Shown here piece after piece: positions 1-64,000 of a stretch of DNA of 64,000 nucleotides. Source of the DNA: Apium graveolens. Lineage: Eukaryota > Streptophyta > Magnoliopsida > Apiales > Apiaceae. Each line of letters opens with the position of its first letter. The first letter of the stretch is position 1. Where the stretch lies: contig NC_133656.1 in the NCBI RefSeq assembly GCF_009905375.1, positions 234,493,111 to 234,557,110 on the forward strand, in the 5' to 3' direction. The notes under the pieces were generated by a model. The model was not told the DNA's origin. It made no database searches and saw only the letters and a program-made list of their open reading frames with translations. The translations under genes were made by a program, and so were the position numbers.

Positions 1-125
1 ATTATGATTGTAACATAATATAATCCCTCTAAAATTAAATAATATCAAGTAGTAATTGGCCAATGACACAACGAGCTTGTGTCGGTCATAGCCTTCCAAC
101 ATGGTAGAAAGTAGTTCTTATTTTT

Positions 126-448
126 AAATCATTGTTGTTTCGTGCTACAGCCGAGGGCTTTGATTTAGAAATAATAAATACTTGTCTATTACATAGAGAT
201 GTGTACATTGAATTAGAATCTAAAGGCCGTTACGTGCTGCAGCCGTGGGCCATTGGAGGCTGATTCAATTATACAAAATGTTGGGTTAGACTTGACTTAT
301 AATATTGAGTCTGTCGTGCTACAGCCGTGACTCAATTATTCAAGAGGCTAAAGTTTTATTAGGGAATAACATAAGATGTAAATGACAAGAGTTGTCTGCC
401 TATTGAACATCACATGACGTTTCGTGCTACAACCGAGGTTGTGTGATG
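126..448 (+). repeat. Array of four stem-loops with a shared loop motif (A1 leader)
   Basis: Four inverted repeats each enclose the 13-mer CGTGCTACAGCCG or a one-base variant. Arms and loop motifs are: AAATCA 126-131/TGATTT 161-166, motif 141-153; GAATC 216-220/GATTC 262-266 with inner GGCC 225-228/248-251, motif 233-245; ATTGAGTC 304-311/GACTCAAT 329-336, motif 315-327; CATCACA 408-414/TGTGATG 442-448, motif 423-435. Stem sequences differ between hairpins while the loop stays the same. All four are present in A2 (9141-9463). The region precedes gag, so it lies in the genomic RNA leader. Role unknown; packaging, dimerisation or translation control are possibilities. Confidence 0.85.
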
Positions 449-638
449 GAATGTAGGATCCCTATTCCCACTAGCATTATGAATGATTAATTTTTTACTT
501 AGGGGGTTGTATAAATTAGATTAACTAGTGGGAGCCACTTATGAATAAAGACCCGATTCATATAGTGTTTTGAAATGAAATTGAATATTTGCTAAGTGTT
601 GTTATGTGTTCATCATTTACAGATTTACTATATACGTT

Positions 639-2111
639 ATGTCTTCTGCACTATCACTCCGGAGTATACTAGATGCTCACAAGTTGACTGGTCCTAATTT
701 TGCTGACTGGCTTCGAAACTTGAGAATTGTTCTCAGGGTGGAGAAGCTGGAATATGTGCTTGACTCACCTAAGCCTACTGAACCTGCTAACGATGCACAT
801 AATGATGAACATGTTGTGTATCGTAAGTGGATAGATAATGCAAATGTTGCTCAATACATCATGCTAGCTTCCATGAACATTGAGCTACAGAAGCAGCATG
901 AGCATATGGATGCTCACACTATCCTTATGCATCTACAAGAGTTGTATGATGTGGCAGGGAGGACAGCTCGATATGAGATATCGAAGGAGTTGTTCGGTTG
1001 TAGGATGTCTGAGGGACAATCTGTGAATGACCATGTACTTAAGATGATCAATTTGATTGAACGTCTTGGACAACTTGGTTTTGCCATGGATGGGGAGCTG
1101 AGCGAAGACTTGGTCTTGCAATCACTTCCAGGTTCGTTTTCGCAGTTTGTTGTGAACTTTCACATGAATAAGCTGGATGTCATCCTGGTTGAACTCCACA
1201 ACATGTTGAAGACTGCGAAATTGAATTTTCCCCCTAAGAAGAGCTCTGTTCTTCTAATTGGTGAAGGTTCCAATCCTAAGAAAAGGAAGAAGAACCCTTC
1301 CAAGAAGAAGAAAGTAGGTGAGAAAAATCCGGTTCCACCAAAAGTTGAAGACCCCAAGAGCAAAAATGTTTGCTTCCACTGTAATAAGGTGGGGCACTGG
1401 AAGAGGAACTGCAAGGTTTACCTTGCAGAATTGATGAAGAAGAAGGGTAGTGAGACTACCGCTTCTGCTTCAGGTATGTTCATGATTGAAGTGAATATGT
1501 CATTAAATCAAATTTTTACTTGGGCATTAGATACCGCATGTGGTTCTCATATTTGTAATTCGTTACAGGGACTAAGGAGAAGTAGGACTCTTGAGGAAGA
1601 GGAGGTGATTCTACGGATGGGAAATGGAGCAAGAGTTGCTGCTGAAGTTGTAGGATCATTTCATTTACATATGCCTACGGGCAAGACTATTGTTTTAAAT
1701 AATTGTCATTTTGTTCCCTCGATTGTGAGGAATATTATTTCTATTCCCATGTTAGACTTGGCTGGATTTTCGTTTGTTATTCAGAATAATAAATGTTCAA
1801 TTCTTAGAGATAACGTTCTTTATGGAAGTGGTATTTTAAATAATTGTCTGTATGTATGTGACGTAGAGCATAATTTACTACAAATTGAACATACTAATAA
1901 AAGAAAAAGGGATGATAAAAATCTCACCTTTTTGTGGCACTGCAGACTTGGTCACATTAGTGAAAATAGACTGCGAACATTGCATAAGGAAGGGTTACTT
2001 GACCCCTTTGATTTTGAATCATATCCTACATGCGAGTCTTGTCTATTGGGTAAAATGACCAAATCTCCATTTAGTGGACATGAAGAGAGGGCTGCAGATT
2101 TGCAGATTTAG
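639..2111 (+). pseudogene. A1 gag, protease and start of integrase
   Basis: Open frame of about 490 codons from the ATG at 639; an upstream in-frame ATG at 606 is less likely because family homology begins at MSSALSLRS. The N-terminus is the copia gag region (LTGPNFADWLRNLRIVL). A lysine-rich stretch precedes a CX2CX4HX4C zinc knuckle (CFHCNKVGHWKRNC) encoded near 1369-1412. The protease has the active-site LDTACGSHIC near 1530. The GAG-pre-integrase segment LWHCRLGHIS near 1936 and its Cys pair follow. The frame ends at 2111 where a local rearrangement duplicated GATTTAGTGGACATG-like sequence and removed the integrase start found in A2. Confidence 0.88.
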
Positions 2112-2714
2112 TGGACATGACGTAGACCAATGTCTATGCAAGCCATGGGTGGATTTTCATACTTCATTACTTTCATAGATGATCGATCTAGATTCAGATA
2201 TGTGTATTTGATGAAACACAAGTCTGAAGCCTTTGAAAAGTTCAAAGAATATAAGCATGAAGTGGAGAAACAAACCAAACATAGTATTATAACTCTTCGA
2301 TCAGATTGAGGTGGTGAATACTTGAATGGAGAGTTTCTAGATTATCTCAAAGATAATGGTATAGTCTCCCAGTGGACTCCTCCATATACTCCATAGTTGA
2401 ATGGGGTATCTGAAAGGAGAAATAGAACTTTGTTAGACATGGTTCGATCCATGATGAGCTATGCGAATCTTCCAGTATTCCTATGGGGTTATGCATTGGA
2501 AACCTCAGCATATTTACTGAATAAGGTGCCTTCCAAATCTGTTCCTCAAACTCCATATGAGATATGGAAAGAAAGGAAACCGAGTCTTAAACACATTAAG
2601 ATTTGGGGATGTCCAGCTTATGTCAAGAAAGTTGACCCAGATAAGCTGGAATCTCGATATGTAAAATGTAGTTTTGTGGGATATCCTAAATAGACTTTAG
2701 GCACCGATCATAGG
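2112..2714 (+). pseudogene. A1 integrase core, broken
   Basis: Continues the integrase domain. The [12 protein letters not shown] segment is present, but the segment with the first catalytic Asp (HTDVCGPM in A2) is damaged. In-frame stops replace codons at about 2307 (within the LRSD motif region) and 2395 (before NGVSERRNR, which carries the catalytic Glu). The stretch 2397-2690 reads cleanly as the integrase C-terminal part ([32 protein letters not shown]). A stop at 2691 and a short deletion separate it from RT. Confidence 0.85.
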
Positions 2715-4018
2715 GTGTTTGTCTCTAGACATGCTACCTTCTTGGAAAAGCAGTTTATCCTTGAAGGAAATAGTGGGAGCAAAATTGAAGTTGATGAAGT
2801 TCAAGAAGCACAAATTACTACGAATCAAGTGGAAACACCTGTTCAGACTGAACAACCTTCTGTGGAACAGCCCATTCGTAGGTCAGGGAGAGTGTCTCAC
2901 CAACTTGAGAGGTATTATGGCCTTGTCATTGAGAATGATGAGTTGTCAATCATTGATGATGACGACCCTATGACCTATAATGAGGCTATGAGTAGTGTTG
3001 ACTCAGAGAAATGGCAAAGTGCCATGAAATCCAAAATGGAATCTATGTATACCAACCAAGTATGGACTTTGGTTGAAGCACCTGAGGGTGTGAAGCCTAT
3101 TGAGTGCAAATGGGTATACAAAAGAAAGATTGGAGCAGATGGCCAGGTAAAGACCTATAAGGCCAGGCTCGTGGCAAAAGGATTCAAACAAAAGCAAGGG
3201 ATTGACTTTGATGAAACTTTTTTGCCTGTAGCCCTGTTAAAATCAATTCGGATTTTGCTTGTGATTGCTGCTTACTACGACTATGAGATCTGGCAAATGG
3301 ACGTGAAAACGGCCTTCCTCAATGGGAAACTTGAAGAGGAAGCGTATATGACACATCCAGAGGGTTTTCTTTCCAAGGGAAATGAACACCTTGTGTGTAA
3401 GCTGCTGCGAACCATATATGGTTTAAAACAAGCTTCTCGTACATGGAACATCCGTTTTGATGAGACAATCAAAGAGTTTGGTTTTATCAAAAACATAGAT
3501 GAACCATGTGTCTACAAGAAGGTTAGTGGGAGCGCGGTAACATTTCTTGTATTGTATGTGGATGACATACTTCTTATAGGAAATGATAACCGATGCTGCA
3601 ATCAGTCAAAGTGTGGCTATCGAAGAACTTCACTATGAAGGACTTGGGAGAAGAATCCTACATTCTCGGTATGAAGATCTATAGAGATAGATCTAAAAGA
3701 ATGATAGGTCTTACACAGGGTACATACATCCAGAAATTGTTTAAAAGGTTTAGCAAGGAAAATTCCAAAAGAGGTCTAATATCGATGAGCCATGGAGTGT
3801 CCCTTTCCGAAAAGATGTCTCCTAAGACACCTGAGGAAAGAGAGCGTATGAGTAAGATTCCTTATGCTTCAGTAATAGGATCTATCATGTACGTGATGTT
3901 ATGTACTAGGCCTGATGTTGCTTATTCAATCAGTGTGACGAACAGATATCAGTCCAATCTAGGTGAAGTCCACTGAAAAGCAGTGAAGAACATCCTTAAG
4001 TACTTGCGAAGGACTAAG
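2715..4018 (+). pseudogene. A1 reverse transcriptase
   Basis: Encodes the copia RT: WVYKRKIGADGQVKTYKARLV, QMDVKTAFLNG, YGLKQASRTWN and the catalytic YVDDILLIGND near 3555. A one-base deletion near 3589, compared with the A2 copy, shifts the frame. The thumb/connection continues at 3593-3976 (KNFTMKDLGEESYILGMKI). A Trp-to-stop change at 3974 follows. The gene is cut at 4018 by A2 and resumes with RNase H at 12583. RNA-dependent DNA synthesis is the family role; this copy cannot encode it in one frame. Confidence 0.9.
4014..4018. repeat. Target-site duplication of A2, left copy (CTAAG)
   Basis: CTAAG directly precedes the TGTAGGG end of A2 and is repeated at 12578-12582 directly after its other end. 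It is a 5-bp duplication, as expected for a copia integrase. Confidence 0.95.
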
Positions 4019-5683
4019 TGTAGGGTTTTTAGCACATAAATGCAGCAAAAACGTAAATTTTAATCTTAAAAAACCGAAACCCTCCACAAGATCCATGCGA
4101 AAAATAATATTTAATTCGTAGTTCAGTATGTTTACCTTAAGAAGCTTTACGTTAATGGAAAGATGGAGGTCTTTAATGGCGATAAAAAAATGATGAATGG
4201 AGATCCTTAGAAGCTGCTCCTCTCCACCAAGAAAACGATGTAATGAAGGAGGAGGAGATGGAGAGAATTAGGGTTTTGTAAATCTTTTTTTTTGTTGAGG
4301 CAAAAATAGGGTCTTTAATAGTATATTTATAGGTAAAATTTTCAGCTGAAAATTTTCCCATAAAATATTATTATTATTAACCCTTTATTATTCTCAATAA
4401 TAATTAAAACACCTTTTAATTATTAATCCTTTTTCTAAACTCTTTAGAAATAATTCTATCACTTGATTTAATTTCCAAAAATTAAATTCTTAATTAATAA
4501 TATTAAGAACCTTTTCTTAATTAATTTATAATCAATTAAATCTCATTTAATCAATTATTAAATTTTCCAATTAATTATTTATTTCATAAATAAATAATTA
4601 TCAGCCATTATTAATTAATTTCTCCACCATTAAATCATTCTCTTTTATAGTGTCACCCTGTAGGTTCAATATTAAGCCGGTAGTAGAAATAAATAATAAT
4701 AAAACTATTTTATCATTATTTATATAAATTCTCTAATTCATTAAATATGATTAATTAATTAATCATATTTATTCTACATCGAGAGGGATACTTCTCAGCA
4801 TATCGCGACTATCCGGATAATACGAATTCACTGCTTAGAAATACAAGAACCTATTCAGTGAGTAGTTACCGTACAATCAATTCCTTCTACCCTACAATGT
4901 CACGATTAAATACAAGGCATGGAACTTGTGTCAAGCCTATCTTATTTAATCACTTGCTTTTCTATTCACTATGCTTAGTTCTATTTAATGTAAATTAGAA
5001 ACTCCTTTCTAATTTCATTCACTCTGGCCAGAGATTCCTGAACTAACATAAGTGGATCAGCATTGAACATTCTCTTCCTTCACTGAAAGGGGTAGATCCT
5101 TTATTGATCATACACTATCTTCGTGTACAAATTCCTATACCCAGTAGAGCCCTTATAATTGTCCCTTGAGACTAAGAACTAAACCAAAGCATAGTTCAGT
5201 GTACACAAGATGACTATGATGACCTCAAGTCTAAGGATACTTGTACAACTATCACTATGTGAACAACTGTTGATACGTGAGTGAACTCCATCAATTGTTC
5301 AGCTGTGTGAGTTATGTTCAGTGAACTTATTCTATAATAAGCACCTACATACTAGCTATAGTGTCACCACACAAATGTCCATGAGAACAGACATTCTTCA
5401 TAATGAAGCAAGCATAGTATGTACCGGTCTTTGCGGATTATTACGACCAGGAATATTTAAGTTTAGAGTTATCATCTTTTAGGTCTCATTATTATGATCT
5501 CATCACAATCCATAAAAAGCTTTACTCTAAACTGTGGTATATCTTATTTAAATATTTAAATAGATAGAGCCCGCAATAAAAACAAAATAAGTCTTTTATT
5601 ATTATCAATGAAATCAAAACAGATTACATAAAAGTTATTCCTAAATCCTCGTACATGATTGGACTTAGGACATATCTCTTTCA
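4019..5683 (-). repeat. A2 3' LTR
   Basis: 1665 bp; starts TGAAAGAGATATGTCC at 5683 and ends ACCCTACA at 4019 in sense orientation. It is about 44 bp shorter than the 5' LTR because of two gaps: about 26 bp near 4214 (the segment with CACTCCACCGGTATC in the other copy) and about 18 bp near 5441. A TATA-like CTATAAATATAC on the minus strand near 4320-4332 probably marks the promoter, followed in sense direction by a pyrimidine-rich CTCC-repeat leader. Confidence 0.94.
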
Positions 5684-5694
5684 ATCTCCCACTT
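5684..5694 (-). promoter_or_regulatory. A2 polypurine tract
   Basis: Sense AAGTGGGAGAT directly abuts the 3' LTR start TGAAAG. It is the expected primer for plus-strand DNA synthesis. The same string stands before the LTR in A1 (13112-13122) and E (35107-35117). Confidence 0.9.
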
Positions 5695-5712
5695 GTACTA
5701 AAGCCAATCACA

Positions 5713-6235
5713 CTAGTATCTAATACCCATCTTGTCTTTATGACGATCAAAGTGACTCTGAGAAAGTGGCTTTGTGAGTGGGTCTGCTACGTTGTTATCT
5801 GTGTCAACTCTCTCAACATTGACATCTCCTCTATTTTCAACAATCTCCCTAATCAGATGAAAGCGCCGCAGGACATGTTTGGAATTTCTATGAGACCTAG
5901 GTTCCTTGGCTTGTGCTATTGTTGCGTTGTTATCACAATACAACACAATAGGCTCTTCAACGCTAGGAACAACTCCAAACTCAAAAACAAATTTCCTCAT
6001 CCAAACGGCTTCTTTTGCAGCCTCACTTGCAGCTATATATTCTGCTTCCGCTGTGGAGTCAGCCGTTATAGACTGTTTGGAACTCTTCCAACTAATCGCA
6101 CCACCATTCAGAGTAAACATGTACCCTGACATGGATTTGCTATCACTTTCTGATTGAAAACTAGAGTCAGTATAACCCTCTATTTTCCACTCAGATTCAC
6201 CACCAAAAAAAAATGTCCTGAGTCATTCGCAAGTA
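5713..6235 (-). pseudogene. A2 RNase H domain
   Basis: The clean frame 5713-6132 encodes [37 protein letters not shown] (catalytic Glu region), LYCDNNATIAQAKEP and VADPLTKPLSQSHF, the copia RNase H C-terminus. The frame reads upstream through KIEGYTDSSFQSESDSKS to a poly-T run near 6206-6214 whose length has probably slipped. This copy covers the domain that A2 itself interrupted in A1. Its role is degradation of template RNA during reverse transcription. Confidence 0.88.
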
Positions 6236-7434
6236 CTTAAGGATGTTTTTCACTGCTTTCCAGTGGTCTTCACCTGGATTGGACTGATATCTGCTTGTCA
6301 CACTAATTGAATAAGCAACATCAGGCCTTGTACACAACATCACGTACATAATAGATCCTATTGCTAAGCATAAGGAATCTTACTCATACGCTCTCTTTCC
6401 TCGGGTGTCTTAGGAGACATTTTTTCGGAAAGGGACACTCCATGGCTCATCGGTATGAGACCTCTTTTGGAGTTTTCCATGCTAAACCTTTTAAGCACTT
6501 TCTGGATGTATGTACCCTGGGTAAGACCTATCATTCTTCTAGATCTATCTCTATAGATCTTCATACCGAGAATGTATGATGCTTCTCCCAAGTCCTTCAT
6601 GGTGAAGTTCTTTGATAGTCATACTTTGACTGATTGTAGCATCGGTATATCATTTCCTATAAGAAGTATGTCATCCACATACAATACAAGAAATGTTATC
6701 GCGCTCCCACTAACCTTCTTGTAGACACATGGTTCATCTATGTTTTTGATAAAACTAAACTCTTTGATTGTCTCATCAAAATGGATGTTCCATCTACGAG
6801 AAACTTGCCTTAAACCATATATGGTTCGCAGCAGCTTACACACTAGGTGTTCATTTCCCTTGGAAAGAAAACCCTCTGGTTGTATCATATACACTTCCTC
6901 CTCAAGTTCCCCATTGAGTAAGGCCGTTTTCACGTCCATTTGCCAGATCTCATAGTCGTAGTAAGCAGCAATCGCAAGCAAAATCCGAATTAATTTTAAC
7001 AGGGCAATAGGCGAAAAAGTTTCAACAAAGTCAATCCCTTGCCTTTGTTTGAATCCTTTTTCCACGAGCCTGGCCTTATAGGTCTCCACCTGGTCATCTG
7101 CTCCAATCTTTCTTTTGTATACCCACTTGCACCCAATAGGCTTAACGCCTTCAGGCGCCTCAACCAGAGTCCATACTTGGTTGGTATACATAGATTCCAT
7201 TTCGGATTTCATGGCACTATGCCATTTCTCTGAGTCAACACTACTCATAGCCTCATTATAGGTCACAGGGTCGTCATCATCAATGATTGAAAACTCATTG
7301 TCATTCTCAATGACAAGGCCATAATACCTCTCAGGTTGGCGAGACACTCTCCCTGTCCTACGAATGGGCTGTTCCACAGAAGGTTGTTCAGTCTGAACAG
7401 GTATTTCCACTTGATCCGTAGTAGTTTGTGCTTC
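6236..7434 (-). pseudogene. A2 reverse transcriptase
   Basis: Two open pieces. 6619-7410 carries WVYKRKIGADDQVETYKARLV, QMDVKTALLNG, YGLRQVSRRWN and the catalytic YVDDILLIGND. 6364-6600 carries the following MKDLGEASYILGMKIYRDRS segment after a break near 6605-6618. A CAA-to-TAA stop near 7435 separates RT from integrase. Compared with A1 the catalytic box is intact, but the frame is not continuous. Confidence 0.88.
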
Positions 7435-8400
7435 TTAAACTTCATCAAGTTCAATTTTGCTCTCACTGTTTCCTTCAAGGATAAACTCCTTTTCCAGGAA
7501 GGTAGCATGTCTGGAGACAAACACCCGATGATCGATGTAAAAGTAATACCCCAAAGTCTCTTTAGGATATCTCACAAAATTACATTTTACGGATCGAGAT
7601 TCCAACTTATCTGGGTCAACTTTCTTGACATAAGCTGGACATCCCCAAATCTTAACGTGTTTAAGACTCGGTTTCCTTTCTTTCCATATCTCATATGGTG
7701 TTTGAGGAACAGATTTGGAAGGCACCTTATTCAGTAAATATGCTGAGGTTTCCAATGCATAACCCCATAGGAATACTGGAAGATTCGCATAGCTCATCAT
7801 GGACTGAACCATGTCTAACAAAGTTCGATTTCTCCTTTCAGATACCCCATTTAATTGTGGAGTATATGGAGGAATCCACTGGGAGACTATACCATTTTCT
7901 TTGAGATAATCTAGAAACTCTCCATTCAAGTATTCACCACCTCGATCTGATCGAAGAGTTATAATACTGTGTTTGGTTTGTTTCTCCACTTCATGTTTAT
8001 ATTCTTTGAACTTTTCAAAGGCTTCAGACTTGTGTTTTATCAAATACACATATCCGAATCTAGATCTATCATCTATGAAAGTAATGAAGTACGAAAATCC
8101 ACCCATGGCTTGCGTAGACATTGGTCCACATACATCTGTGTGTACCAATCCTAGCAAATCTGCAGCCCTCTCTCCATGTCCACTAATGGAGATTTGGTCA
8201 TTTTACCCAATAGACAAGACTCGCATGTAGGATATGATTCAAAATCAAAGGGGTCAAGTAACCCTTCCTTATGCAATGTCTGCAGTCTATTTTCACTAAT
8301 ATGACCTAGCCTATAGTGCCATAAATAGGTCAGACTTTCATCGTCTCGTTTTCTTTTATTAGTTTGTTCAATCTGAAGTAAATCATGCTCTACGTCACAT
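7435..8400 (-). pseudogene. A2 integrase
   Basis: Open from 8157 down to 7435 (240 codons). All three catalytic residues are visible: Asp in [11 protein letters not shown], Asp in [10 protein letters not shown] and Glu in [14 protein letters not shown], in DD35E arrangement. The pre-integrase zinc-binding part lies at 8160-8400 in a broken frame. A premature stop closes the linker at 7435. It is the best preserved integrase of the A family in the window. Confidence 0.88.
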
Positions 8401-8735
8401 ACATATAGACCATTATTTTAAATGCCACGTCCAAAAAGAACATTATCTCTAAGGATAAAACATTCATTATTCTTAATAATAAATGAAAAACCATCCACAT
8501 CCAACATAGGAATAGAAACAATATTCCTCACAATAGAGGGAACGTAATAACAATTATTCAAAATAATAGTCTTGCCCGTAGGCATATGTAAACTAAATGA
8601 TCCTACAGATATGGCCGCAACCCTTGCTCCATTGCCCATACGTATAATTACCTCATCTTTTTCAAGAGTCCTACTTCCCTTTAGTCCTTGCAAAGAATTG
8701 CAAATATGAGAACCAAAGGCGGTATCTAATACTTA
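8401..8735 (-). pseudogene. A2 protease region
   Basis: 8418-8693 encodes IRMGNGARVAA, the conserved stretch downstream of the copia protease active site. Upstream, a TAA at about 8733 lies just before the active-site triad. The equivalent of A1's LDTACGSH reads Asp-Thr-Ala-Phe with Cys lost. A one-base deletion near 8418 ends the frame. Confidence 0.82.
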
Positions 8736-8951
8736 AGTAGAAATTTGAGCTAGTGACATATTAACTTCGATCATGAACATGCCTGAATCAGAAGCGGTAG
8801 TCTCACTACCCTTCTTCTTCAATTCTGCAAGGTAAACCTTGCAGTTCCTCTTCCAGTGCCCCAACTTGTTACAGTAAAAACAAACAGCTAAATTAGGATC
8901 AGTCAACTTGTGAGCATCTAGTATGCTCCGGAGTGATAGTGCAGAAGACAT
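8736..8951 (-). pseudogene. A2 gag with in-frame loss of the capsid region
   Basis: Begins MSSALSLRSILDAHKLTDPN, as in A1, then joins directly to the zinc knuckle CFYCNKLGHWKRNC. About 670 bp present in A1 (about 700-1368) are missing, with the reading frame kept across the join near 8886. The product would be about 72 residues: an N-terminal leader and a nucleic-acid-binding knuckle with no capsid domain. The frame could extend upstream to an ATG at 8984. Confidence 0.88.
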
Positions 8952-9140
8952 GACGAATAAAGTAAATCTGTAAATGATAAACACATAACAACACTTAGCA
9001 AATATTCAATTTCATTTCAAAACACTATATGAATCGGGTCTTTATTCATAAGTGTCTCCCACTAGTTTATCTAATTTTTTCAACCCCCTAAGTGAAAATT
9101 AAGCATTCATAATGCTAGTGGGAATAGGGATCCTACATTC

Positions 9141-9463
9141 CATCACACAACCTCGGCTGTGGCACGAAACATCATGTGATGTTCAATAGGCAGACAACTC
9201 TTGTCAATTACATCTTATGTTATTCCCTAATATAAGTTTAGCCTCTTGAATAATTGAGTCACGGCTGTGGCACGACAAACTCAATATTCTAAGTCAAGTC
9301 TAACCCAACATTTTGTACAATTGAATCAATCTCCAACGGCCTACGGCTGTAGCACGTACCAACCTTTAGATTCTAATTCAATGTACACATCTCTATGTAA
9401 TAGACAAGTATTTCTTACTTCGAAATCAAAGCCCTCGGCTGTAGCACGAAACGACAATGATTT
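9141..9463 (-). repeat. Array of four stem-loops with a shared loop motif (A2 leader)
   Basis: Same array as 126-448, on the minus strand. Plus-strand positions are CATCACA 9141-9147/TGTGATG 9175-9181; ATTGAGT 9253-9259/ACTCAAT 9279-9285; GAATC 9323-9327/GATTC 9369-9373; AAATCA 9423-9428/TGATTT 9458-9463. Loop motifs CGGCTGTRGCACG are at 9154-9166, 9262-9274, 9344-9356 and 9436-9448. In hairpin 2 the inner GGCC/GGCC pair of A1 is GGTT/GGCC in A2 RNA sense, which still pairs through two G-U wobbles. Confidence 0.85.
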
Positions 9464-10855
9464 AAAAATAAGAACCACTTTCTACCATGTTGGAAGGCTA
9501 TGACCGACACAAGCCCGTTGTGTCATTGACCAATTACTACTTGATATTATTTAATTTTAGAGGGATTATATTACGTTACAATCATAATCATATTATAAAG
9601 AGATTCTTCCTTTTAAATTAAATATTTCAAATCAATAATCGATAATCAGATGATTCCCAGATCGGGTGGAGCATTGTCAAGAAGCGTCACTTAATAACCC
9701 TTTCTTACAGATAGAAATCTGTTATTGACAGAATCATCCTTTCTCTCAATATTGAAAATTCATATTCAATTACGTGTTTCATAAACACAAGAATCTCATG
9801 ATCGTATTCATAATATTTATTGTTAAGGCAAGAAATGATTCCTATTCTAGATTTTCTAGAGCACGCCTTATATTGATTTAAGTTCACCTAAATCTATCAT
9901 CGCATGGTAAACATAGGCATATATCTCATATATAAAATTAAATAAACAAGTAAATGTAAAGTGTAATAAAGTAAATATGTTTGGTTATGGCCCCATTCTA
10001 TGTGATCTTTATCAAGCTCATGATAAAGATCAAGGTCAATCTAATATGGTGATGGAAATAAATACAACTACTTATTACATAAGTCTTCTTCTTTGTTTAG
10101 ACTTCTTGTATGCCTCGTCTTCTTTTTTGTATCACCTCCATTGGATAACCTTCTTGAGTCTTCAATTACATTACATGATTGAAAGTAAAACTAATCTAAT
10201 TAACTTACAAGAATAACTCGAGTTACATTCGAGATTTATGATTACAAAGATTGACGACTTGCAAGTCGTATTTAAAACCAAAACCATTACACTAAGGTCG
10301 AAAGGCCATAACCATCCACCATGCTCATACAACACATAAAAGCATGTTAAAACACATAATCTGATCTTTACATATCATATTATCCATGATCTAATCATAA
10401 AAAGAAAATATGACAAAAATCAGAAAAATCAGAATCAAATCAGAAAAACAAGAATCACTGTTTACGGGCAGTAAACGATGTCAAACGCCTTACAGACGAG
10501 TCGTTGATAGCTTCATCTATCAGTTTTGTTCAGACGCTCGTTTACCTATGGAATAGGGTATTCGTTTGCGTAAATCGGACACCAGACCCAGATTTCAGCA
10601 AATCTGCAGCAGCCAATTCAGAATCCGTATCTAATATGATTCTCATAATTAGAACAAACATAAATCATGTATATATCAGTATATATACAGATTACATAAT
10701 CATCTTATGATTATACAACTCACATGAATATCATATATTCAAAACCATACATATATAAGCATATTATATCAACATCAAATCATGGCGAATCACGTACATG
10801 CTCATATATCGAAAACAGTTAAACACATAAACGAATTAAAAACTTTTCGCAAGTA

Positions 10856-10867
10856 GCTCTGATGCCA
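10856..10867 (-). promoter_or_regulatory. A2 primer binding site
   Basis: Sense TGGCATCAGAGC one base after the 5' LTR end. It matches the usual copia site TGGTATCAGAGC, complementary to the 3' end or internal part of initiator tRNA-Met, with one change. Confidence 0.88.
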
Positions 10868-10868
10868 T

Positions 10869-12577
10869 TGTAGGGTTTTTAGCACATAAACACAGCGAAA
10901 ACGTAAATTTAAATCTTAAAAAACCGAAACCCTCCGCAGAATCCATGCGAAAAATAATATTTAATTAGTAGTTCAGTATGTTTACCTTAAGAAGCTTTAT
11001 ATCAATGGAAAGATGGAGGTCTTTAATGGCGATCCAAAAACGATGAACGGAGATCCTTAACAGCTGCTCCTCAAGTGTGAAGCACTCCACCGGTATCCAC
11101 CAAGAAAACGATGTAATGAAGGAGGAGGAGATGGAGAGAATTAGGGTTTTGTAAATCTTTTTTTTTGTTGAGGCAAAAATAGGGTCTATAATAGTATATT
11201 TATAGGCAAAATTTTTAGCTGAAAATTTTCTCATAAAATATTATTATTATTAACCCTTTATTATTCTCACTAATAATTAAAACACCTTTTAATTATTAAT
11301 CCTTTTTCTAAACTCTTTAGAAATAATTCTCTCACTTGATTTAATTTCCAAAAATTAAATTCTTAATTAATAATATTAAGAACCTTTTCTTAATTAATTT
11401 ATAATCAATTAAATCTCATTTAATCAATTATTAAATTTGCCAATTAATTATTTATTTCATAAATAAATAATTATCAGCCATTATTAATTAATTCCTCCAC
11501 CATTAAATCATTCTCTTTTATGGTGTGACCTTGTAGGTTCAATATTAAGCCGGTAGTGGAAATAAATAATAATAAAACTATTTTATAATTATTTATATAA
11601 ATTCTCTAATTCATTAAATATGATTAATTAATTAATCATATTTATTCTACATCGTGAGGGATACTTCTCAGCATATCGCGACTATCCGGATAATACGAAT
11701 TCACTGCTTAGAATACCAAGAACCTATTTAGTGAGTAGTTACCGTACAATCAATTCCTTCTACCCTGTAATGTCACGATTAAATACAAGGCATGGAACTT
11801 GTGTCAAGCCTATCTTATTTAATCACTTGCTTTCCCATTCACTATGCTTAGTTCTATTTAATGTAAATTAGAAACTCCTTTCTAATTTCATTCACTCTGG
11901 CCAGAGATTCCTGAACAAGCATAAGTGGATCAGCATTGAACATTCTCTTTCTTCACTGGAAGGGGTAGATCCTTTATTGATCATACACTATCTTCGTGTA
12001 CAAATTCCTATACCCAGTAGAGCCCTTATAATTGTCCCTTGAGACTAAGAACTAAACCAAAGCATAGTTCAGTGTACACAAGATGACTATGATGACCTCA
12101 AGTCTAAGGATACTTGTACAACTATCACTATGTGAACAACTGCTGACATGTGAGTGAACTCCATCAGTTGTTCAGCTGTGTGAGTCATGTTCAGTGAACT
12201 TATTCTATAATAAGCACCTACATACTAGCTATAGTGTCACCACACAAATGTCTATGAGAACAGACATCCTTCATAATGAAGCAAGCATAGCATGTACCGC
12301 TCTTTGCGGATTATTAATTACCAGTTAGTAATCCTACGACCAGGAACTATTTAAGTTTAGAGTTATCATCTTTTAGGTCTCATTATTATGATCTCATCAC
12401 AATCCATAAAAAGCTTTACTCTAAATTATGGTATATCTTATTTAAACATTTAAATAGATAGAGCCCGCAATAAAAACAAAATAAGTCTTTTATTAATATC
12501 AATGAAATCAAAACAGATTACATAAAAGTTATTCCTAAATCCTCATACATGATTGGACTTAGGACATATCTCTTTCA
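10869..12577 (-). repeat. A2 5' LTR
   Basis: 1709 bp, TGAAAG...CCCTACA in sense orientation, near-identical to 4019-5683 apart from the two gaps noted there and scattered substitutions. It is AT-rich, with a run of TTAATTAATTAAT-like palindromes near 11625-11640. Confidence 0.94.
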
Positions 12578-12582
12578 CTAAG
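12578..12582. repeat. Target-site duplication of A2, right copy (CTAAG)
   Basis: Second copy of CTAAG. A1 sequence resumes here with GATATTTTTCTTG, continuing the RNase H domain. Confidence 0.95.
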
Positions 12583-13108
12583 GATATTTTTCTTGTTTTT
12601 GGTGGTGGATCTGAGTTGAAAATAGAGGGTTATACTGACTCTAGTTTTCAATCAGAAAGTGATGATAGCAAATCCATGTTAGGGTACATGTTTACTCTGA
12701 ATGGTGGTGCGATTAGTTGGAAGAGTTCCAAACAGTCTACAACGGCTGACTCCACATCGGAAGGAGAATATATAGCTACAAGTAAGGCTGCAAAAGAAGC
12801 CGTTTGGATGAGGAAATTTTGTTTCTGGGTTGGGAGTTGTTCCTAGCATTGAGAAGCCTATTGTGTTGTATTGTGATAACAACGCAGCAATAGCACAAGC
12901 CAAGGAACCTAGGTCTCATAAAAATTCCAAACATGTTTTGCGACGCTTTCATTTGATTAGGGAAATCATTGAAAGAGAAGATGTCAAGATTGAGAGAGTT
13001 GACACACATAAAAACGTAGCAGACCCACTCAAAAAGTCATTGTCTCAGATTCACTTTGATCATCATAAAGAGAAGATGGGTATTAGATACCAGGGTGATT
13101 GGCTTTAG
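12583..13108 (+). pseudogene. A1 RNase H domain, resumed after A2
   Basis: Two overlapping frames. Up to 12846: KIEGYTDSSFQSESDDSKS, GYMFTLNGGAISWKSSKQS, TADSTSEGEYIATS. From 12830: LYCDNNAAIAQAKEPRSHKN, VADPLKKSLSQIHFD, ending near GIRYQ at 13108. One indel near 12825-12835 separates them. The join to 4018 restores domain order, which shows that A2 inserted here. Confidence 0.88.
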
Positions 13109-13111
13109 TTC

Positions 13112-13122
13112 AAGTGGGAGAT
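13112..13122 (+). promoter_or_regulatory. A1 polypurine tract
   Basis: AAGTGGGAGAT immediately before the LTR start TGAAAG. It is identical to the tract of A2. Confidence 0.9.
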
Positions 13123-14697
13123 TGAAAGTGTTTGTCCTAAATCCAATCATGTATGATGAGTTAGGAAGAACTTTCTTGTATTCCTATTTGATTTCATTGG
13201 ATTAATAAAAGACTTATTTTGTTTTATTATGGGCTTTATCTATTTAAAGTGTATTAAATAAGATGTTCCTTAGTTTAGAGTAAAGCTTCTAGAATTATAA
13301 TGAGATTATAATAGTGAGATCTAGAAGACGATAACTCTAGACTTAAACAGTTCCTGATCATAGGATAACTAATCGGATGTTAGTGGATCCGCAAAGATTG
13401 GTACATACTATGCTTGCTCCCTTCAAGAGGATGTCTGTTCTCATAGGCATTTGTGTGGTGACACTATAGCTAGTATATAGGTGCTTATTAGGGAATAAGT
13501 TCACTGAACATGACTCGATAAGTTGAATAACTAATGGAGATTACTCACGTGTCAATAGTGGTTCACTGAGTGATAGTTGTACAAGTGTCCTTAGACTTGA
13601 GATCGTTAAAGTTATCTTGTATATAATGAACTGTGCTTTGGTTTAGTCCTTTGTCTCAAGAACATCCATTAGGTCTATTCTGGGCATAGAGATTTGTGTA
13701 CAGAGATAGTTAACGTCAATAGAGGATCTACCCCTTCCAGTATAGGAAGAGAATATCCTATGTTATTTTTAGTATGCGAGTTATGGAATCTCTCGCCAGA
13801 GTGTATGAAATTAGAAAGGAGTTTCTAATTTGCATTAATATGAACTTTATATTATGAATAAGAAATCTTATGATTAAATTTGATAGGCCTGACACAAGAT
13901 CCATGCCTTGTATTTAATCGGGATATTATAAGGGTAGAAGGAATTCATTGTACGGTAACTAGTCACTGACAGGTTCGTAATATTCTAAGCAGTGAATTCA
14001 TATTATCCGGATAGTCGCGATATGTTGAGAAGCATCACTCACGATGTAAAATAAATATAATTAATCAGTTAATTATATTTAGTGAATTTTAGTATTTATG
14101 TAAATAATTAATAAAAGTTTATTATTATTTATTTCTACTACCGGAATAATATTGAACCTACAGGGTCACACCATAAAAGAATATTTTCTTTGATGAAATA
14201 ATGAGAGAGACAATTATTTTCTAAATAGTTTAGAAAAAGAAATATTGATTAAAATAGTTTTAATTATTATTAAAGCATTTTATAAAGATAAAGTGTGGGG
14301 GTTAATATATATATATATATAAAGATATATTTTATAACCCTAGGAGAGCCCTATAAATAGAATTAGATGGCTTATTCTATTTACACAATTTTGGTTTTGT
14401 GAAAACCCTAGCCTCCATCTTCTTCCTCTCTCTCTCTCTCTCAAAAACTCCATTTTTATAAAAGCTCGGTTTTATAAAAAGGTTCATCGAAGAGGATCGT
14501 TCTTGGTGGATACCGGTAGAGTGCTTCACACAATGAGGAGCAACTGCTAGCACTCCATTTTATAAAGCTTCGATTCACAAGGTATGGTTATGATTCCTCA
14601 GTTTTTCCTTTTTATATGTTTTTCTATATGTGCGGTATATGGTTTTTACGGAATAAATGTTATATCTCGCTTCCGCTCATCTGTAAATTCCTTCACA
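13123..14697 (+). repeat. A1 3' LTR
   Basis: Starts TGAAAGTGTTTGTCC and aligns along its length with the A2 LTR but is clearly diverged. A TATA box (CTATAAATAG) lies at about 14350-14359, followed by the CT-rich tract at 14416-14445. The 3' end is set approximately at TTCACA by alignment with the A2 end; its TSD cannot be tested because the left end of A1 is outside the window. It contains an AT dinucleotide run at about 14307-14323. Confidence 0.8.
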
Positions 14698-14935
14698 TTG
14701 TTAGTCAAACCAGTTCTAGAAGAAACATTATACTTGTACTTAGCCGTGTTATAAAAGACTTTAAGTGTTGTTTCGATGAAGGATGAACTAATATTCAGAA
14801 TCTAATTTACCACGTCAGTAAGTATCTACAAGGAGCCAAGTTTAACTATTATACCATAAAAAAAAGTTTGCTTTATACTATAATCTTACTATCTTAGTCG
14901 TACGACTAGGAATTATGGTCATGACGATCAGGATC
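14698..14935. other. Spacer holding the left edge of the CTAGTCG repeat array
   Basis: No gene. From about 14893 it contains CTTAGTCGTACGACTAGGAATT and similar palindromic words that continue at 18832 after the solo LTR. Confidence 0.6.
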
Positions 14936-17900
14936 TGTAACGACTGGGAATTTCGCAACGTAATTAAGTGAATAAAGTAATATTTTGTGATATAATTATA
15001 AATTATGTGATTTAATAAAGGGATTAAATGATTATGTTAATTGTCCTTATTGTATATTAGTAACTGGGAGCGTAGAAAGATGCGTTCCAATTTAAAGAGT
15101 CACCTTAGGAGTTAAGCTGTGTTGTCGGGTCGTCAGGAAGAACGGAACCCGTCTTAAAAAGGGATTAAAATATTTAAATGTGAACTATGTGATATTGTGT
15201 GAAATGGAGTATTTAAGTGAGTATCATGTTCTAGTGTCGTGTTGGTTGGTAAAGATAATTGTGAAGCGTAATTGAAACGCTTAGCGTCGGGCCGTCAAGC
15301 AGAACGCAACCCGTTACGCAAAAAGAGGAATAATAATAAAAAGGGAAATTTCATGATAAAACATGAGTTGTGATGTGTAAATATATGTGTTTTCTTGTCT
15401 GTATGCATGATTACGTGATTTGTTGATTTTTAAAAGGATTTAAGGGATTTATTTGAACTTAAATAAGGTTTATTAAACCTTTATACATTTTTATAAAATT
15501 ATTCGAGTAAGGTCAAGGTGTGAAATTTGTTTTGTTATCTTCAAAATATTCCTAGAGACTTTCTAAAAATGATAGACGGATTTATTTCATGATCGTTGTA
15601 TTTTAAAATGAATTTATGGAGTTAAAATGCTATTTTCAGCATAATCTTGTAAAGTCCGTATCTAATCAACCGTTCGCTCAAAAATCATTCTGAAAATATG
15701 GCCGAAAAGCTAATTTCGAGATCTATGCTCCAAAATTATTATTCGTTCCATTCTTATATTTTCTGAGAGAGCTATTTCTTGATTGAATTCATTTTTTAGA
15801 TTGAAAATAAGAGAAAAGAGAAAAGAAAATTAAAAGTATGGTATAATGACCATACTACCCTTGACAAATTAATATATATACTCCCTCCCCTCCCCATTTT
15901 TCTTTTCCTTCACCCGGCCTCACTCTCTCTCATCTCTCACATTATCTCATCTCTCTCTTTCTCTCTCAAACTCTCGAAGCTCTCTCTCTCTTCTTTTCTC
16001 TCGGTATAACCCCATTCTCTCATTGATTTCTATGGAATCAAACATGAAACTTCATGCTCATCCTAGATAAATACTTTAAATCATTTGAATGTGTGTATTT
16101 GTACTTGCATGTGAGTGTGTGTGTTTGGGCTCGGTGTTGAGCCGAGAGCCGAGTTGGTGCTTCCTTTTGAATGTTCGATTTGAGATTGTGTAATTTATGT
16201 GATGATTATGCATTGCATGTGTGTGCTGTTGTGTTTTCGGATTGAAATCGGAGGTCTTAAGGTTGGAAACCCCCGAATGGGGGCACCATCGTGAAGCCAC
16301 CGCCACCGGTGATGAACTTCGGTGAACCGGTGGTGAGTCATGATGTGTAAACTGAACTCTATAATGCATAAACTTGATTTTCTGTAGTTGCATGTGGGGT
16401 TTTGTTTAAAACCGAATGGGTTTTTGATTCTAAAAGAAATTAAGATGATTTTTGTTGATTAAAATGATTGTGGATAGTTGCTTTTAGAAAGTATGGAGTA
16501 GTTAGATTAATTTATAGTTTGAAGAATCGAATTGATGCATGCGTGTTATGATTTAGGTGAAATTCGAATGTTTGGATTTGTGTTAAGAAATTTAGTTGGT
16601 TTAATTGATAAAATGACTTGTAAATGATGTGTTATAGAAATTTTTAGATGATTTTGGGATAGATTGAAGTGTGAAGTTGATTTGAATTATGCATGTTGAT
16701 CTATGTGGTTAGGGCCGAATGATTGCCTTGCATCGAGAAAGAAATTAATCAAATAAACTTGCGTGATTTGAAATTGGTATTGATTGGTCGATATTTGTCG
16801 AAATTAAGATGATAGTTAAGCTTGTATGTGGATTTATAGTCATGCATGTGAAGATAAGTGAATGCATGTGTCATTTCTAGAAGTTATGTGATTTATGTGT
16901 GTGTTTTGGTTCGAATTAAATGATGAAAAAGGAAGGATTGAGTCGCCTTGATGTGAGGTCATATAATTGATATGATAACTCAAGTATAGAGTTTGAAATA
17001 TAAGGACTAAATGTTATATGTCGTATCTGTATCGTAATGCGTGATTCGAAGACTATTTGGTGAAAGTATACGAGTTATGGTACAAGTGTGTTGTGTGATT
17101 ATAATTGAGTAAATATATATACATACTCTTAGGGTATTGCGATTAAGGGAATTTTTAAGCGTTCTGGGAACGTCGAGTAGGAATCTAATTAAGGTTTTGA
17201 TTTTTGGATTGTAGATTCGGAGCGTGAGGACATTCAGGCTAGGAAATGGAAAAGTGTACTAGGTGGCAGTAGTTCAACCTTTGTGAAACAGGAAAGCGAA
17301 TTCAGGCAAGTAACTCTACTTACTTGTGCAAATTGACATAGAAAGGATATTGTTCATGCCATGATAGAGTATTGAACTTTTATAGTGTTGTACACTTATT
17401 ATTGATCCTTGAGAAACCCTGTCATTGTCCTTGTGAACCTTTTATTGATAAGATTATTGTTCATACATTTTAGTAACCTTTTCTTATCCTGATCACTTGT
17501 TAATACCTTGAACTTTTGTAAACCCTATAAGAACCTTTGCGAACCCCCTTGGGTAATGATCCTTCATTTCTTTGTTACCTTATCCCTTAATGATCCTTGA
17601 AACGGTTTTGACTCCCTAACTTGAATACCTTGTTATCATTTGATCAAGATCTTTAGCATTGAACTTTGCTTATCTTTGGTTTATTCACTTTCTTTGAATT
17701 CTTGAAATTGAACTTAAGAATGAGTTTCGACTTGTAAGAGTCTGAATGATTTCATATTCTCGGTAATGATAAAATGAATTTAGTAACCCTTTCTTTTCCA
17801 ACACAAGGTTTTCCAAATAAATTCTTGATGGATTGGATTGAGACATAAGAGACTAGTGGGACTAGTCCAGTCATATAAGAGGCTAGCGGGGCTAGTCCGA

Positions 17901-18826
17901 TTTGAGGCTGAAATTATGTCATAGGTACCTTAAAGACTAGATGGAGGTCGGTACGGGCTGATCACCCGTATTATTATAAATTGAAAAGTTAAAGTAGTCC
18001 AATCAAGGGTTCCATAATTATTTAAAGAGGAATAGAATTCCTTATTCAGTAATTGATTCTTTGAAAAGGAAATGACTTATACTGTTTTGAAAAGAGATGA
18101 TTGTGATATTGATTAGCTTACAGCTTGTGAACCCTGATTTGATTTTGATAATATTATCATTCGTATAATTGATTCCCAATGATGAAAAGATTCTCGCTTT
18201 CCATTTGAAAGATCATTTGAGATCGTGTTAATGATTTGTGATGAATTTCGGCTTTCAACCCTATATTGAGCCTTGTTTCCTGAAAGCCCAAAGCTTTTTC
18301 TTCATAACCCTTTAATAGCCCAAAAGACAGAAATCTGCCACCTAGAGATGTTAAAGTAGAATGCCCTGAAAAGCAGTAATGGTATATTGTGGATTTTGTA
18401 TCATAGAACTGTTATATAGTTACTTGCTGAGTTTTATACTCATTTATTTTGCTTTGATCTAACCATGGTAGTTAAGCAAGAGAATGGTCAAGCTTAGGAG
18501 CACTGCTCGTAAGAGCGTACCTGGTGGTCCCTACCGTGTTGAGGGCTTCCAGATGCCAGAGTGGGTAGTACAGGTTATGAGTGAGCAAGCGCTTAGCCAG
18601 AAAGTTGTAAAGATACAATGGGTTATCTGTCGGTTCCATGTCGGAATCGATTATGTAAATTTTTTTTGGGTTGTAATTTATATATTATGGTTGGTAGTTG
18701 TAATCTTGTCTCAAATTTTATCCTGTTTGATCCTGTTAGTAGTTAATCGGGGTTTATGCTTATTTAATTCATAGATTAAAGGTGTGTGGGTCCTCATTTT
18801 CTAACCCCGAGATTGAGGGCGTCATA
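14936..18826 (+). mobile_element. Large solo LTR 1 (3.9 kb) with GGATC target duplication
   Basis: Starts TGTAACGACTGGGAATTTCG and ends near GGGCGTCATA, a mutated form of the GGGTGTTACA end of the second copy at 60235-63797. GGATC is present at 14931-14935 and 18827-18831. No internal domain, PBS or second LTR was found, so a solo LTR is most likely. A TATA-like AATATATATACTCC near 15869-15882 precedes a long CT-rich tract (15885-16010), a plausible promoter and transcript start. The sequence resembles long LTRs of Ty3/gypsy elements; the lineage is not certain. Confidence 0.75.
18484..18774 (+). CDS. Short basic ORF near the 3' end of solo LTR 1
   Basis: 96 codons from the ATG at 18484: a basic N-terminus (MVKLRSTARKSVPGG), PEWVVQ near residue 25, then a hydrophobic C-terminal half. 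It follows a block resembling the one before the 63406 ORF in the second solo LTR: a TGCTGAG word, then a T-rich stretch. It may be a remnant of a reading frame spanning the LTR 3' part, or chance. Function unknown. Confidence 0.25.
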   Translation: MVKLRSTARKSVPGGPYRVEGFQMPEWVVQVMSEQALSQKVVKIQWVICRFHVGIDYVNFFWVVIYILWLVVVILSQILSCLILLVVNRGLCLFNS

Positions 18827-18831
18827 GGATC
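18827..18831. repeat. GGATC target duplication, right copy
   Basis: Matches 14931-14935. With both copies reduced to one, the flanking CTAGTCG array reads continuously. Confidence 0.8.
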
Positions 18832-19245
18832 CTAGTCGCAACGCCTAGGATTTTCTTATCGTTTAGCCTTGTGACTAGGAGAAATATTGCATTAACACGA
18901 CTAGAATCCAAATTATAAGACTAGAAATTCTAGTCGTAATGACTAGAATTTCCTAGTCGTTTAAACCCTTGACAAGAACCAATAAAGGACCTGACCACAA
19001 CTAGAATTCTAGTCGTACAGTTAGGAATCCTAGTCATTATGACCAGGATCCTTATCATTACGATTAGGATTTCCTAGTCGTTTAGGCATGTGAGAAGAGC
19101 AAACTAGTCCATTTACAAGACTAGAATCCTAGTCATCACGACTAGAATCTTAGTTGTTCGGCTTGGAATTTTTAGTCATTTAGGGATGTGGTTAGGACTC
19201 CACTGGAGCCGCTAGCACAACTAAAATCCTAGTAGTATAAATAAG
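18832..19245. repeat. Palindromic CTAGTCG tandem repeat array
   Basis: Repeated words CTAGTCGT and ACGACTAG with AGGATT or AGAATT form short inverted repeats of about 20-22 bp. They are grouped into larger units of about 100-120 bp, each opening with CGTTTAG...TGTGA-like sequence near 18860, 18958, 19078 and 19177. Units are degenerate. The array began before 14936 and was split by solo LTR 1. It could be a satellite-like array or the inside of another element; no coding potential seen. Confidence 0.7.
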
Positions 19246-19645
19246 ATCTTATTTTCAGAAAATAGAAAATAATTGCTGAAATTATTTTTTTGTGAAATAT
19301 TAAGGAAAAATTCTAAAAAATAAGGAAACTAAGAAATACTTCATAAAATGCATTTTTCTTGAAATATTATTAATAGAAGTACATGTGAGTATGAAAGAAA
19401 ACCCTGATAATAAAGGGAAATAACAAAAATTCTAAAAATAGGAATAGGTACAATAATATATATGGAAAATTATAGAAATTTCCCAGAAAAATATATATAC
19501 TAATCCAAGGCCTCGAGAAAGCCCAATCGTTGCAAACGTGTAGGTCACTCCATACTTTCCGCTAAAAACGATACCTCTTAAAGGACACGAAATAACTTAA
19601 ATTTTACGAAACCTCAAATTTGTTTCGTGAAATTTTCTGGCAAAT
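19246..19645. other. Non-coding spacer
   Basis: AT-rich sequence with no ORF, repeat or recognisable element. Confidence 0.5.
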
Positions 19646-20172
19646 TGTAGGGGTTAAAAATAACCCTAATCATGTAATTAGTATTGCATTAATTAGACCT
19701 GACTTGGTCCAAAGGCTAGCGCAATTAATGGGGCCCAAAACTCTAATTATTTATTAGTTTCATAATTAATAAATAGGTTTAAATAACAACCTATATAAAG
19801 TATCAATTTAAGAACATAATTCTGTAAAAAGTAGCCTCCGAGGCACCTCATTTGACAAGAAAACTGCTTCATGTATTGTAGGACTCCAAAGTCCAATCAA
19901 AATCCAAGACTTTCCCACCAAATCTCTTAACGCTAATCCATTTCAAGGACTCTCAACACCTATATAAAATTCTCACCCCTCCATCAAGAATTTTGTTTTT
20001 TGACTTGATATTTGTCATAGAGTAAGGTACATAGGTATCTTGTGAAGGCAGAATCATGAAACACGAGAGCAGTCATTAGGACCTTGAGCTCATGAGTCCT
20101 AACATTAATTATACCCTAGATTTTTATCCATAAAAGAATGGATTGTTCCCTGGTGGTACTTGGTTACAATCA
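19646..20172 (+). mobile_element. Possible short solo LTR (about 527 bp)
   Basis: Starts TGTAGGGGTTAAAAATAACC and ends TTGGTTACAATCA, with a TATA box TATATAAAAT at 19961-19970. The flanks are CAAAT (19641-19645) and GAAAT (20173-20177), a 5-bp duplication with one mismatch. No internal domain or partner copy is in the window, so the call rests on termini and promoter only. Confidence 0.4.
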
Positions 20173-20984
20173 GAAATCATGTTAAATTGGTATGTGGTTG
20201 AGCTATCATACTTGATATTATTTGTTTTGTTGAGTTATGGAAGGAATTTATTTAATTCATGATATTTTTCACTCATTACTTTATAATATTAAATTAATTA
20301 TCATTTTTGTAAAAAATATATGAAAGTAAGAAAATGAAGATTAATTGACGTACTCATAAGTCATATCGCATACCCACCTCACCTATAGATATCAAAAACT
20401 CCATAAGGATTTAAGATACGGGTTTAAAAAATAATATTTTCCTAACCAAACATCAGGTTTAAAATGAACAAGGTCATACTTAATTTTAGTTATTCTCAAA
20501 CCAGCTGACAATTAAATAAACCAAAAAGATGTTGCAATTGCTAGTGTTCAACTCTGTGATATAATATGCATCTTGAAATCTACTAGTTTTACATAGTCTC
20601 CATTGTTCTAGTATTAGTTCAGTTAAAATTTATGTTTACTAGTAATCTTGACAATTATTTAATTACAAGCCCATAATTTATTTTGTTATTTAAGGATTAA
20701 ATAATGAAACAACAAGTACAATATATTTTTTCGCAATTCCTTACTTATAATTCAGGTAAACTAGATAATTTAATTTTTAAATAATTTTTTTAAACATAAA
20801 TTATAAAAAAAATAAAATATTCGATCATAAAAACTAAAAATTAAATTACAATATAAAAGATGGCCATGAATTAAAATAAGACTAATAAATAAAAAGTTGA
20901 CAATGACATGGACGAAATAAATAAAATAAACAAACTAGTAATAAAAAACAAGTACCGAAGTTTGAAACAAGTCAATCAATAAAC
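20173..20984. other. AT-rich non-coding spacer
   Basis: Very AT-rich, many A runs, no ORF above chance and no recognised element. Confidence 0.5.
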
Positions 20985-21070
20985 CGTACCCAATAAATAC
21001 CGCCTAGGGTAGTGTCTGGGGAGGGTATAACGTATGCAGCCTTACCCTCATTCTAAAGAATGAAGAGACT
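20985..21070 (-). repeat. RTE/SINE-type 3' tail of the LINE
   Basis: In sense orientation it has GGTAAGGCTGCATACGTTA (complement of about 21027-21045), then CCTCCCCAGACACTACC, then GGCGGTATTTATTGGGTACG. This is the conserved plant RTE terminal block used for target-primed reverse transcription. Confidence 0.75.
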
Positions 21071-21619
21071 GTTTTCTTAAAAGACCCAGAACTTGTGTGT
21101 GCACAAATATATGTGTCATGTGTAAAAAAAGATAAAATAATGACACATAGAAGTAAATAAAAGTAAGCGAGACAATACCTCATCCCATGGTTTTCTTCAC
21201 ATGGGACTTGCTTATGTCGTAAAATCTTCGCTCATTGGATCACTTAAACCCTTTCCTCCCAAATTTGTAGGTCAATAGTGGTTGTCGTAAGTCCCTTCTG
21301 TTTCTCACATTGCACTCATTTCGTTGTCCCAAACTCAATTTTTCCCTTATAGATCACACTCCAAACTAAATGTTTTGAATTTACCACATATGATACCTGT
21401 CTAAAAAAACTGAAACAAAACATAACACATCTACCATATCGTACAATTGGTCAGATGGCTATAAAAAGTGAAATTTTAGCACCTACTCGAGCAACTAAAA
21501 GACTTTTACTAACGATGGACACAAACTACCAAACTTAGAAAGTATAAGTGTTAAACAAAGAAAGTCATTAAAATAAGTATATTAAATTACATGCTACACA
21601 AGCAAACTACGAAAGTCAA

Positions 21620-23110
21620 AACTAATCCGCCACCTTAATCTGACTGCGTTAGGATCTCTTATCCGAGGTCAGGTCATCTCTGAGGTTTATGGCCCTCAAA
21701 TCCAGCGTGAGTAAGTCAACCGAAGTCCCCTTTGGCATCCCTTTCCTTCTCGATCTCGATACCACTAAATCCTCCACCCCGCGCACTAGAGCAGATACCC
21801 TTCTTCTCCGAATATGACCAAACTAATGCAATCGGCCTTCTCTCACTTTTTATGCGATAGGCGCAACTCGTAATTGATTCCGAAAATAATCAATTGACAA
21901 TCTATCCAACATGGTACGTCCATAAATCCACCTTAACATTCGCATTTCCACTACCTCTAACCTATACTCTTGAGCCTTTTACAATACCCAACACTCCAAC
22001 ATGTATAACAAAGCTGGTCTACCTTATAAAATTTTCCTTTTATATTTAAAGGAACCTTCCTATCACACAATACTCCTGTAGCCGCCCTCCATTTTAGCCA
22101 TCCAGATTTGATACTGCATCTATCCCCCCGTCTTTATGCATAACGAAACCCAAATATGTGAAATTATCTTTGGGCAACAATATCTGATCGCCCAATAGGA
22201 CATCTATCCCATCCTTATTGGGTTGATTACTAAAGTTACACCACAAATATTCAGTCTTGGAATGACTAACACGCAATCCATTAGACTCCAATTCAGTCTT
22301 GGCTTAGCGAGGATCCTTGGTGGAATCATATTTCTACCGAAAAAAAATGAGTATCTTCAATCGGTGTTCGAACACACGTCCTTACCTGAAAATACATCTC
22401 TTGTATCGCCCTCAAATATGATATGAATATACCACACTAATTCGTTATGTATGGATGATGATATCCATGGCACCCATTTAGCCACCAAACTTTTCCAAAT
22501 TACGCCAAGCGGAACACTATCATATGCGTTCTCCAAATCTATGAGCACCAAGTGTAGATCCTTACTACATTCTCAATATTTCTCTATCAATTGTCTAAGG
22601 AGGTAAATTGCCTTCATGGTCGACTGCCCGACATAACAAAATTAATTTTCTGACACTTCCACCTGGCTTCTTAATCTAGTTTCAATCACTCTCTCCCATA
22701 ATTTCATAGTATGACTTAGAAGCTCATCACCCGGATAATTGCGACAAATATGTGCATCTCCCTTATTTTTATAGATTGGCACTACCATGCTAAGCCTCCA
22801 TTCATGCGGTATGTCACTAGTCCAAAATATAGTATCGAATAACCTTGTTAGCCATTACTCTCCCTCTTCACCTAAACACAACCATACCTCTATAGGTATT
22901 TGATCAGTCCCTGTAGCTTTACCCCTACCCATCACCTGTAATGCTCCTTTAACTTCGGCTCTGGTTATTGAAGGTTGAACACCAAAGTCAGGGTGAGACT
23001 CACGAACTTCTCCTAACTCCTTAACACCGATTCTCTCCTCATTAAATAACTCCCTAAAATAGTTATGCCATCTGCTCCTAATATCATTATCTTTCACTAG
23101 CACATGTCCA
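21620..23110 (-). pseudogene. LINE reverse transcriptase and C-terminal region
   Basis: Visible blocks: GRGKATGTDQIPIEVW (near 22900), DIPHEWRLSMVVPIYKNKGD and ERVIETRLRSQVE (about 22690-22810, broken), VLIDLENAYDSVP (near 22530), then SKTEYLWCNF and FTYLGFVMHKDGG (22094-22291). The FADD catalytic box expected between the last two blocks is missing; about 22292-22340 jumps to SLAKTELESNG. The C-terminal MLRWIYGRTMLDRL-like stretch and GRGMPKGTSVDLLTLD-like end lie at about 21620-22093. Confidence 0.8.
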
Positions 23111-23519
23111 TTAACATCCTTTATAAAATTAACAAAACCTAAATCTCATCTCCTCCTTTCTCTAGCCTTCGCTAGTTTATAAATACCATTTTGACCCTAT
23201 TTTGTACCAAGGTGATTATACATAGCCTCATACTCCTTTAATTTTGCCTCCGCTACTGTCTTCTTGGCATTACGTCTAGCTTCCTTATATAAAATTCTTC
23301 TCATATCAACTTGTTCCTTATCTTGGCAACACATAAGTTCCTTAAAATGATCCTGTTTCATTTTTACTCGCTCCTACACCTCTTGGTCCCACCACCAAGC
23401 TTCTTTTTGAACCTGAACCTTTCCCGAGATAACACCTAACATATCCGTGGCCACATTTCTGATTGTACAGGACAATCTATTCCATATTCTATTAACATCC
23501 TCCCCATATAATATGTCTC

Positions 23520-24442
23520 GTGCCAAACCAATCATTTCTTTAAAATCCCTACTTTGTCTCCCTCTAAGTTTTTCCATAAAATGCTCGGTGTCACCTCCAT
23601 AATACCTTGTACTACTCTTTTCCTCATACATATATCCATTACCAACAGGCGATGTTGTGTAGTACATGTCTCACAAGGGAATTCTTTACAATTTTTGCAA
23701 TCCACGTTGCCTTTTCTCGTAAGCAGATAATCGATTTGTGAGTTACAACCTCCACTCTTAAAAGTAATCAAATGATCATCCCTCTTTTTTAAAGAAGAAC
23801 TAAAAATCACTAATTCATGTGCTAATGCAAACTCCAAAAGATCCCACCTACTCTTGTTTCTCGTCCCAAAACCAATACCCCCATAAATGCCTACATATCC
23901 ATCAGACTGTTCACCAATATGTCCATAAAGTCACCTCCTATATATAAAAACTGATCACTAGGTATCAACCTAACTATTTCATCTAAACAATCCCAGAAAT
24001 TCTTTTTGGCGAACTCACTCAAGCCAACATGAGGTGCATACACACTTACAATATTAATAACCTCTTCATTAACTACTAGTTTAAGTTTCATAATTCTATC
24101 ACTGACTCTATTCACTTCTACTAAATTCTCTTTCATGAGCGAATTTATCATAATACCCACACCATTTCTTGTATTCCCAACCCCTGAAGACCAAAATTTA
24201 AAGTCGTTAGCCTCCTTAGTGATATCACGTTTCCACTTAGTTTCTTGAATGCAAACCACATATATCTTTCTTTTCTTTAACATATCAACAAGCTCTAAAA
24301 ATTTCTCAGTGAGAGAACCTACGTTCAGCGAACCTACTCGAAAGTAGACATTGGTTGTCCCTTGACCCTCCCGAAAAACTCTTTCCCCTAAATTACTACC
24401 ACTATCACCACCACCACCCCTACCTCTTAACAAATCCATCAA
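23520..24442 (-). pseudogene. LINE APE-type endonuclease
   Basis: Frames 23891-24442 and 23532-23837 together cover an exonuclease/endonuclease/phosphatase fold: VGSLNVGSLT (Asn), VVCIQETKWK (catalytic Glu), NIVSVYAPHVGLSE, FLYIGGDF (Asp), then SQIDYLLTRKG and TQHRLLVMDI carrying the final Asp and His motifs. A frame break near 23885 separates the halves. It would nick target DNA to prime reverse transcription. Confidence 0.85.
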
Positions 24443-25163
24443 TCAAAGATAACTCTAAGACATGAAAATAAAAAACTTAATATTGGATTACATGAACCAT
24501 GTATCAAAAAAATCTACTTTTAAACATCGCCTAATATTTGATTATCTTTGGATCCAGTTCTAGTATTTAAAAATTAAGAGAACTCCTCATAGGATAAATT
24601 GAATAACTAATAAAATACTGATTAGAAAACACATACCAAGTTTATATACGGACAAAACTATAGACAATAATAAATTAGGAGGTCGGACACCTACCTAGTA
24701 AAGGAGTAGGAACATATCTTTTATTTAAAAAAAAATTACCTCGTTACTTTCGTCTTCTGATTGAAAAAATATAACAGTATTAATATGCATATAACAGTAT
24801 TACCGTACCTTATTCCTGACCGGTGTGTTCCGGATCGGAAGCCGTCATCGGATCTTTGATAAGTTTAATTTAAACCATTTTATATTAGTAGCAATCAAAA
24901 CAAAACCCCAAAACCAAAACCCTAGAGATGGCGTTGTCGGTGACACAACGGTAGATGGTCACTGTTCTACTGTGTTTGTCGGCTTTATTAGCTTTTAATT
25001 TAATAATCACGGGTTATTGGCTGGGTCACCATGTATGTTATGGGTATGCTAGGCTTGTGGTTTTTGCGTTTAGGTTCGGATTTGGATTTACTACTCTCTT
25101 AGGCTCTTAGGCTTTGGAGTAGTTTATGGACATAGATTTAGGTGGTTATCAGAACTTTTAAAA

Positions 25164-25418
25164 ATGATTTATATTCATATGACATATGTTTTGACCTTCA
25201 TGCTCCTGATTATTGTTGTGTTTTCAGTTATTGCTATACGCATGACTCCACGAGATCCGTGTCGTTCTGAGATAATACTCATTGACAGTTATTCATACAT
25301 CTTACAGAGATTGGTTAGTTATGAAACGGTGTGGAAATATTTGGAGATTTTTATACAATCATTGAAGTTTAAACCAATAAAAATGGTTAATAGAAATGTT
25401 TGCAAAAAAAGGGGCTAG
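25164..25418 (+). CDS. Hypothetical short ORF with an N-terminal membrane-like segment
   Basis: 84 codons. Residues about 7-24 are strongly hydrophobic (VLTFMLLIIVVFSVIAI), followed by a mixed basic tail. No known domain, no visible promoter, and the flanking sequence is non-coding, so chance is likely. Confidence 0.15.
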   Translation: MIYIHMTYVLTFMLLIIVVFSVIAIRMTPRDPCRSEIILIDSYSYILQRLVSYETVWKYLEIFIQSLKFKPIKMVNRNVCKKRG

Positions 25419-26762
25419 AAAGTGAAAATAAAATTTAAATTGGGTTAGAAATGTAAACAAAGGAAAAACTTTATTTTGGACCTAAACTGGAAATATCTCA
25501 TATAAAAAATAAAATGATAGCACGAATTAATAGTATCAAACAAGAACATTAAAATTTGGTGATTTCATAATAATTAAAAGAATATTAATTAAATATTAAG
25601 ACTAATAATTTAAAGTAAAATTAAATTCAATGACATACAATTTTTTTTAACCGAAAACAGATTTGACCACTAAATTGGATTAGGCCATACATATGAAACA
25701 CAAACTAAAATTGATAAATGTAACGGTAACGTTATCATATGAACAAATTTTCATTAAACTAAAACTATTTATTTATATAATATTCATATGAATTTGACCA
25801 ATACAATTGGCTTTGCATTAACAAAATTACTATAAACTATATCCTTAACAAATTGGATTTGGCTTTTATTATTTCTAGAATCACACACATTTTATCACCC
25901 TGTATTAGTGTACCTGATTCCTATATTTTTTTAAACTCAAAATGTCACTTTTCAGGAGGAATGTAATTCATGACAAAATCCAGAGTGATTTAATCAATAC
26001 GTCGGTCGTAAATAGTCCGGTGATAATCGGGGTAAGCCATCATTACGACTTCAAATATTTGAGTCACGGGACAAATCAAATATCAATTGACATCAATATT
26101 TCACTAAATTTGTAATTCAAATTTAACAAACTTTATTGTATATTTTATGTTGTGACCTAGACTTATATAACTCTTATTGACTATTTGGATACTTGCGATA
26201 AGTAAACTTGTAAATGAAACTTTAGGAGGCTTTGGCATTTGTCGCAAGACATGAAAATATCGTTCCATTACAGTATTGAACTTGAGAAACTGTTATTTGG
26301 AATCTCCTGGAATTTCTAGTGGTTTGAACTAAAAAAGTGCATCAAAAAATTCATGTAACAAAGTTTAAATTACAGGGGAACATTTTATTGTGTCCAACTT
26401 AAAATAGAAATTGACATAATAAACTTTAGCAAAATCGCACAGGGAACAAAATAAACAAAGAAAACAAACCTATATGTAATATTGATTCTTTGATTGACCT
26501 GAGTAAAAAGATTTAGTATTCCACTTGTGGATGAAAAAAAATTAACAACAATAACAACAACAATAATAAGATGAATGCATATAAGCCCAAGAGAAATTCA
26601 AAACCTTAAACAATAAGTTGAGGTAAATATACCACTATTAAGAAAAAAAAATTGATAGTTTTACTTGATACCGGCTTTCAATTTTTAGGGTGATGATCAT
26701 TTTGGTAAGAGTCTTACAAAAATGCATATTTATTCATAAATTTTAGACCAATTAAATTACAT

Positions 26763-27044
26763 TTGGACAATCTGATCCTTGAAGAAATAGATGGCAACAA
26801 GTTAAGAAACTATTTTAATAAAATCGTTGAGGACATTACCATTCCACAAGAAGTGAGTGATTATAATGTAAGAGTCCTTAAATGGAACATGTTAGATAAA
26901 TATTCAAATGTTTCAATTTATATCTTTATGCCCATTAAACAAAAAACATATGAAAAAGACCGATTTGTTTTAATTTTTTTAGCACACATAACATGTATTA
27001 TATGGGCTCTAAATGGGTTGATGGTCGCTCTAGAGACATTTTGA
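26763..27044 (+). CDS. Hypothetical short ORF
   Basis: 93 codons opening at a TTG in the given frame; the first true ATG is at about 26790. The composition looks protein-like (EEIDGNKLRNYFNKIVEDIT) with a hydrophobic end near residues 75-90. It may be a fragment of an old transposon protein; not recognised. Confidence 0.15.
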   Translation: MDNLILEEIDGNKLRNYFNKIVEDITIPQEVSDYNVRVLKWNMLDKYSNVSIYIFMPIKQKTYEKDRFVLIFLAHITCIIWALNGLMVALETF

Positions 27045-27171
27045 AAGATCATAAAAAAGTATTATGTTAATGAAATTAAAAATGAATTTGACTATTAGAA
27101 CTTTAAGAAGGAATGCATGGGTGAAGTAAAATGGGGACCGGTCACCCAGACATAGAGGAGGTGTTAATCCC

Positions 27172-28210
27172 TAACAATACAACAACATAATTACAAATTG
27201 GGGTTGAATGGAATTCCAGTTTCTTTTTGTTTTTCTGAAAAATTGATTCTTAAATATACAACTGTGTTTGAGAATATGCAAAATACAAATAAGACTTTAT
27301 AAGTATTCTACTAACACAAATTAAACAAACACAAGTTTAAAAACTTTCTGGTGGATTTTTCTTTCCACCAGAGATGTATATATTGAAGAAAACTCTATGA
27401 TGCAAAATGCACACAGCTGCTTACAAGTATGTTACAACTTAGAACTTCAGAATGCTAAAGATACAGCTTTCTTTCTACTTGTTGTTCTAGTTAAATTCTT
27501 AGTTCTAAGATACTTGTTACACTTGGTTTATATATTCACCAAATTTACATGTGTAATAAGACAAAACTAATATACCTATCTGCTTGGAAATGGAAATGCT
27601 TCATTTTCTTCTAAAACCTGCAAACAGGCTCCCACATTCCTTTTGTGCACTATCATCTTATGTGACTCTGTCAGCTCCTGTCAAGTCACTGTCAACTGTT
27701 ATCTTGTCGATTATCCGTTGATGCTTCATACAAGTCATCCGTTGATACTATATTAGTATCATCGGTTGAAGCATTCCTGATAGCATCCATTGATAGCTTT
27801 ATTAGTTATCCATTGATGGCTTAACATCCTTATCCGTTGAGGGTATAATGAGATCCCTGTTGAAGCTTGTAGAGTCATCTGTTGGAGCTTTGTAGATTAG
27901 CAGTTAAAGTTGTTTCTGTAGCAGTTGATACTCTTTCACTTATACAAAATTACAAGATATTTTATATTTACAATTACCCACCTATCTTGCACATCTTCCT
28001 AGCAGTCAACATGACTTAAAAATATAATCCCTACTAAATCCCCCAGATATTATAGTTTACAGAATATTTTACAAACTTATTAATCATAAGCTACTCCTTC
28101 AACAGATAGACTAACTGAGGTTATCCTCTGAAGGCTACAAAAATACACTTAACAAATTTACTTAGGGTGTTTTGGTGAATTATCATCTAAACTATAACAT
28201 GTTCCTAACA
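27172..28210 (-). repeat. B 3' LTR
   Basis: 1039 bp. In sense orientation TGTTAGGAACATG...GGGATTAACA, the same ends as C and D (TGTTAGGAATATG...GGGAATAACA). It contains CTGGTGGA/TCCACCAG at 27348-27371 and a cluster of ATCCGTTGA-type motifs at about 27710-27850. A TATATA word near 27528 on the minus strand is the probable promoter. Confidence 0.88.
27348..27371 (-). other. Conserved 8-bp hairpin in the B LTR
   Basis: CTGGTGGA 27348-27355 and TCCACCAG 27364-27371, loop of 8 bases. The same stem with different loops occurs at 38719-38742, 39048-39073, 44540-44563 and 56196-56219. Confidence 0.75.
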
Positions 28211-28220
28211 ATATCCCCCA
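28211..28220 (-). promoter_or_regulatory. B polypurine tract
   Basis: Sense TGGGGGATAT immediately before TGTTAGG. It corresponds to AGGGGGAGAT in D. Confidence 0.85.
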
Positions 28221-28404
28221 ATTTATGTCTAATAGAATTATAGGCATAAATTCAGGTTGACTTGATTATAACAAAACACCCTTACAAAGATAATACATTA
28301 AACAGTAGATAATTTGTAAAGTGATGCAGCATTATTAAAATGAACAAAAGTGATACAAGAAAGTTTACATGCCATAGTCAAGGTGCTCCTCTATCCTGAG
28401 AAGA

Positions 28405-31400
28405 TCATTTCTTTTTCCTTGATTCCCTTGTCTTCTTTCCCAATTTTTCATTATTTTCCTAAATTTGAAGTTGGAGTTGTCTGTAGAATTCAGCTTCATC
28501 TTCTTCATTGATATCCAGCATCTCCTTCATTTCCTTGAGAGTTTCATTGCTTGATATTTTAAGCCGATCTTCAAGTCTAAAAAATCTTCTGACATACTTT
28601 TCATCCCTAAACTTCATGATCTAGTAGGGTTTCATGTGCACTTTATTCCCAGTGTTTGGATTAGTTAGAACCCTTGGTAGTGAACTAGGATCTCTCCAGC
28701 TTTGTCTTATTTGACTTATCTTGTTGAGTATTTCTGACTTGGCAACCTTTGTGAAACTAAAGCCCTTTTTCATTGTAGCTTTTATTGAGAATCATGTAGA
28801 CGGTCTATGTTATCTCATTACCCCCTTTGTATTTGAAGACCAATCTTTCTGGAAGCCTGTAGTTAGCATCAATCCCTCTAACTTCATACAGTTCTTCCAA
28901 AAAGAGTTCAATGTCTGAAAATTTCTTGATGTCACGGATGTAGAGTTGATCATCCCTGTTGACAGTAGGTTTGGGTTTTGAGATGGCTTTGGTTGGTGGC
29001 AAGGTTGGCTTGGCTCCCTTGTGTTTCTTTATTGGGTTCCTCTTCTTTGTTGGCAATAGAATGTTTAGATCAGGAATTAGTAAGTTATACCAATCTATAG
29101 GTTCATCTTTATCACTATAGGTTCAGCATGAAAGTTTACCACAGGATTGACCTTGAATTCAGCTTCTTTCATAGTGGTTACAGTTGGTTGACTTGTAGAT
29201 ATATATTGGGATGGTTCACTTTCCTTATTTGGTCTCTTTGCATGCATCTTCATCCTCTTGCCAGGCTTCCACTTGGGCTTCTACACTTTCTTTTCATCAT
29301 CCACTTTTTCCTTAGATTCAGTTACAGGCTCGTCAACCTTTTTTTGAGCTTCAACATTAGTATCCTGCTTTTTCTTCTTCTTTGAATGTGACTTAGTCTT
29401 TAGCCTCAAATCTTCTTATTTCTTAGCTTCTACAAATTTGAGATGACCACTCATAATGCAAATTATCTTCCCATATATGTAGACTTTTGCAATTTTATTT
29501 CTCAAGGTGTAGTCGTTGGTGGATTTATAGCAGGCTATACACTTTCCCATTAGCTTATCCTCATCGGGCCTAGGAGGTGAATAATCAAGCAGCATTGGAT
29601 GTTTGGTTGAAAACCTGAAAGTTGATGGTTTTGGCTTGAGCTCCATAATGGGCTTGAGTTCATTGGATATTGAAGTTTCTCCCTTTGCACCACTTTCCAG
29701 CTTCATTTCTCTTAAAGTTAGTGGCCTCAACTGTGTGATGTGTTTCACATATTTTGATTGGTTTGTAGTTGAGCCAAAAATTTGAGCAATTCTTTCATCA
29801 ATTTTCTTGTTCTTTTCTTTGAGCTCCGATTCAGCTGTAGCTAGATTAATGAGATTTATGCTTTCCATCCCCCCTTTGCTGATGGTTTTGGCATGGTGAT
29901 AGCTGGAACTAACACTTTGGTTACTTGAACATGCACTCCCTTCTCCCTCTTTTTGTTATTATCAAGTAGAAGAGAGGTTGAATTTTGTGCATCCACCAGC
30001 TATTGGAGTAGTATCTTGGCCACTGAGTCTACAATATTGGACATTCTTATACTCAAGGCCTCATCCTTCCTTGTTGCATCATTTTCCTTCCTGAGCTTTA
30101 GCTGTATTTCTCTCATTGTGGCTGCAGGAATCTTCTCATCCAGCCTTATGGACACATCCTTTGTCACTTCATCAATTAATTGTTTAAGGCCATCCAATTC
30201 TATATATTGCTTGAGATTTAGAATTCTGTGAAGTTGAAGGGACTCAAGATGTGCTTGAAGAATTGACCTTGTACCAGCATTGGCGGTGGCTGCTAGAGCT
30301 TGTTGAGTTTGATGGATTAACTTGAACAGTGTGGAGGTGAATTGATGAGAGCTGTATTCTTTACTAAACATCCAGTCAAGAGTAGCAGTTGTGGAACTAG
30401 GGTATGCATCTCCCCCTATGGTCATGCCAGCTTCTTCATCAAAGTTTGCATCAAACTCTTCATCATTATCTGCTCTAAAATCTGAATCAACATCATTTGT
30501 AGGAGGCAATGTTGAAATGGAATGTTTGGCCCTTTGCATAGATGATGTTGTGTGAACTAGGTTTAGTGTCCTCTCAGCCTCCACATTGTCCTGAGCAGCC
30601 AATGTTTGGTAGGTTGTAACAGGGTGAGTAAATGTCTCAGCATCCAAAGAGATAGAATCTATAACAGCCATGTATTCTTGTTGATATAGTCTCTATTTTT
30701 CTGCATCACTAACATCCATTGACTCACTAGAAATGGCTTCCATACTTATTTCTCATGTGACCACATTTCTCTCTTTATATCTATATTCTTGCATCAGGGC
30801 TCCCCTTGGCTCACCACCCTCACAACCTCACCTTCACCTACTAAGGTGGAACTCCCCTCACTCACTTTTTCCATACTTGAAGAAACAGTGTGCATTAATG
30901 GTCTCTCTTCCTCTCATTTTTCCTGGGAGCAACCCACCATCTCACTCAGTTCACTCCATTCCCTTAATCATAAAAGTGATTGAACAACTACTAAATCATC
31001 TGCACTTGTAATAGATTTTGAGATGTCAAGTTGTGCAATGACTGTCAACGGATCTGTGAATGTGTAGCTGTGACTATCAACGGATAACTGTTGTGAAGCA
31101 TATCCATTGAAGGAAAATCACTTATCAACGGATGATGAATATCTGTTGATGAAAAAATAAATAAAAGGAATAGAGGTTGAAAATCATTGTTGAGTTTGTG
31201 GAGATTGATTTTAGATTTTGGTGCATAGACTCTTCAACAGCAGGAGAAAGAAATGGCAAGTGATCCAAAAAAATCATTAATTAGATGATGATCACTTGTT
31301 TGAGTGTTGGGCTCCTCCTTGAGTTTAAGAGATGGAGAATCAAAAATTGATGTGAAAATTATGTCCACATCCAGAGAGAAAGTTGAAGAGTTTTGTGATT

Positions 31401-32800
31401 GAGGTGTATCAATTATTAAAGAGTGGGGTTGTGACTCCACATTTACTGGAGCCACATCAAGCTGAATTTGAGAAGGTGCAGATACCGAGTCTTAGACTTG
31501 AGTTTGCACTGTGTATGTAACATGTGACTCCCTCATTGTTTTATGTTTCTTCTTTCTAGTATAAGTTTGGGCTAGGTTTGAAGTGTCCCTACCCCTTTTG
31601 TTTTATGCTCCTGGTTGGGAGCTTGTTTCAATAGTTACATCCTTTTGGGAGGATGCAAATAGGGATGTGCTAATGTCCTTTTCAACAACTACAGTATGTT
31701 CGGAGACTACAGTGTGGCTAGGTTGGGTCACACGTACCTCACCCTCCTTATTCTTGGGGCTTCTTTAATTTTCACCCCTTCCCTCACCTTTCGCACCACC
31801 ATGTTCACTCCCCTCAAGTGCTTTGGTGGTTTTTACAACTAGTTTCTTTTGAGAGACACTAGAGGTTGGTTTCTTTGCTTTAGATTTTGAAACTTCGGGT
31901 TAAGTGGCTTGGATAGGAATCTGTTTGGTCATTGTCACAGATTCCATAGCCACTATTGAAGGCAAAGAATTTGGAGGTTGGGAAGAGATAGGAGTAGATG
32001 TATTTACCTCACTTACCTGAGGTGCATCAATGATAGGAAGATAGGGGCACTTCACTGTTTAGATTATTCCTCATCAAATCCATAAGAACTCTCTTTTCTT
32101 GAACCCAACAATCCAACTTGTTATTTGGGTTCTCAATTACCAAGTCCTTGGAAACATGGTTAGCTAGCATCATAAGGAATCTAGCATAGTACATATTTCT
32201 AGGTCGTTTTTGTATGTCTCCTAGTTTATACCCTATTTCTCGCAGGACATAGTTGATAAAATTAAAGTACTTATCAGACAAAAGCATGTAAAGCATGTTA
32301 AGAAGAGCAGAAGTAATGGAATCAAAATTGCTAATTTTACCAAAAAATACTATAATGAAAACATCACACAAATAGCTCCACTCCTTCCTAAGTCCTTTTC
32401 TCTAATTAATACTACCTAAAGTAGCAGTATCTAGAGCATAACCCATGTAATTAAGCATTTTAACTACATCAGTGTCAATGTGTGGAGCAGTTGTGTTATT
32501 TTAAGGTAGTTTGAAACAGGATTGAACAGCATCTGAATTAACACAATAATTATTACCTTTGATAGTAAAGGTAAGAGTCATATTTTTAGAATCAAAAGCA
32601 GCAGTAGCCCATATCTCTTCTACTACTTCACAACAGATGACTGGTGCTTCGAGCATGGAATACTTGAGCTTGCAGTTGCAGATGAACTCCATCATCTTGT
32701 GATAGTCTTCATGGGCAACACTCTTGTCTACCAATGCTATGAAATTGTTCTTCTCATAAACATACCCTATCCGGGACATAATCTTCACAACTGATGCCAT
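28405..32800 (-). pseudogene. B extra 3' ORF (counterpart of D 50604-55123)
   Basis: Starts MASVVKIMSRIGYVYEKNNF at 32800 and ends with a basic tail and TGA at 28405-28407. Surviving frames are 32501-32800 (N-terminal domain to QSCFKLP), 32027-32371, 31234-31455, 30000-30671 (coiled-coil region, AHLESLQLHRI), 29416-29868 and 28805-29056 (DIKKFSDIELFLEELYEVRG). It is homologous to the D ORF along its whole length but broken in many places. The motif cluster 31045-31152 corresponds to the D cluster 52255-52370. Function unknown. Confidence 0.82.
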
Positions 32801-33277
32801 ATTTTCTATGAGTTATAAAGAGAAAGAGGGTTTTGGAGACGAAGAAAGTAAAAGTTGCATTGTGAAATTAGAGAAAGATAAAAGTGAGATTCGAAAATGA
32901 AATTGGCTTTTATACTTCCTGAATTAACACATACAAATGATTAAAAAAAATAAATTAAACAACCAATGATAATTACCAAATATAACCATTTAAAAATAAA
33001 GTAAACTGTAGAAATTCTAAAACTGTCCATCAACGTATACATACAAAACTGTAAGTATTCATCAACGGATAAGGTTTTAGGATCAACGGTTATAATTGAT
33101 CAACGGATGACAAGTATACTAGTACTTGTTGAGGAATGATACATCTAGAAATATTTTTGACTTTCAAGAATTATCCGTTGAATAAGTAATTTTGATATAG
33201 CCAAAATTTCACTTCTCAAGAAAATCAAATTTAGTTCTGGCTGCATTACAAATTGCATGGACATCACTAATAGTAAA
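32801..33277 (-). other. B spacer between RNase H and extra ORF
   Basis: No gene. It holds AACGGAT-type motifs near 33065, 33100 and 33172 and several degenerate ones. D (50060-50603) and C (57841-58360) have a motif-bearing spacer at the same place. A subgenomic promoter or leader for the extra ORF is conceivable. Confidence 0.6.
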
Positions 33278-33553
33278 TTAAGAGTAATTTAACATACCTA
33301 ACTCACTTACCAACCTAGTAAAAGTTGATCCATCGAGTGGCTTGGTAAAGATATCTGCAAGTTGCTTCTCACTTGGAACAAAATGAAGTTCCACAGTACC
33401 ATTCATGACATGTTCCCTTATGAAATGATACTTGATGTCAATGTATTTTGTCCTTGAATACTGCACTGGATTTTCATTAATGGCAATGGCACTTGTGTTG
33501 TCACGGAAGATTGGAATCTTGTCCACATGTAGACCATAATCCAACAGTTGATT
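33278..33553 (-). pseudogene. B RNase H C-terminal part
   Basis: Reads [74 protein letters not shown], the copia RNase H end shared with C and D. It is cut at its N-terminal side by the E LTR; codons upstream of about 33554 belong to E, not B. Confidence 0.88.
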
Positions 33554-33554
33554 T

Positions 33555-35106
33555 TGAAGGGTTTCGAGCACATAAACGCAACGGAAACAGTAATTAAAAA
33601 CGTGAAAAAACCATAATTTTTGAAACCCACCGCATGATCCATGCGAAAAATATATATTTAATTCGTAGATCAGATTGTTTACCTTAAGAAGCTTTACCAA
33701 TTGGTTGACTAATGGAGATCCAAAGCTTGTTCAATTATCATGCATCCCGCTCTCGCGATCTAGCATCCACGTGAATGCTTGAACTCAAGGATTGGATGTG
33801 TACTAGCACAAACCCGTTTCTTCTTGCTCTCTCCATCTTCTCTTTTGGTGGCTAGGGTTTTAGTAAAAGTCTTGCACCCCCAAAAAATAAGCCACACAAG
33901 AGATATTATATAGAGAGTAGAAAAATGACTTATAACTCTTAACTAATTAGGAGTTATTATTAATTCGAAATTCCTATTTGTATTATAATTAAGTCTTACT
34001 TAATTATTTAACAAATAAATTTCATAATTAATATTAGTAAATTTGAGTATCATTATTTATCTAATTAATTAAGTCAAACTTAATTAATATTATAAATAAT
34101 TCAAATTACTTTAATTTAATTTAAATCCAATTAAAATTAAATAATCCTTAAAGCATTCTTTTTGTGTGACCCCATAGGTTATTATTACATTGGCAACGAA
34201 TTTTAAATCTAATTTAAAATCATAAAAAATGAGCGGCATCTAGTAATACATCATTGCTACCCAAGTAATAATAATTGAATCGGTGATCGATCAAACCTTT
34301 CGTGAATAATGTACAATGTAATATAATCCCTTTAACCACATATTATAGATTAAACTAGAGGCATGTAATGTGTCATCCTCATCAATGTTTAATCCAGGTT
34401 TTCTTGATCAATGAGTAGACCGTCATATCAAATCAATATTTGAGCGTGACCACGCATTTTGCAGTCTAGCTCACACAAAAAACCAATAATATCACTCCTA
34501 AAATAGGAGGGTTAAATCCCATCTAGATCATTCATATTTCTCATACGATTCATAATATACCCAATGTCCACTTTTATCATTACCCGATCAAGGATAAATT
34601 TTAATGGAATCAATGTATATTAATTCTCGTATAGAAATATAATGACTTCAGGTCTAAGGACCATTACATCATTATCACTGTGAGAATTACTTATGACACA
34701 ACAGATATGTAGAATCTCACATCGGGTCTATCCAGCACCATGTACATATACATCTGCCTGTATGTTTGACTTTAGTATCACTATACCTATGATCAATAAG
34801 ATGTGATCATCAGTCAACAAATACACTAGTCTTAATGCATTATTATTGTCCCTTAATAATAATACTCGACTAGGGACCTTTAGGAATATTGATACTATTC
34901 TCATAATCTCATTTCTAAGTCACGTACTTAGAGATATAGAATTGAATATCATATTCCAAGGACATTTATTAATCTAACATTTATATCGCAGTAAATTACG
35001 AATTAATAAATTATAAAGGAAATAATTGATAGAACATAAATATTAATAATCCTAATATTTTAAACTAAAACATCATAGTGTTGTCTCTAGGGCACAAACA
35101 CTAGCA
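33555..35106 (-). repeat. E 3' LTR
   Basis: 1552 bp; sense TGCTAGTGTTTGTGCCC...CGAAACCCTTCA. TATA-like TATATAATATCTC on the minus strand near 33904-33918. The end region CCGTTGCGTTTATGTGCTC resembles the A2 LTR end. It lies directly on the RNase H codons of B. Confidence 0.85.
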
Positions 35107-35117
35107 ATCTCCCACTT
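35107..35117 (-). promoter_or_regulatory. E polypurine tract
   Basis: Sense AAGTGGGAGAT before the LTR, identical to A1 and A2. Confidence 0.88.
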
Positions 35118-37968
35118 GCACTAGAGCCAATCACCCATGTATTTAATACTCATGGAACTGGTATGACCATCGTGCTTCTGCTACGATAAAGCCTTAGTCA
35201 GTGGGTCTGCAACACTATCATTACTATGCACTTTACATTTATATCTCCTTAATCATTAATCTCATTAATAAGGTGATATCGCTTAAGGATATGCCTAAAC
35301 AGTCTCCTTGGCTATTTCAAAAACATCAATATATTCGGCTTCCATAGAATCATCAATATTCTTGTTGTGAACTATTCAAGCTAACATCAATAATATTTAG
35401 ACAAAATACAAACCAGGCATAGACACATAATTATCCTTGTCTATCCATAATTAGGTTAAGAAACTAGTATCAGTGTAACCCTTTACAACTAGTTCCCTAT
35501 CTTCTCCTTACACCAAAAATAAATCTTTAGTCCTCTTTAAGTACTTAAGAATATTCTTGACAACCATCCAGTGACCCTCACCTGGATTAGACCAATATAT
35601 GTTCATCATGCTCAAAGCATATGAAATATCAGGACAAGTACATAGCATTGCATACATTATAGATCCAATTGCCGAAGCATATGGAGTTTTTCTAAGACGG
35701 CCCTTGTCATCTAATGATTTAGGGTAGTTATCCTATGAGATCACTATCCCGTGAGACATCGAAACATAAATTTTTTTTGTCTCTTGTATCATAAAATGAT
35801 GTAATACTTTATCAATGTATGTACTCCGACTAGGTCGATTAATCTTTTCAATCTATCTCTATAGATCTTGATCCCTAATATATAGGTAGCATCGCCTAAG
35901 TCTTTCACCGAGAAACTATTTCTCAACCAAGTCTTAACAACATGTAGAGAAGGTATGTCATTCCATATATGTTATATGTCATCTACATATAATACTAGGA
36001 ATATCACATGGCTCCCACTAACCTTCTTGCAAACACATGGTTCATCTTCGTTTTGAATAAAGCCAAACTCTTTGACCATTTTATCAAAATGAATATTCAT
36101 TCTCCTTGAGGCTTGATTCAATATATAAATAGATAGAAGCAATTACAAACTATCTTAGCAAACTTTGGATCGACAAACCCTAAGGTTGTATCATATATAC
36201 ATCCTCTTTAAGGCTCTCATATAAGAAAGCAGTTTTGACATCCATTTGCCAAATCTCATAGTCAAAGTAAGCAACTATTGCTAACAAAATCCTGATGGAC
36301 TTGACCATAGTAACCGGTGAAAAAGTCTCATCATAGTCTATACCATGAATTTGTTTGAAACTTTTTGCCACTAGTCGTGTCTTATAGGTCTGTACTTTAC
36401 CATCCATGTCAGTTTTCTTCTTGAAAACCCACTTGCACCCTATAGGTTTTACCCTTTCGAGTGGATCAAATCAAGTCAATACTTTATTTTAATACATGTA
36501 TTCCATCTCGGATTTCATGGCCTCTAGCCATCTCTCGGAGTCTGAACTGTTCATAGCATCTTGGTAGGTGAGAGGCTTATCATTATTCGTAAGCATCACA
36601 TCACCATCTTGAGTCAGAAGAAATTCATAATTTCTCTCGGGCTCATGGTGAATCTTACTAGATCTATGAATAACTTGTGTTTCTTGGACGGGATTACTTT
36701 CAACATTTTGATGTACATCCTAATCTTATTCCAACTCTGGTTCAATGTTATCATGTGGTTATTGATCTTCATCGAGATGTATTGTCCTCCCACTGATTTT
36801 CTTAGAAAGTAGTTCTCCCTCAAAAAAATACAGTGGCCCGAGCAACAAAGACTTTATTCTCAGAAGGATTATAAAAACTATACCCTAGTATCACTTGGGT
36901 ATCCCATGAAATAGCATCTGTCTAATTTTGGTTCAAGCTTGTCAGAGGCTAAACATTTTACAAACGCTTCACGTCCCCAAATTTTCATAAATGACATGCT
37001 ATGACGTTTATCAGTCCATATCTTATATGGAGTCTTTTGAACCGCTTTAGTCGGAATTTGGTTAAGTGTATATGCAGCCGTTTCTAGAGCATAACCCTAG
37101 AAACTGAATGGAAGATCCGCTTGACTCATCATCGATCGCACTATGTCCAACAAGGTACGATTTCTCATCTCAGAATCTCTATTCCGTTGAGGTGTTCCAG
37201 AAGGAGTAATTTATGATACACTATCACACTCCTTCAAGAAACTCTTGAAATTTGAGGTTTAAGTATTCTCCTCCACGATCTGATCGTAAAAATATTATAC
37301 TTTTCCCTTGTTTTCTTTTCTACTTCGGCCTTATATTCTTTGGACATTTCAAAAGAATCGGATTTGTTCTTCATAAGAACCACATATCCATATCTACTGA
37401 AATCATCAGTAAATGTTATGAAGTAGTATAAGACACCCATTTCCATCATACGCATTCGACCACATACATCATTATGAATAAGTCATAATCGTTCGGTGGC
37501 CCTTTCACCTGATCAGGTAAAAGAAGATTTAGTCATTTTGCCAATGAGACAAAGTCCGCATCTTCCGTATGATTCAAAATCAAACTTATCCAAGTATCCA
37601 TCTATATGTAACTCAGAAATGTGTTTCTCATTAATATCACTTAACGACAATGCTAGAGCTAATGTTTGATTTGAGTCATCTTAGAACATATAAATTGTTA
37701 ACTAATTATGTAATATTATGTCTTATCATTGAAATAGATTAAACAACTATTGTTTATTTTATTAAAAATAAAACCTTTCTTGTCATGACAAGAAATTGAT
37801 TTAATGTATTTGCTAAAGGCAGACACGTAGTAACAATTTATCAAGTTCTCAATCTGGCCTTAGGGGCAAAATTAGGTATCGAGTTCCTTCAACTAGAACA
37901 ACAACTTTTGCTCCAATTCTGACCCGATACCTGAAGCTTCACCATTGTTGGTCTTCTTATTTAGATCT
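35118..37968 (-). pseudogene. E pol remnant (protease to RNase H)
   Basis: Recognisable fragments: RNase H near 35150-35480 (heavily broken), RT with YVDDI then a stop near 35985, RT fingers/palm at 36180-36407 (GKVQTYKTRLVAKSFKQIHG, QMDVKTAFLYE), integrase at 37234-37455 (YFITFTDDFSRYGYVVLM) and pre-integrase/protease remnants to 37968. Many stops and frameshifts, so it is older than A2 or D. Confidence 0.8.
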
Positions 37969-39256
37969 TGTTAGGAATATGTTGTGTACTTGATGATAAG
38001 CTAAATAAAACACCTTAGTAGATTTCACTTAGTGAATTTTGTAGCACCCGACGGATGATCAATTATAATCCCGACGGATGATCAATTATAGTCCCGACGG
38101 ATGACTAATTCATATCCACCGGGTGAGTAGCTTATGTAACAATAAGTAATGTAGCACATTTCTGCAAACAACTTTGTGTAGATTCTGTAGTAGCATATGA
38201 GTCATGTTGACTACTAGTAGATATGCAGAATAGGTTGATTAATTGTAAATATTAGATGTCTTGTAATTTTGCATAAATGAAATGGAGTCAAGTGTCAAAT
38301 AGCTACCCGACGGATGATCAACAAAGCTATCCGACGGATGATCAACAAGGTTACCCGACGGATGATCAATTCAAATATCTGTTGATAATGACAACACAGT
38401 CACATGCGTTGGGTGTTTGCAAAAGAAATAGGGCAGCCTGTTTAGCAGGATAATGAGAACAAATATGCATTACCATTTCCATGCAAGGTATGAAGATTTT
38501 CAAAGATGTTGGAATAGAGTAGTGAAGCAGCATGGAGTTAGAATTTATATATAAACCAAGTGTAGCTAGTAGAACAAATAACTAATCAAACACATTTTAG
38601 AAGAGAAATAGAAAAAGTTGTAACTGTTAAGAATTTCTCTATAGTTTGTTTGTTCACTTGTAAAAGCAGCTGTGAGCTATTCAAGCTTCACAGGGTTCTC
38701 TCAATATATATATATATATGGTGGATACATTCAAATCCACCAGAAATTTTTAAAGACTTGTGTTTTTATTACTTGTGTTTTGATTTATATAATTCTTTCA
38801 TTCTGCACTTTGCAAATCAAACACTTATATATTATTGAGTTAGAATAATCAAAGTTTACCATGTAAACTTGGTGATATATAAACCAAATGTAGCTAGTAG
38901 AACAAATAACTAATCAAACACATTTTAGAAGAGAAATAGAAAAAGCTGTAACTGTTAAGAATTTCTTTGTAGTTTGTTTGTTCACTTGTAAAAGCAGCTG
39001 TGAGCTATTCAAGCTTCACAGGGTTCTCTCGATATATATATATATATCTGGTGGATACATTCAAATCCACCAGAAAGTTTTAAAGACTTGTGTTTTTATT
39101 ACTTGTATTTTGATTTATATAATTCTTTCATTCTGTACTTTGCAAATCAAACACTTATATATTATTGAGTTACAATAATTTTAAAAATCTTAAAAAGGAG
39201 CCAGAATTACATTCGACCCCCTTCTGTAATTCTTGTTGTATTGTTAGGGAATAACA
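37969..39256 (+). repeat. C 5' LTR with internal tandem duplication
   Basis: 1288 bp, TGTTAGGAATATG...GGGAATAACA. Six CGACGGAT motifs lie at about 38049-38365. The promoter-to-R region is duplicated with a 328-bp period (38551 and 38879), giving two TATATAAA boxes (38548-38555 and 38876-38883) and two CTGGTGGA-type hairpins. Confidence 0.9.
38551..39178 (+). repeat. 328-bp tandem duplication in the C LTR
   Basis: Copy 1 is 38551-38878 and copy 2 is 38879-39178, with high identity. Both include the AAAGCAGCTGTGAGCTATTC stretch, an AT-repeat run and the hairpin. Copy 2 runs on into the normal LTR end. Confidence 0.88.
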
Positions 39257-39258
39257 AT

Positions 39259-39270
39259 TGGTATCAGAGC
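39259..39270 (+). promoter_or_regulatory. C primer binding site
   Basis: TGGTATCAGAGC two bases after the LTR end, complementary to initiator tRNA-Met. Confidence 0.92.
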
Positions 39271-39316
39271 AAGCTCTTGAAGTACAAAGAGTTTAAAGAT
39301 CACAACAAACAGCAAG

Positions 39317-41710
39317 ATGAACAAGAAGGATGTTGGAGTTAAGATTCCATTTCTGGACAAAGACAACTATCACCACTGGAAGGTGAATATGCACCTACAT
39401 CTCCTTTCTCAAGATGAGGCCTATGTGGATTGCATAGAGAGAGTTCCTCATGTACCAATGAGAGCTGCAACAGGGAATGAACCATCTGTTCCCAAGCCTA
39501 GGCATGAATGGTCAGATCCTGATATTGAGCAAGTCAGGAAAGACAAGAAGGCCATGAATGTATTGTTCAATGGAGTTGATGGTGATATGTTGGATAACAT
39601 CATTAACTACAAAACAGCCAAGCAGGTTTGGGATACAATTCAGATTATGTGTGATGGTACTGAGCAAGTAAGGGAGAATAAGATGTAGCTGCTAATTCAG
39701 CAATATGAGCACTTTCATTGTGAAGATAGTGAGTCTCTCACTGACATTTTTAGTAGATTTCAAAAACTACTAAATGCTCTGAAATTGCATGGAAGATTCT
39801 ATTAGACAAAAGACTCTAACCTTAAGTTCCTTAGATCTCTTCCAAAGGAGTGGAAACCAATGACAGTCTCATTGAGAAACTCTCAAGATTATAAGGAGTT
39901 TACTTTGGAGAGACTGTATGGCATCCTGAAAACTTATGAGCTTGAAATAGAGCAAGATGAGAGGATGGAGAAAGGAAGGAAGAAAGGAGGGTCCATAGCA
40001 CTGGTTGCTGAGTTAGAGAAAGAGAAAGAGATGAAGGTAGAAGCTGTTGAGTCTACTTCAAAGGCCTGTGAGAACAAGGGTAAAGGGCTGGTAGCAGAAA
40101 ATGAAGACAATTTGAGCCAAGATGACATGGATGATATTGATGAGCATTTAGCCTTTCTTTCCAGAAGATTTTTCAAGCTCAAGTTCAAAAAGAACTTTGG
40201 AGCAGCCAAGCCAAATAGAAACATGGTGGATAAATCTAAATTTAAATGTTTCAAATGTGGCTTGGCAGGGCACTTTGCTAGTGAGTGTAGAAAGTCAGAT
40301 TCCAGTAAAAAGAAGTTTGAGCCTGTTGATTATAAACAGAAGTATTTTGAGTTGCTCAAGCAAAAGGAAAGGGCTTTCATTACACAGGAAAACGATTGGG
40401 CAGCTGATGGTTTGGATGAAGATGAGGATGTCAGCTATGTCAATCTAGCCCTAATGGCCAAGTCTGATGAAACAGAAACTAGTTCTTCAAGTAATCAGGT
40501 AATCACCACTAACCTAGCATATTTATCTAAAGCTGAGTGTAATGATGCAATTAATGACATGTCTACAGAATTATATCACTTGCGTGTTACACTTAAGTCA
40601 CTCACTAAAGAAAATGCTAAACTTAAAGAAAATAATTTGTTTTTAAGTGAGAGGAATAATGTGCTAGAATCTCAGTTTATTGAATTTGAAAAATTGAGAA
40701 TTGAGTGTAAGATTGCTAAGGATGAATTAACTGAGTCCTTGAAGAAAGAAGAGATTTTGAAGAAGCAGCTTGAATGAGAACAAGAGGTGATTAAGGCATG
40801 GAAATCATCCAGAGATGTTCATGCTCAAATCACTAAAGTTCAAGGTATTGAATCCTTTTGTGATGCAGCCTGGAAAAAGAGTAAGGAGAAGCTGAAATCT
40901 AATTTGGTTGAAGGATTGCTAACAGATGTGGACTCGACGGATGATGAGAGTCATTCGTCGAATAATCAAAAGGATTATTCGTCGAGTGACATAAATCCTC
41001 ATATGTCGGCTGTAAGCAAACATGTGAGCAAAACCAAACTTGTCAAGCTGAATGAGAAATATGGATCAGTTTCCAAAAACTTTGTTCTAGAAGAATCAAG
41101 TCAAGTGAAGAAGGATAAGAAAGTTAATGTTGGTCATATGTCTATCAAGCAATTGAATGACAGATTGGAGAAGATTGAGATTAAAACAGAAGCTAAAAGA
41201 AAAAATAATAGAAATGGGAAAGTAAGGATTAACAAACATACCAACTACACACCTGATAAATATGCTCCAAGAAAAATATGTGTTAAGTGTGGTAGTGTTA
41301 ATCACTTGTCTGTTAATTGCAAAATTGCCATGCCTACTCCTATGTTTGTACCCTCTTCTTTTCTCAACATGACTGCCATGCCTTCTATGCTTATGAATGC
41401 TATGTTTGCTCAGAATATGAATGCACAATTTGCTAATATGCCATTTGCACCTAATCCTTATTATGCTGCATTTAGTATGCCTCAAATGCCATTTAACATG
41501 CCTTACTGGAATAACATGTTTGCAAATAGCATGCCTTTCCCTGTTAATCAAAGTGTACATGATAATTTTGTTTTAATGACTGGTTTCGAAGGTCCAACTC
41601 AAATAACTAAGGATGAATCAGAAATTCCCAAGTCAAATGAGATCAAACCTAAGAAACCAAAGAAGAAAGCTAACAAGGCAGGACCCAAGGAAACTTGGGT
41701 ACCAAAATAA
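39317..41710 (+). pseudogene. C gag
   Basis: Starts MNKKDVGVKIPFLDKDNYHH. Nonsense codons near 39686 and 39804 and one at about 40775 break it, but all pieces (39317-39688, 39860-40777, 40787-41710) share one frame. Features: UBN2-like gag domain, zinc knuckle CFKCGLAGHFASEC (near 40246), a coiled-coil stretch (about 40520-40780), a motif cluster at 40932-40985, a second knuckle CVKCGSVNHLSVNC (near 41280), a Met/Pro/Asn-rich segment, and the end GPKETWVPK-stop. Confidence 0.88.
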
Positions 41711-41730
41711 ACTTGATTTGGTTTTGATGT

Positions 41731-43655
41731 GTGCAGGGAAACAGAAAGAATCTTTGGTACCTGGATAGTGGTTGTTCAAGGTACATGACTGGAGATTCTA
41801 CCCTGCTCATAGAGTTCAATGAGAGAGCTGGCCCAAGTATTACCTTTGGAGATGACAGCAAGGGTTATACTGTGGGATATGGCTTGATTTTAAAAGACAA
41901 TGTCATCATTGAGGAGGTTGCTCTAGTGGATGGTCTCAAGCATAACTTGTTGAGTATCAGCCAGCTTTGTGATAAGGGCAATTCAGTAACCTTCAACTCA
42001 GAAGCCTGTGTTGTGACAAACAAAAGGAGCAACAAAGTGGTTCTCACTGGTGTAAGAAGAGGAAATATGTATCTAGCTAACTTTAACTCATCTAATACAG
42101 AATCTGTCACTTGTCTTCTCAGTAAAGCAAGTCAAGATGAAATTTGGCTATGGCACAAGAAGCTATCCCATCTAAACTTCAAAACCATGAATGAGCTTGT
42201 TAAGAAAGAACTAGTTAAAGGAATTCCTCAAGTGGAGTTTTCTAAGGATGGACTGTGTGATGCCTGCCAAAAGGGAAAGCAGATTAAAACATCATTCAGA
42301 AAGAAGCTTGATTCAATAATTGAAGAACTTTTGCAATTGCTACACATGGATTTGTTTGGACCAGTCAATGTGTTGTCCATCTCAAGGAAAAGATTTTTCC
42401 TAGTAATTGTAGATGATTTCTCAAAGTTCTCTTGGACATATTTCCTAAAGTCTAAAGATGAGGCTAGTGAAATCATCATCAATCAAATAAGGCAAGGCAA
42501 CAATCATCCTGATTTTAAAGTAAGAAGAATCTGGAGTGAAAATAGAATTGAGTTCAAGAATTCTGTGATAAGATCATTTTATGAAGAGAACGGGATAATG
42601 CATGAGTTTTCTGTAGCAAGAACTCCACAACAAAATGGAATAGTGGAAAGAAAGAACAGATCTCTTATTGAAGCTGCAAGGACAATGCTTGAAGAATCAA
42701 AGTTACCAACATATTTCTGGGCTGAAGCTATGAATACTGCCTGCTACACTCAGAACATTTCCTTGATTAATCAAGTAAAGTATATGACACCTTACCAATT
42801 GTTCAAGAACAAGAAGCCAACTATAAATTTTCTTCATGTTTTTGGCTGCAAATGTTATATCTTGAGAAATCAGACTGATCAACATGGGAAGTTTGATGCT
42901 AAATCAGATGAAGGATTTTTTGTTGGATATGCTGTGGGAAAAGCATATAGAGTCTACAATCTGAGAACCAACATTGTTATGGAATCAATACATGTTGTGT
43001 TTGATGATAAAAAGATTGAAGGACTGAAAGATGAAGATTCTCATGAGAGTCTCAAATTTGATAATATGGAGATGGTTAGTGATGATAGTGATGATGAAAG
43101 TGATCAGGAAACAATGGTTAAGGATAATGCAGAAAAATCTTCTACAAATGAAGCACAAAATCCAACATCTGTCGAGTTGGCAAATGCCTCATCTGTCGGG
43201 AGATAATCTGCTTTATCCGTCGGGAGACAATCAGCCTCATCCGTAGGAACACAAAGTGCACCATCCGTCGGGTCATCAAAAGAAGCTGAAAGTCAGAATA
43301 GATCACTTATAGAAAATTCTCCTTTCTCAAATCAAAGATTCAAAAACTCAGGGGGAGTTTCTAATAATCAAAACTTAGTCACACATCAAGACAACAATGA
43401 GGCCTCTTCATCTAAAGCTAATCTACCTCAACAAAGAAAATGGACAAAAGATCACCCCTTTGAGCTCATCATTGGTGATGTGTCTTCTAGAGTTCAAAGA
43501 AAGAGAGCAACTCAAGAAGAATGTCTATATAGCAGCTTCCTATCAAAGGAAGAACCAAAGAAGGTAGAAGAAGCTTTGTTGGATCCTGATTGGATTTTAG
43601 CTATGCAGGAGGAGCTAAACCAATTTGAAAGGAATGAAGTATGGAAGCTGGTACC
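41731..43655 (+). pseudogene. C protease and integrase
   Basis: Frame from about 41731 to 43206. The protease has LWYLDSGCSRYMTGD. The pre-integrase WLWHKKLSHLNF and integrase HMDLFGPVN follow. The second catalytic position reads IWSENRIEF where D has IRSDNGTEF, so Asp is replaced by Glu. The third motif QNGIVERKNR is intact. A stop near 43204 falls in the motif-rich linker (SSVGR repeats). The frame resumes to VWKLVP at 43655, where D was inserted. Confidence 0.88.
43651..43655. repeat. D target-site duplication, left (GTACC)
   Basis: GTACC at 43651-43655 and again at 56415-56419, directly flanking TGTTAGG...AATAACA. C coding homology continues across after removal. Confidence 0.95.
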
Positions 43656-43941
43656 TGTTAGGAATATGTGTATCAGTTTGATGATAAGTTAAACAAAACA
43701 CTTAAGTAGAAATCTAGTGATTGTAGCCTCAACGGATAAGACCATCTTGGCTATCCGTTGAAGGAGTAGCTTTACTTAGCAATAAGTTTAGTATTGTAGC
43801 ACATTTCATTCTCTGGTTTCAAGTTGTAATTCTTAGATGTTGTAGGAAATTATCAGTCATGTTGACTACTAATGGATATAAAAATAGGAGGGCTAATTGT
43901 AAATATTTCATGCCTTGTAATTTTGTATAAGTGAAGAAGTA

Positions 43942-44138
43942 TCAACGGATATTGAAGACCTTCAACGGATAAGAAACAAAGCTTCAACGGATGTCTCTAA
44001 TGCTTCAACGGATAATATCCATCAACGGATAAGTGCTTCAACGGATAAAGACTTCAACTGATAATGCATCAACGGATAAAGCTTCAACGGATAAAGCCTC
44101 AATGGATAAGGCATCAACGGATGAAGCCTTGAACGGAT
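43942..44138 (+). repeat. 15-bp minisatellite of CAACGGAT units in the D LTR
   Basis: Motif starts at about 43942, 43962, 43983, 44005, 44022, 44038, 44053 (variant), 44069, 44084, 44099 (variant), 44114 and 44130. Spacing is 15-16 bp in the second half and up to 22 bp in the first. Copied in the 3' LTR at about 55598-55794 with a few mutated units. Confidence 0.9.
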
Positions 44139-44539
44139 GCTTGGTTCATTAGCAGTTGATAGTGACAATTCACAAGCTGACAGAGGCACATGGGTTGACA
44201 GAGACAAACTGGAATGTGGAAGCCTCTAGGAGGAATCAAGAAAATGCAGCATTCCCATTCTGATGCAAACAAGGAAGTATTCAAAGATTCACAGATTATC
44301 CTAGATTGCATTGGATAGAGAAATGAAGAAGAAACATGTGAAGAATCCTTTCAATTGTATTTTACAGTTTTGTCTTCCCTTTTAAACTTGGTGTTATATA
44401 AACCAAGTAGCAGCTAGTAATTAGATAAGAATTTTCCTGAGCTGTTTAGAAATATCAAGAGAGAAAATCATCTAGTTTGTACTAGGAAGCAGCTGTGATT
44501 TAATTCTTTGAATCACAGATTTTCTAAAATAACACATCT

Positions 44540-44563
44540 CTGGTGGAACAACAAATCCACCAG
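44540..44563 (+). other. Conserved hairpin in the D 5' LTR
   Basis: CTGGTGGA 44540-44547, TCCACCAG 44556-44563, about 140 bp downstream of the TATA box, hence probably in R or U5. The partner in the 3' LTR is at 56196-56219. Confidence 0.78.
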
Positions 44564-44760
44564 AAAAGTTTTTAAGTTCTTTGTGTTCTTTACATTTATG
44601 TTTGAATATATATCTGTCTGTATCAGCTTCAAGCAATTCACACACATTTGTTCACTTAAACACTTAGCCTTAGAAACTGCTCAAAACTTGAAAAAGTTTT
44701 GAGATTTACATTCAACCCCCCTTCTGTAAATCTCATTGTTAGTCCACTGGGAATAACAAT

Positions 44761-44772
44761 TGGTATCAGAGC
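44761..44772 (+). promoter_or_regulatory. D primer binding site
   Basis: TGGTATCAGAGC two bases after the 5' LTR. It is complementary to initiator tRNA-Met and identical to C. Confidence 0.93.
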
Positions 44773-44818
44773 AAGCTCTTAACATACAAAGAGTTTAAAG
44801 ATCTATTTTGCTAGCATT

Positions 44819-47257
44819 ATGAGTGCACAGAAGAATCCTCCTGCTACCATCATGAGTAGGAAGGATATTGGTATAAAGATCCCAGTCCTGGAAAAAGATA
44901 ATTATCATCACTGGAAAGTGAAGATGCATTCACATCTTCTTTCTCAAGATGAAAGCTACATCAACTGTATTGAAAATGGACCTCACATCCCTCACAAAGT
45001 AGCCACAGCTGCTACTGCAACAGTTGCTGTTGGACAGTCCATTCCCAAGCCAAAAGCAGAATGGACTATTGAAGACATGGAAGAAATCCGCAAGGACAAG
45101 AGAGCCATGAACATTTTGTTTAATGGCTTAGATCAAGATATGTTTGACAATGTCATCAATAGCCAAACTGCAAAGGAATTTTGGGATACTGTACAAATCA
45201 TCTGTGAAGGTACTGAGCAGGTCAGAGAGAACAAGATGCAGCTTCTTATTCAACAGTATAAATATTTTCACTTTGAAGAAGGTGAATCATTAAATGATAC
45301 CTTCAACAGATTTCAGAAACTGTTAAATGGATTGAAGCTGTATGGTAGAGTGTACCAAGTCAAGGATTCCAACTTAAAATTTCTTAGGTCTCTGCCAAAG
45401 GAATGGAAGCCCATGACTGTCTCTTTAAGAAATTCTCAAGATTATAAGAACTTCACACTTGAAAGATTATATGGAATTCTGAAGACTTATGAACTTGAAA
45501 TGGAGCAGGATGAGCTGTTGGAAAAGGGAAAGAGAAAAGGAGGAACAGTTGCTCTTGTAGCTGACAGTGAGAAGATGGAAGCCAGGAATTAGGAGAAGAC
45601 ATTGCCAAGTCTCAAAATTGGCACAAGCAAATCAGAATCAAGCAAGGGTAAAGAGCAAGCAGCTGAGGATAAAGACAATTCCAGTCAGGATGACTCTGGT
45701 GATGTTGATGAACATCTGGCTTTTCTGTCCAGGAGGTTTGCAAAGATGAAGTTCAGAAAAAATACAAAGTTCACTAAGCCAAACAAAAACATGGTGGACA
45801 AATCAAAGTTCAAATGTTACAACTGTGGCATTAGTGGACACTTTGCAAGTGAGTGTAGAAAGCCAACTTCTGATAAAAAGAAATTTGAGCAAGTTGATTA
45901 CAAAAAGAAGTATTTTGATTTACTCAAACAAAAGGAAAGATCTTTTCTCACTCAAGATGATTGGGCAGCAGATGGGGTCAATGAAGATGATGATATGGAA
46001 TATGTCAACCTAGCCCTGATGGCTAATTCTGATGAAAATGAAACTAGTTCATCAAGCAACCAGGTAATTACTACTGATCTCTCTCAGCTTTCTAAACATG
46101 AATGCAATGAAGCCATAAATGATATGTCCAATGAATTATATCATTTGCGTGTTTCCCTTAAATCACTAGCAAAAGAAAACACTAGGATCAAGGAGAATAA
46201 TGTGTTTTTAAGTGATAGGAATGTTGTGTTAGAGGATCAGGTAATTGAGCTTGAAAAGATTAAACTTAAATGCTTGACTGTTGAGAGTGAACTAGCAGAA
46301 GCTGTTAAGAAAGTAGAAATTCTTTCTAAACAGTTAGAAAGTGAGCAAGAGGTAATCAAGGCCTGGAAAACATCTAGGGATGTTAGTGTTCAGATTGCAA
46401 AGGTTCAGGGAATTGAATCATTCTGTGAGGATGCCTGGAAGAAAAACAAAAAGGAGTTAGAATTAATTGATGGATTGTCAACGGATGTGGAATCAACGGA
46501 TGATGAAAGTTATCCGTTGAAGGAAGAAAAGGAGCATCCGTTGAAGGCTCATCAATTAAAACAGGCAAGTTCTTTTAAAAATAAAAACCTCAATAAAAAG
46601 AATGATTCAACTCTCAAGAACTTTGTCAAAGAAGGAGCTAGCACATCCAGAGATGTCAGTAAGGTGAATATAGGACACATGACTTTAGATCAGCTGAAAG
46701 ATAGGCTTAAGTTGGTTGAGGATAAGAAGGAAACTAAAAGAAAATCTAAAAGAAATGGGAAGGTAGGGATTAATAAACATAACAATTACACACCTGATAG
46801 GTATGCTCCTAGAAAAAGCTGTGTGCATTGTAAAAGTATTAATCACCTATCTGATAATTGTAAATCTGTTAAAAATGCTCCCATGCCTTCAAATCCCTCC
46901 ATGCCTAACATGTCTATGTCACCTCTGCATGCTATGCCTGTTATGTCTCACCAGAATCCCCATGCACATTTTGCAAACATGTCATATATTAATAATCCTT
47001 ATTTTACTGCATTTAGTATGCCTCAAATGCCATACAATATGCCTATGTGGAATAACATGTTTGCACAACCTATGCCTTATCAAATTCAATCAAATGTGTT
47101 AAATGATTCTGTGACTAACCCTACACTTCAACCAACCACATCTGAGACCAAGGTTGACCCAAAGTTACCTAAGTCAAAAGATGCAGGAGGAATGAAGTCT
47201 AGGAAAAAGACTAACAAGGGTGGACCCAAGGAAACTTGGGTACCAAAATCAACTTGA
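44819..47257 (+). pseudogene. D gag with a single in-frame TAG
   Basis: ATG at 44819 (MSAQKNPPATIMSRKDIGIK). About 257 codons encode the UBN2-like gag domain (NYHHWKVKMHSHLL, FNRFQKLLNGLKLYG). Then comes one TAG at 45590-45592, and the same frame stays open to 47257. After it: zinc knuckle CYNCGISGHFASEC, a coiled-coil region (NELYHLRVSLKSLAKEN), the motif cluster 46478-46544, a second knuckle CVHCKSINHLSDNC, a Met/Pro/Asn-rich segment, and GPKETWVPKST-stop. It would package genomic RNA. Gag at over 800 codons is long for copia, as in SIRE-like elements. Confidence 0.9.
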
Positions 47258-47270
47258 TTGATTTTGTTGT

Positions 47271-48503
47271 GTGCAGGGACAAAGAAGGAATCTATGGTAC
47301 TTGGACAGTGGTTGTTCAAGACACATGACAGGAGATTTCACCCTGCTCACAGAGTTTGAGAAGAGAGCTGACCCTAGCATAACCTTTGGAGATGACAGCA
47401 AAGGATTCACTATGGGATATGGCTTGATTTCAAAAGAAAATGTCATCATTGATGAAGTTACATTGGTTGATGGTCTCAAATATAATTTATTGAGCATCAG
47501 TCAACTATGTGACAGAGGGAATATTGTTTCCTTCAATTCTGAAGCCTGTATTGTCACAATTAAGAAGGACAATAAAGTGGTTCTAACTGGAGTTAGAAAA
47601 GGGAATGTGTACTTAGCTGATTTCAACTCTACAGATGCAGAATCCATTACTTGTCTTCTCAGCAAAGCAAGTCCAGTTGAAAGTTGGCTATGGCACAAGA
47701 AGCTGTCCCATTTGAATTTCAAGATAATGAATGATCTAGTCAAAAAGGACTTAGTTAGAGGAATGCCTCTAGTGGAATTCACAAGGGATGGACTGTGTGA
47801 TGCTTGTCAGAAAGGAAAGCAAAAGAAAGTATCATTCAGTAAGAAGCTTGAATCTGCAATTGATGAACCACTACAACTTCTACACATGGATCTTTTTGGA
47901 CCAGTCAATGTATTGTCAATTTCAAGGAAAAGATATTGCCTAGTGATTGTAGATGATTTCTCAAAGTTTTCATGGGTTTATTTTCTTGGATCAAAGGATG
48001 AAGCTAGTGAAATCATCATCAATCATATCAAGCAAGTCAACAATCATCCTGATTTCAAAGTAAGGAATATTAGGAGTGACAATGGAACTGAGTTCAAGAA
48101 TTCAACCATGAAGTTGTTATGTGAAGAAAGTGGGATCATGCATGAGTTCTCAGCTCCAAGGACTCCACAACAAAATGGTGTGGTGGAAAGGAAGAACAGA
48201 TCACTAATTGAAGCTGCAAGGACAATGCTTGAAGAGTCAAAACTCCCAACTTATTTTTGGGCTGAGGCTGTTAACTGTGCATGTTACACTCAGAACATTT
48301 CTCTAATCAATCAAGCAAAAGGCATGACTCCCTATCAATTATTCAAGAGAAGAAAACCAACTTTAAACTTTCTACATATCTTTGGTTGCAAATGTTACAT
48401 CTTAAGGAATCAATCTGATCACAAAGGGAAGTTGATGCAAAGGTTGATGAAGGAATATTTGTTGGTTATTCTGCTGGAAAATCATATAGGGTCTACAATC
48501 TAA
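47271..48503 (+). pseudogene. D protease and integrase
   Basis: The pol frame is +1 relative to gag and starts after a 3'-splice-site-like stretch ending GTGTGCAG at about 47276. Protease LWYLDSGCSRHMTGD; pre-integrase WLWHKKLSHLNF with the CDAC pair; integrase catalytic Asp in HMDLFGPVN, Asp in IRSDNGTEF, Glu in QNGVVERKNR. The integrase core looks intact. A one-base deletion near 48434 (GGGAAGTTGATG against GGGAAGTTTGATG in C) shifts the frame, so residues after it are not the true sequence. Confidence 0.92.
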
Positions 48504-50059
48504 GAACCAACATTGTCATGGAATCTGTACATGTTGTGTTTGATGATAAAAAGATTGATGGACTAACAGATGAAGGACATCATGAAGGACTCAAATTTGA
48601 CAATATTGAGATAAATTGTGATGATGGTGAAGATGAGAATGATGAAGAACGCATCTCAAGAGGGATTCAAAATCTGCCTTTGGATAATGCACAGAATGCT
48701 GCATCCGTTGAAAGTCATAGCTCAGCTTCCGTTGAAAGAAGCAATGTAGCATCCGTTGAAAGACAAAGTGCATCATCCGTTGAAGTTCGTAATGAAGCAT
48801 CCGTTGATCACAGTCTGTCAACGGATAATCAATTCACTTCATCAGTTGATAGAACTCCCAATTCTTCTCAAAGGATCAGCAACTTAGGGGGAGTGTCAAC
48901 CAATCAACATTCTACCTCACATCATGACAATACTGAGGCAACCTCATCTAGAGCTAATCTACCATCTCAAAGGAAATGGACCAAAAATCACCCTTTTGAA
49001 CTGATCATTGGTGATGCCACATCTAAAGTGCAAACTAGAAGGGCTACTCAAGATGAATGTCTGTACAGTAGCTTTCTATCACAAGAGGAACCTAAGAGAG
49101 TAGAAGAAGCTCTTTTGGACCCAGATTGGATTTTAGCAATGCAAGATGAGCTAAACCAATTTGAGAGAAACAAAGTATGGAAGCTGGTACCCAAGCCAAA
49201 GAACAAGAGTTCTATTGACACAAAATGGGTATTCAGAAATAAGATGGATGAAAATGGCATTGTCATAAGGAATAAAGCCAGATTGGTTGCTAAAGGCTAT
49301 TCTCAACAAGAGGGAATAGATTTTGATGAAACATTTGCTCCAGTTGCCAGACTTGAAGCCATCAGAATCTTTCTAGCCTATGTAGCTAATGCCAATTTCA
49401 AAGTCTATCAAATGGATGTCAAGAGTGCATTTCTAAATGGGGAATTAGAGGAAGAAGTTTATGTAAGCCAACCTCCAGGATTTGAAGATCCAAATTTTCC
49501 AGACTATGTGTATTATCTGTTGAAAGCACTCTATGGACTAAAGCAAGCACCTAGAGCCTGGTATGAGACTTTGTCAAAATTCCTTCTAGATAATCACTTC
49601 ACAAGAGATGCAGATTATGCAGGCTGTAAAATACACAGGAAAAGCACAACTGGTACCTGTCAATTTCTAGGGAACAAGCTTGTGTCATGGTTCAGCAAAA
49701 AGCAGAATTTTGTTTCCACATTAACAGCTGAAGCTGAGTACATTGCTGCTGGTAGTTGCTGTGCACAGATACTATGGATGAGGAATCAACTATTTGACTA
49801 TGGTCTGACTGTTGACAAAATTCCAATATTTTGTGATAACACAAGTGCCATTGCCATTACTGAAAATCCAGTGCAGCACTCAAGAACCAAGCACATTGAT
49901 ATCAAGTACCACTTCAGTAGGGAACATGTGATGAAAGGTACAGTGGAACTTCATTTTGTTCCAAGTAAAAAGCAGATTGCAGACATATTTACCAAACCAC
50001 TTGATGAATCAACATTCAAAAGATTAGTAAGTGAGCTAGGTATGCTTAATTATTTATAA
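48435..50059 (+). pseudogene. D integrase end, RT and RNase H with in-frame deletion
   Basis: Open to 50059. It begins with the integrase C-terminal part and a linker rich in SVE repeats (48701-48850). RT fingers/palm follow ([53 protein letters not shown]). At HFTR it jumps to DADYAGCK in RNase H. About 555 bp present in C (about 56833-57388), including YVDDIIFGS, are gone with the frame intact. RNase H continues ([46 protein letters not shown]) to SELGMLNYL. No RT activity is possible. Confidence 0.92.
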
Positions 50060-50603
50060 TTTATGTCATCTATATAATTTGCCTTGAAGCCTGAAATGAA
50101 TTTGCTGCAAGAACAAAGTTGGCTTTAAGTAAGACTTATCCTATCAACGGATATTCCCTATCCGTTGAAAGCCAAAATTGTTCTATCAACGGATGTTCAT
50201 TATCCGTTTAAAGACAAATACATTTCTGGTAATTTTATCCTTCAACGGATAAAATGGTGTTGATCATCAACGGATAACTATTTACCTTATCCGTTGAAGT
50301 GTCACATCGGTTACTATAAGTGAGTTACGGCTGTTGATTCTTTTACTCAACCGTTGATACAGATATACAGTGTTGTATGTCTTTGTATTTAAGGTAGTTT
50401 TCAGAATTTCTACAGTTTTATTTATTCTTGAACGGCTGTAACTTACTTAAAAGTATCATTTAATCATTTTATTTACGTTTTAATTCAAGAAAGTATAAAA
50501 GCCTAATTGAACTCTTATTTTCACTTTACGCTTTCTTGCAATTCTTATTCTCCTTCTCTCCCAAAAATTCTCAAGTTTTTCTCTGCAACCTCTACTCACA
50601 ACA
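50060..50603 (+). promoter_or_regulatory. D motif-rich spacer before the extra ORF
   Basis: Non-coding between the pol stop and the extra-ORF ATG. Seven AACGGAT/ATCCGTT words lie at 50144-50297, including perfect inverted pairs 50144-50153/50159-50168 (10 bp, loop of 5) and 50267-50277/50287-50297 (11 bp). Then an AT-rich stretch with AGTATAAAAGCC at about 50489-50500 (TATA-like), CTTCTCTCCC, and the ATG at 50604. This arrangement suggests a separate promoter for the extra ORF. Confidence 0.6.
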
Positions 50604-53600
50604 ATGGCACCAGTAGTCAAAATTATGTCTCAAATAGGATTTGTTTATGGAAAGAATAATTTTGTAGCCTTGGCTGAAAAGAATGAAGCCCATTCTGATT
50701 ATCACAAGATGATGGACTTCATCAAAAACTGCAAACTAAGCTATGCAATGCTGGAATCCCCAACCATCTACTGTGATGTGATTGAGGAGATTTGGACAAC
50801 TGCAGAGTTCAACTCCACAGATATGACTATTGCCTTCTCTCTCAAAGGTAAGGACTATTGCATTAGCTGTGATGATATACAATCTTGCTTTAAGTTGCCT
50901 GAGAATAATGCCATGACACCACACACTGATAAAGATGTATCTGCTATGTTAGATTCCATAGGCTATGCTTTTGATTCTGCTAGTTTAGGTAGTATTAGAA
51001 GGAAAGGCCTTAGGAAAGAATGGAGTTTTCTTGGAGATGCCTTCATTAAAGTTTTCTCTGGGAAGATTAGCAATTTTGATGCCATAACTTCATCTCTTGT
51101 TAATATGCTCTATATGCTAGTTTCTGATAGGTACTTTAATTTTAGCAACTGTGTTATGCTAGAATTAGGATCCAGATTAGGTAACAAAGCTAATAGACCA
51201 CATAACATCTACTATGCTAGATTCTTTATGTTATTGGCTAATCATGTTGCTAAAGGTTTGGTTATATCAAATGAGAATAATAAACTCAAATGCTGGGCAC
51301 AAGAGAAAAGGGTCTTTGCAGACCTTTTGAGAATGAACCTCAATAGCCAGGTGCCATTGGTATACTTGCCAATCATGAATGCACCACAGGTAAGTGAGGT
51401 AAACACTTCTATAACTCCTACTATTTCCAACCCCATTGTTTCTTTGCCCTCTAGTGTGGCCATGGAATCTGTGTCTTTGTCCAAACAGGTTTCTGCCAAA
51501 GCCACCAAAACCAAAGTTTCAAAACTCAAGTCAAAGAAACCTACCTCTGTTGTTTCTCAAAAGACAACAGTTGTGACAACTACCATAAACCTGAAGGGAG
51601 TGAACAAGGTGTGAGTGGTGAGGGGAGGGGTGAACATCAAGAAACCCCCCAGGATAAGGTGGGAGAGGTGAGTGGTACCCAAGCCAGCCAAGCCACAGTC
51701 TCTCAAAAGACTGTGGTGGTTCAAAAGGAGTCCAACACATCCCTAGTTGCATCCTCCCAAAAGGATGTAACTATTGAAAATAGTCCCCAACCAGGGACAC
51801 AGAACAAAAGAGGGAGGGACACTGAAGCCACACATTCACCAATTAAAGCCTTTTCAAGGAAGAAGAAGGCCAAGACCCTAGTTTCCACACAAGGGACATA
51901 CACAGCACAGATACATCCACCTGTAACTGAGCCTTCACAAATTCAGCTTGATGTGATTCCAGCAAATGTGGAATCACAGCCCCATTCTCTCATAATAGAA
52001 ACACACCAATCATCAAACTCTCCATCACCCTCTCTGGATGTGGATATGATATTCACATCAATTCCTAATTCTCCCTCATTAAAACTCAGGGAGGAGCCCC
52101 ACTCAAAACCTGATGATCATCATCTCTTAGATGATTTGTTGGATCATCAGCCAATTCTTTCAGATGTAGTTGAAGAATCTGTGTTACCTCACTTAAAATC
52201 AATTCCCACAGATTCAACAATTATGTCACTTTCTATATCTACATCTTTTCCTTCTTCAACGGATATCTCTCATTCGTTGACAAGTGGTTGTTCTTCAACG
52301 GATAAGCTTAACAACAGTTATCCGTTGATACCATCAGTTTCCACTTCAACGGATACTCCCTATCCGTTGATGGTCTCTACACACATAACAGAAACAATAC
52401 CAACTGTAGAGGACATGGCTACTGTACAATAACTTTTAGGTTTGAGGGAAGGGAGTGATCTTTTGAGTGAGAGGTTGGGTTGCTCCCAGGCAAAAGGAGA
52501 GGTTGAGAGTCACCATATGCATGCTATTTCTTCCAGCATGGCAAAAGTGAGTGAGGGGAGTGCCACCTTAGAAGGTGAGGGTGAGGGTGTGAGGGTGTGT
52601 GTGAGCCAGGGGGAGCCCCTGATGCAAGAAAATAGAGAAAAAGAGAGAAAGGCAGGTACAGAAGCTATAAGGGTGGATCCAGCCATTGCTAGTGAGTCAA
52701 TGAAAGTGGATGATGCAGAAAAGGAAAGACAATTTCAGCAACATTTCAAAGCTGCAATTGATAACATTTCCTTGGATGCTGACACCTTTACTCATCCTGT
52801 TTCAGCCTATCAATTATTGGCTGCTCAGGGCAATGTGGAGGCAGAACAGACATTACACATTGTACACACTTCAGAATCTCTTCTCAGAGACAAAGCTGTT
52901 GTTAACAGGCTGTCTTCTCAAGCTGGTGAGCCATCTGAAGAATTTGGAGTGAATTCTAATGATGATGACTCTAATTCTTTGGATGAGAGCATGAACTTAG
53001 GGGGAGTAGCAGGCCAAAGTTCTGTTCCTGATCTTCCTGAATGGGCATGGGCAAAAGCCTCAACACCAAGAGAGTTTAGTGTCACTTTGATTAAACAAGT
53101 CATGACAATTCAGCAGGCCCTTCAGGAGACTACAGATGCTGGTACCAAGGCAATTCTTCAAGCTCATCTGGAATCTCTGCATCTCTTGCAGTTGCAGCAT
53201 TTCCAACAAAATCTAAGTGTGGATGAGCTCAAACAGGACATTGCTGATCTGAAATCCTACAATGCTGAGAAGTTGGATTCAGTCATACCTTATGGTACTA
53301 TGCAAGATTTGTTGGGGAGACTGAGGAAAGAATCTGATGCTGACAAGAGACTGGCCAGATTGGAAAACAGGGTTCAAATCATTGAAGATTCTATGGTCAC
53401 CATTCTTCAGAATCAACAAACTCAAACAAATCTACTCATGCAGCTGGCCAATGCACAAGGCTTGACTCCTACCCTTGATGATAACAAAAAGGGGGAGAAT
53501 AAAGGGAAAGGGGAAGGAGAGCCATCAACAACAGTTCAAATTTCTCAAGTGCTAGTTCCTGTCATCACCACTTCTCCAATTATTCAAATCAAAGGAAAGC

Positions 53601-55123
53601 TTGATGGAATTGATCTAATCCAGATAGCAGCAGCTGAATTGCAAGTCAAAGAGCAAAGGAAGAAGATTGATGAAAAGATGCAACAAATATTTGGTTCTAT
53701 AACTTCTCAATCACAATCTGTGAAGCACAGCACAAAAGTGGAATCAATTATTATGGAACTCAAGCCAGTAGGGAGGAATAAGGTTGGAGAGACTTCTTCC
53801 ATGGATTTGAAACATATGGTCCTCAAGCCCAACAACAGATCCAATAAGGACTCTACAAAGAATCCTCTGAAAGAAGTGGATTTTCCTCTTTCAAAGGCTG
53901 ATGAGGACAAGCTTTTGGGTAGAAGTATCTCATATCTCAAAGAGGCCATGGATGTGGCTGTAAGGAGAAACATGGCTATTATCTTCAGAGAGGGAAAGAG
54001 CATATATGTGATGCAAGGACATCCCAAATTCTCAATAGCCAAAAGGGAAGAAACCAGAAGGTTGAAGGAAGAAGCCAAACAGCTAAAGACTGACAAAAGA
54101 GCACAAGCAAAGCTTGACAAACAGCTAAAGTCAAGTCAGGCTGGAGAACAGAAAGAAATTGAAGACAAAAGTGAAGATGAAGCTATGGGGGACATGGTTG
54201 GTACTGAGATGGAGGAAAGAAGTAAGGGAAGAGAAGAATGGCAGAAAGGGAACAGAAAGAAGGTCAATGCAAAGAGAAAAATGGTAGATAAGACTGAAGA
54301 AACCCAATCAATATCCAAACCACTACCCTCTATTCATGAACCCATTGTGCCTGACCCCTTCATGAACATTCATGGTGAAACAATCATTCCCAAGGAGGAA
54401 CCAATTGATTGGGATACCATCAAATTACCCACCTTCCTAACCTCTTCTCCACCATCAAAGAAGCAGAAAAGAAGAATCAAATCAACACCCTCTAGAGCCT
54501 CAATCAAATTCACACAGAAGCCTAAGCCTAAACCTCAAGCCTCTAAAGATGATTATGTTCACATCTGTGACATAAAAGAATTTTCAGACATTGAACTCTA
54601 TCTGGATGAGCTGGAGGAAGTAAGGGGAATAGCTGCCTACAGACAGCTACCAGAAAGACTAGTGTTCAAATACAAAGGAGATTGGGAAAGAACCTGGCCT
54701 CTTTACAGAATTCTGAATGAAGGCTACTCTACCTTGATTAGAGTCTACTCAGCCATACAAAGGGATTCTGGCTTTACCAGGACTACCAAGACTGAGATTC
54801 TCAACAAGATTGCCAACATAAGGAAAACTTGGAGGGAGCCCAATGCTTTGCCTAGAACTTTACTCATTAAAGAAAGAGGAATTACAATTCACAAATCACA
54901 TCACTGGTTGATGGAGTTCAGAGACAACAAAGGAGTCAGAAGATTTTTTAGAATTGAAGATCAGCTCAAGATTGCCAGTAATGAAACTCTCAAGGATATG
55001 CAATCTAAGTTGGACATCAATGAAGAAGATGAAGCTGAATTCTACAGACAACTTCAACTTCAAATAGAGGAGAATGACAGGAGGCTAGGAAAGAAAACAA
55101 GGGATCAAAGGAAAAGGAAGTAA
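50604..55123 (+). pseudogene. D extra 3' ORF of unknown function
   Basis: About 1500 codons in three pieces: 50604-51614, 51611-52432 after a frameshift near 51605, and 52433-55123 after a single TAA at 52430. The N-terminal 230 residues are conserved in B and C (PVVKIMSQIGFVYGKNNF, CISCDDIQSCFKLPE, LRKEWSFLGDAFIKVFSGKI). The middle is Ser/Thr/Pro-rich and low complexity with the motif cluster 52255-52370. The C-terminal 500 residues hold coiled coils, a basic KKQKRRIKS stretch (possible nuclear signal), a conserved block HICDIKEFSDIELYLDELEE, and a basic end. No signal peptide or clear membrane segment, so env-like identity is not supported although the position matches the env-like ORF of SIRE elements. 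Confidence 0.85.
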
Positions 55124-55301
55124 TCTGCTCAGGCTAAAGGAGCACCCTTGGAAATAATGTAACTCTTCAATTCCATTTCAGCATACACATTTTTGTAGCA
55201 CTTTTGAATTTCCGCTTTATTACAGTTAATATATTTGTCAAGTGTTTTGTTATCATCAAGCCAAACCCAAATTTATGCCTACAGTTCTAGTAGACATAAA
55301 T

Positions 55302-55311
55302 AGGGGGAGAT
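55302..55311 (+). promoter_or_regulatory. D polypurine tract
   Basis: AGGGGGAGAT immediately before TGTTAGG of the 3' LTR. Confidence 0.92.
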
Positions 55312-56414
55312 TGTTAGGAATATGTGTATCAGTTTGATGATAAGTTAAACAAAACACTTAAGTAGAAATCTAGTGATTGTAGCCTCAACGGATAAGACCA
55401 TCTTGGCTATCCGTTGAAGGAGTAGCTTTACTTAGCAATAAGTTTAGTATTGTAGTACATTTCATTCTCTGGTTTCAAGTTGTAATTCTTAGATGTTGTA
55501 GGAAATTATCAGTCATGTTGACTACTAATGGATATACAAATAGGAGGGCTAATTGTAAATATTTCATGCCTTGTAATTTTGTATAAGTGAAGAAGTATCA
55601 ACGGATATTGAAGACCTTCAACGGATAAGAAACAAAGCTTCAATGGATGTCTCTAATGCTTCAACGAATAATATCCATCAACGGATAAGTGCTTCAACGG
55701 ATAAAGACTTCAACTGATAATGCATCAACGGATAAAGCTTCAACGGATAAAGCCTCAATGGATAAGGCATCAACGGATGAAAGCTTGAATGGATGCTTAG
55801 TTCATTAGCAGTTGATAGTGACAATTCACAAGCTAACAGAGGCACATGGGTTGACAGAGACAAACTGGAATGTGGAAGCCTCTAGGATGAATCAAGAAAA
55901 TGCAGCATTCCCATTCTGATGCAAACAAGGAAGTATTCAAAGATTCACAGATTATCCTAGATTGCATTGGATAGAGAAATGAAGAAGAAACATGTGAAGA
56001 ATCCTTTCAATTATATTTTACAGTTTTGTCTTCACTTGTAAACTTGGTGTTATATAAACCAAGTAGCAGCTAATAATTAGATAAGAATTTTCCTGAGCTG
56101 TTTAGAAATATCAAGAGAGAAAATCATCTAGTTTGTACTAGGAAGCAGCTGTTATTTAATTCTTTGAATCACAGATTTTCTGAAATAACACATCTCTGGT
56201 GGAACAACAAATCCACCAGAAAAGTTTTTAAGTTCTTTGTGTTCTTTACATTTGTGTTTGAATATATATCTGTCTGTATCAGCTTCAAGCAATTCACACA
56301 CATTTGTTCACTTAAACACTTAGCCTTAGAAACTGCTCAAAACTTGAAAAAGTTTTGAGATTTACATTCAACCCCCCTTCTGTAAATCTCATTGTTAGTC
56401 CACTGGGAATAACA
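55312..56414 (+). repeat. D 3' LTR
   Basis: 1103 bp, same length and ends as 43656-44758. Differences are scattered substitutions, including two motif units changed to CAATGGAT and CAACGAAT. TATA box near 56051-56058; hairpin 56196-56219. Confidence 0.95.
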
Positions 56415-56419
56415 GTACC
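56415..56419. repeat. D target-site duplication, right (GTACC)
   Basis: Second GTACC. C sequence resumes with CAAGCCTAAAGG, the RT N-terminal linker. Confidence 0.95.
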
Positions 56420-57327
56420 CAAGCCTAAAGGAAACGAATCCAATTGACACCAAATGGGTATTCAGAAATAAGATGGATGAAAATGGCATTGTAGTAAGGA
56501 ACAAAGCTAGATTGGTTGTTAAGGGCTATTGTCAACAAGAAGGAATAGATTTTGATGAAACTTTTGCTCCTGATGCAAGACTTGAAGCCATCAGAATTTT
56601 CTTAACCTATGCAGCTCATGCCAATTTCAAGGTCTATCAAATGGATGTCAAAAGTGCTTTTCTGAATGGAGATTTGGAGGAAGTCTATATTAGTCAGCCT
56701 CCTGGTTTTGAAGATCCAAATTTTCTAAATCACGTCTACTATCTTTTGAAAGCACTTGATAAACTGAAGCAAGCACCTAGAGCCTGGTATAACACTTTAT
56801 CAAAGTTTTTTTTGGAAAATCACTTCACAAGAGGTACTGTTGATAAAACTTTATTTTTTAGAAATGTTAATGTCTCTAGTATACTTGTTCAAATTTATGT
56901 AGATGATATTATATTTGGCTCTACAGATGAAAAACTTTGCAAAAAGTTTGCCAAATTGATGCAAAGTAAGTATGAAATGAGCATGATGGGAGAACTAACT
57001 TACTTTCTTGGTTTGCAAGTTAAGCAAGTTAGTGATGCAACATTCATTAGTCAAACTAAATACATTCATGATCTTTTAAAGAAGTTTGATCTAATAGATT
57101 GCACATCTGCAAAAACTCCCATGGCCACTGCAACTAAGCTTGAATTAAACACTACTGAAAAGTCTGTGGATATTTCAAGTTATAGGGGCATGGTTGGTTC
57201 ACTTCTATACTTAACAGCTAGTAGGCCAGATATAATGTTTGTTATTTATCTTTGTGCTAGATTTCAGGCTGATCCTAGAGAATCTCATTTAGTAGCTATT
57301 AAGAGAATTTTCAGATATCTCAAGTGA
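56420..57327 (+). pseudogene. C reverse transcriptase, resumed after D
   Basis: A stop and frame change lie just after the junction. From 56473: [37 protein letters not shown] (one Glu codon missing against D), [12 protein letters not shown], catalytic YVDDIIFGS with YVDD at 56896-56907, [25 protein letters not shown]. It ends at a TGA at 57325 replacing a Gly codon in RYLKGTP. It supplies the segment that D has lost. Confidence 0.88.
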
Positions 57328-57840
57328 ACACCAAAACTTGGCATTTGGTACCCTAGAGATTCTGGTTTTGATCTAACTGGTTATTCAGATGCAGATTATG
57401 CAGGTTGTAAGATAGACAGAAAAAGGTACAATAGGAACCTGTCAATTTTTAGGGAATAAGCTTGTGTCCTGGTTCAGTAAAAAGCAAAATTCAGTTTCAC
57501 TTCTATAGCTGAAGTTGAATATATTGTTGCTGGTAGTTGTTGTCCACAGATTTTGTGGATGAAAAACCAATTGTTGTACTATGGTCTACAAGTGGATAGG
57601 ATTCCTATTTTCTGTGATAACACAAGTGCAATTGCCATCACTGAAAATCCAGTACATCATTCAAGAACAAAGCACATAGATATCAAGTACCAATTCATAA
57701 GGGACAATGTGATGAATGGTACAGTGGAATTGCATTTTGTTCCAAGTGAAAAATAGCTTGTATACATATTTACCAAGCCACTTGATGAATCCACCTTTTC
57801 AAGGTTGGTAAGTGAGTTAGGTATGCTCAATTATTCTTAA
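57328..57840 (+). pseudogene. C RNase H
   Basis: WYPRDSGFDLTGYSDADYAG, then a frameshift near 57423 and another near 57506. 57553-57756 is clean ([33 protein letters not shown]), with a stop at 57754, then [11 protein letters not shown] and [13 protein letters not shown] at about 57838. Confidence 0.85.
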
Positions 57841-58360
57841 ATCATTTCAGATATTTTGTAAGTTATTATGCAGTCAGAAATTTAATTGATCTTTCTATTT
57901 TGATGAAATTTTGGCTAAGTCAAAATTTACATCCCGACGGATGCTCATTATCCATTGAGTTTGATCATCCGTCGGAATACAATTTGTCTATAAAAATCAA
58001 TTACTATTCTAGAATATTTTATAACTCGACATATAACTATTTTATCTTCATCCGTCGAATTGTCACAATCCTAGCCGTTAATTCTCTGCTCATTATCCAT
58101 CGAGTATACTTACAGTTTGTAGGCATGACACGACGGATAAGTGATGGAATTTTTACAGATTATTCATTTTTAAACGGCTATTTTGGGCAATTTTTATTGG
58201 TCCTTTATTTTACTTTATTATGTTTGTCAGTTTATCTCTGAGATAGTATAAAAGCTAAATTGTTTTTCATTCTTTTCTTTTATCATTCTCAAGATTCAAT
58301 TGCTCTAATTTCTTTCTTCTCAAAAGCAAACTCTCTCTGTAAACTTTCAAATCTTTAGCA
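57841..58360 (+). promoter_or_regulatory. C motif-rich spacer before the extra ORF
   Basis: Counterpart of 50060-50603. GACGGAT/ATCCGTC words lie near 57935, 57967, 58050 and 58132, plus degenerate ATCCATTG and ATCCATCG forms. AGTATAAAAGC near 58244-58254 is TATA-like and conserved with D. The ATG of the extra ORF is at 58361. Confidence 0.55.
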
Positions 58361-60229
58361 ATGGCACCTGTAGTGAAAATCATGTCTCAAACTGGTTACA
58401 TCTATAAGAAAAACAACTTCTCAACTTTAGAAACAAGGAGATTCAACAGTCTGGTGACTATCACAAAATGATGGATTTTGTGAAGAACTACAAACTCAAC
58501 TATGACATGCTGGAATCACCCACCATTTACTGTGAGGTTGTAGAGAAGATGTGGACAACTGCAGTGTACAACTTAACAGACAAGATCATCACTTTCACTC
58601 TAAAAGGTAAGCAATTTTGCATAAATAGTGATGTTTTCAAAGCATGCTTTAAGATTCCTGATAATACTTTAACTACTTCACACACAAATACTGACATTGT
58701 TAACATGCTTAACTCTATGGGCTATGCACTCACTACCTCTAAGTTAAGTGAAATTAGAATGTTGGGTCTTAGGAAAGAATGGAGTTATCTGTGTGATGTG
58801 GTAACTAAAGTGTTTTCTGGTAAGATTAGCAATTTTAATTCTATCAATATAAGTACTTAAATTTCAGTGATTTGGTTTTGTTTGAGTTAGGCTTTAAGTT
58901 AGGAGAACTTAATAAGAGAGGTAAAAGTGTCTATTATGTTAGATTCTTTATGATGCTTGCTAACCATCTTATTGAGAATATTGTGATTGAGAACCCAACC
59001 AACAAGCTAAATTGTTGGGTTCAAGAAAGAAGAATTATTACAGATCTTAATAGAGCAAATCATCACAAGGAGGTACCCTTATACTATTTTCCAGTAATGG
59101 AGGGACCTCCGGTAAGTGAGGTAATTTCTACTGTCTCTACTCTTCCAACCTCACACATTTCTTTGCCTTCTAGTGTAGCCATGGCATCTGTGCCAATGAC
59201 CAAATAGATGCCTACCCAAGCTTCCAAAACAAAAGTTCCAAAATTTAAAGCTAAGAAAGCCCCTTCTGATTTCTTTCAAAAGAAATCAGTTGTAAAATCT
59301 ACTACACCTAAAGAGGGGAGTGTGAAGGAGGGTAAGAAAGGTGAGGGACAGGGTGAAAGTCAAAGAAACCCTAAGAATAAGGCTGGAGAGAAGAATGTAC
59401 CCAAACCTAGCTACACCACAGTTTTCCAACAAACCGTAGTTGTTAATAAGGTAATAAGCTCATTACTAGTTTCATCCTCCCAAAAGGATGTCACTATTGA
59501 AACAAGCTCTCAACCAGGAGCACAGGCCAAAAGGGGTAGGGACACTAGCTCACCACAAACTTATGCTAGAAAGAAAAGATCAAAAACCCATGGGGATGCA
59601 CAGGGCACACACACAGTGCAAACTGGTGCTAAAGACCCAGTCATTGCACCATCTCAAAGTCAGGTTGATGTGGCTCCAATAAATATGGAGTCACAACAAA
59701 AATCTCTTATATTTAAAGCACCTGATACACCAAATTCTCCCACACATTCACTGGATGTTGACATGATCAATACATCACTTCCAAATTCTCCATCTTTAAC
59801 TATCTTGGAGAAGCCAAAAATCCAAGTAAGTGAGCATCATCTTTTAGATGATTTGTTGGCTCATTTACCATTCCTTTCTGAGACTGTTGAGACATTTGTG
59901 CCAAAATTTTCATCAATCTGCACAGAGTCTACAATAGTCTCCACTCCGAACTGTTTCATTTCTACTATCCCGATAGATATTCATCATCCGTCGAGTAGTG
60001 ATTGTATCTCGACGGATAAGCCTAACAGCAGTCATCCGTCGGATAGCCATACTACTAACCCGATGGATATTCCTCATCTGTCGGGTATCTCTGCACAATT
60101 TCAAATTTCTTCAATTCTCACAAGTGCATAAGACTTAATATTAGTGCAATCACTCTTAGGACTGAGGGAAGGGAGTGATTTGAGTGAGAGTGTGGATTGC
60201 TCCCAGGAAAAAGGAGAGGAAAAGAGTGA
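58361..60229 (+). pseudogene. C extra 3' ORF, first part
   Basis: Begins MAPVVKIMSQTGYIYKKNNF; a frameshift follows near 58420. Pieces: 58468-58860 (KGKQFCINSDVFKACFKIPD, LRKEWSYLCDVVTKVFSGKI), a deletion of about 45 bases near 58850, 58872-59207, and 59208-60131 with the motif cluster 59969-60087. It then reads LLGLREGSDL and is cut by solo LTR 2. Homologous to D 50604-52540. Confidence 0.85.
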
Positions 60230-60234
60230 ACCAA
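60230..60234. repeat. Solo LTR 2 target duplication, left (ACCAA)
   Basis: ACCAA at 60230-60234 and 63798-63802 flank TGTAAC...GTTACA. Confidence 0.92.
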
Positions 60235-61277
60235 TGTAACGACCGGGAAATTTACGTTGTATGATATCATATTTATAATAAAATATGTGTATTAATATGT
60301 CATTTATATGTGATTAAATGTGTTGAGTCATTAAACCTTAACTGCTATGTGTTACGTGTTATCTGTTTTGATCCAAACGTGTTTTGGATATATATGGAGT
60401 CTTTTATTGCAAGTTAGATATCTTATATCAAAACCCATACAGCTCAAAACCATGTTTTAAAAGCCCGTATTTCAAACAAAATCATTGACCCTATTTTGCC
60501 AAAAATGCCCTATACCATATCGTTATTCTGAACCCCTAGACGTTTTACAAATTGACCTTTTTCGCGAAAAACGGCTTTTCCGGGCCCCTTCGGGTACCAA
60601 AAACCCCACAAAAATCACATTTTTATTTTCATATGATCATGAAATTATCATATATCATTTTTCTTTGCATTTTTGTAATATTCACAATTTTTGGGAATTT
60701 TTAGCATTAATTTTGTATTTATTGGATATTTAAAAATTCAATATTAATACCCAAAAATTATAAAAATTGGGGCCAAATATTTTTATTAGGAGTATATTTA
60801 GCCCCTTAATTTTATTTAGGGGTATTATTTTACATAGTATAAATATCTGATTTTTCAGTAATTATCTATTAATTAATTATAAAAAAATCAGAAAATAAAC
60901 AGAAAATTCAGAAAAAGGAATTAGGGTTCTTGAGTGTTCTTGCGGATCAAAGCCAATTTGATCGTGATTCCGGTGTCAGAAATCGAAGTGTGAGTAACCA
61001 ATTTGAAGCCCAAAGCCTGTTCTATCAGATTATCACGTCAAAATCATCAACAGAGGTATTGATTTATATTTCGTAATTTTCGGATTTAAACTCGAATTAG
61101 GGGTTCTTGTTTGATTGATTGTTAGATGTTTTCGTTGCCATAAGCGTGTAGATCGTTAAATTCCCTGTCGATACATGTCTGTTTCGTCGAGTTTGGTTTG
61201 GTTGTTGGTGTCGCCGGAAAACCGCCGCTAGCAGCGGCTGTTCTTCGTTTTCTGGTGGTGTTGCTGACGAACGAAGA

Positions 61278-61481
61278 ATGAGAAGAACAAGGGAAGGCTG
61301 TAGGCTTGATTATCGAACAAAAACGAAGAGAGAGAGTAGCCTAGCATCGCGTGGTTCGTTGTCGATTCGAATCGCCGGAAAATCAGCCGCCGGCGTCGGG
61401 TTTTTTCCGGGTAGCCGATGTTCTTCCCGACCCGAGGTCGACCCGGTTTCGACCCGGGAAACGACCCGGGTTCGATCCTAA
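61278..61481 (+). CDS. Arg/Ser-rich chance ORF in solo LTR 2
   Basis: 67 codons, basic and low complexity, inside a GC-rich patch with repeated CGACCCG words. No domain. Probably not a gene; listed because it is the only long frame in the GC-rich part of the LTR. Confidence 0.12.
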   Translation: MRRTREGCRLDYRTKTKRESSLASRGSLSIRIAGKSAAGVGFFPGSRCSSRPEVDPVSTRETTRVRS

Positions 61482-63405
61482 AAACCCAAACCCTAATTTT
61501 GTTTTTGTGTTTCTGATTAATTAATTATTTATTTATATTTTTAGTATATTAAAAATCAGTTTTTAATAATTCTAAAAATCCAATAAATATTAGATTTAAA
61601 TTCTGAAAAATAATATTATTAATTTCTGAATTATTTTATTAGTATTATAAATTCGAATTTAATTATTTAATTAGTTAATATTGCGAATAGTGATTCGGTA
61701 ATGAGAATTATTATTTGAGCGTTAGTTATTCGAATAATATTGCAGTAATTGTTCGTATCGTATAATTAAATACCGATAATTAATTGATTAACGAATCGTT
61801 TAAATTCCAATAATAATATATTAATTCGGTAGTATTCGAGAATAGTGCGTAGCTCGTATTTATACGAGTGATTAATCGTTGAGTTGGTTTATAATTCGAA
61901 TAATTCATAGTTATTCGATAAATAGCATATCAGTTAATTAAATCGATTGATTATTTATAAATAATCGATCTAATCAAATAAATAACGATGAGTTGTAAAT
62001 ATTTGCAATAAATTGTGATTAATCCTAATAATTAGGGATTAATTTTTTAAATTAGTAAATAATTATCTATTAATTATTTATTAGTTATTTATTTATTAAA
62101 TATTTAAAAAGTGATTAATTATCTCGATAATTAGTCACATAATTTTCGATAAATCATAACTTCTTCATTTTAACTCCAAAAATTATAAAAAAATTATTTT
62201 TGACTTTGATTTTTCTTAACTAATTATTTAAAAATTATTTTGGGATTTAAAAATTAGCAATAATTATTTATATTGAATAATAAATTGAATTATCAGTGTT
62301 TAATTGATAATAATTCAACCGTTAGTCCGAATTGAGCGAAACGAAAGCCTGTTGACTCAGAAAAATGAATTCTTTTCACTAAAAATAATATGAAGACCTA
62401 ATTTCTTCTCGAAATTAGTTGATTTTATTGATTGCTTGATTATCAGTCGAAATGCGTGCCGAGACGAGTTCGAAAAATTCCGGAAAAATGGGAAATGAAG
62501 CAGAAGGTGATCAACGGAGCAATCAGCGAATCGATTTCGATTCTAAAAATTATTTTAACTATAAAAACGATTATGTGCTTATGTGCTTATGTGTATTATG
62601 TGGTTAATCGAGTCTTACTTGTTTATATATAATATTCGAGTTGGTTATAAACGTAATGGTAAATAGTAGGAACAAAATGAAGTCGATTTAAGGTGCAACC
62701 GAAGTACAAAATGACTTAATCAATCTATTTTGCTAACAGAAACTAAGCCAGCAAGGCAGGTCAAGTAGGGAATAGACGGAAGTGATTTAATTGTAGTAAG
62801 TCGCACAGAAGGCAAGTTTCTCCTCTATTCTATTTTCCAGAATAGTGATATTCTCTTCAGATTCTTATTACATTTGCATTACTTTAACTCCTTTATTCAT
62901 ATCTCAGTTCGATTCTTGAATTATTCTTTTAATTTGAATTTATTATTCATATTCCAATTATTACTCACAATTATTAATATATTCTGGTGATTAGAATATA
63001 TCAAAGTATACTGATTGTTCCGGTTGCTATTGCAGGGACTGGATAACATTACTTTTGGGGATTAAGGTTACTTAATCCTAAGTACCGGGACATAACCGGA
63101 TCCTTGAGATGGGCCGTAGTGCCTGGGTGCCCGACGGGATCTATATAGTGAGATATAGATTTGCACTGTATCCTGGCTGATCAGCAGGGTATAGCTGCGA
63201 ACTTGAGTCCAGTGTAGTTCGTTTGTATTCGCCAGCAATGGCCTTCTTTTGATTCTTATGAGGTTATATCTTTGCAGATAATATACTTGGGATACGGATT
63301 TAGTTATATTACTTTAACATTGTGTATATTTTGTAGACTTGTTGAGCAATTTTGGCTCACCCCTTTTTGCTGTTATTCACCTTATTGTTTCAGTTAAGAA
63401 GGAAT

Positions 63406-63528
63406 ATGAAACCCGTCAGAACACGAGTGGTAAAGAAGCGGGTCAAGCCTCGGGATCCTCTTATACCCAAGGTGTTGATCCCAATCCAGGAAGAAAGCTT
63501 TGAGTTGCCCGAGCAGGTGGAGTGTTGA
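63406..63528 (+). CDS. Mini-ORF of 40 residues near the 3' end of solo LTR 2
   Basis: Frame MKPVRTRVVKKRVKPRDPLI then ESFELPEQVEC-stop, a basic half followed by an acidic half. It comes 14 bases after a T-rich stretch ending TTTCAG, like a 3' splice site. Solo LTR 1 has a basic ORF in the equivalent place (18484). It may be the last exon of a transcript spanning the LTR, or a remnant. Confidence 0.3.
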   Translation: MKPVRTRVVKKRVKPRDPLIPKVLIPIQEESFELPEQVEC

Positions 63529-63797
63529 TAGATAGTATGTGTGTTTGAATAAAAGCTTAACTTAGTTTAAAATGAGTTAGACAATGGTTTGTAATAAAGA
63601 AAGTTTGTGAGATTTTGAATGTTGGTTTGTAATAAAAGTAGTTAGTGGTTCTTGTTTTCATACTTCAACCTAAAAAGGTCCTGGTAGTTGTTAAGGGGTT
63701 TAGTTTCATTTCTTTATTATTTATTAATAAGCTTGTACAGGTTTGGTGATTAGCTCGTAACCCCTAGACTTATACCCCGGGTCTGGAGGGTGTTACA

Positions 63798-63802
63798 ACC
63801 AA
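63798..63802. repeat. Solo LTR 2 target duplication, right (ACCAA)
   Basis: Second copy; C sequence resumes with TGCAGTCC. Confidence 0.92.
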
Positions 63803-64000
63803 TGCAGTCCATTTCTTCAGTACTGGCAAAAGTGAGTGAGATGAGTCCCACCTTAGATGGTGTGAGAGTGGGAAGCCAAGGGGAGCCCTTGATACAAAAA
63901 TAGAGAGATCATGAGAGAAAAGCAGGTACAGGAGTGATAAGGATGGAAATCATTGCAAATGATTCAATGAGTGTCAATGAAGCAGAAAGGAAAAGACTAT
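63803..64000 (+). pseudogene. C extra 3' ORF, resumed and cut by the window edge
   Basis: Matches D about 52520-52730: ISSxxAKVSE, an SPTLDGVRVGSQGEPL-like stretch, a stop near 63900, then MEIIANDSMSVNEAERK-like sequence. C continues beyond 64000. Confidence 0.8.

Follow-up and report, generated by a model that had tools for sequence, protein, structure and literature searches.

A window of 64,000 nucleotides of Apium graveolens, the whole stretch of DNA analysed here, holds three related retrotransposons, B, C and D, all of which carry many copies of one octamer, both within and outside their genes. The spelling of this word is nearly constant within an element, but that of C differs from that of D and B, and the question is what maintains it. 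The best reading of the sequence is recognition by a sequence-specific factor. In a more precise form, the word may be a half-site in an array of binding sites that runs through the whole element, for a protein that recognizes double-stranded DNA by its sequence and is probably encoded by the element itself, with the env-like open reading frame as the foremost candidate: this is a tentative proposal, which we believe only slightly less readily than we doubt it.

Three related retrotransposons with Sirevirus features

The coordinates of the elements and of their motif clusters are collected in Table 1. Element D is flanked by a 5-bp repeat, GTACC, at positions 43651-43655 and 56415-56419, and its two LTRs show 17 differences in 1099 positions. 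Element B lies on the minus strand, at about 27.0-34.0 kb with rough limits, and is absent from the preliminary description of this DNA.

The junction between 5' LTR and primer-binding site that characterizes Sireviruses, CA/ATTGG TATCAGAGC, is present as ATTGGTATCAGAGC at 39257 in C and 44759 in D; the search gave no match on the minus strand, and the end of B lies outside that search. In D, the polypurine tract AGGGGGAG, followed by AT/TG, has extra copies at 52608, 52999 and 53490 in the env-like region, and at 48886 in pol; the 3' end of C lies beyond the window. A PolyC integrase signal stands near the LTR end, as CAACCCCCC at 44713 and 56369 in D, and as ATTCGACCCC at 39211 in C. The expected Copia-type gag with zinc knuckle, integrase and reverse transcriptase are represented in D by matches to PF14223, PF00098 and PF00665, and PF07727 is matched in both C and D.

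Table 1. Elements, structural features and motif clusters, in positions of the window
Feature	Position	Strand	Details
Element D	43656..56414	+	env-class Sirevirus copy, inserted in C; from LTR starts, PBS and PPT searches, LTR comparison
D 5' LTR	43656..44758	+	
D 3' LTR	55312..56414	+	
C 5' LTR	37969..39256	+	
D primer-binding junction ATTGGTATCAGAGC	44759..44772	+	Sirevirus hallmark as defined in PMC2829016
D terminal polypurine tract AGGGGGAG	55302..55309	+	AT/TG directly after
First open stretch, starting at the ATG, of the D extra (env-like) ORF	50604..51614	+	
Candidate DNA-binding domain in D extra ORF	50604-51398	+	putative
D 5' LTR cluster	43730-44138	+	11 exact copies; 14 when one mismatch is allowed
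D gag cluster	46479..46543	+	4 exact copies, two on each strand
D pol linker cluster (integrase-RT)	48703..48848	+	5 exact copies, 2 variants
D pol-env spacer cluster	50145..50296	+	6 exact copies, 1 variant
D env-like ORF cluster	52257..52369	+	5 exact copies, 1 variant, orientation alternating
D 3' LTR cluster	55386-55778	+	9 exact copies
C 5' LTR cluster	38049-38363	+	6 exact CGACGGAT
C gag cluster	40920..40984	+	sites 40920 (degenerate), 40935, 40953, 40977, in D register
C pol linker cluster	43167..43270	+	five minus sites, pitch 24 bp
C pol-env spacer cluster	57935..58138	+	4 exact CGACGGAT, 2 variants
C env-like ORF cluster	59971..60083	+	six sites, 59971 degenerate
B LTR cluster	27713..27884	-	CAACGGAT and variants, pitch mostly 23-24 bp
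B env-like ORF cluster	31046..31148	-	A spelling
B pol-env spacer cluster	33063..33180	-	A spelling

One spelling per element

We call A spelling the octamer CAACGGAT of D and B, and G spelling the octamer CGACGGAT of C. The preliminary description had reported clusters of the heptamer AACGGAT in D, and of GACGGAT at five corresponding places in C, far in excess of chance. Exact counts on both strands bear this out: AACGGAT occurs in D 12 times in the 5' LTR, 4 in gag, 5 in the pol linker, 7 in the post-RNase H spacer, 5 in the extra ORF, and 9 in the 3' LTR (where about 10 had been announced), and C has 16 copies of GACGGAT at the five places and zero of AACGGAT. Exact CNACGGAT octamers read A in 40 of 40 cases in D, and G in 16 cases and T in one in C. 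Dinucleotide shuffles, 200 for each part, average 0.000-0.015 copies per part.

An unsupervised search for 8-mers leads to the same word: nine are common to all five parts of D, of which seven hold its core and the two weakest, ACTTCAAC and TCCTTCAA, resemble its 5' flank; three are found in all five parts of C, each overlapping CGACGGAT. Element B has 9 copies of CAACGGAT across LTR, pre-env spacer and env. The remaining 34,730 bp of the window, outside B, C and D, contain neither octamer, and one copy of each heptamer, at 3450 and 15575.

The elements are strongly CpG-poor, and the word, which bears a CpG, is kept in elements otherwise nearly empty of this dinucleotide. The observed to expected ratio is 1.05 in the LTR array of D and 1.07 in that of C, versus 0.12 for the whole of D, at a GC content of just 0.38 and 0.37. 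The shares of CpG that lie within motif copies, 46/56 in D (36/46 without the 3' LTR), 42/60 in C and 13/49 in B, are partly so by construction, because a copy is recognized by its resemblance to a word that itself includes a CpG; the informative figures are those outside motif copies, such as the 35/209 CpG kept elsewhere in B, within its rough limits.

Matched sites and coding constraint

The sites of C and D share an identical register, a feature absent from the preliminary description. Successive sites in the env-like ORF are spaced 15, 24, 24, 27 and 15 in both elements, and five minus sites of the pol linker follow a 24-bp pitch in D as in C. Fifteen pairs of coding sites, with none from spacer or LTR, were picked through equal spacing, the D clusters serving as the guide. 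The D linker sites 48819 and 48841, without counterpart in C, were excluded, and the C sites 40920 and 59971 are too degenerate for a one-mismatch scan.

The A/G difference is found at 13 of the 15 pairs. The flanks of the matched gag and env sites are 55% identical on average, and the sole uniform difference is position 2; positions -1 and -2 likewise lean from T to C, at 9/15 and 7/15. The background rate was counted with motif sites included, and the binomial values are guides only, because the sites are not independent, those of the linker array least of all. A same-letter difference at nearly every matched site looks like an address label that tracks a DNA-binding protein.

That protein constraint fails to explain the word, as had been argued before, is supported: the word encodes STD, YPL/HPL or SVE, in differing phases and orientations, and synonymous shuffles match the observed count in 0/5000 trials for each of three pieces of D. 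The same result, 0/5000, rules out this explanation in pol2 and env3 of C. In the gag of C, with one exact copy, 5/5000 shuffles reach the count, and the shuffle of pol1 is uninformative because it has no exact copy.

Direction of the change

Protein relatives of Gag were used as a proxy for counting spellings in full-length genomic copies. The search scored the 7991 candidates with the most shared words, and its 96 matches, together with C and D, form 98 rows, 62 of which have two sites readable by regular expression once P0122-P0125 are dropped; the reading has artefacts, at P0063 and at the second site of P0040. Both sites read L in 31 rows (one with M) and S in 23, and 8 rows are mixed. 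Five of the 62 rows have QL at both sites, and a sixth has QM/QL: these rows point to a likely third spelling, CAACTGAT.

The rooted gag tree, of 72 rows including ten added without two readable sites, traces the G-type reading to a single main origin and makes the A-type reading the likely ancestral one, with a rooting that is not firm. This polarity is likely rather than certain because one of the five outgroup rows is misplaced, so that the outgroup does not form one side of any branch, and because the tree was built by a quick method and has several long branches. Against clean switching stand P0101, with S then L, four carrot-like rows with PL then PS, and S at the first site in three rows outside the clade. 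A test of the two gag sites on independent pairs has just 3 pairs, and no power.

Competing explanations

We suggest that the array would be the Apiaceae form of the RM boxes of Sireviruses, which here would reach the coding regions of gag, pol and the env-like ORF as well. Its copies may be under selection by a DNA-binding protein; in one lineage the specificity of this protein would have shifted by a single base, and the words would have been re-spelled to follow. Since one genome holds both spellings, the elements themselves are the most likely source of the factor; the env-like ORF is the strongest candidate, and Gag and integrase, two other proteins that contact nucleic acid, remain candidates.

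A host factor was already considered in the preliminary description. In a fuller form of this explanation, a MYB-type box would have been recruited by the elements, and the lineage of C would have switched to another host factor. This we think unlikely. The CAACGG of the D and B spelling CAACGGAT fits the R2R3-MYB motif (C/T)AACNG, in the form quoted from PMC7145699, as does the likely third spelling CAACTGAT; in the LTRs the arrays precede a TATA-like box, and Bousios et al. reported mainly sites of stress-related factors in RM boxes (PMC2829016). However, the CGACGG of CGACGGAT breaks the AAC core and does not fit that same form of the motif, two spellings coexist in a genome that has a single set of host factors, and the sites far inside the gag, pol and env genes, unneeded for promoter control by the LTR, differ in step. 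A role at the RNA level, where inverted copies would pair into stems of the genomic RNA and be held to a common spelling by this pairing, is improbable. It would account for inverted pairs that recur 15 bp apart, two of them in the pol-env spacer of D, and for internal clusters that fold far better than shuffles in 7/7 internal stretches, with z from -3.7 to -7.5. It is weakened by the LTR array of D, nearly all in one orientation, which does not fold (z +0.55; among LTR arrays, the folding covered that of D), by pol linker copies that are nearly all minus, and by a consensus that stays unchanged between paired and unpaired settings.

One spelling could also spread within an element free of selection, through slippage or template switching while the RNA is reverse-transcribed, and the fairly regular pitch of LTRs and linkers (15-22 bp in D, 23-24 in B, 24 in the linkers) is as expected from tandem duplication; but copying would bring the flanks along, and the diverged flanks of the position-matched gag and env sites make this very unlikely. 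Finally, the change from CGACGGAT to CAACGGAT is a transition at a CpG, in strongly CpG-poor elements, and the A spelling could be the G spelling minus one CpG, lost by methylation-driven deamination. We give this hardly any credence: if the A-type reading is ancestral, as the tree suggests with its uncertain root, the change created CpGs, and the other CpG of the word is retained at 15/15 matched sites in D, versus 9/15 in C, when undirected decay would hit both.

Relation to known systems

Under the binding-site reading, the element-encoded factor would coat the element, keeping it unsilenced or activating it, as VANC proteins do on VANDAL transposons. The full conjecture, that the "envelope" of Sireviruses is a VANC-like anti-silencing DNA-binding factor whose targets are the RM boxes and the copies in gag, pol and env, protein and target co-diverging between families of one genome, is possible though doubtful. 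If true, it joins two old puzzles of widespread plant retrotransposons, the role of RM boxes and that of the env-like gene, and reduces both to one binding assay, of two proteins against two spellings; the 15 matched coding sites would then be a natural record of a one-base change in protein-DNA specificity.

RM boxes are an established feature of Sireviruses, in the LTR and the part preceding env (Bousios et al. 2010, PMC2829016). The copies found here in these two places correspond to RM boxes, and the phenomenon is therefore less new than the preliminary description implied. In both cases an element-specific word with a CGG/CCG core is repeated many times, in high number in the LTR ahead of the TATA box (in D, a TATA-like box at 44395), and again upstream of env, here in all three elements; each element has its own spelling, and CpG is concentrated in the copies. 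Compared with the RM-box CpG islands, the LTR arrays have the ratios given above at low GC. Compared with the palindrome with a CGG-CCG core, the CGG core is present, the units are mostly half-sites, in a direct array in the LTR of D, and inverted pairs occur inside, in spacer, gag and env. Unlike RM boxes, there are further clusters in gag, the pol linker and mid-env, and two families with matched sites one base apart; for RM boxes, additional copies at the beginning of env have been reported in two elements only (PMC2829016).

The VANC system of VANDAL transposons (Hosaka et al. 2017, PMC5735166) differs in that its carriers are Mutator-like DNA transposons, whereas ours are LTR retrotransposons, with sites also in coding DNA, a putative binding, and no match to DUF1985 or DUF287. 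The VANC system is alike in its short motifs, repeated along each element and differing among related families of the same genome, and in a candidate element-encoded protein that is more diverged than the enzymes. If our reading is true, VANC-like self-recognition would seem to have arisen, or spread, beyond DNA transposons.

The elements and their repeated word

The region contains two Ty1/copia retrotransposons, one nested in the other, and a third, related element. Gag, integrase and reverse transcriptase match copia families, and the PBS junction, the PPT with AT/TG and the polyC signal of Sireviruses, as defined in PMC2829016, were all found. The inner element, D, lies in the pol gene of the outer one, C. 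Although D has a gap in its reverse transcriptase, just 17 of the 1099 positions compared distinguish its two LTRs, so it presumably moved with enzymes from another copy. Its own copy of the extra, env-like ORF is not intact, since it contains a frame change and a stop.

Coordinates of the elements and of other features
Feature	Position	Remarks
Element D	43656-56414	GTACC repeat flanking both sides; LTR pair compared
Element C	37969-43655 and 56415 to about 60235	other sequence beyond
Element B	about 27.0-34.0 kb	minus strand
Tandem duplication, 5' LTR of C	38547-39179	about 330 bp; repeats TATA-like stretches
Reverse transcriptase gap in D	49613-49618	about 550 bp absent, YVDD motif included
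Same segment in C	56834-57386	present
Extra ORF of D	50511-55123	broken
Frame change in extra ORF	near 51455-51614
Stop in extra ORF	52430
End of C	about 60234	breaks off within env-like region
Sequence after C	60234-64000	begins TGTAACGACCGGG; perhaps another element
Inverted repeat	1-9588	large, multi-piece, 87-96% complementary; arms within 1-3869 and 6366-9588

The preliminary description reported a short word recurring in five places of C and D (LTR, gag, the pol linker between integrase and reverse transcriptase, the pol-env spacer and the env-like ORF), spelled differently in each element; the copies, the places and the difference are all real. Exact copies of CNACGGAT number 40 in D and nine in B, every one with A at position 2; in C this position is G in 16 copies and T in one. 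The mean in shuffled sequences is at most 0.015 per part. Nine 8-mers are common to all five parts of D: seven include the word's core, and the other two resemble the 5' flank of the word. The three common to all five parts of C each overlap CGACGGAT.

The protein sequence was considered as the source of the word, and rejected, in agreement with the earlier claim: a single word is read in several phases and orientations. The plus word is translated as STD in gag and env, where its minus counterpart gives YPL or HPL (HPS in the env of C); in the linker, the minus word, in a different phase, encodes SVE or SVD (SVG in C). When three pieces of D were reshuffled synonymously, the observed count was reached in 0 of 5000 trials for each.

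A coordinated difference at matched sites

C and D share one register of sites, with common spacings of 15, 18 and 24 in gag, of 24, four times, in the linker, and of 15, 24, 24, 27 and 15 in env. The comparison rests on 15 matched sites in these regions, omitting two linker sites of D that have no counterpart in C. At position 2, D has A and C has G at 13 sites, the other two C sites having A and T. C and D agree at positions 3 and 7 in all 15 sites, at 1 and 8 in 14, at 4 in 13, at 6 in 12 and at 5 in 10; in flanking columns, 3 to 13 sites are identical (mean 55%). The background of A-to-G (or T-to-C) differences between D and C in the same regions is 135 of 1190. Set against it, the switch gives a binomial value of 4e-11, and of 3e-8 when the linker, an array that duplication might have spread, is set aside; as matched sites are not strictly independent, both values are guides. 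Positions -1 and -2 lean from T in D to C in C (9 and 7 of 15), which brings the consensus of element C nearer to CCCGACGGAT.

The word itself holds a CpG, so the presence of CpGs within copies is partly a matter of definition. The informative point is that dozens of CpG-bearing copies are kept in elements stripped of nearly all other CpGs. Copies cover 480 of the 12,759 bp of D and hold 46 of its 56 CpGs; cluster flanks have 3 (29.9 expected) and the rest 7 (407 expected). The copies in C hold 42 of 60, with 4 in flanks (21.0 expected) and 14 elsewhere (269 expected); those in B hold 13 of 49, with 1 (13.0) and 35 (209). In the remainder of the window, CpG observed/expected is 0.67. A passively unmethylated island would have retained the CpGs between copies, and nearly all of these are gone too. 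The CpG of the word is kept at all 15 matched sites in D and at 9 in C, indicating some decay in C. Outside the motif, C (followed here to 60237) and D are both nearly CpG-free, a lineage-wide loss visible in the young copy.

Spellings among relatives

The named protein relatives come from Apium graveolens, Heracleum and Daucus, except P0051, filed under a fungus, which places the host within Apiaceae. The gag set joins 96 relatives to C and D, and two minus sites are readable in 62 rows; spellings here, in the linkers and in env are amino-acid readings, and serine has other codings, so that the DNA spelling is not fixed thereby. When cluster columns are excluded and distant gag rows serve as the root, the tree has one 23-row clade (SH-aLRT 95) marked by S-type sites, which correspond to the G spelling of C: S occupies the first site in 23 of 23 rows and the second in 22 of 23. 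The clade, which sits within the L-type rows, consists of C and 22 database proteins, each carrying the name Apium graveolens; the same species also carries D-like L rows, and single-site S occurs outside the clade. A third state, QL, at both sites in five rows and as QM/QL in a sixth, fits the spelling CAACTGAT.

Linker and gag readings of relatives are concordant as far as they are readable: relative P0040 combines PL in gag with SVE/SVD repeats in the linker, and P0072 combines PS with SVE, SVG, FVK and SIG. SVE by itself is no marker of the A spelling, since the linker of C also starts with it. The env of P0029, from Apium, has HPSS, YSSD and YPSS, resembling C.

Comparison with known repeats

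The RM boxes of Sireviruses, in the sections of PMC2829016 used here, lie in LTRs and ahead of ENV, with element-specific spelling and concentrated CpG. New relative to that account are clusters inside gag, in the pol linker and midway through env, and a concerted single-base difference between matched sites. A candidate structural link to VANC, the DNA-binding anti-silencing proteins of VANDAL transposons, is likewise new.
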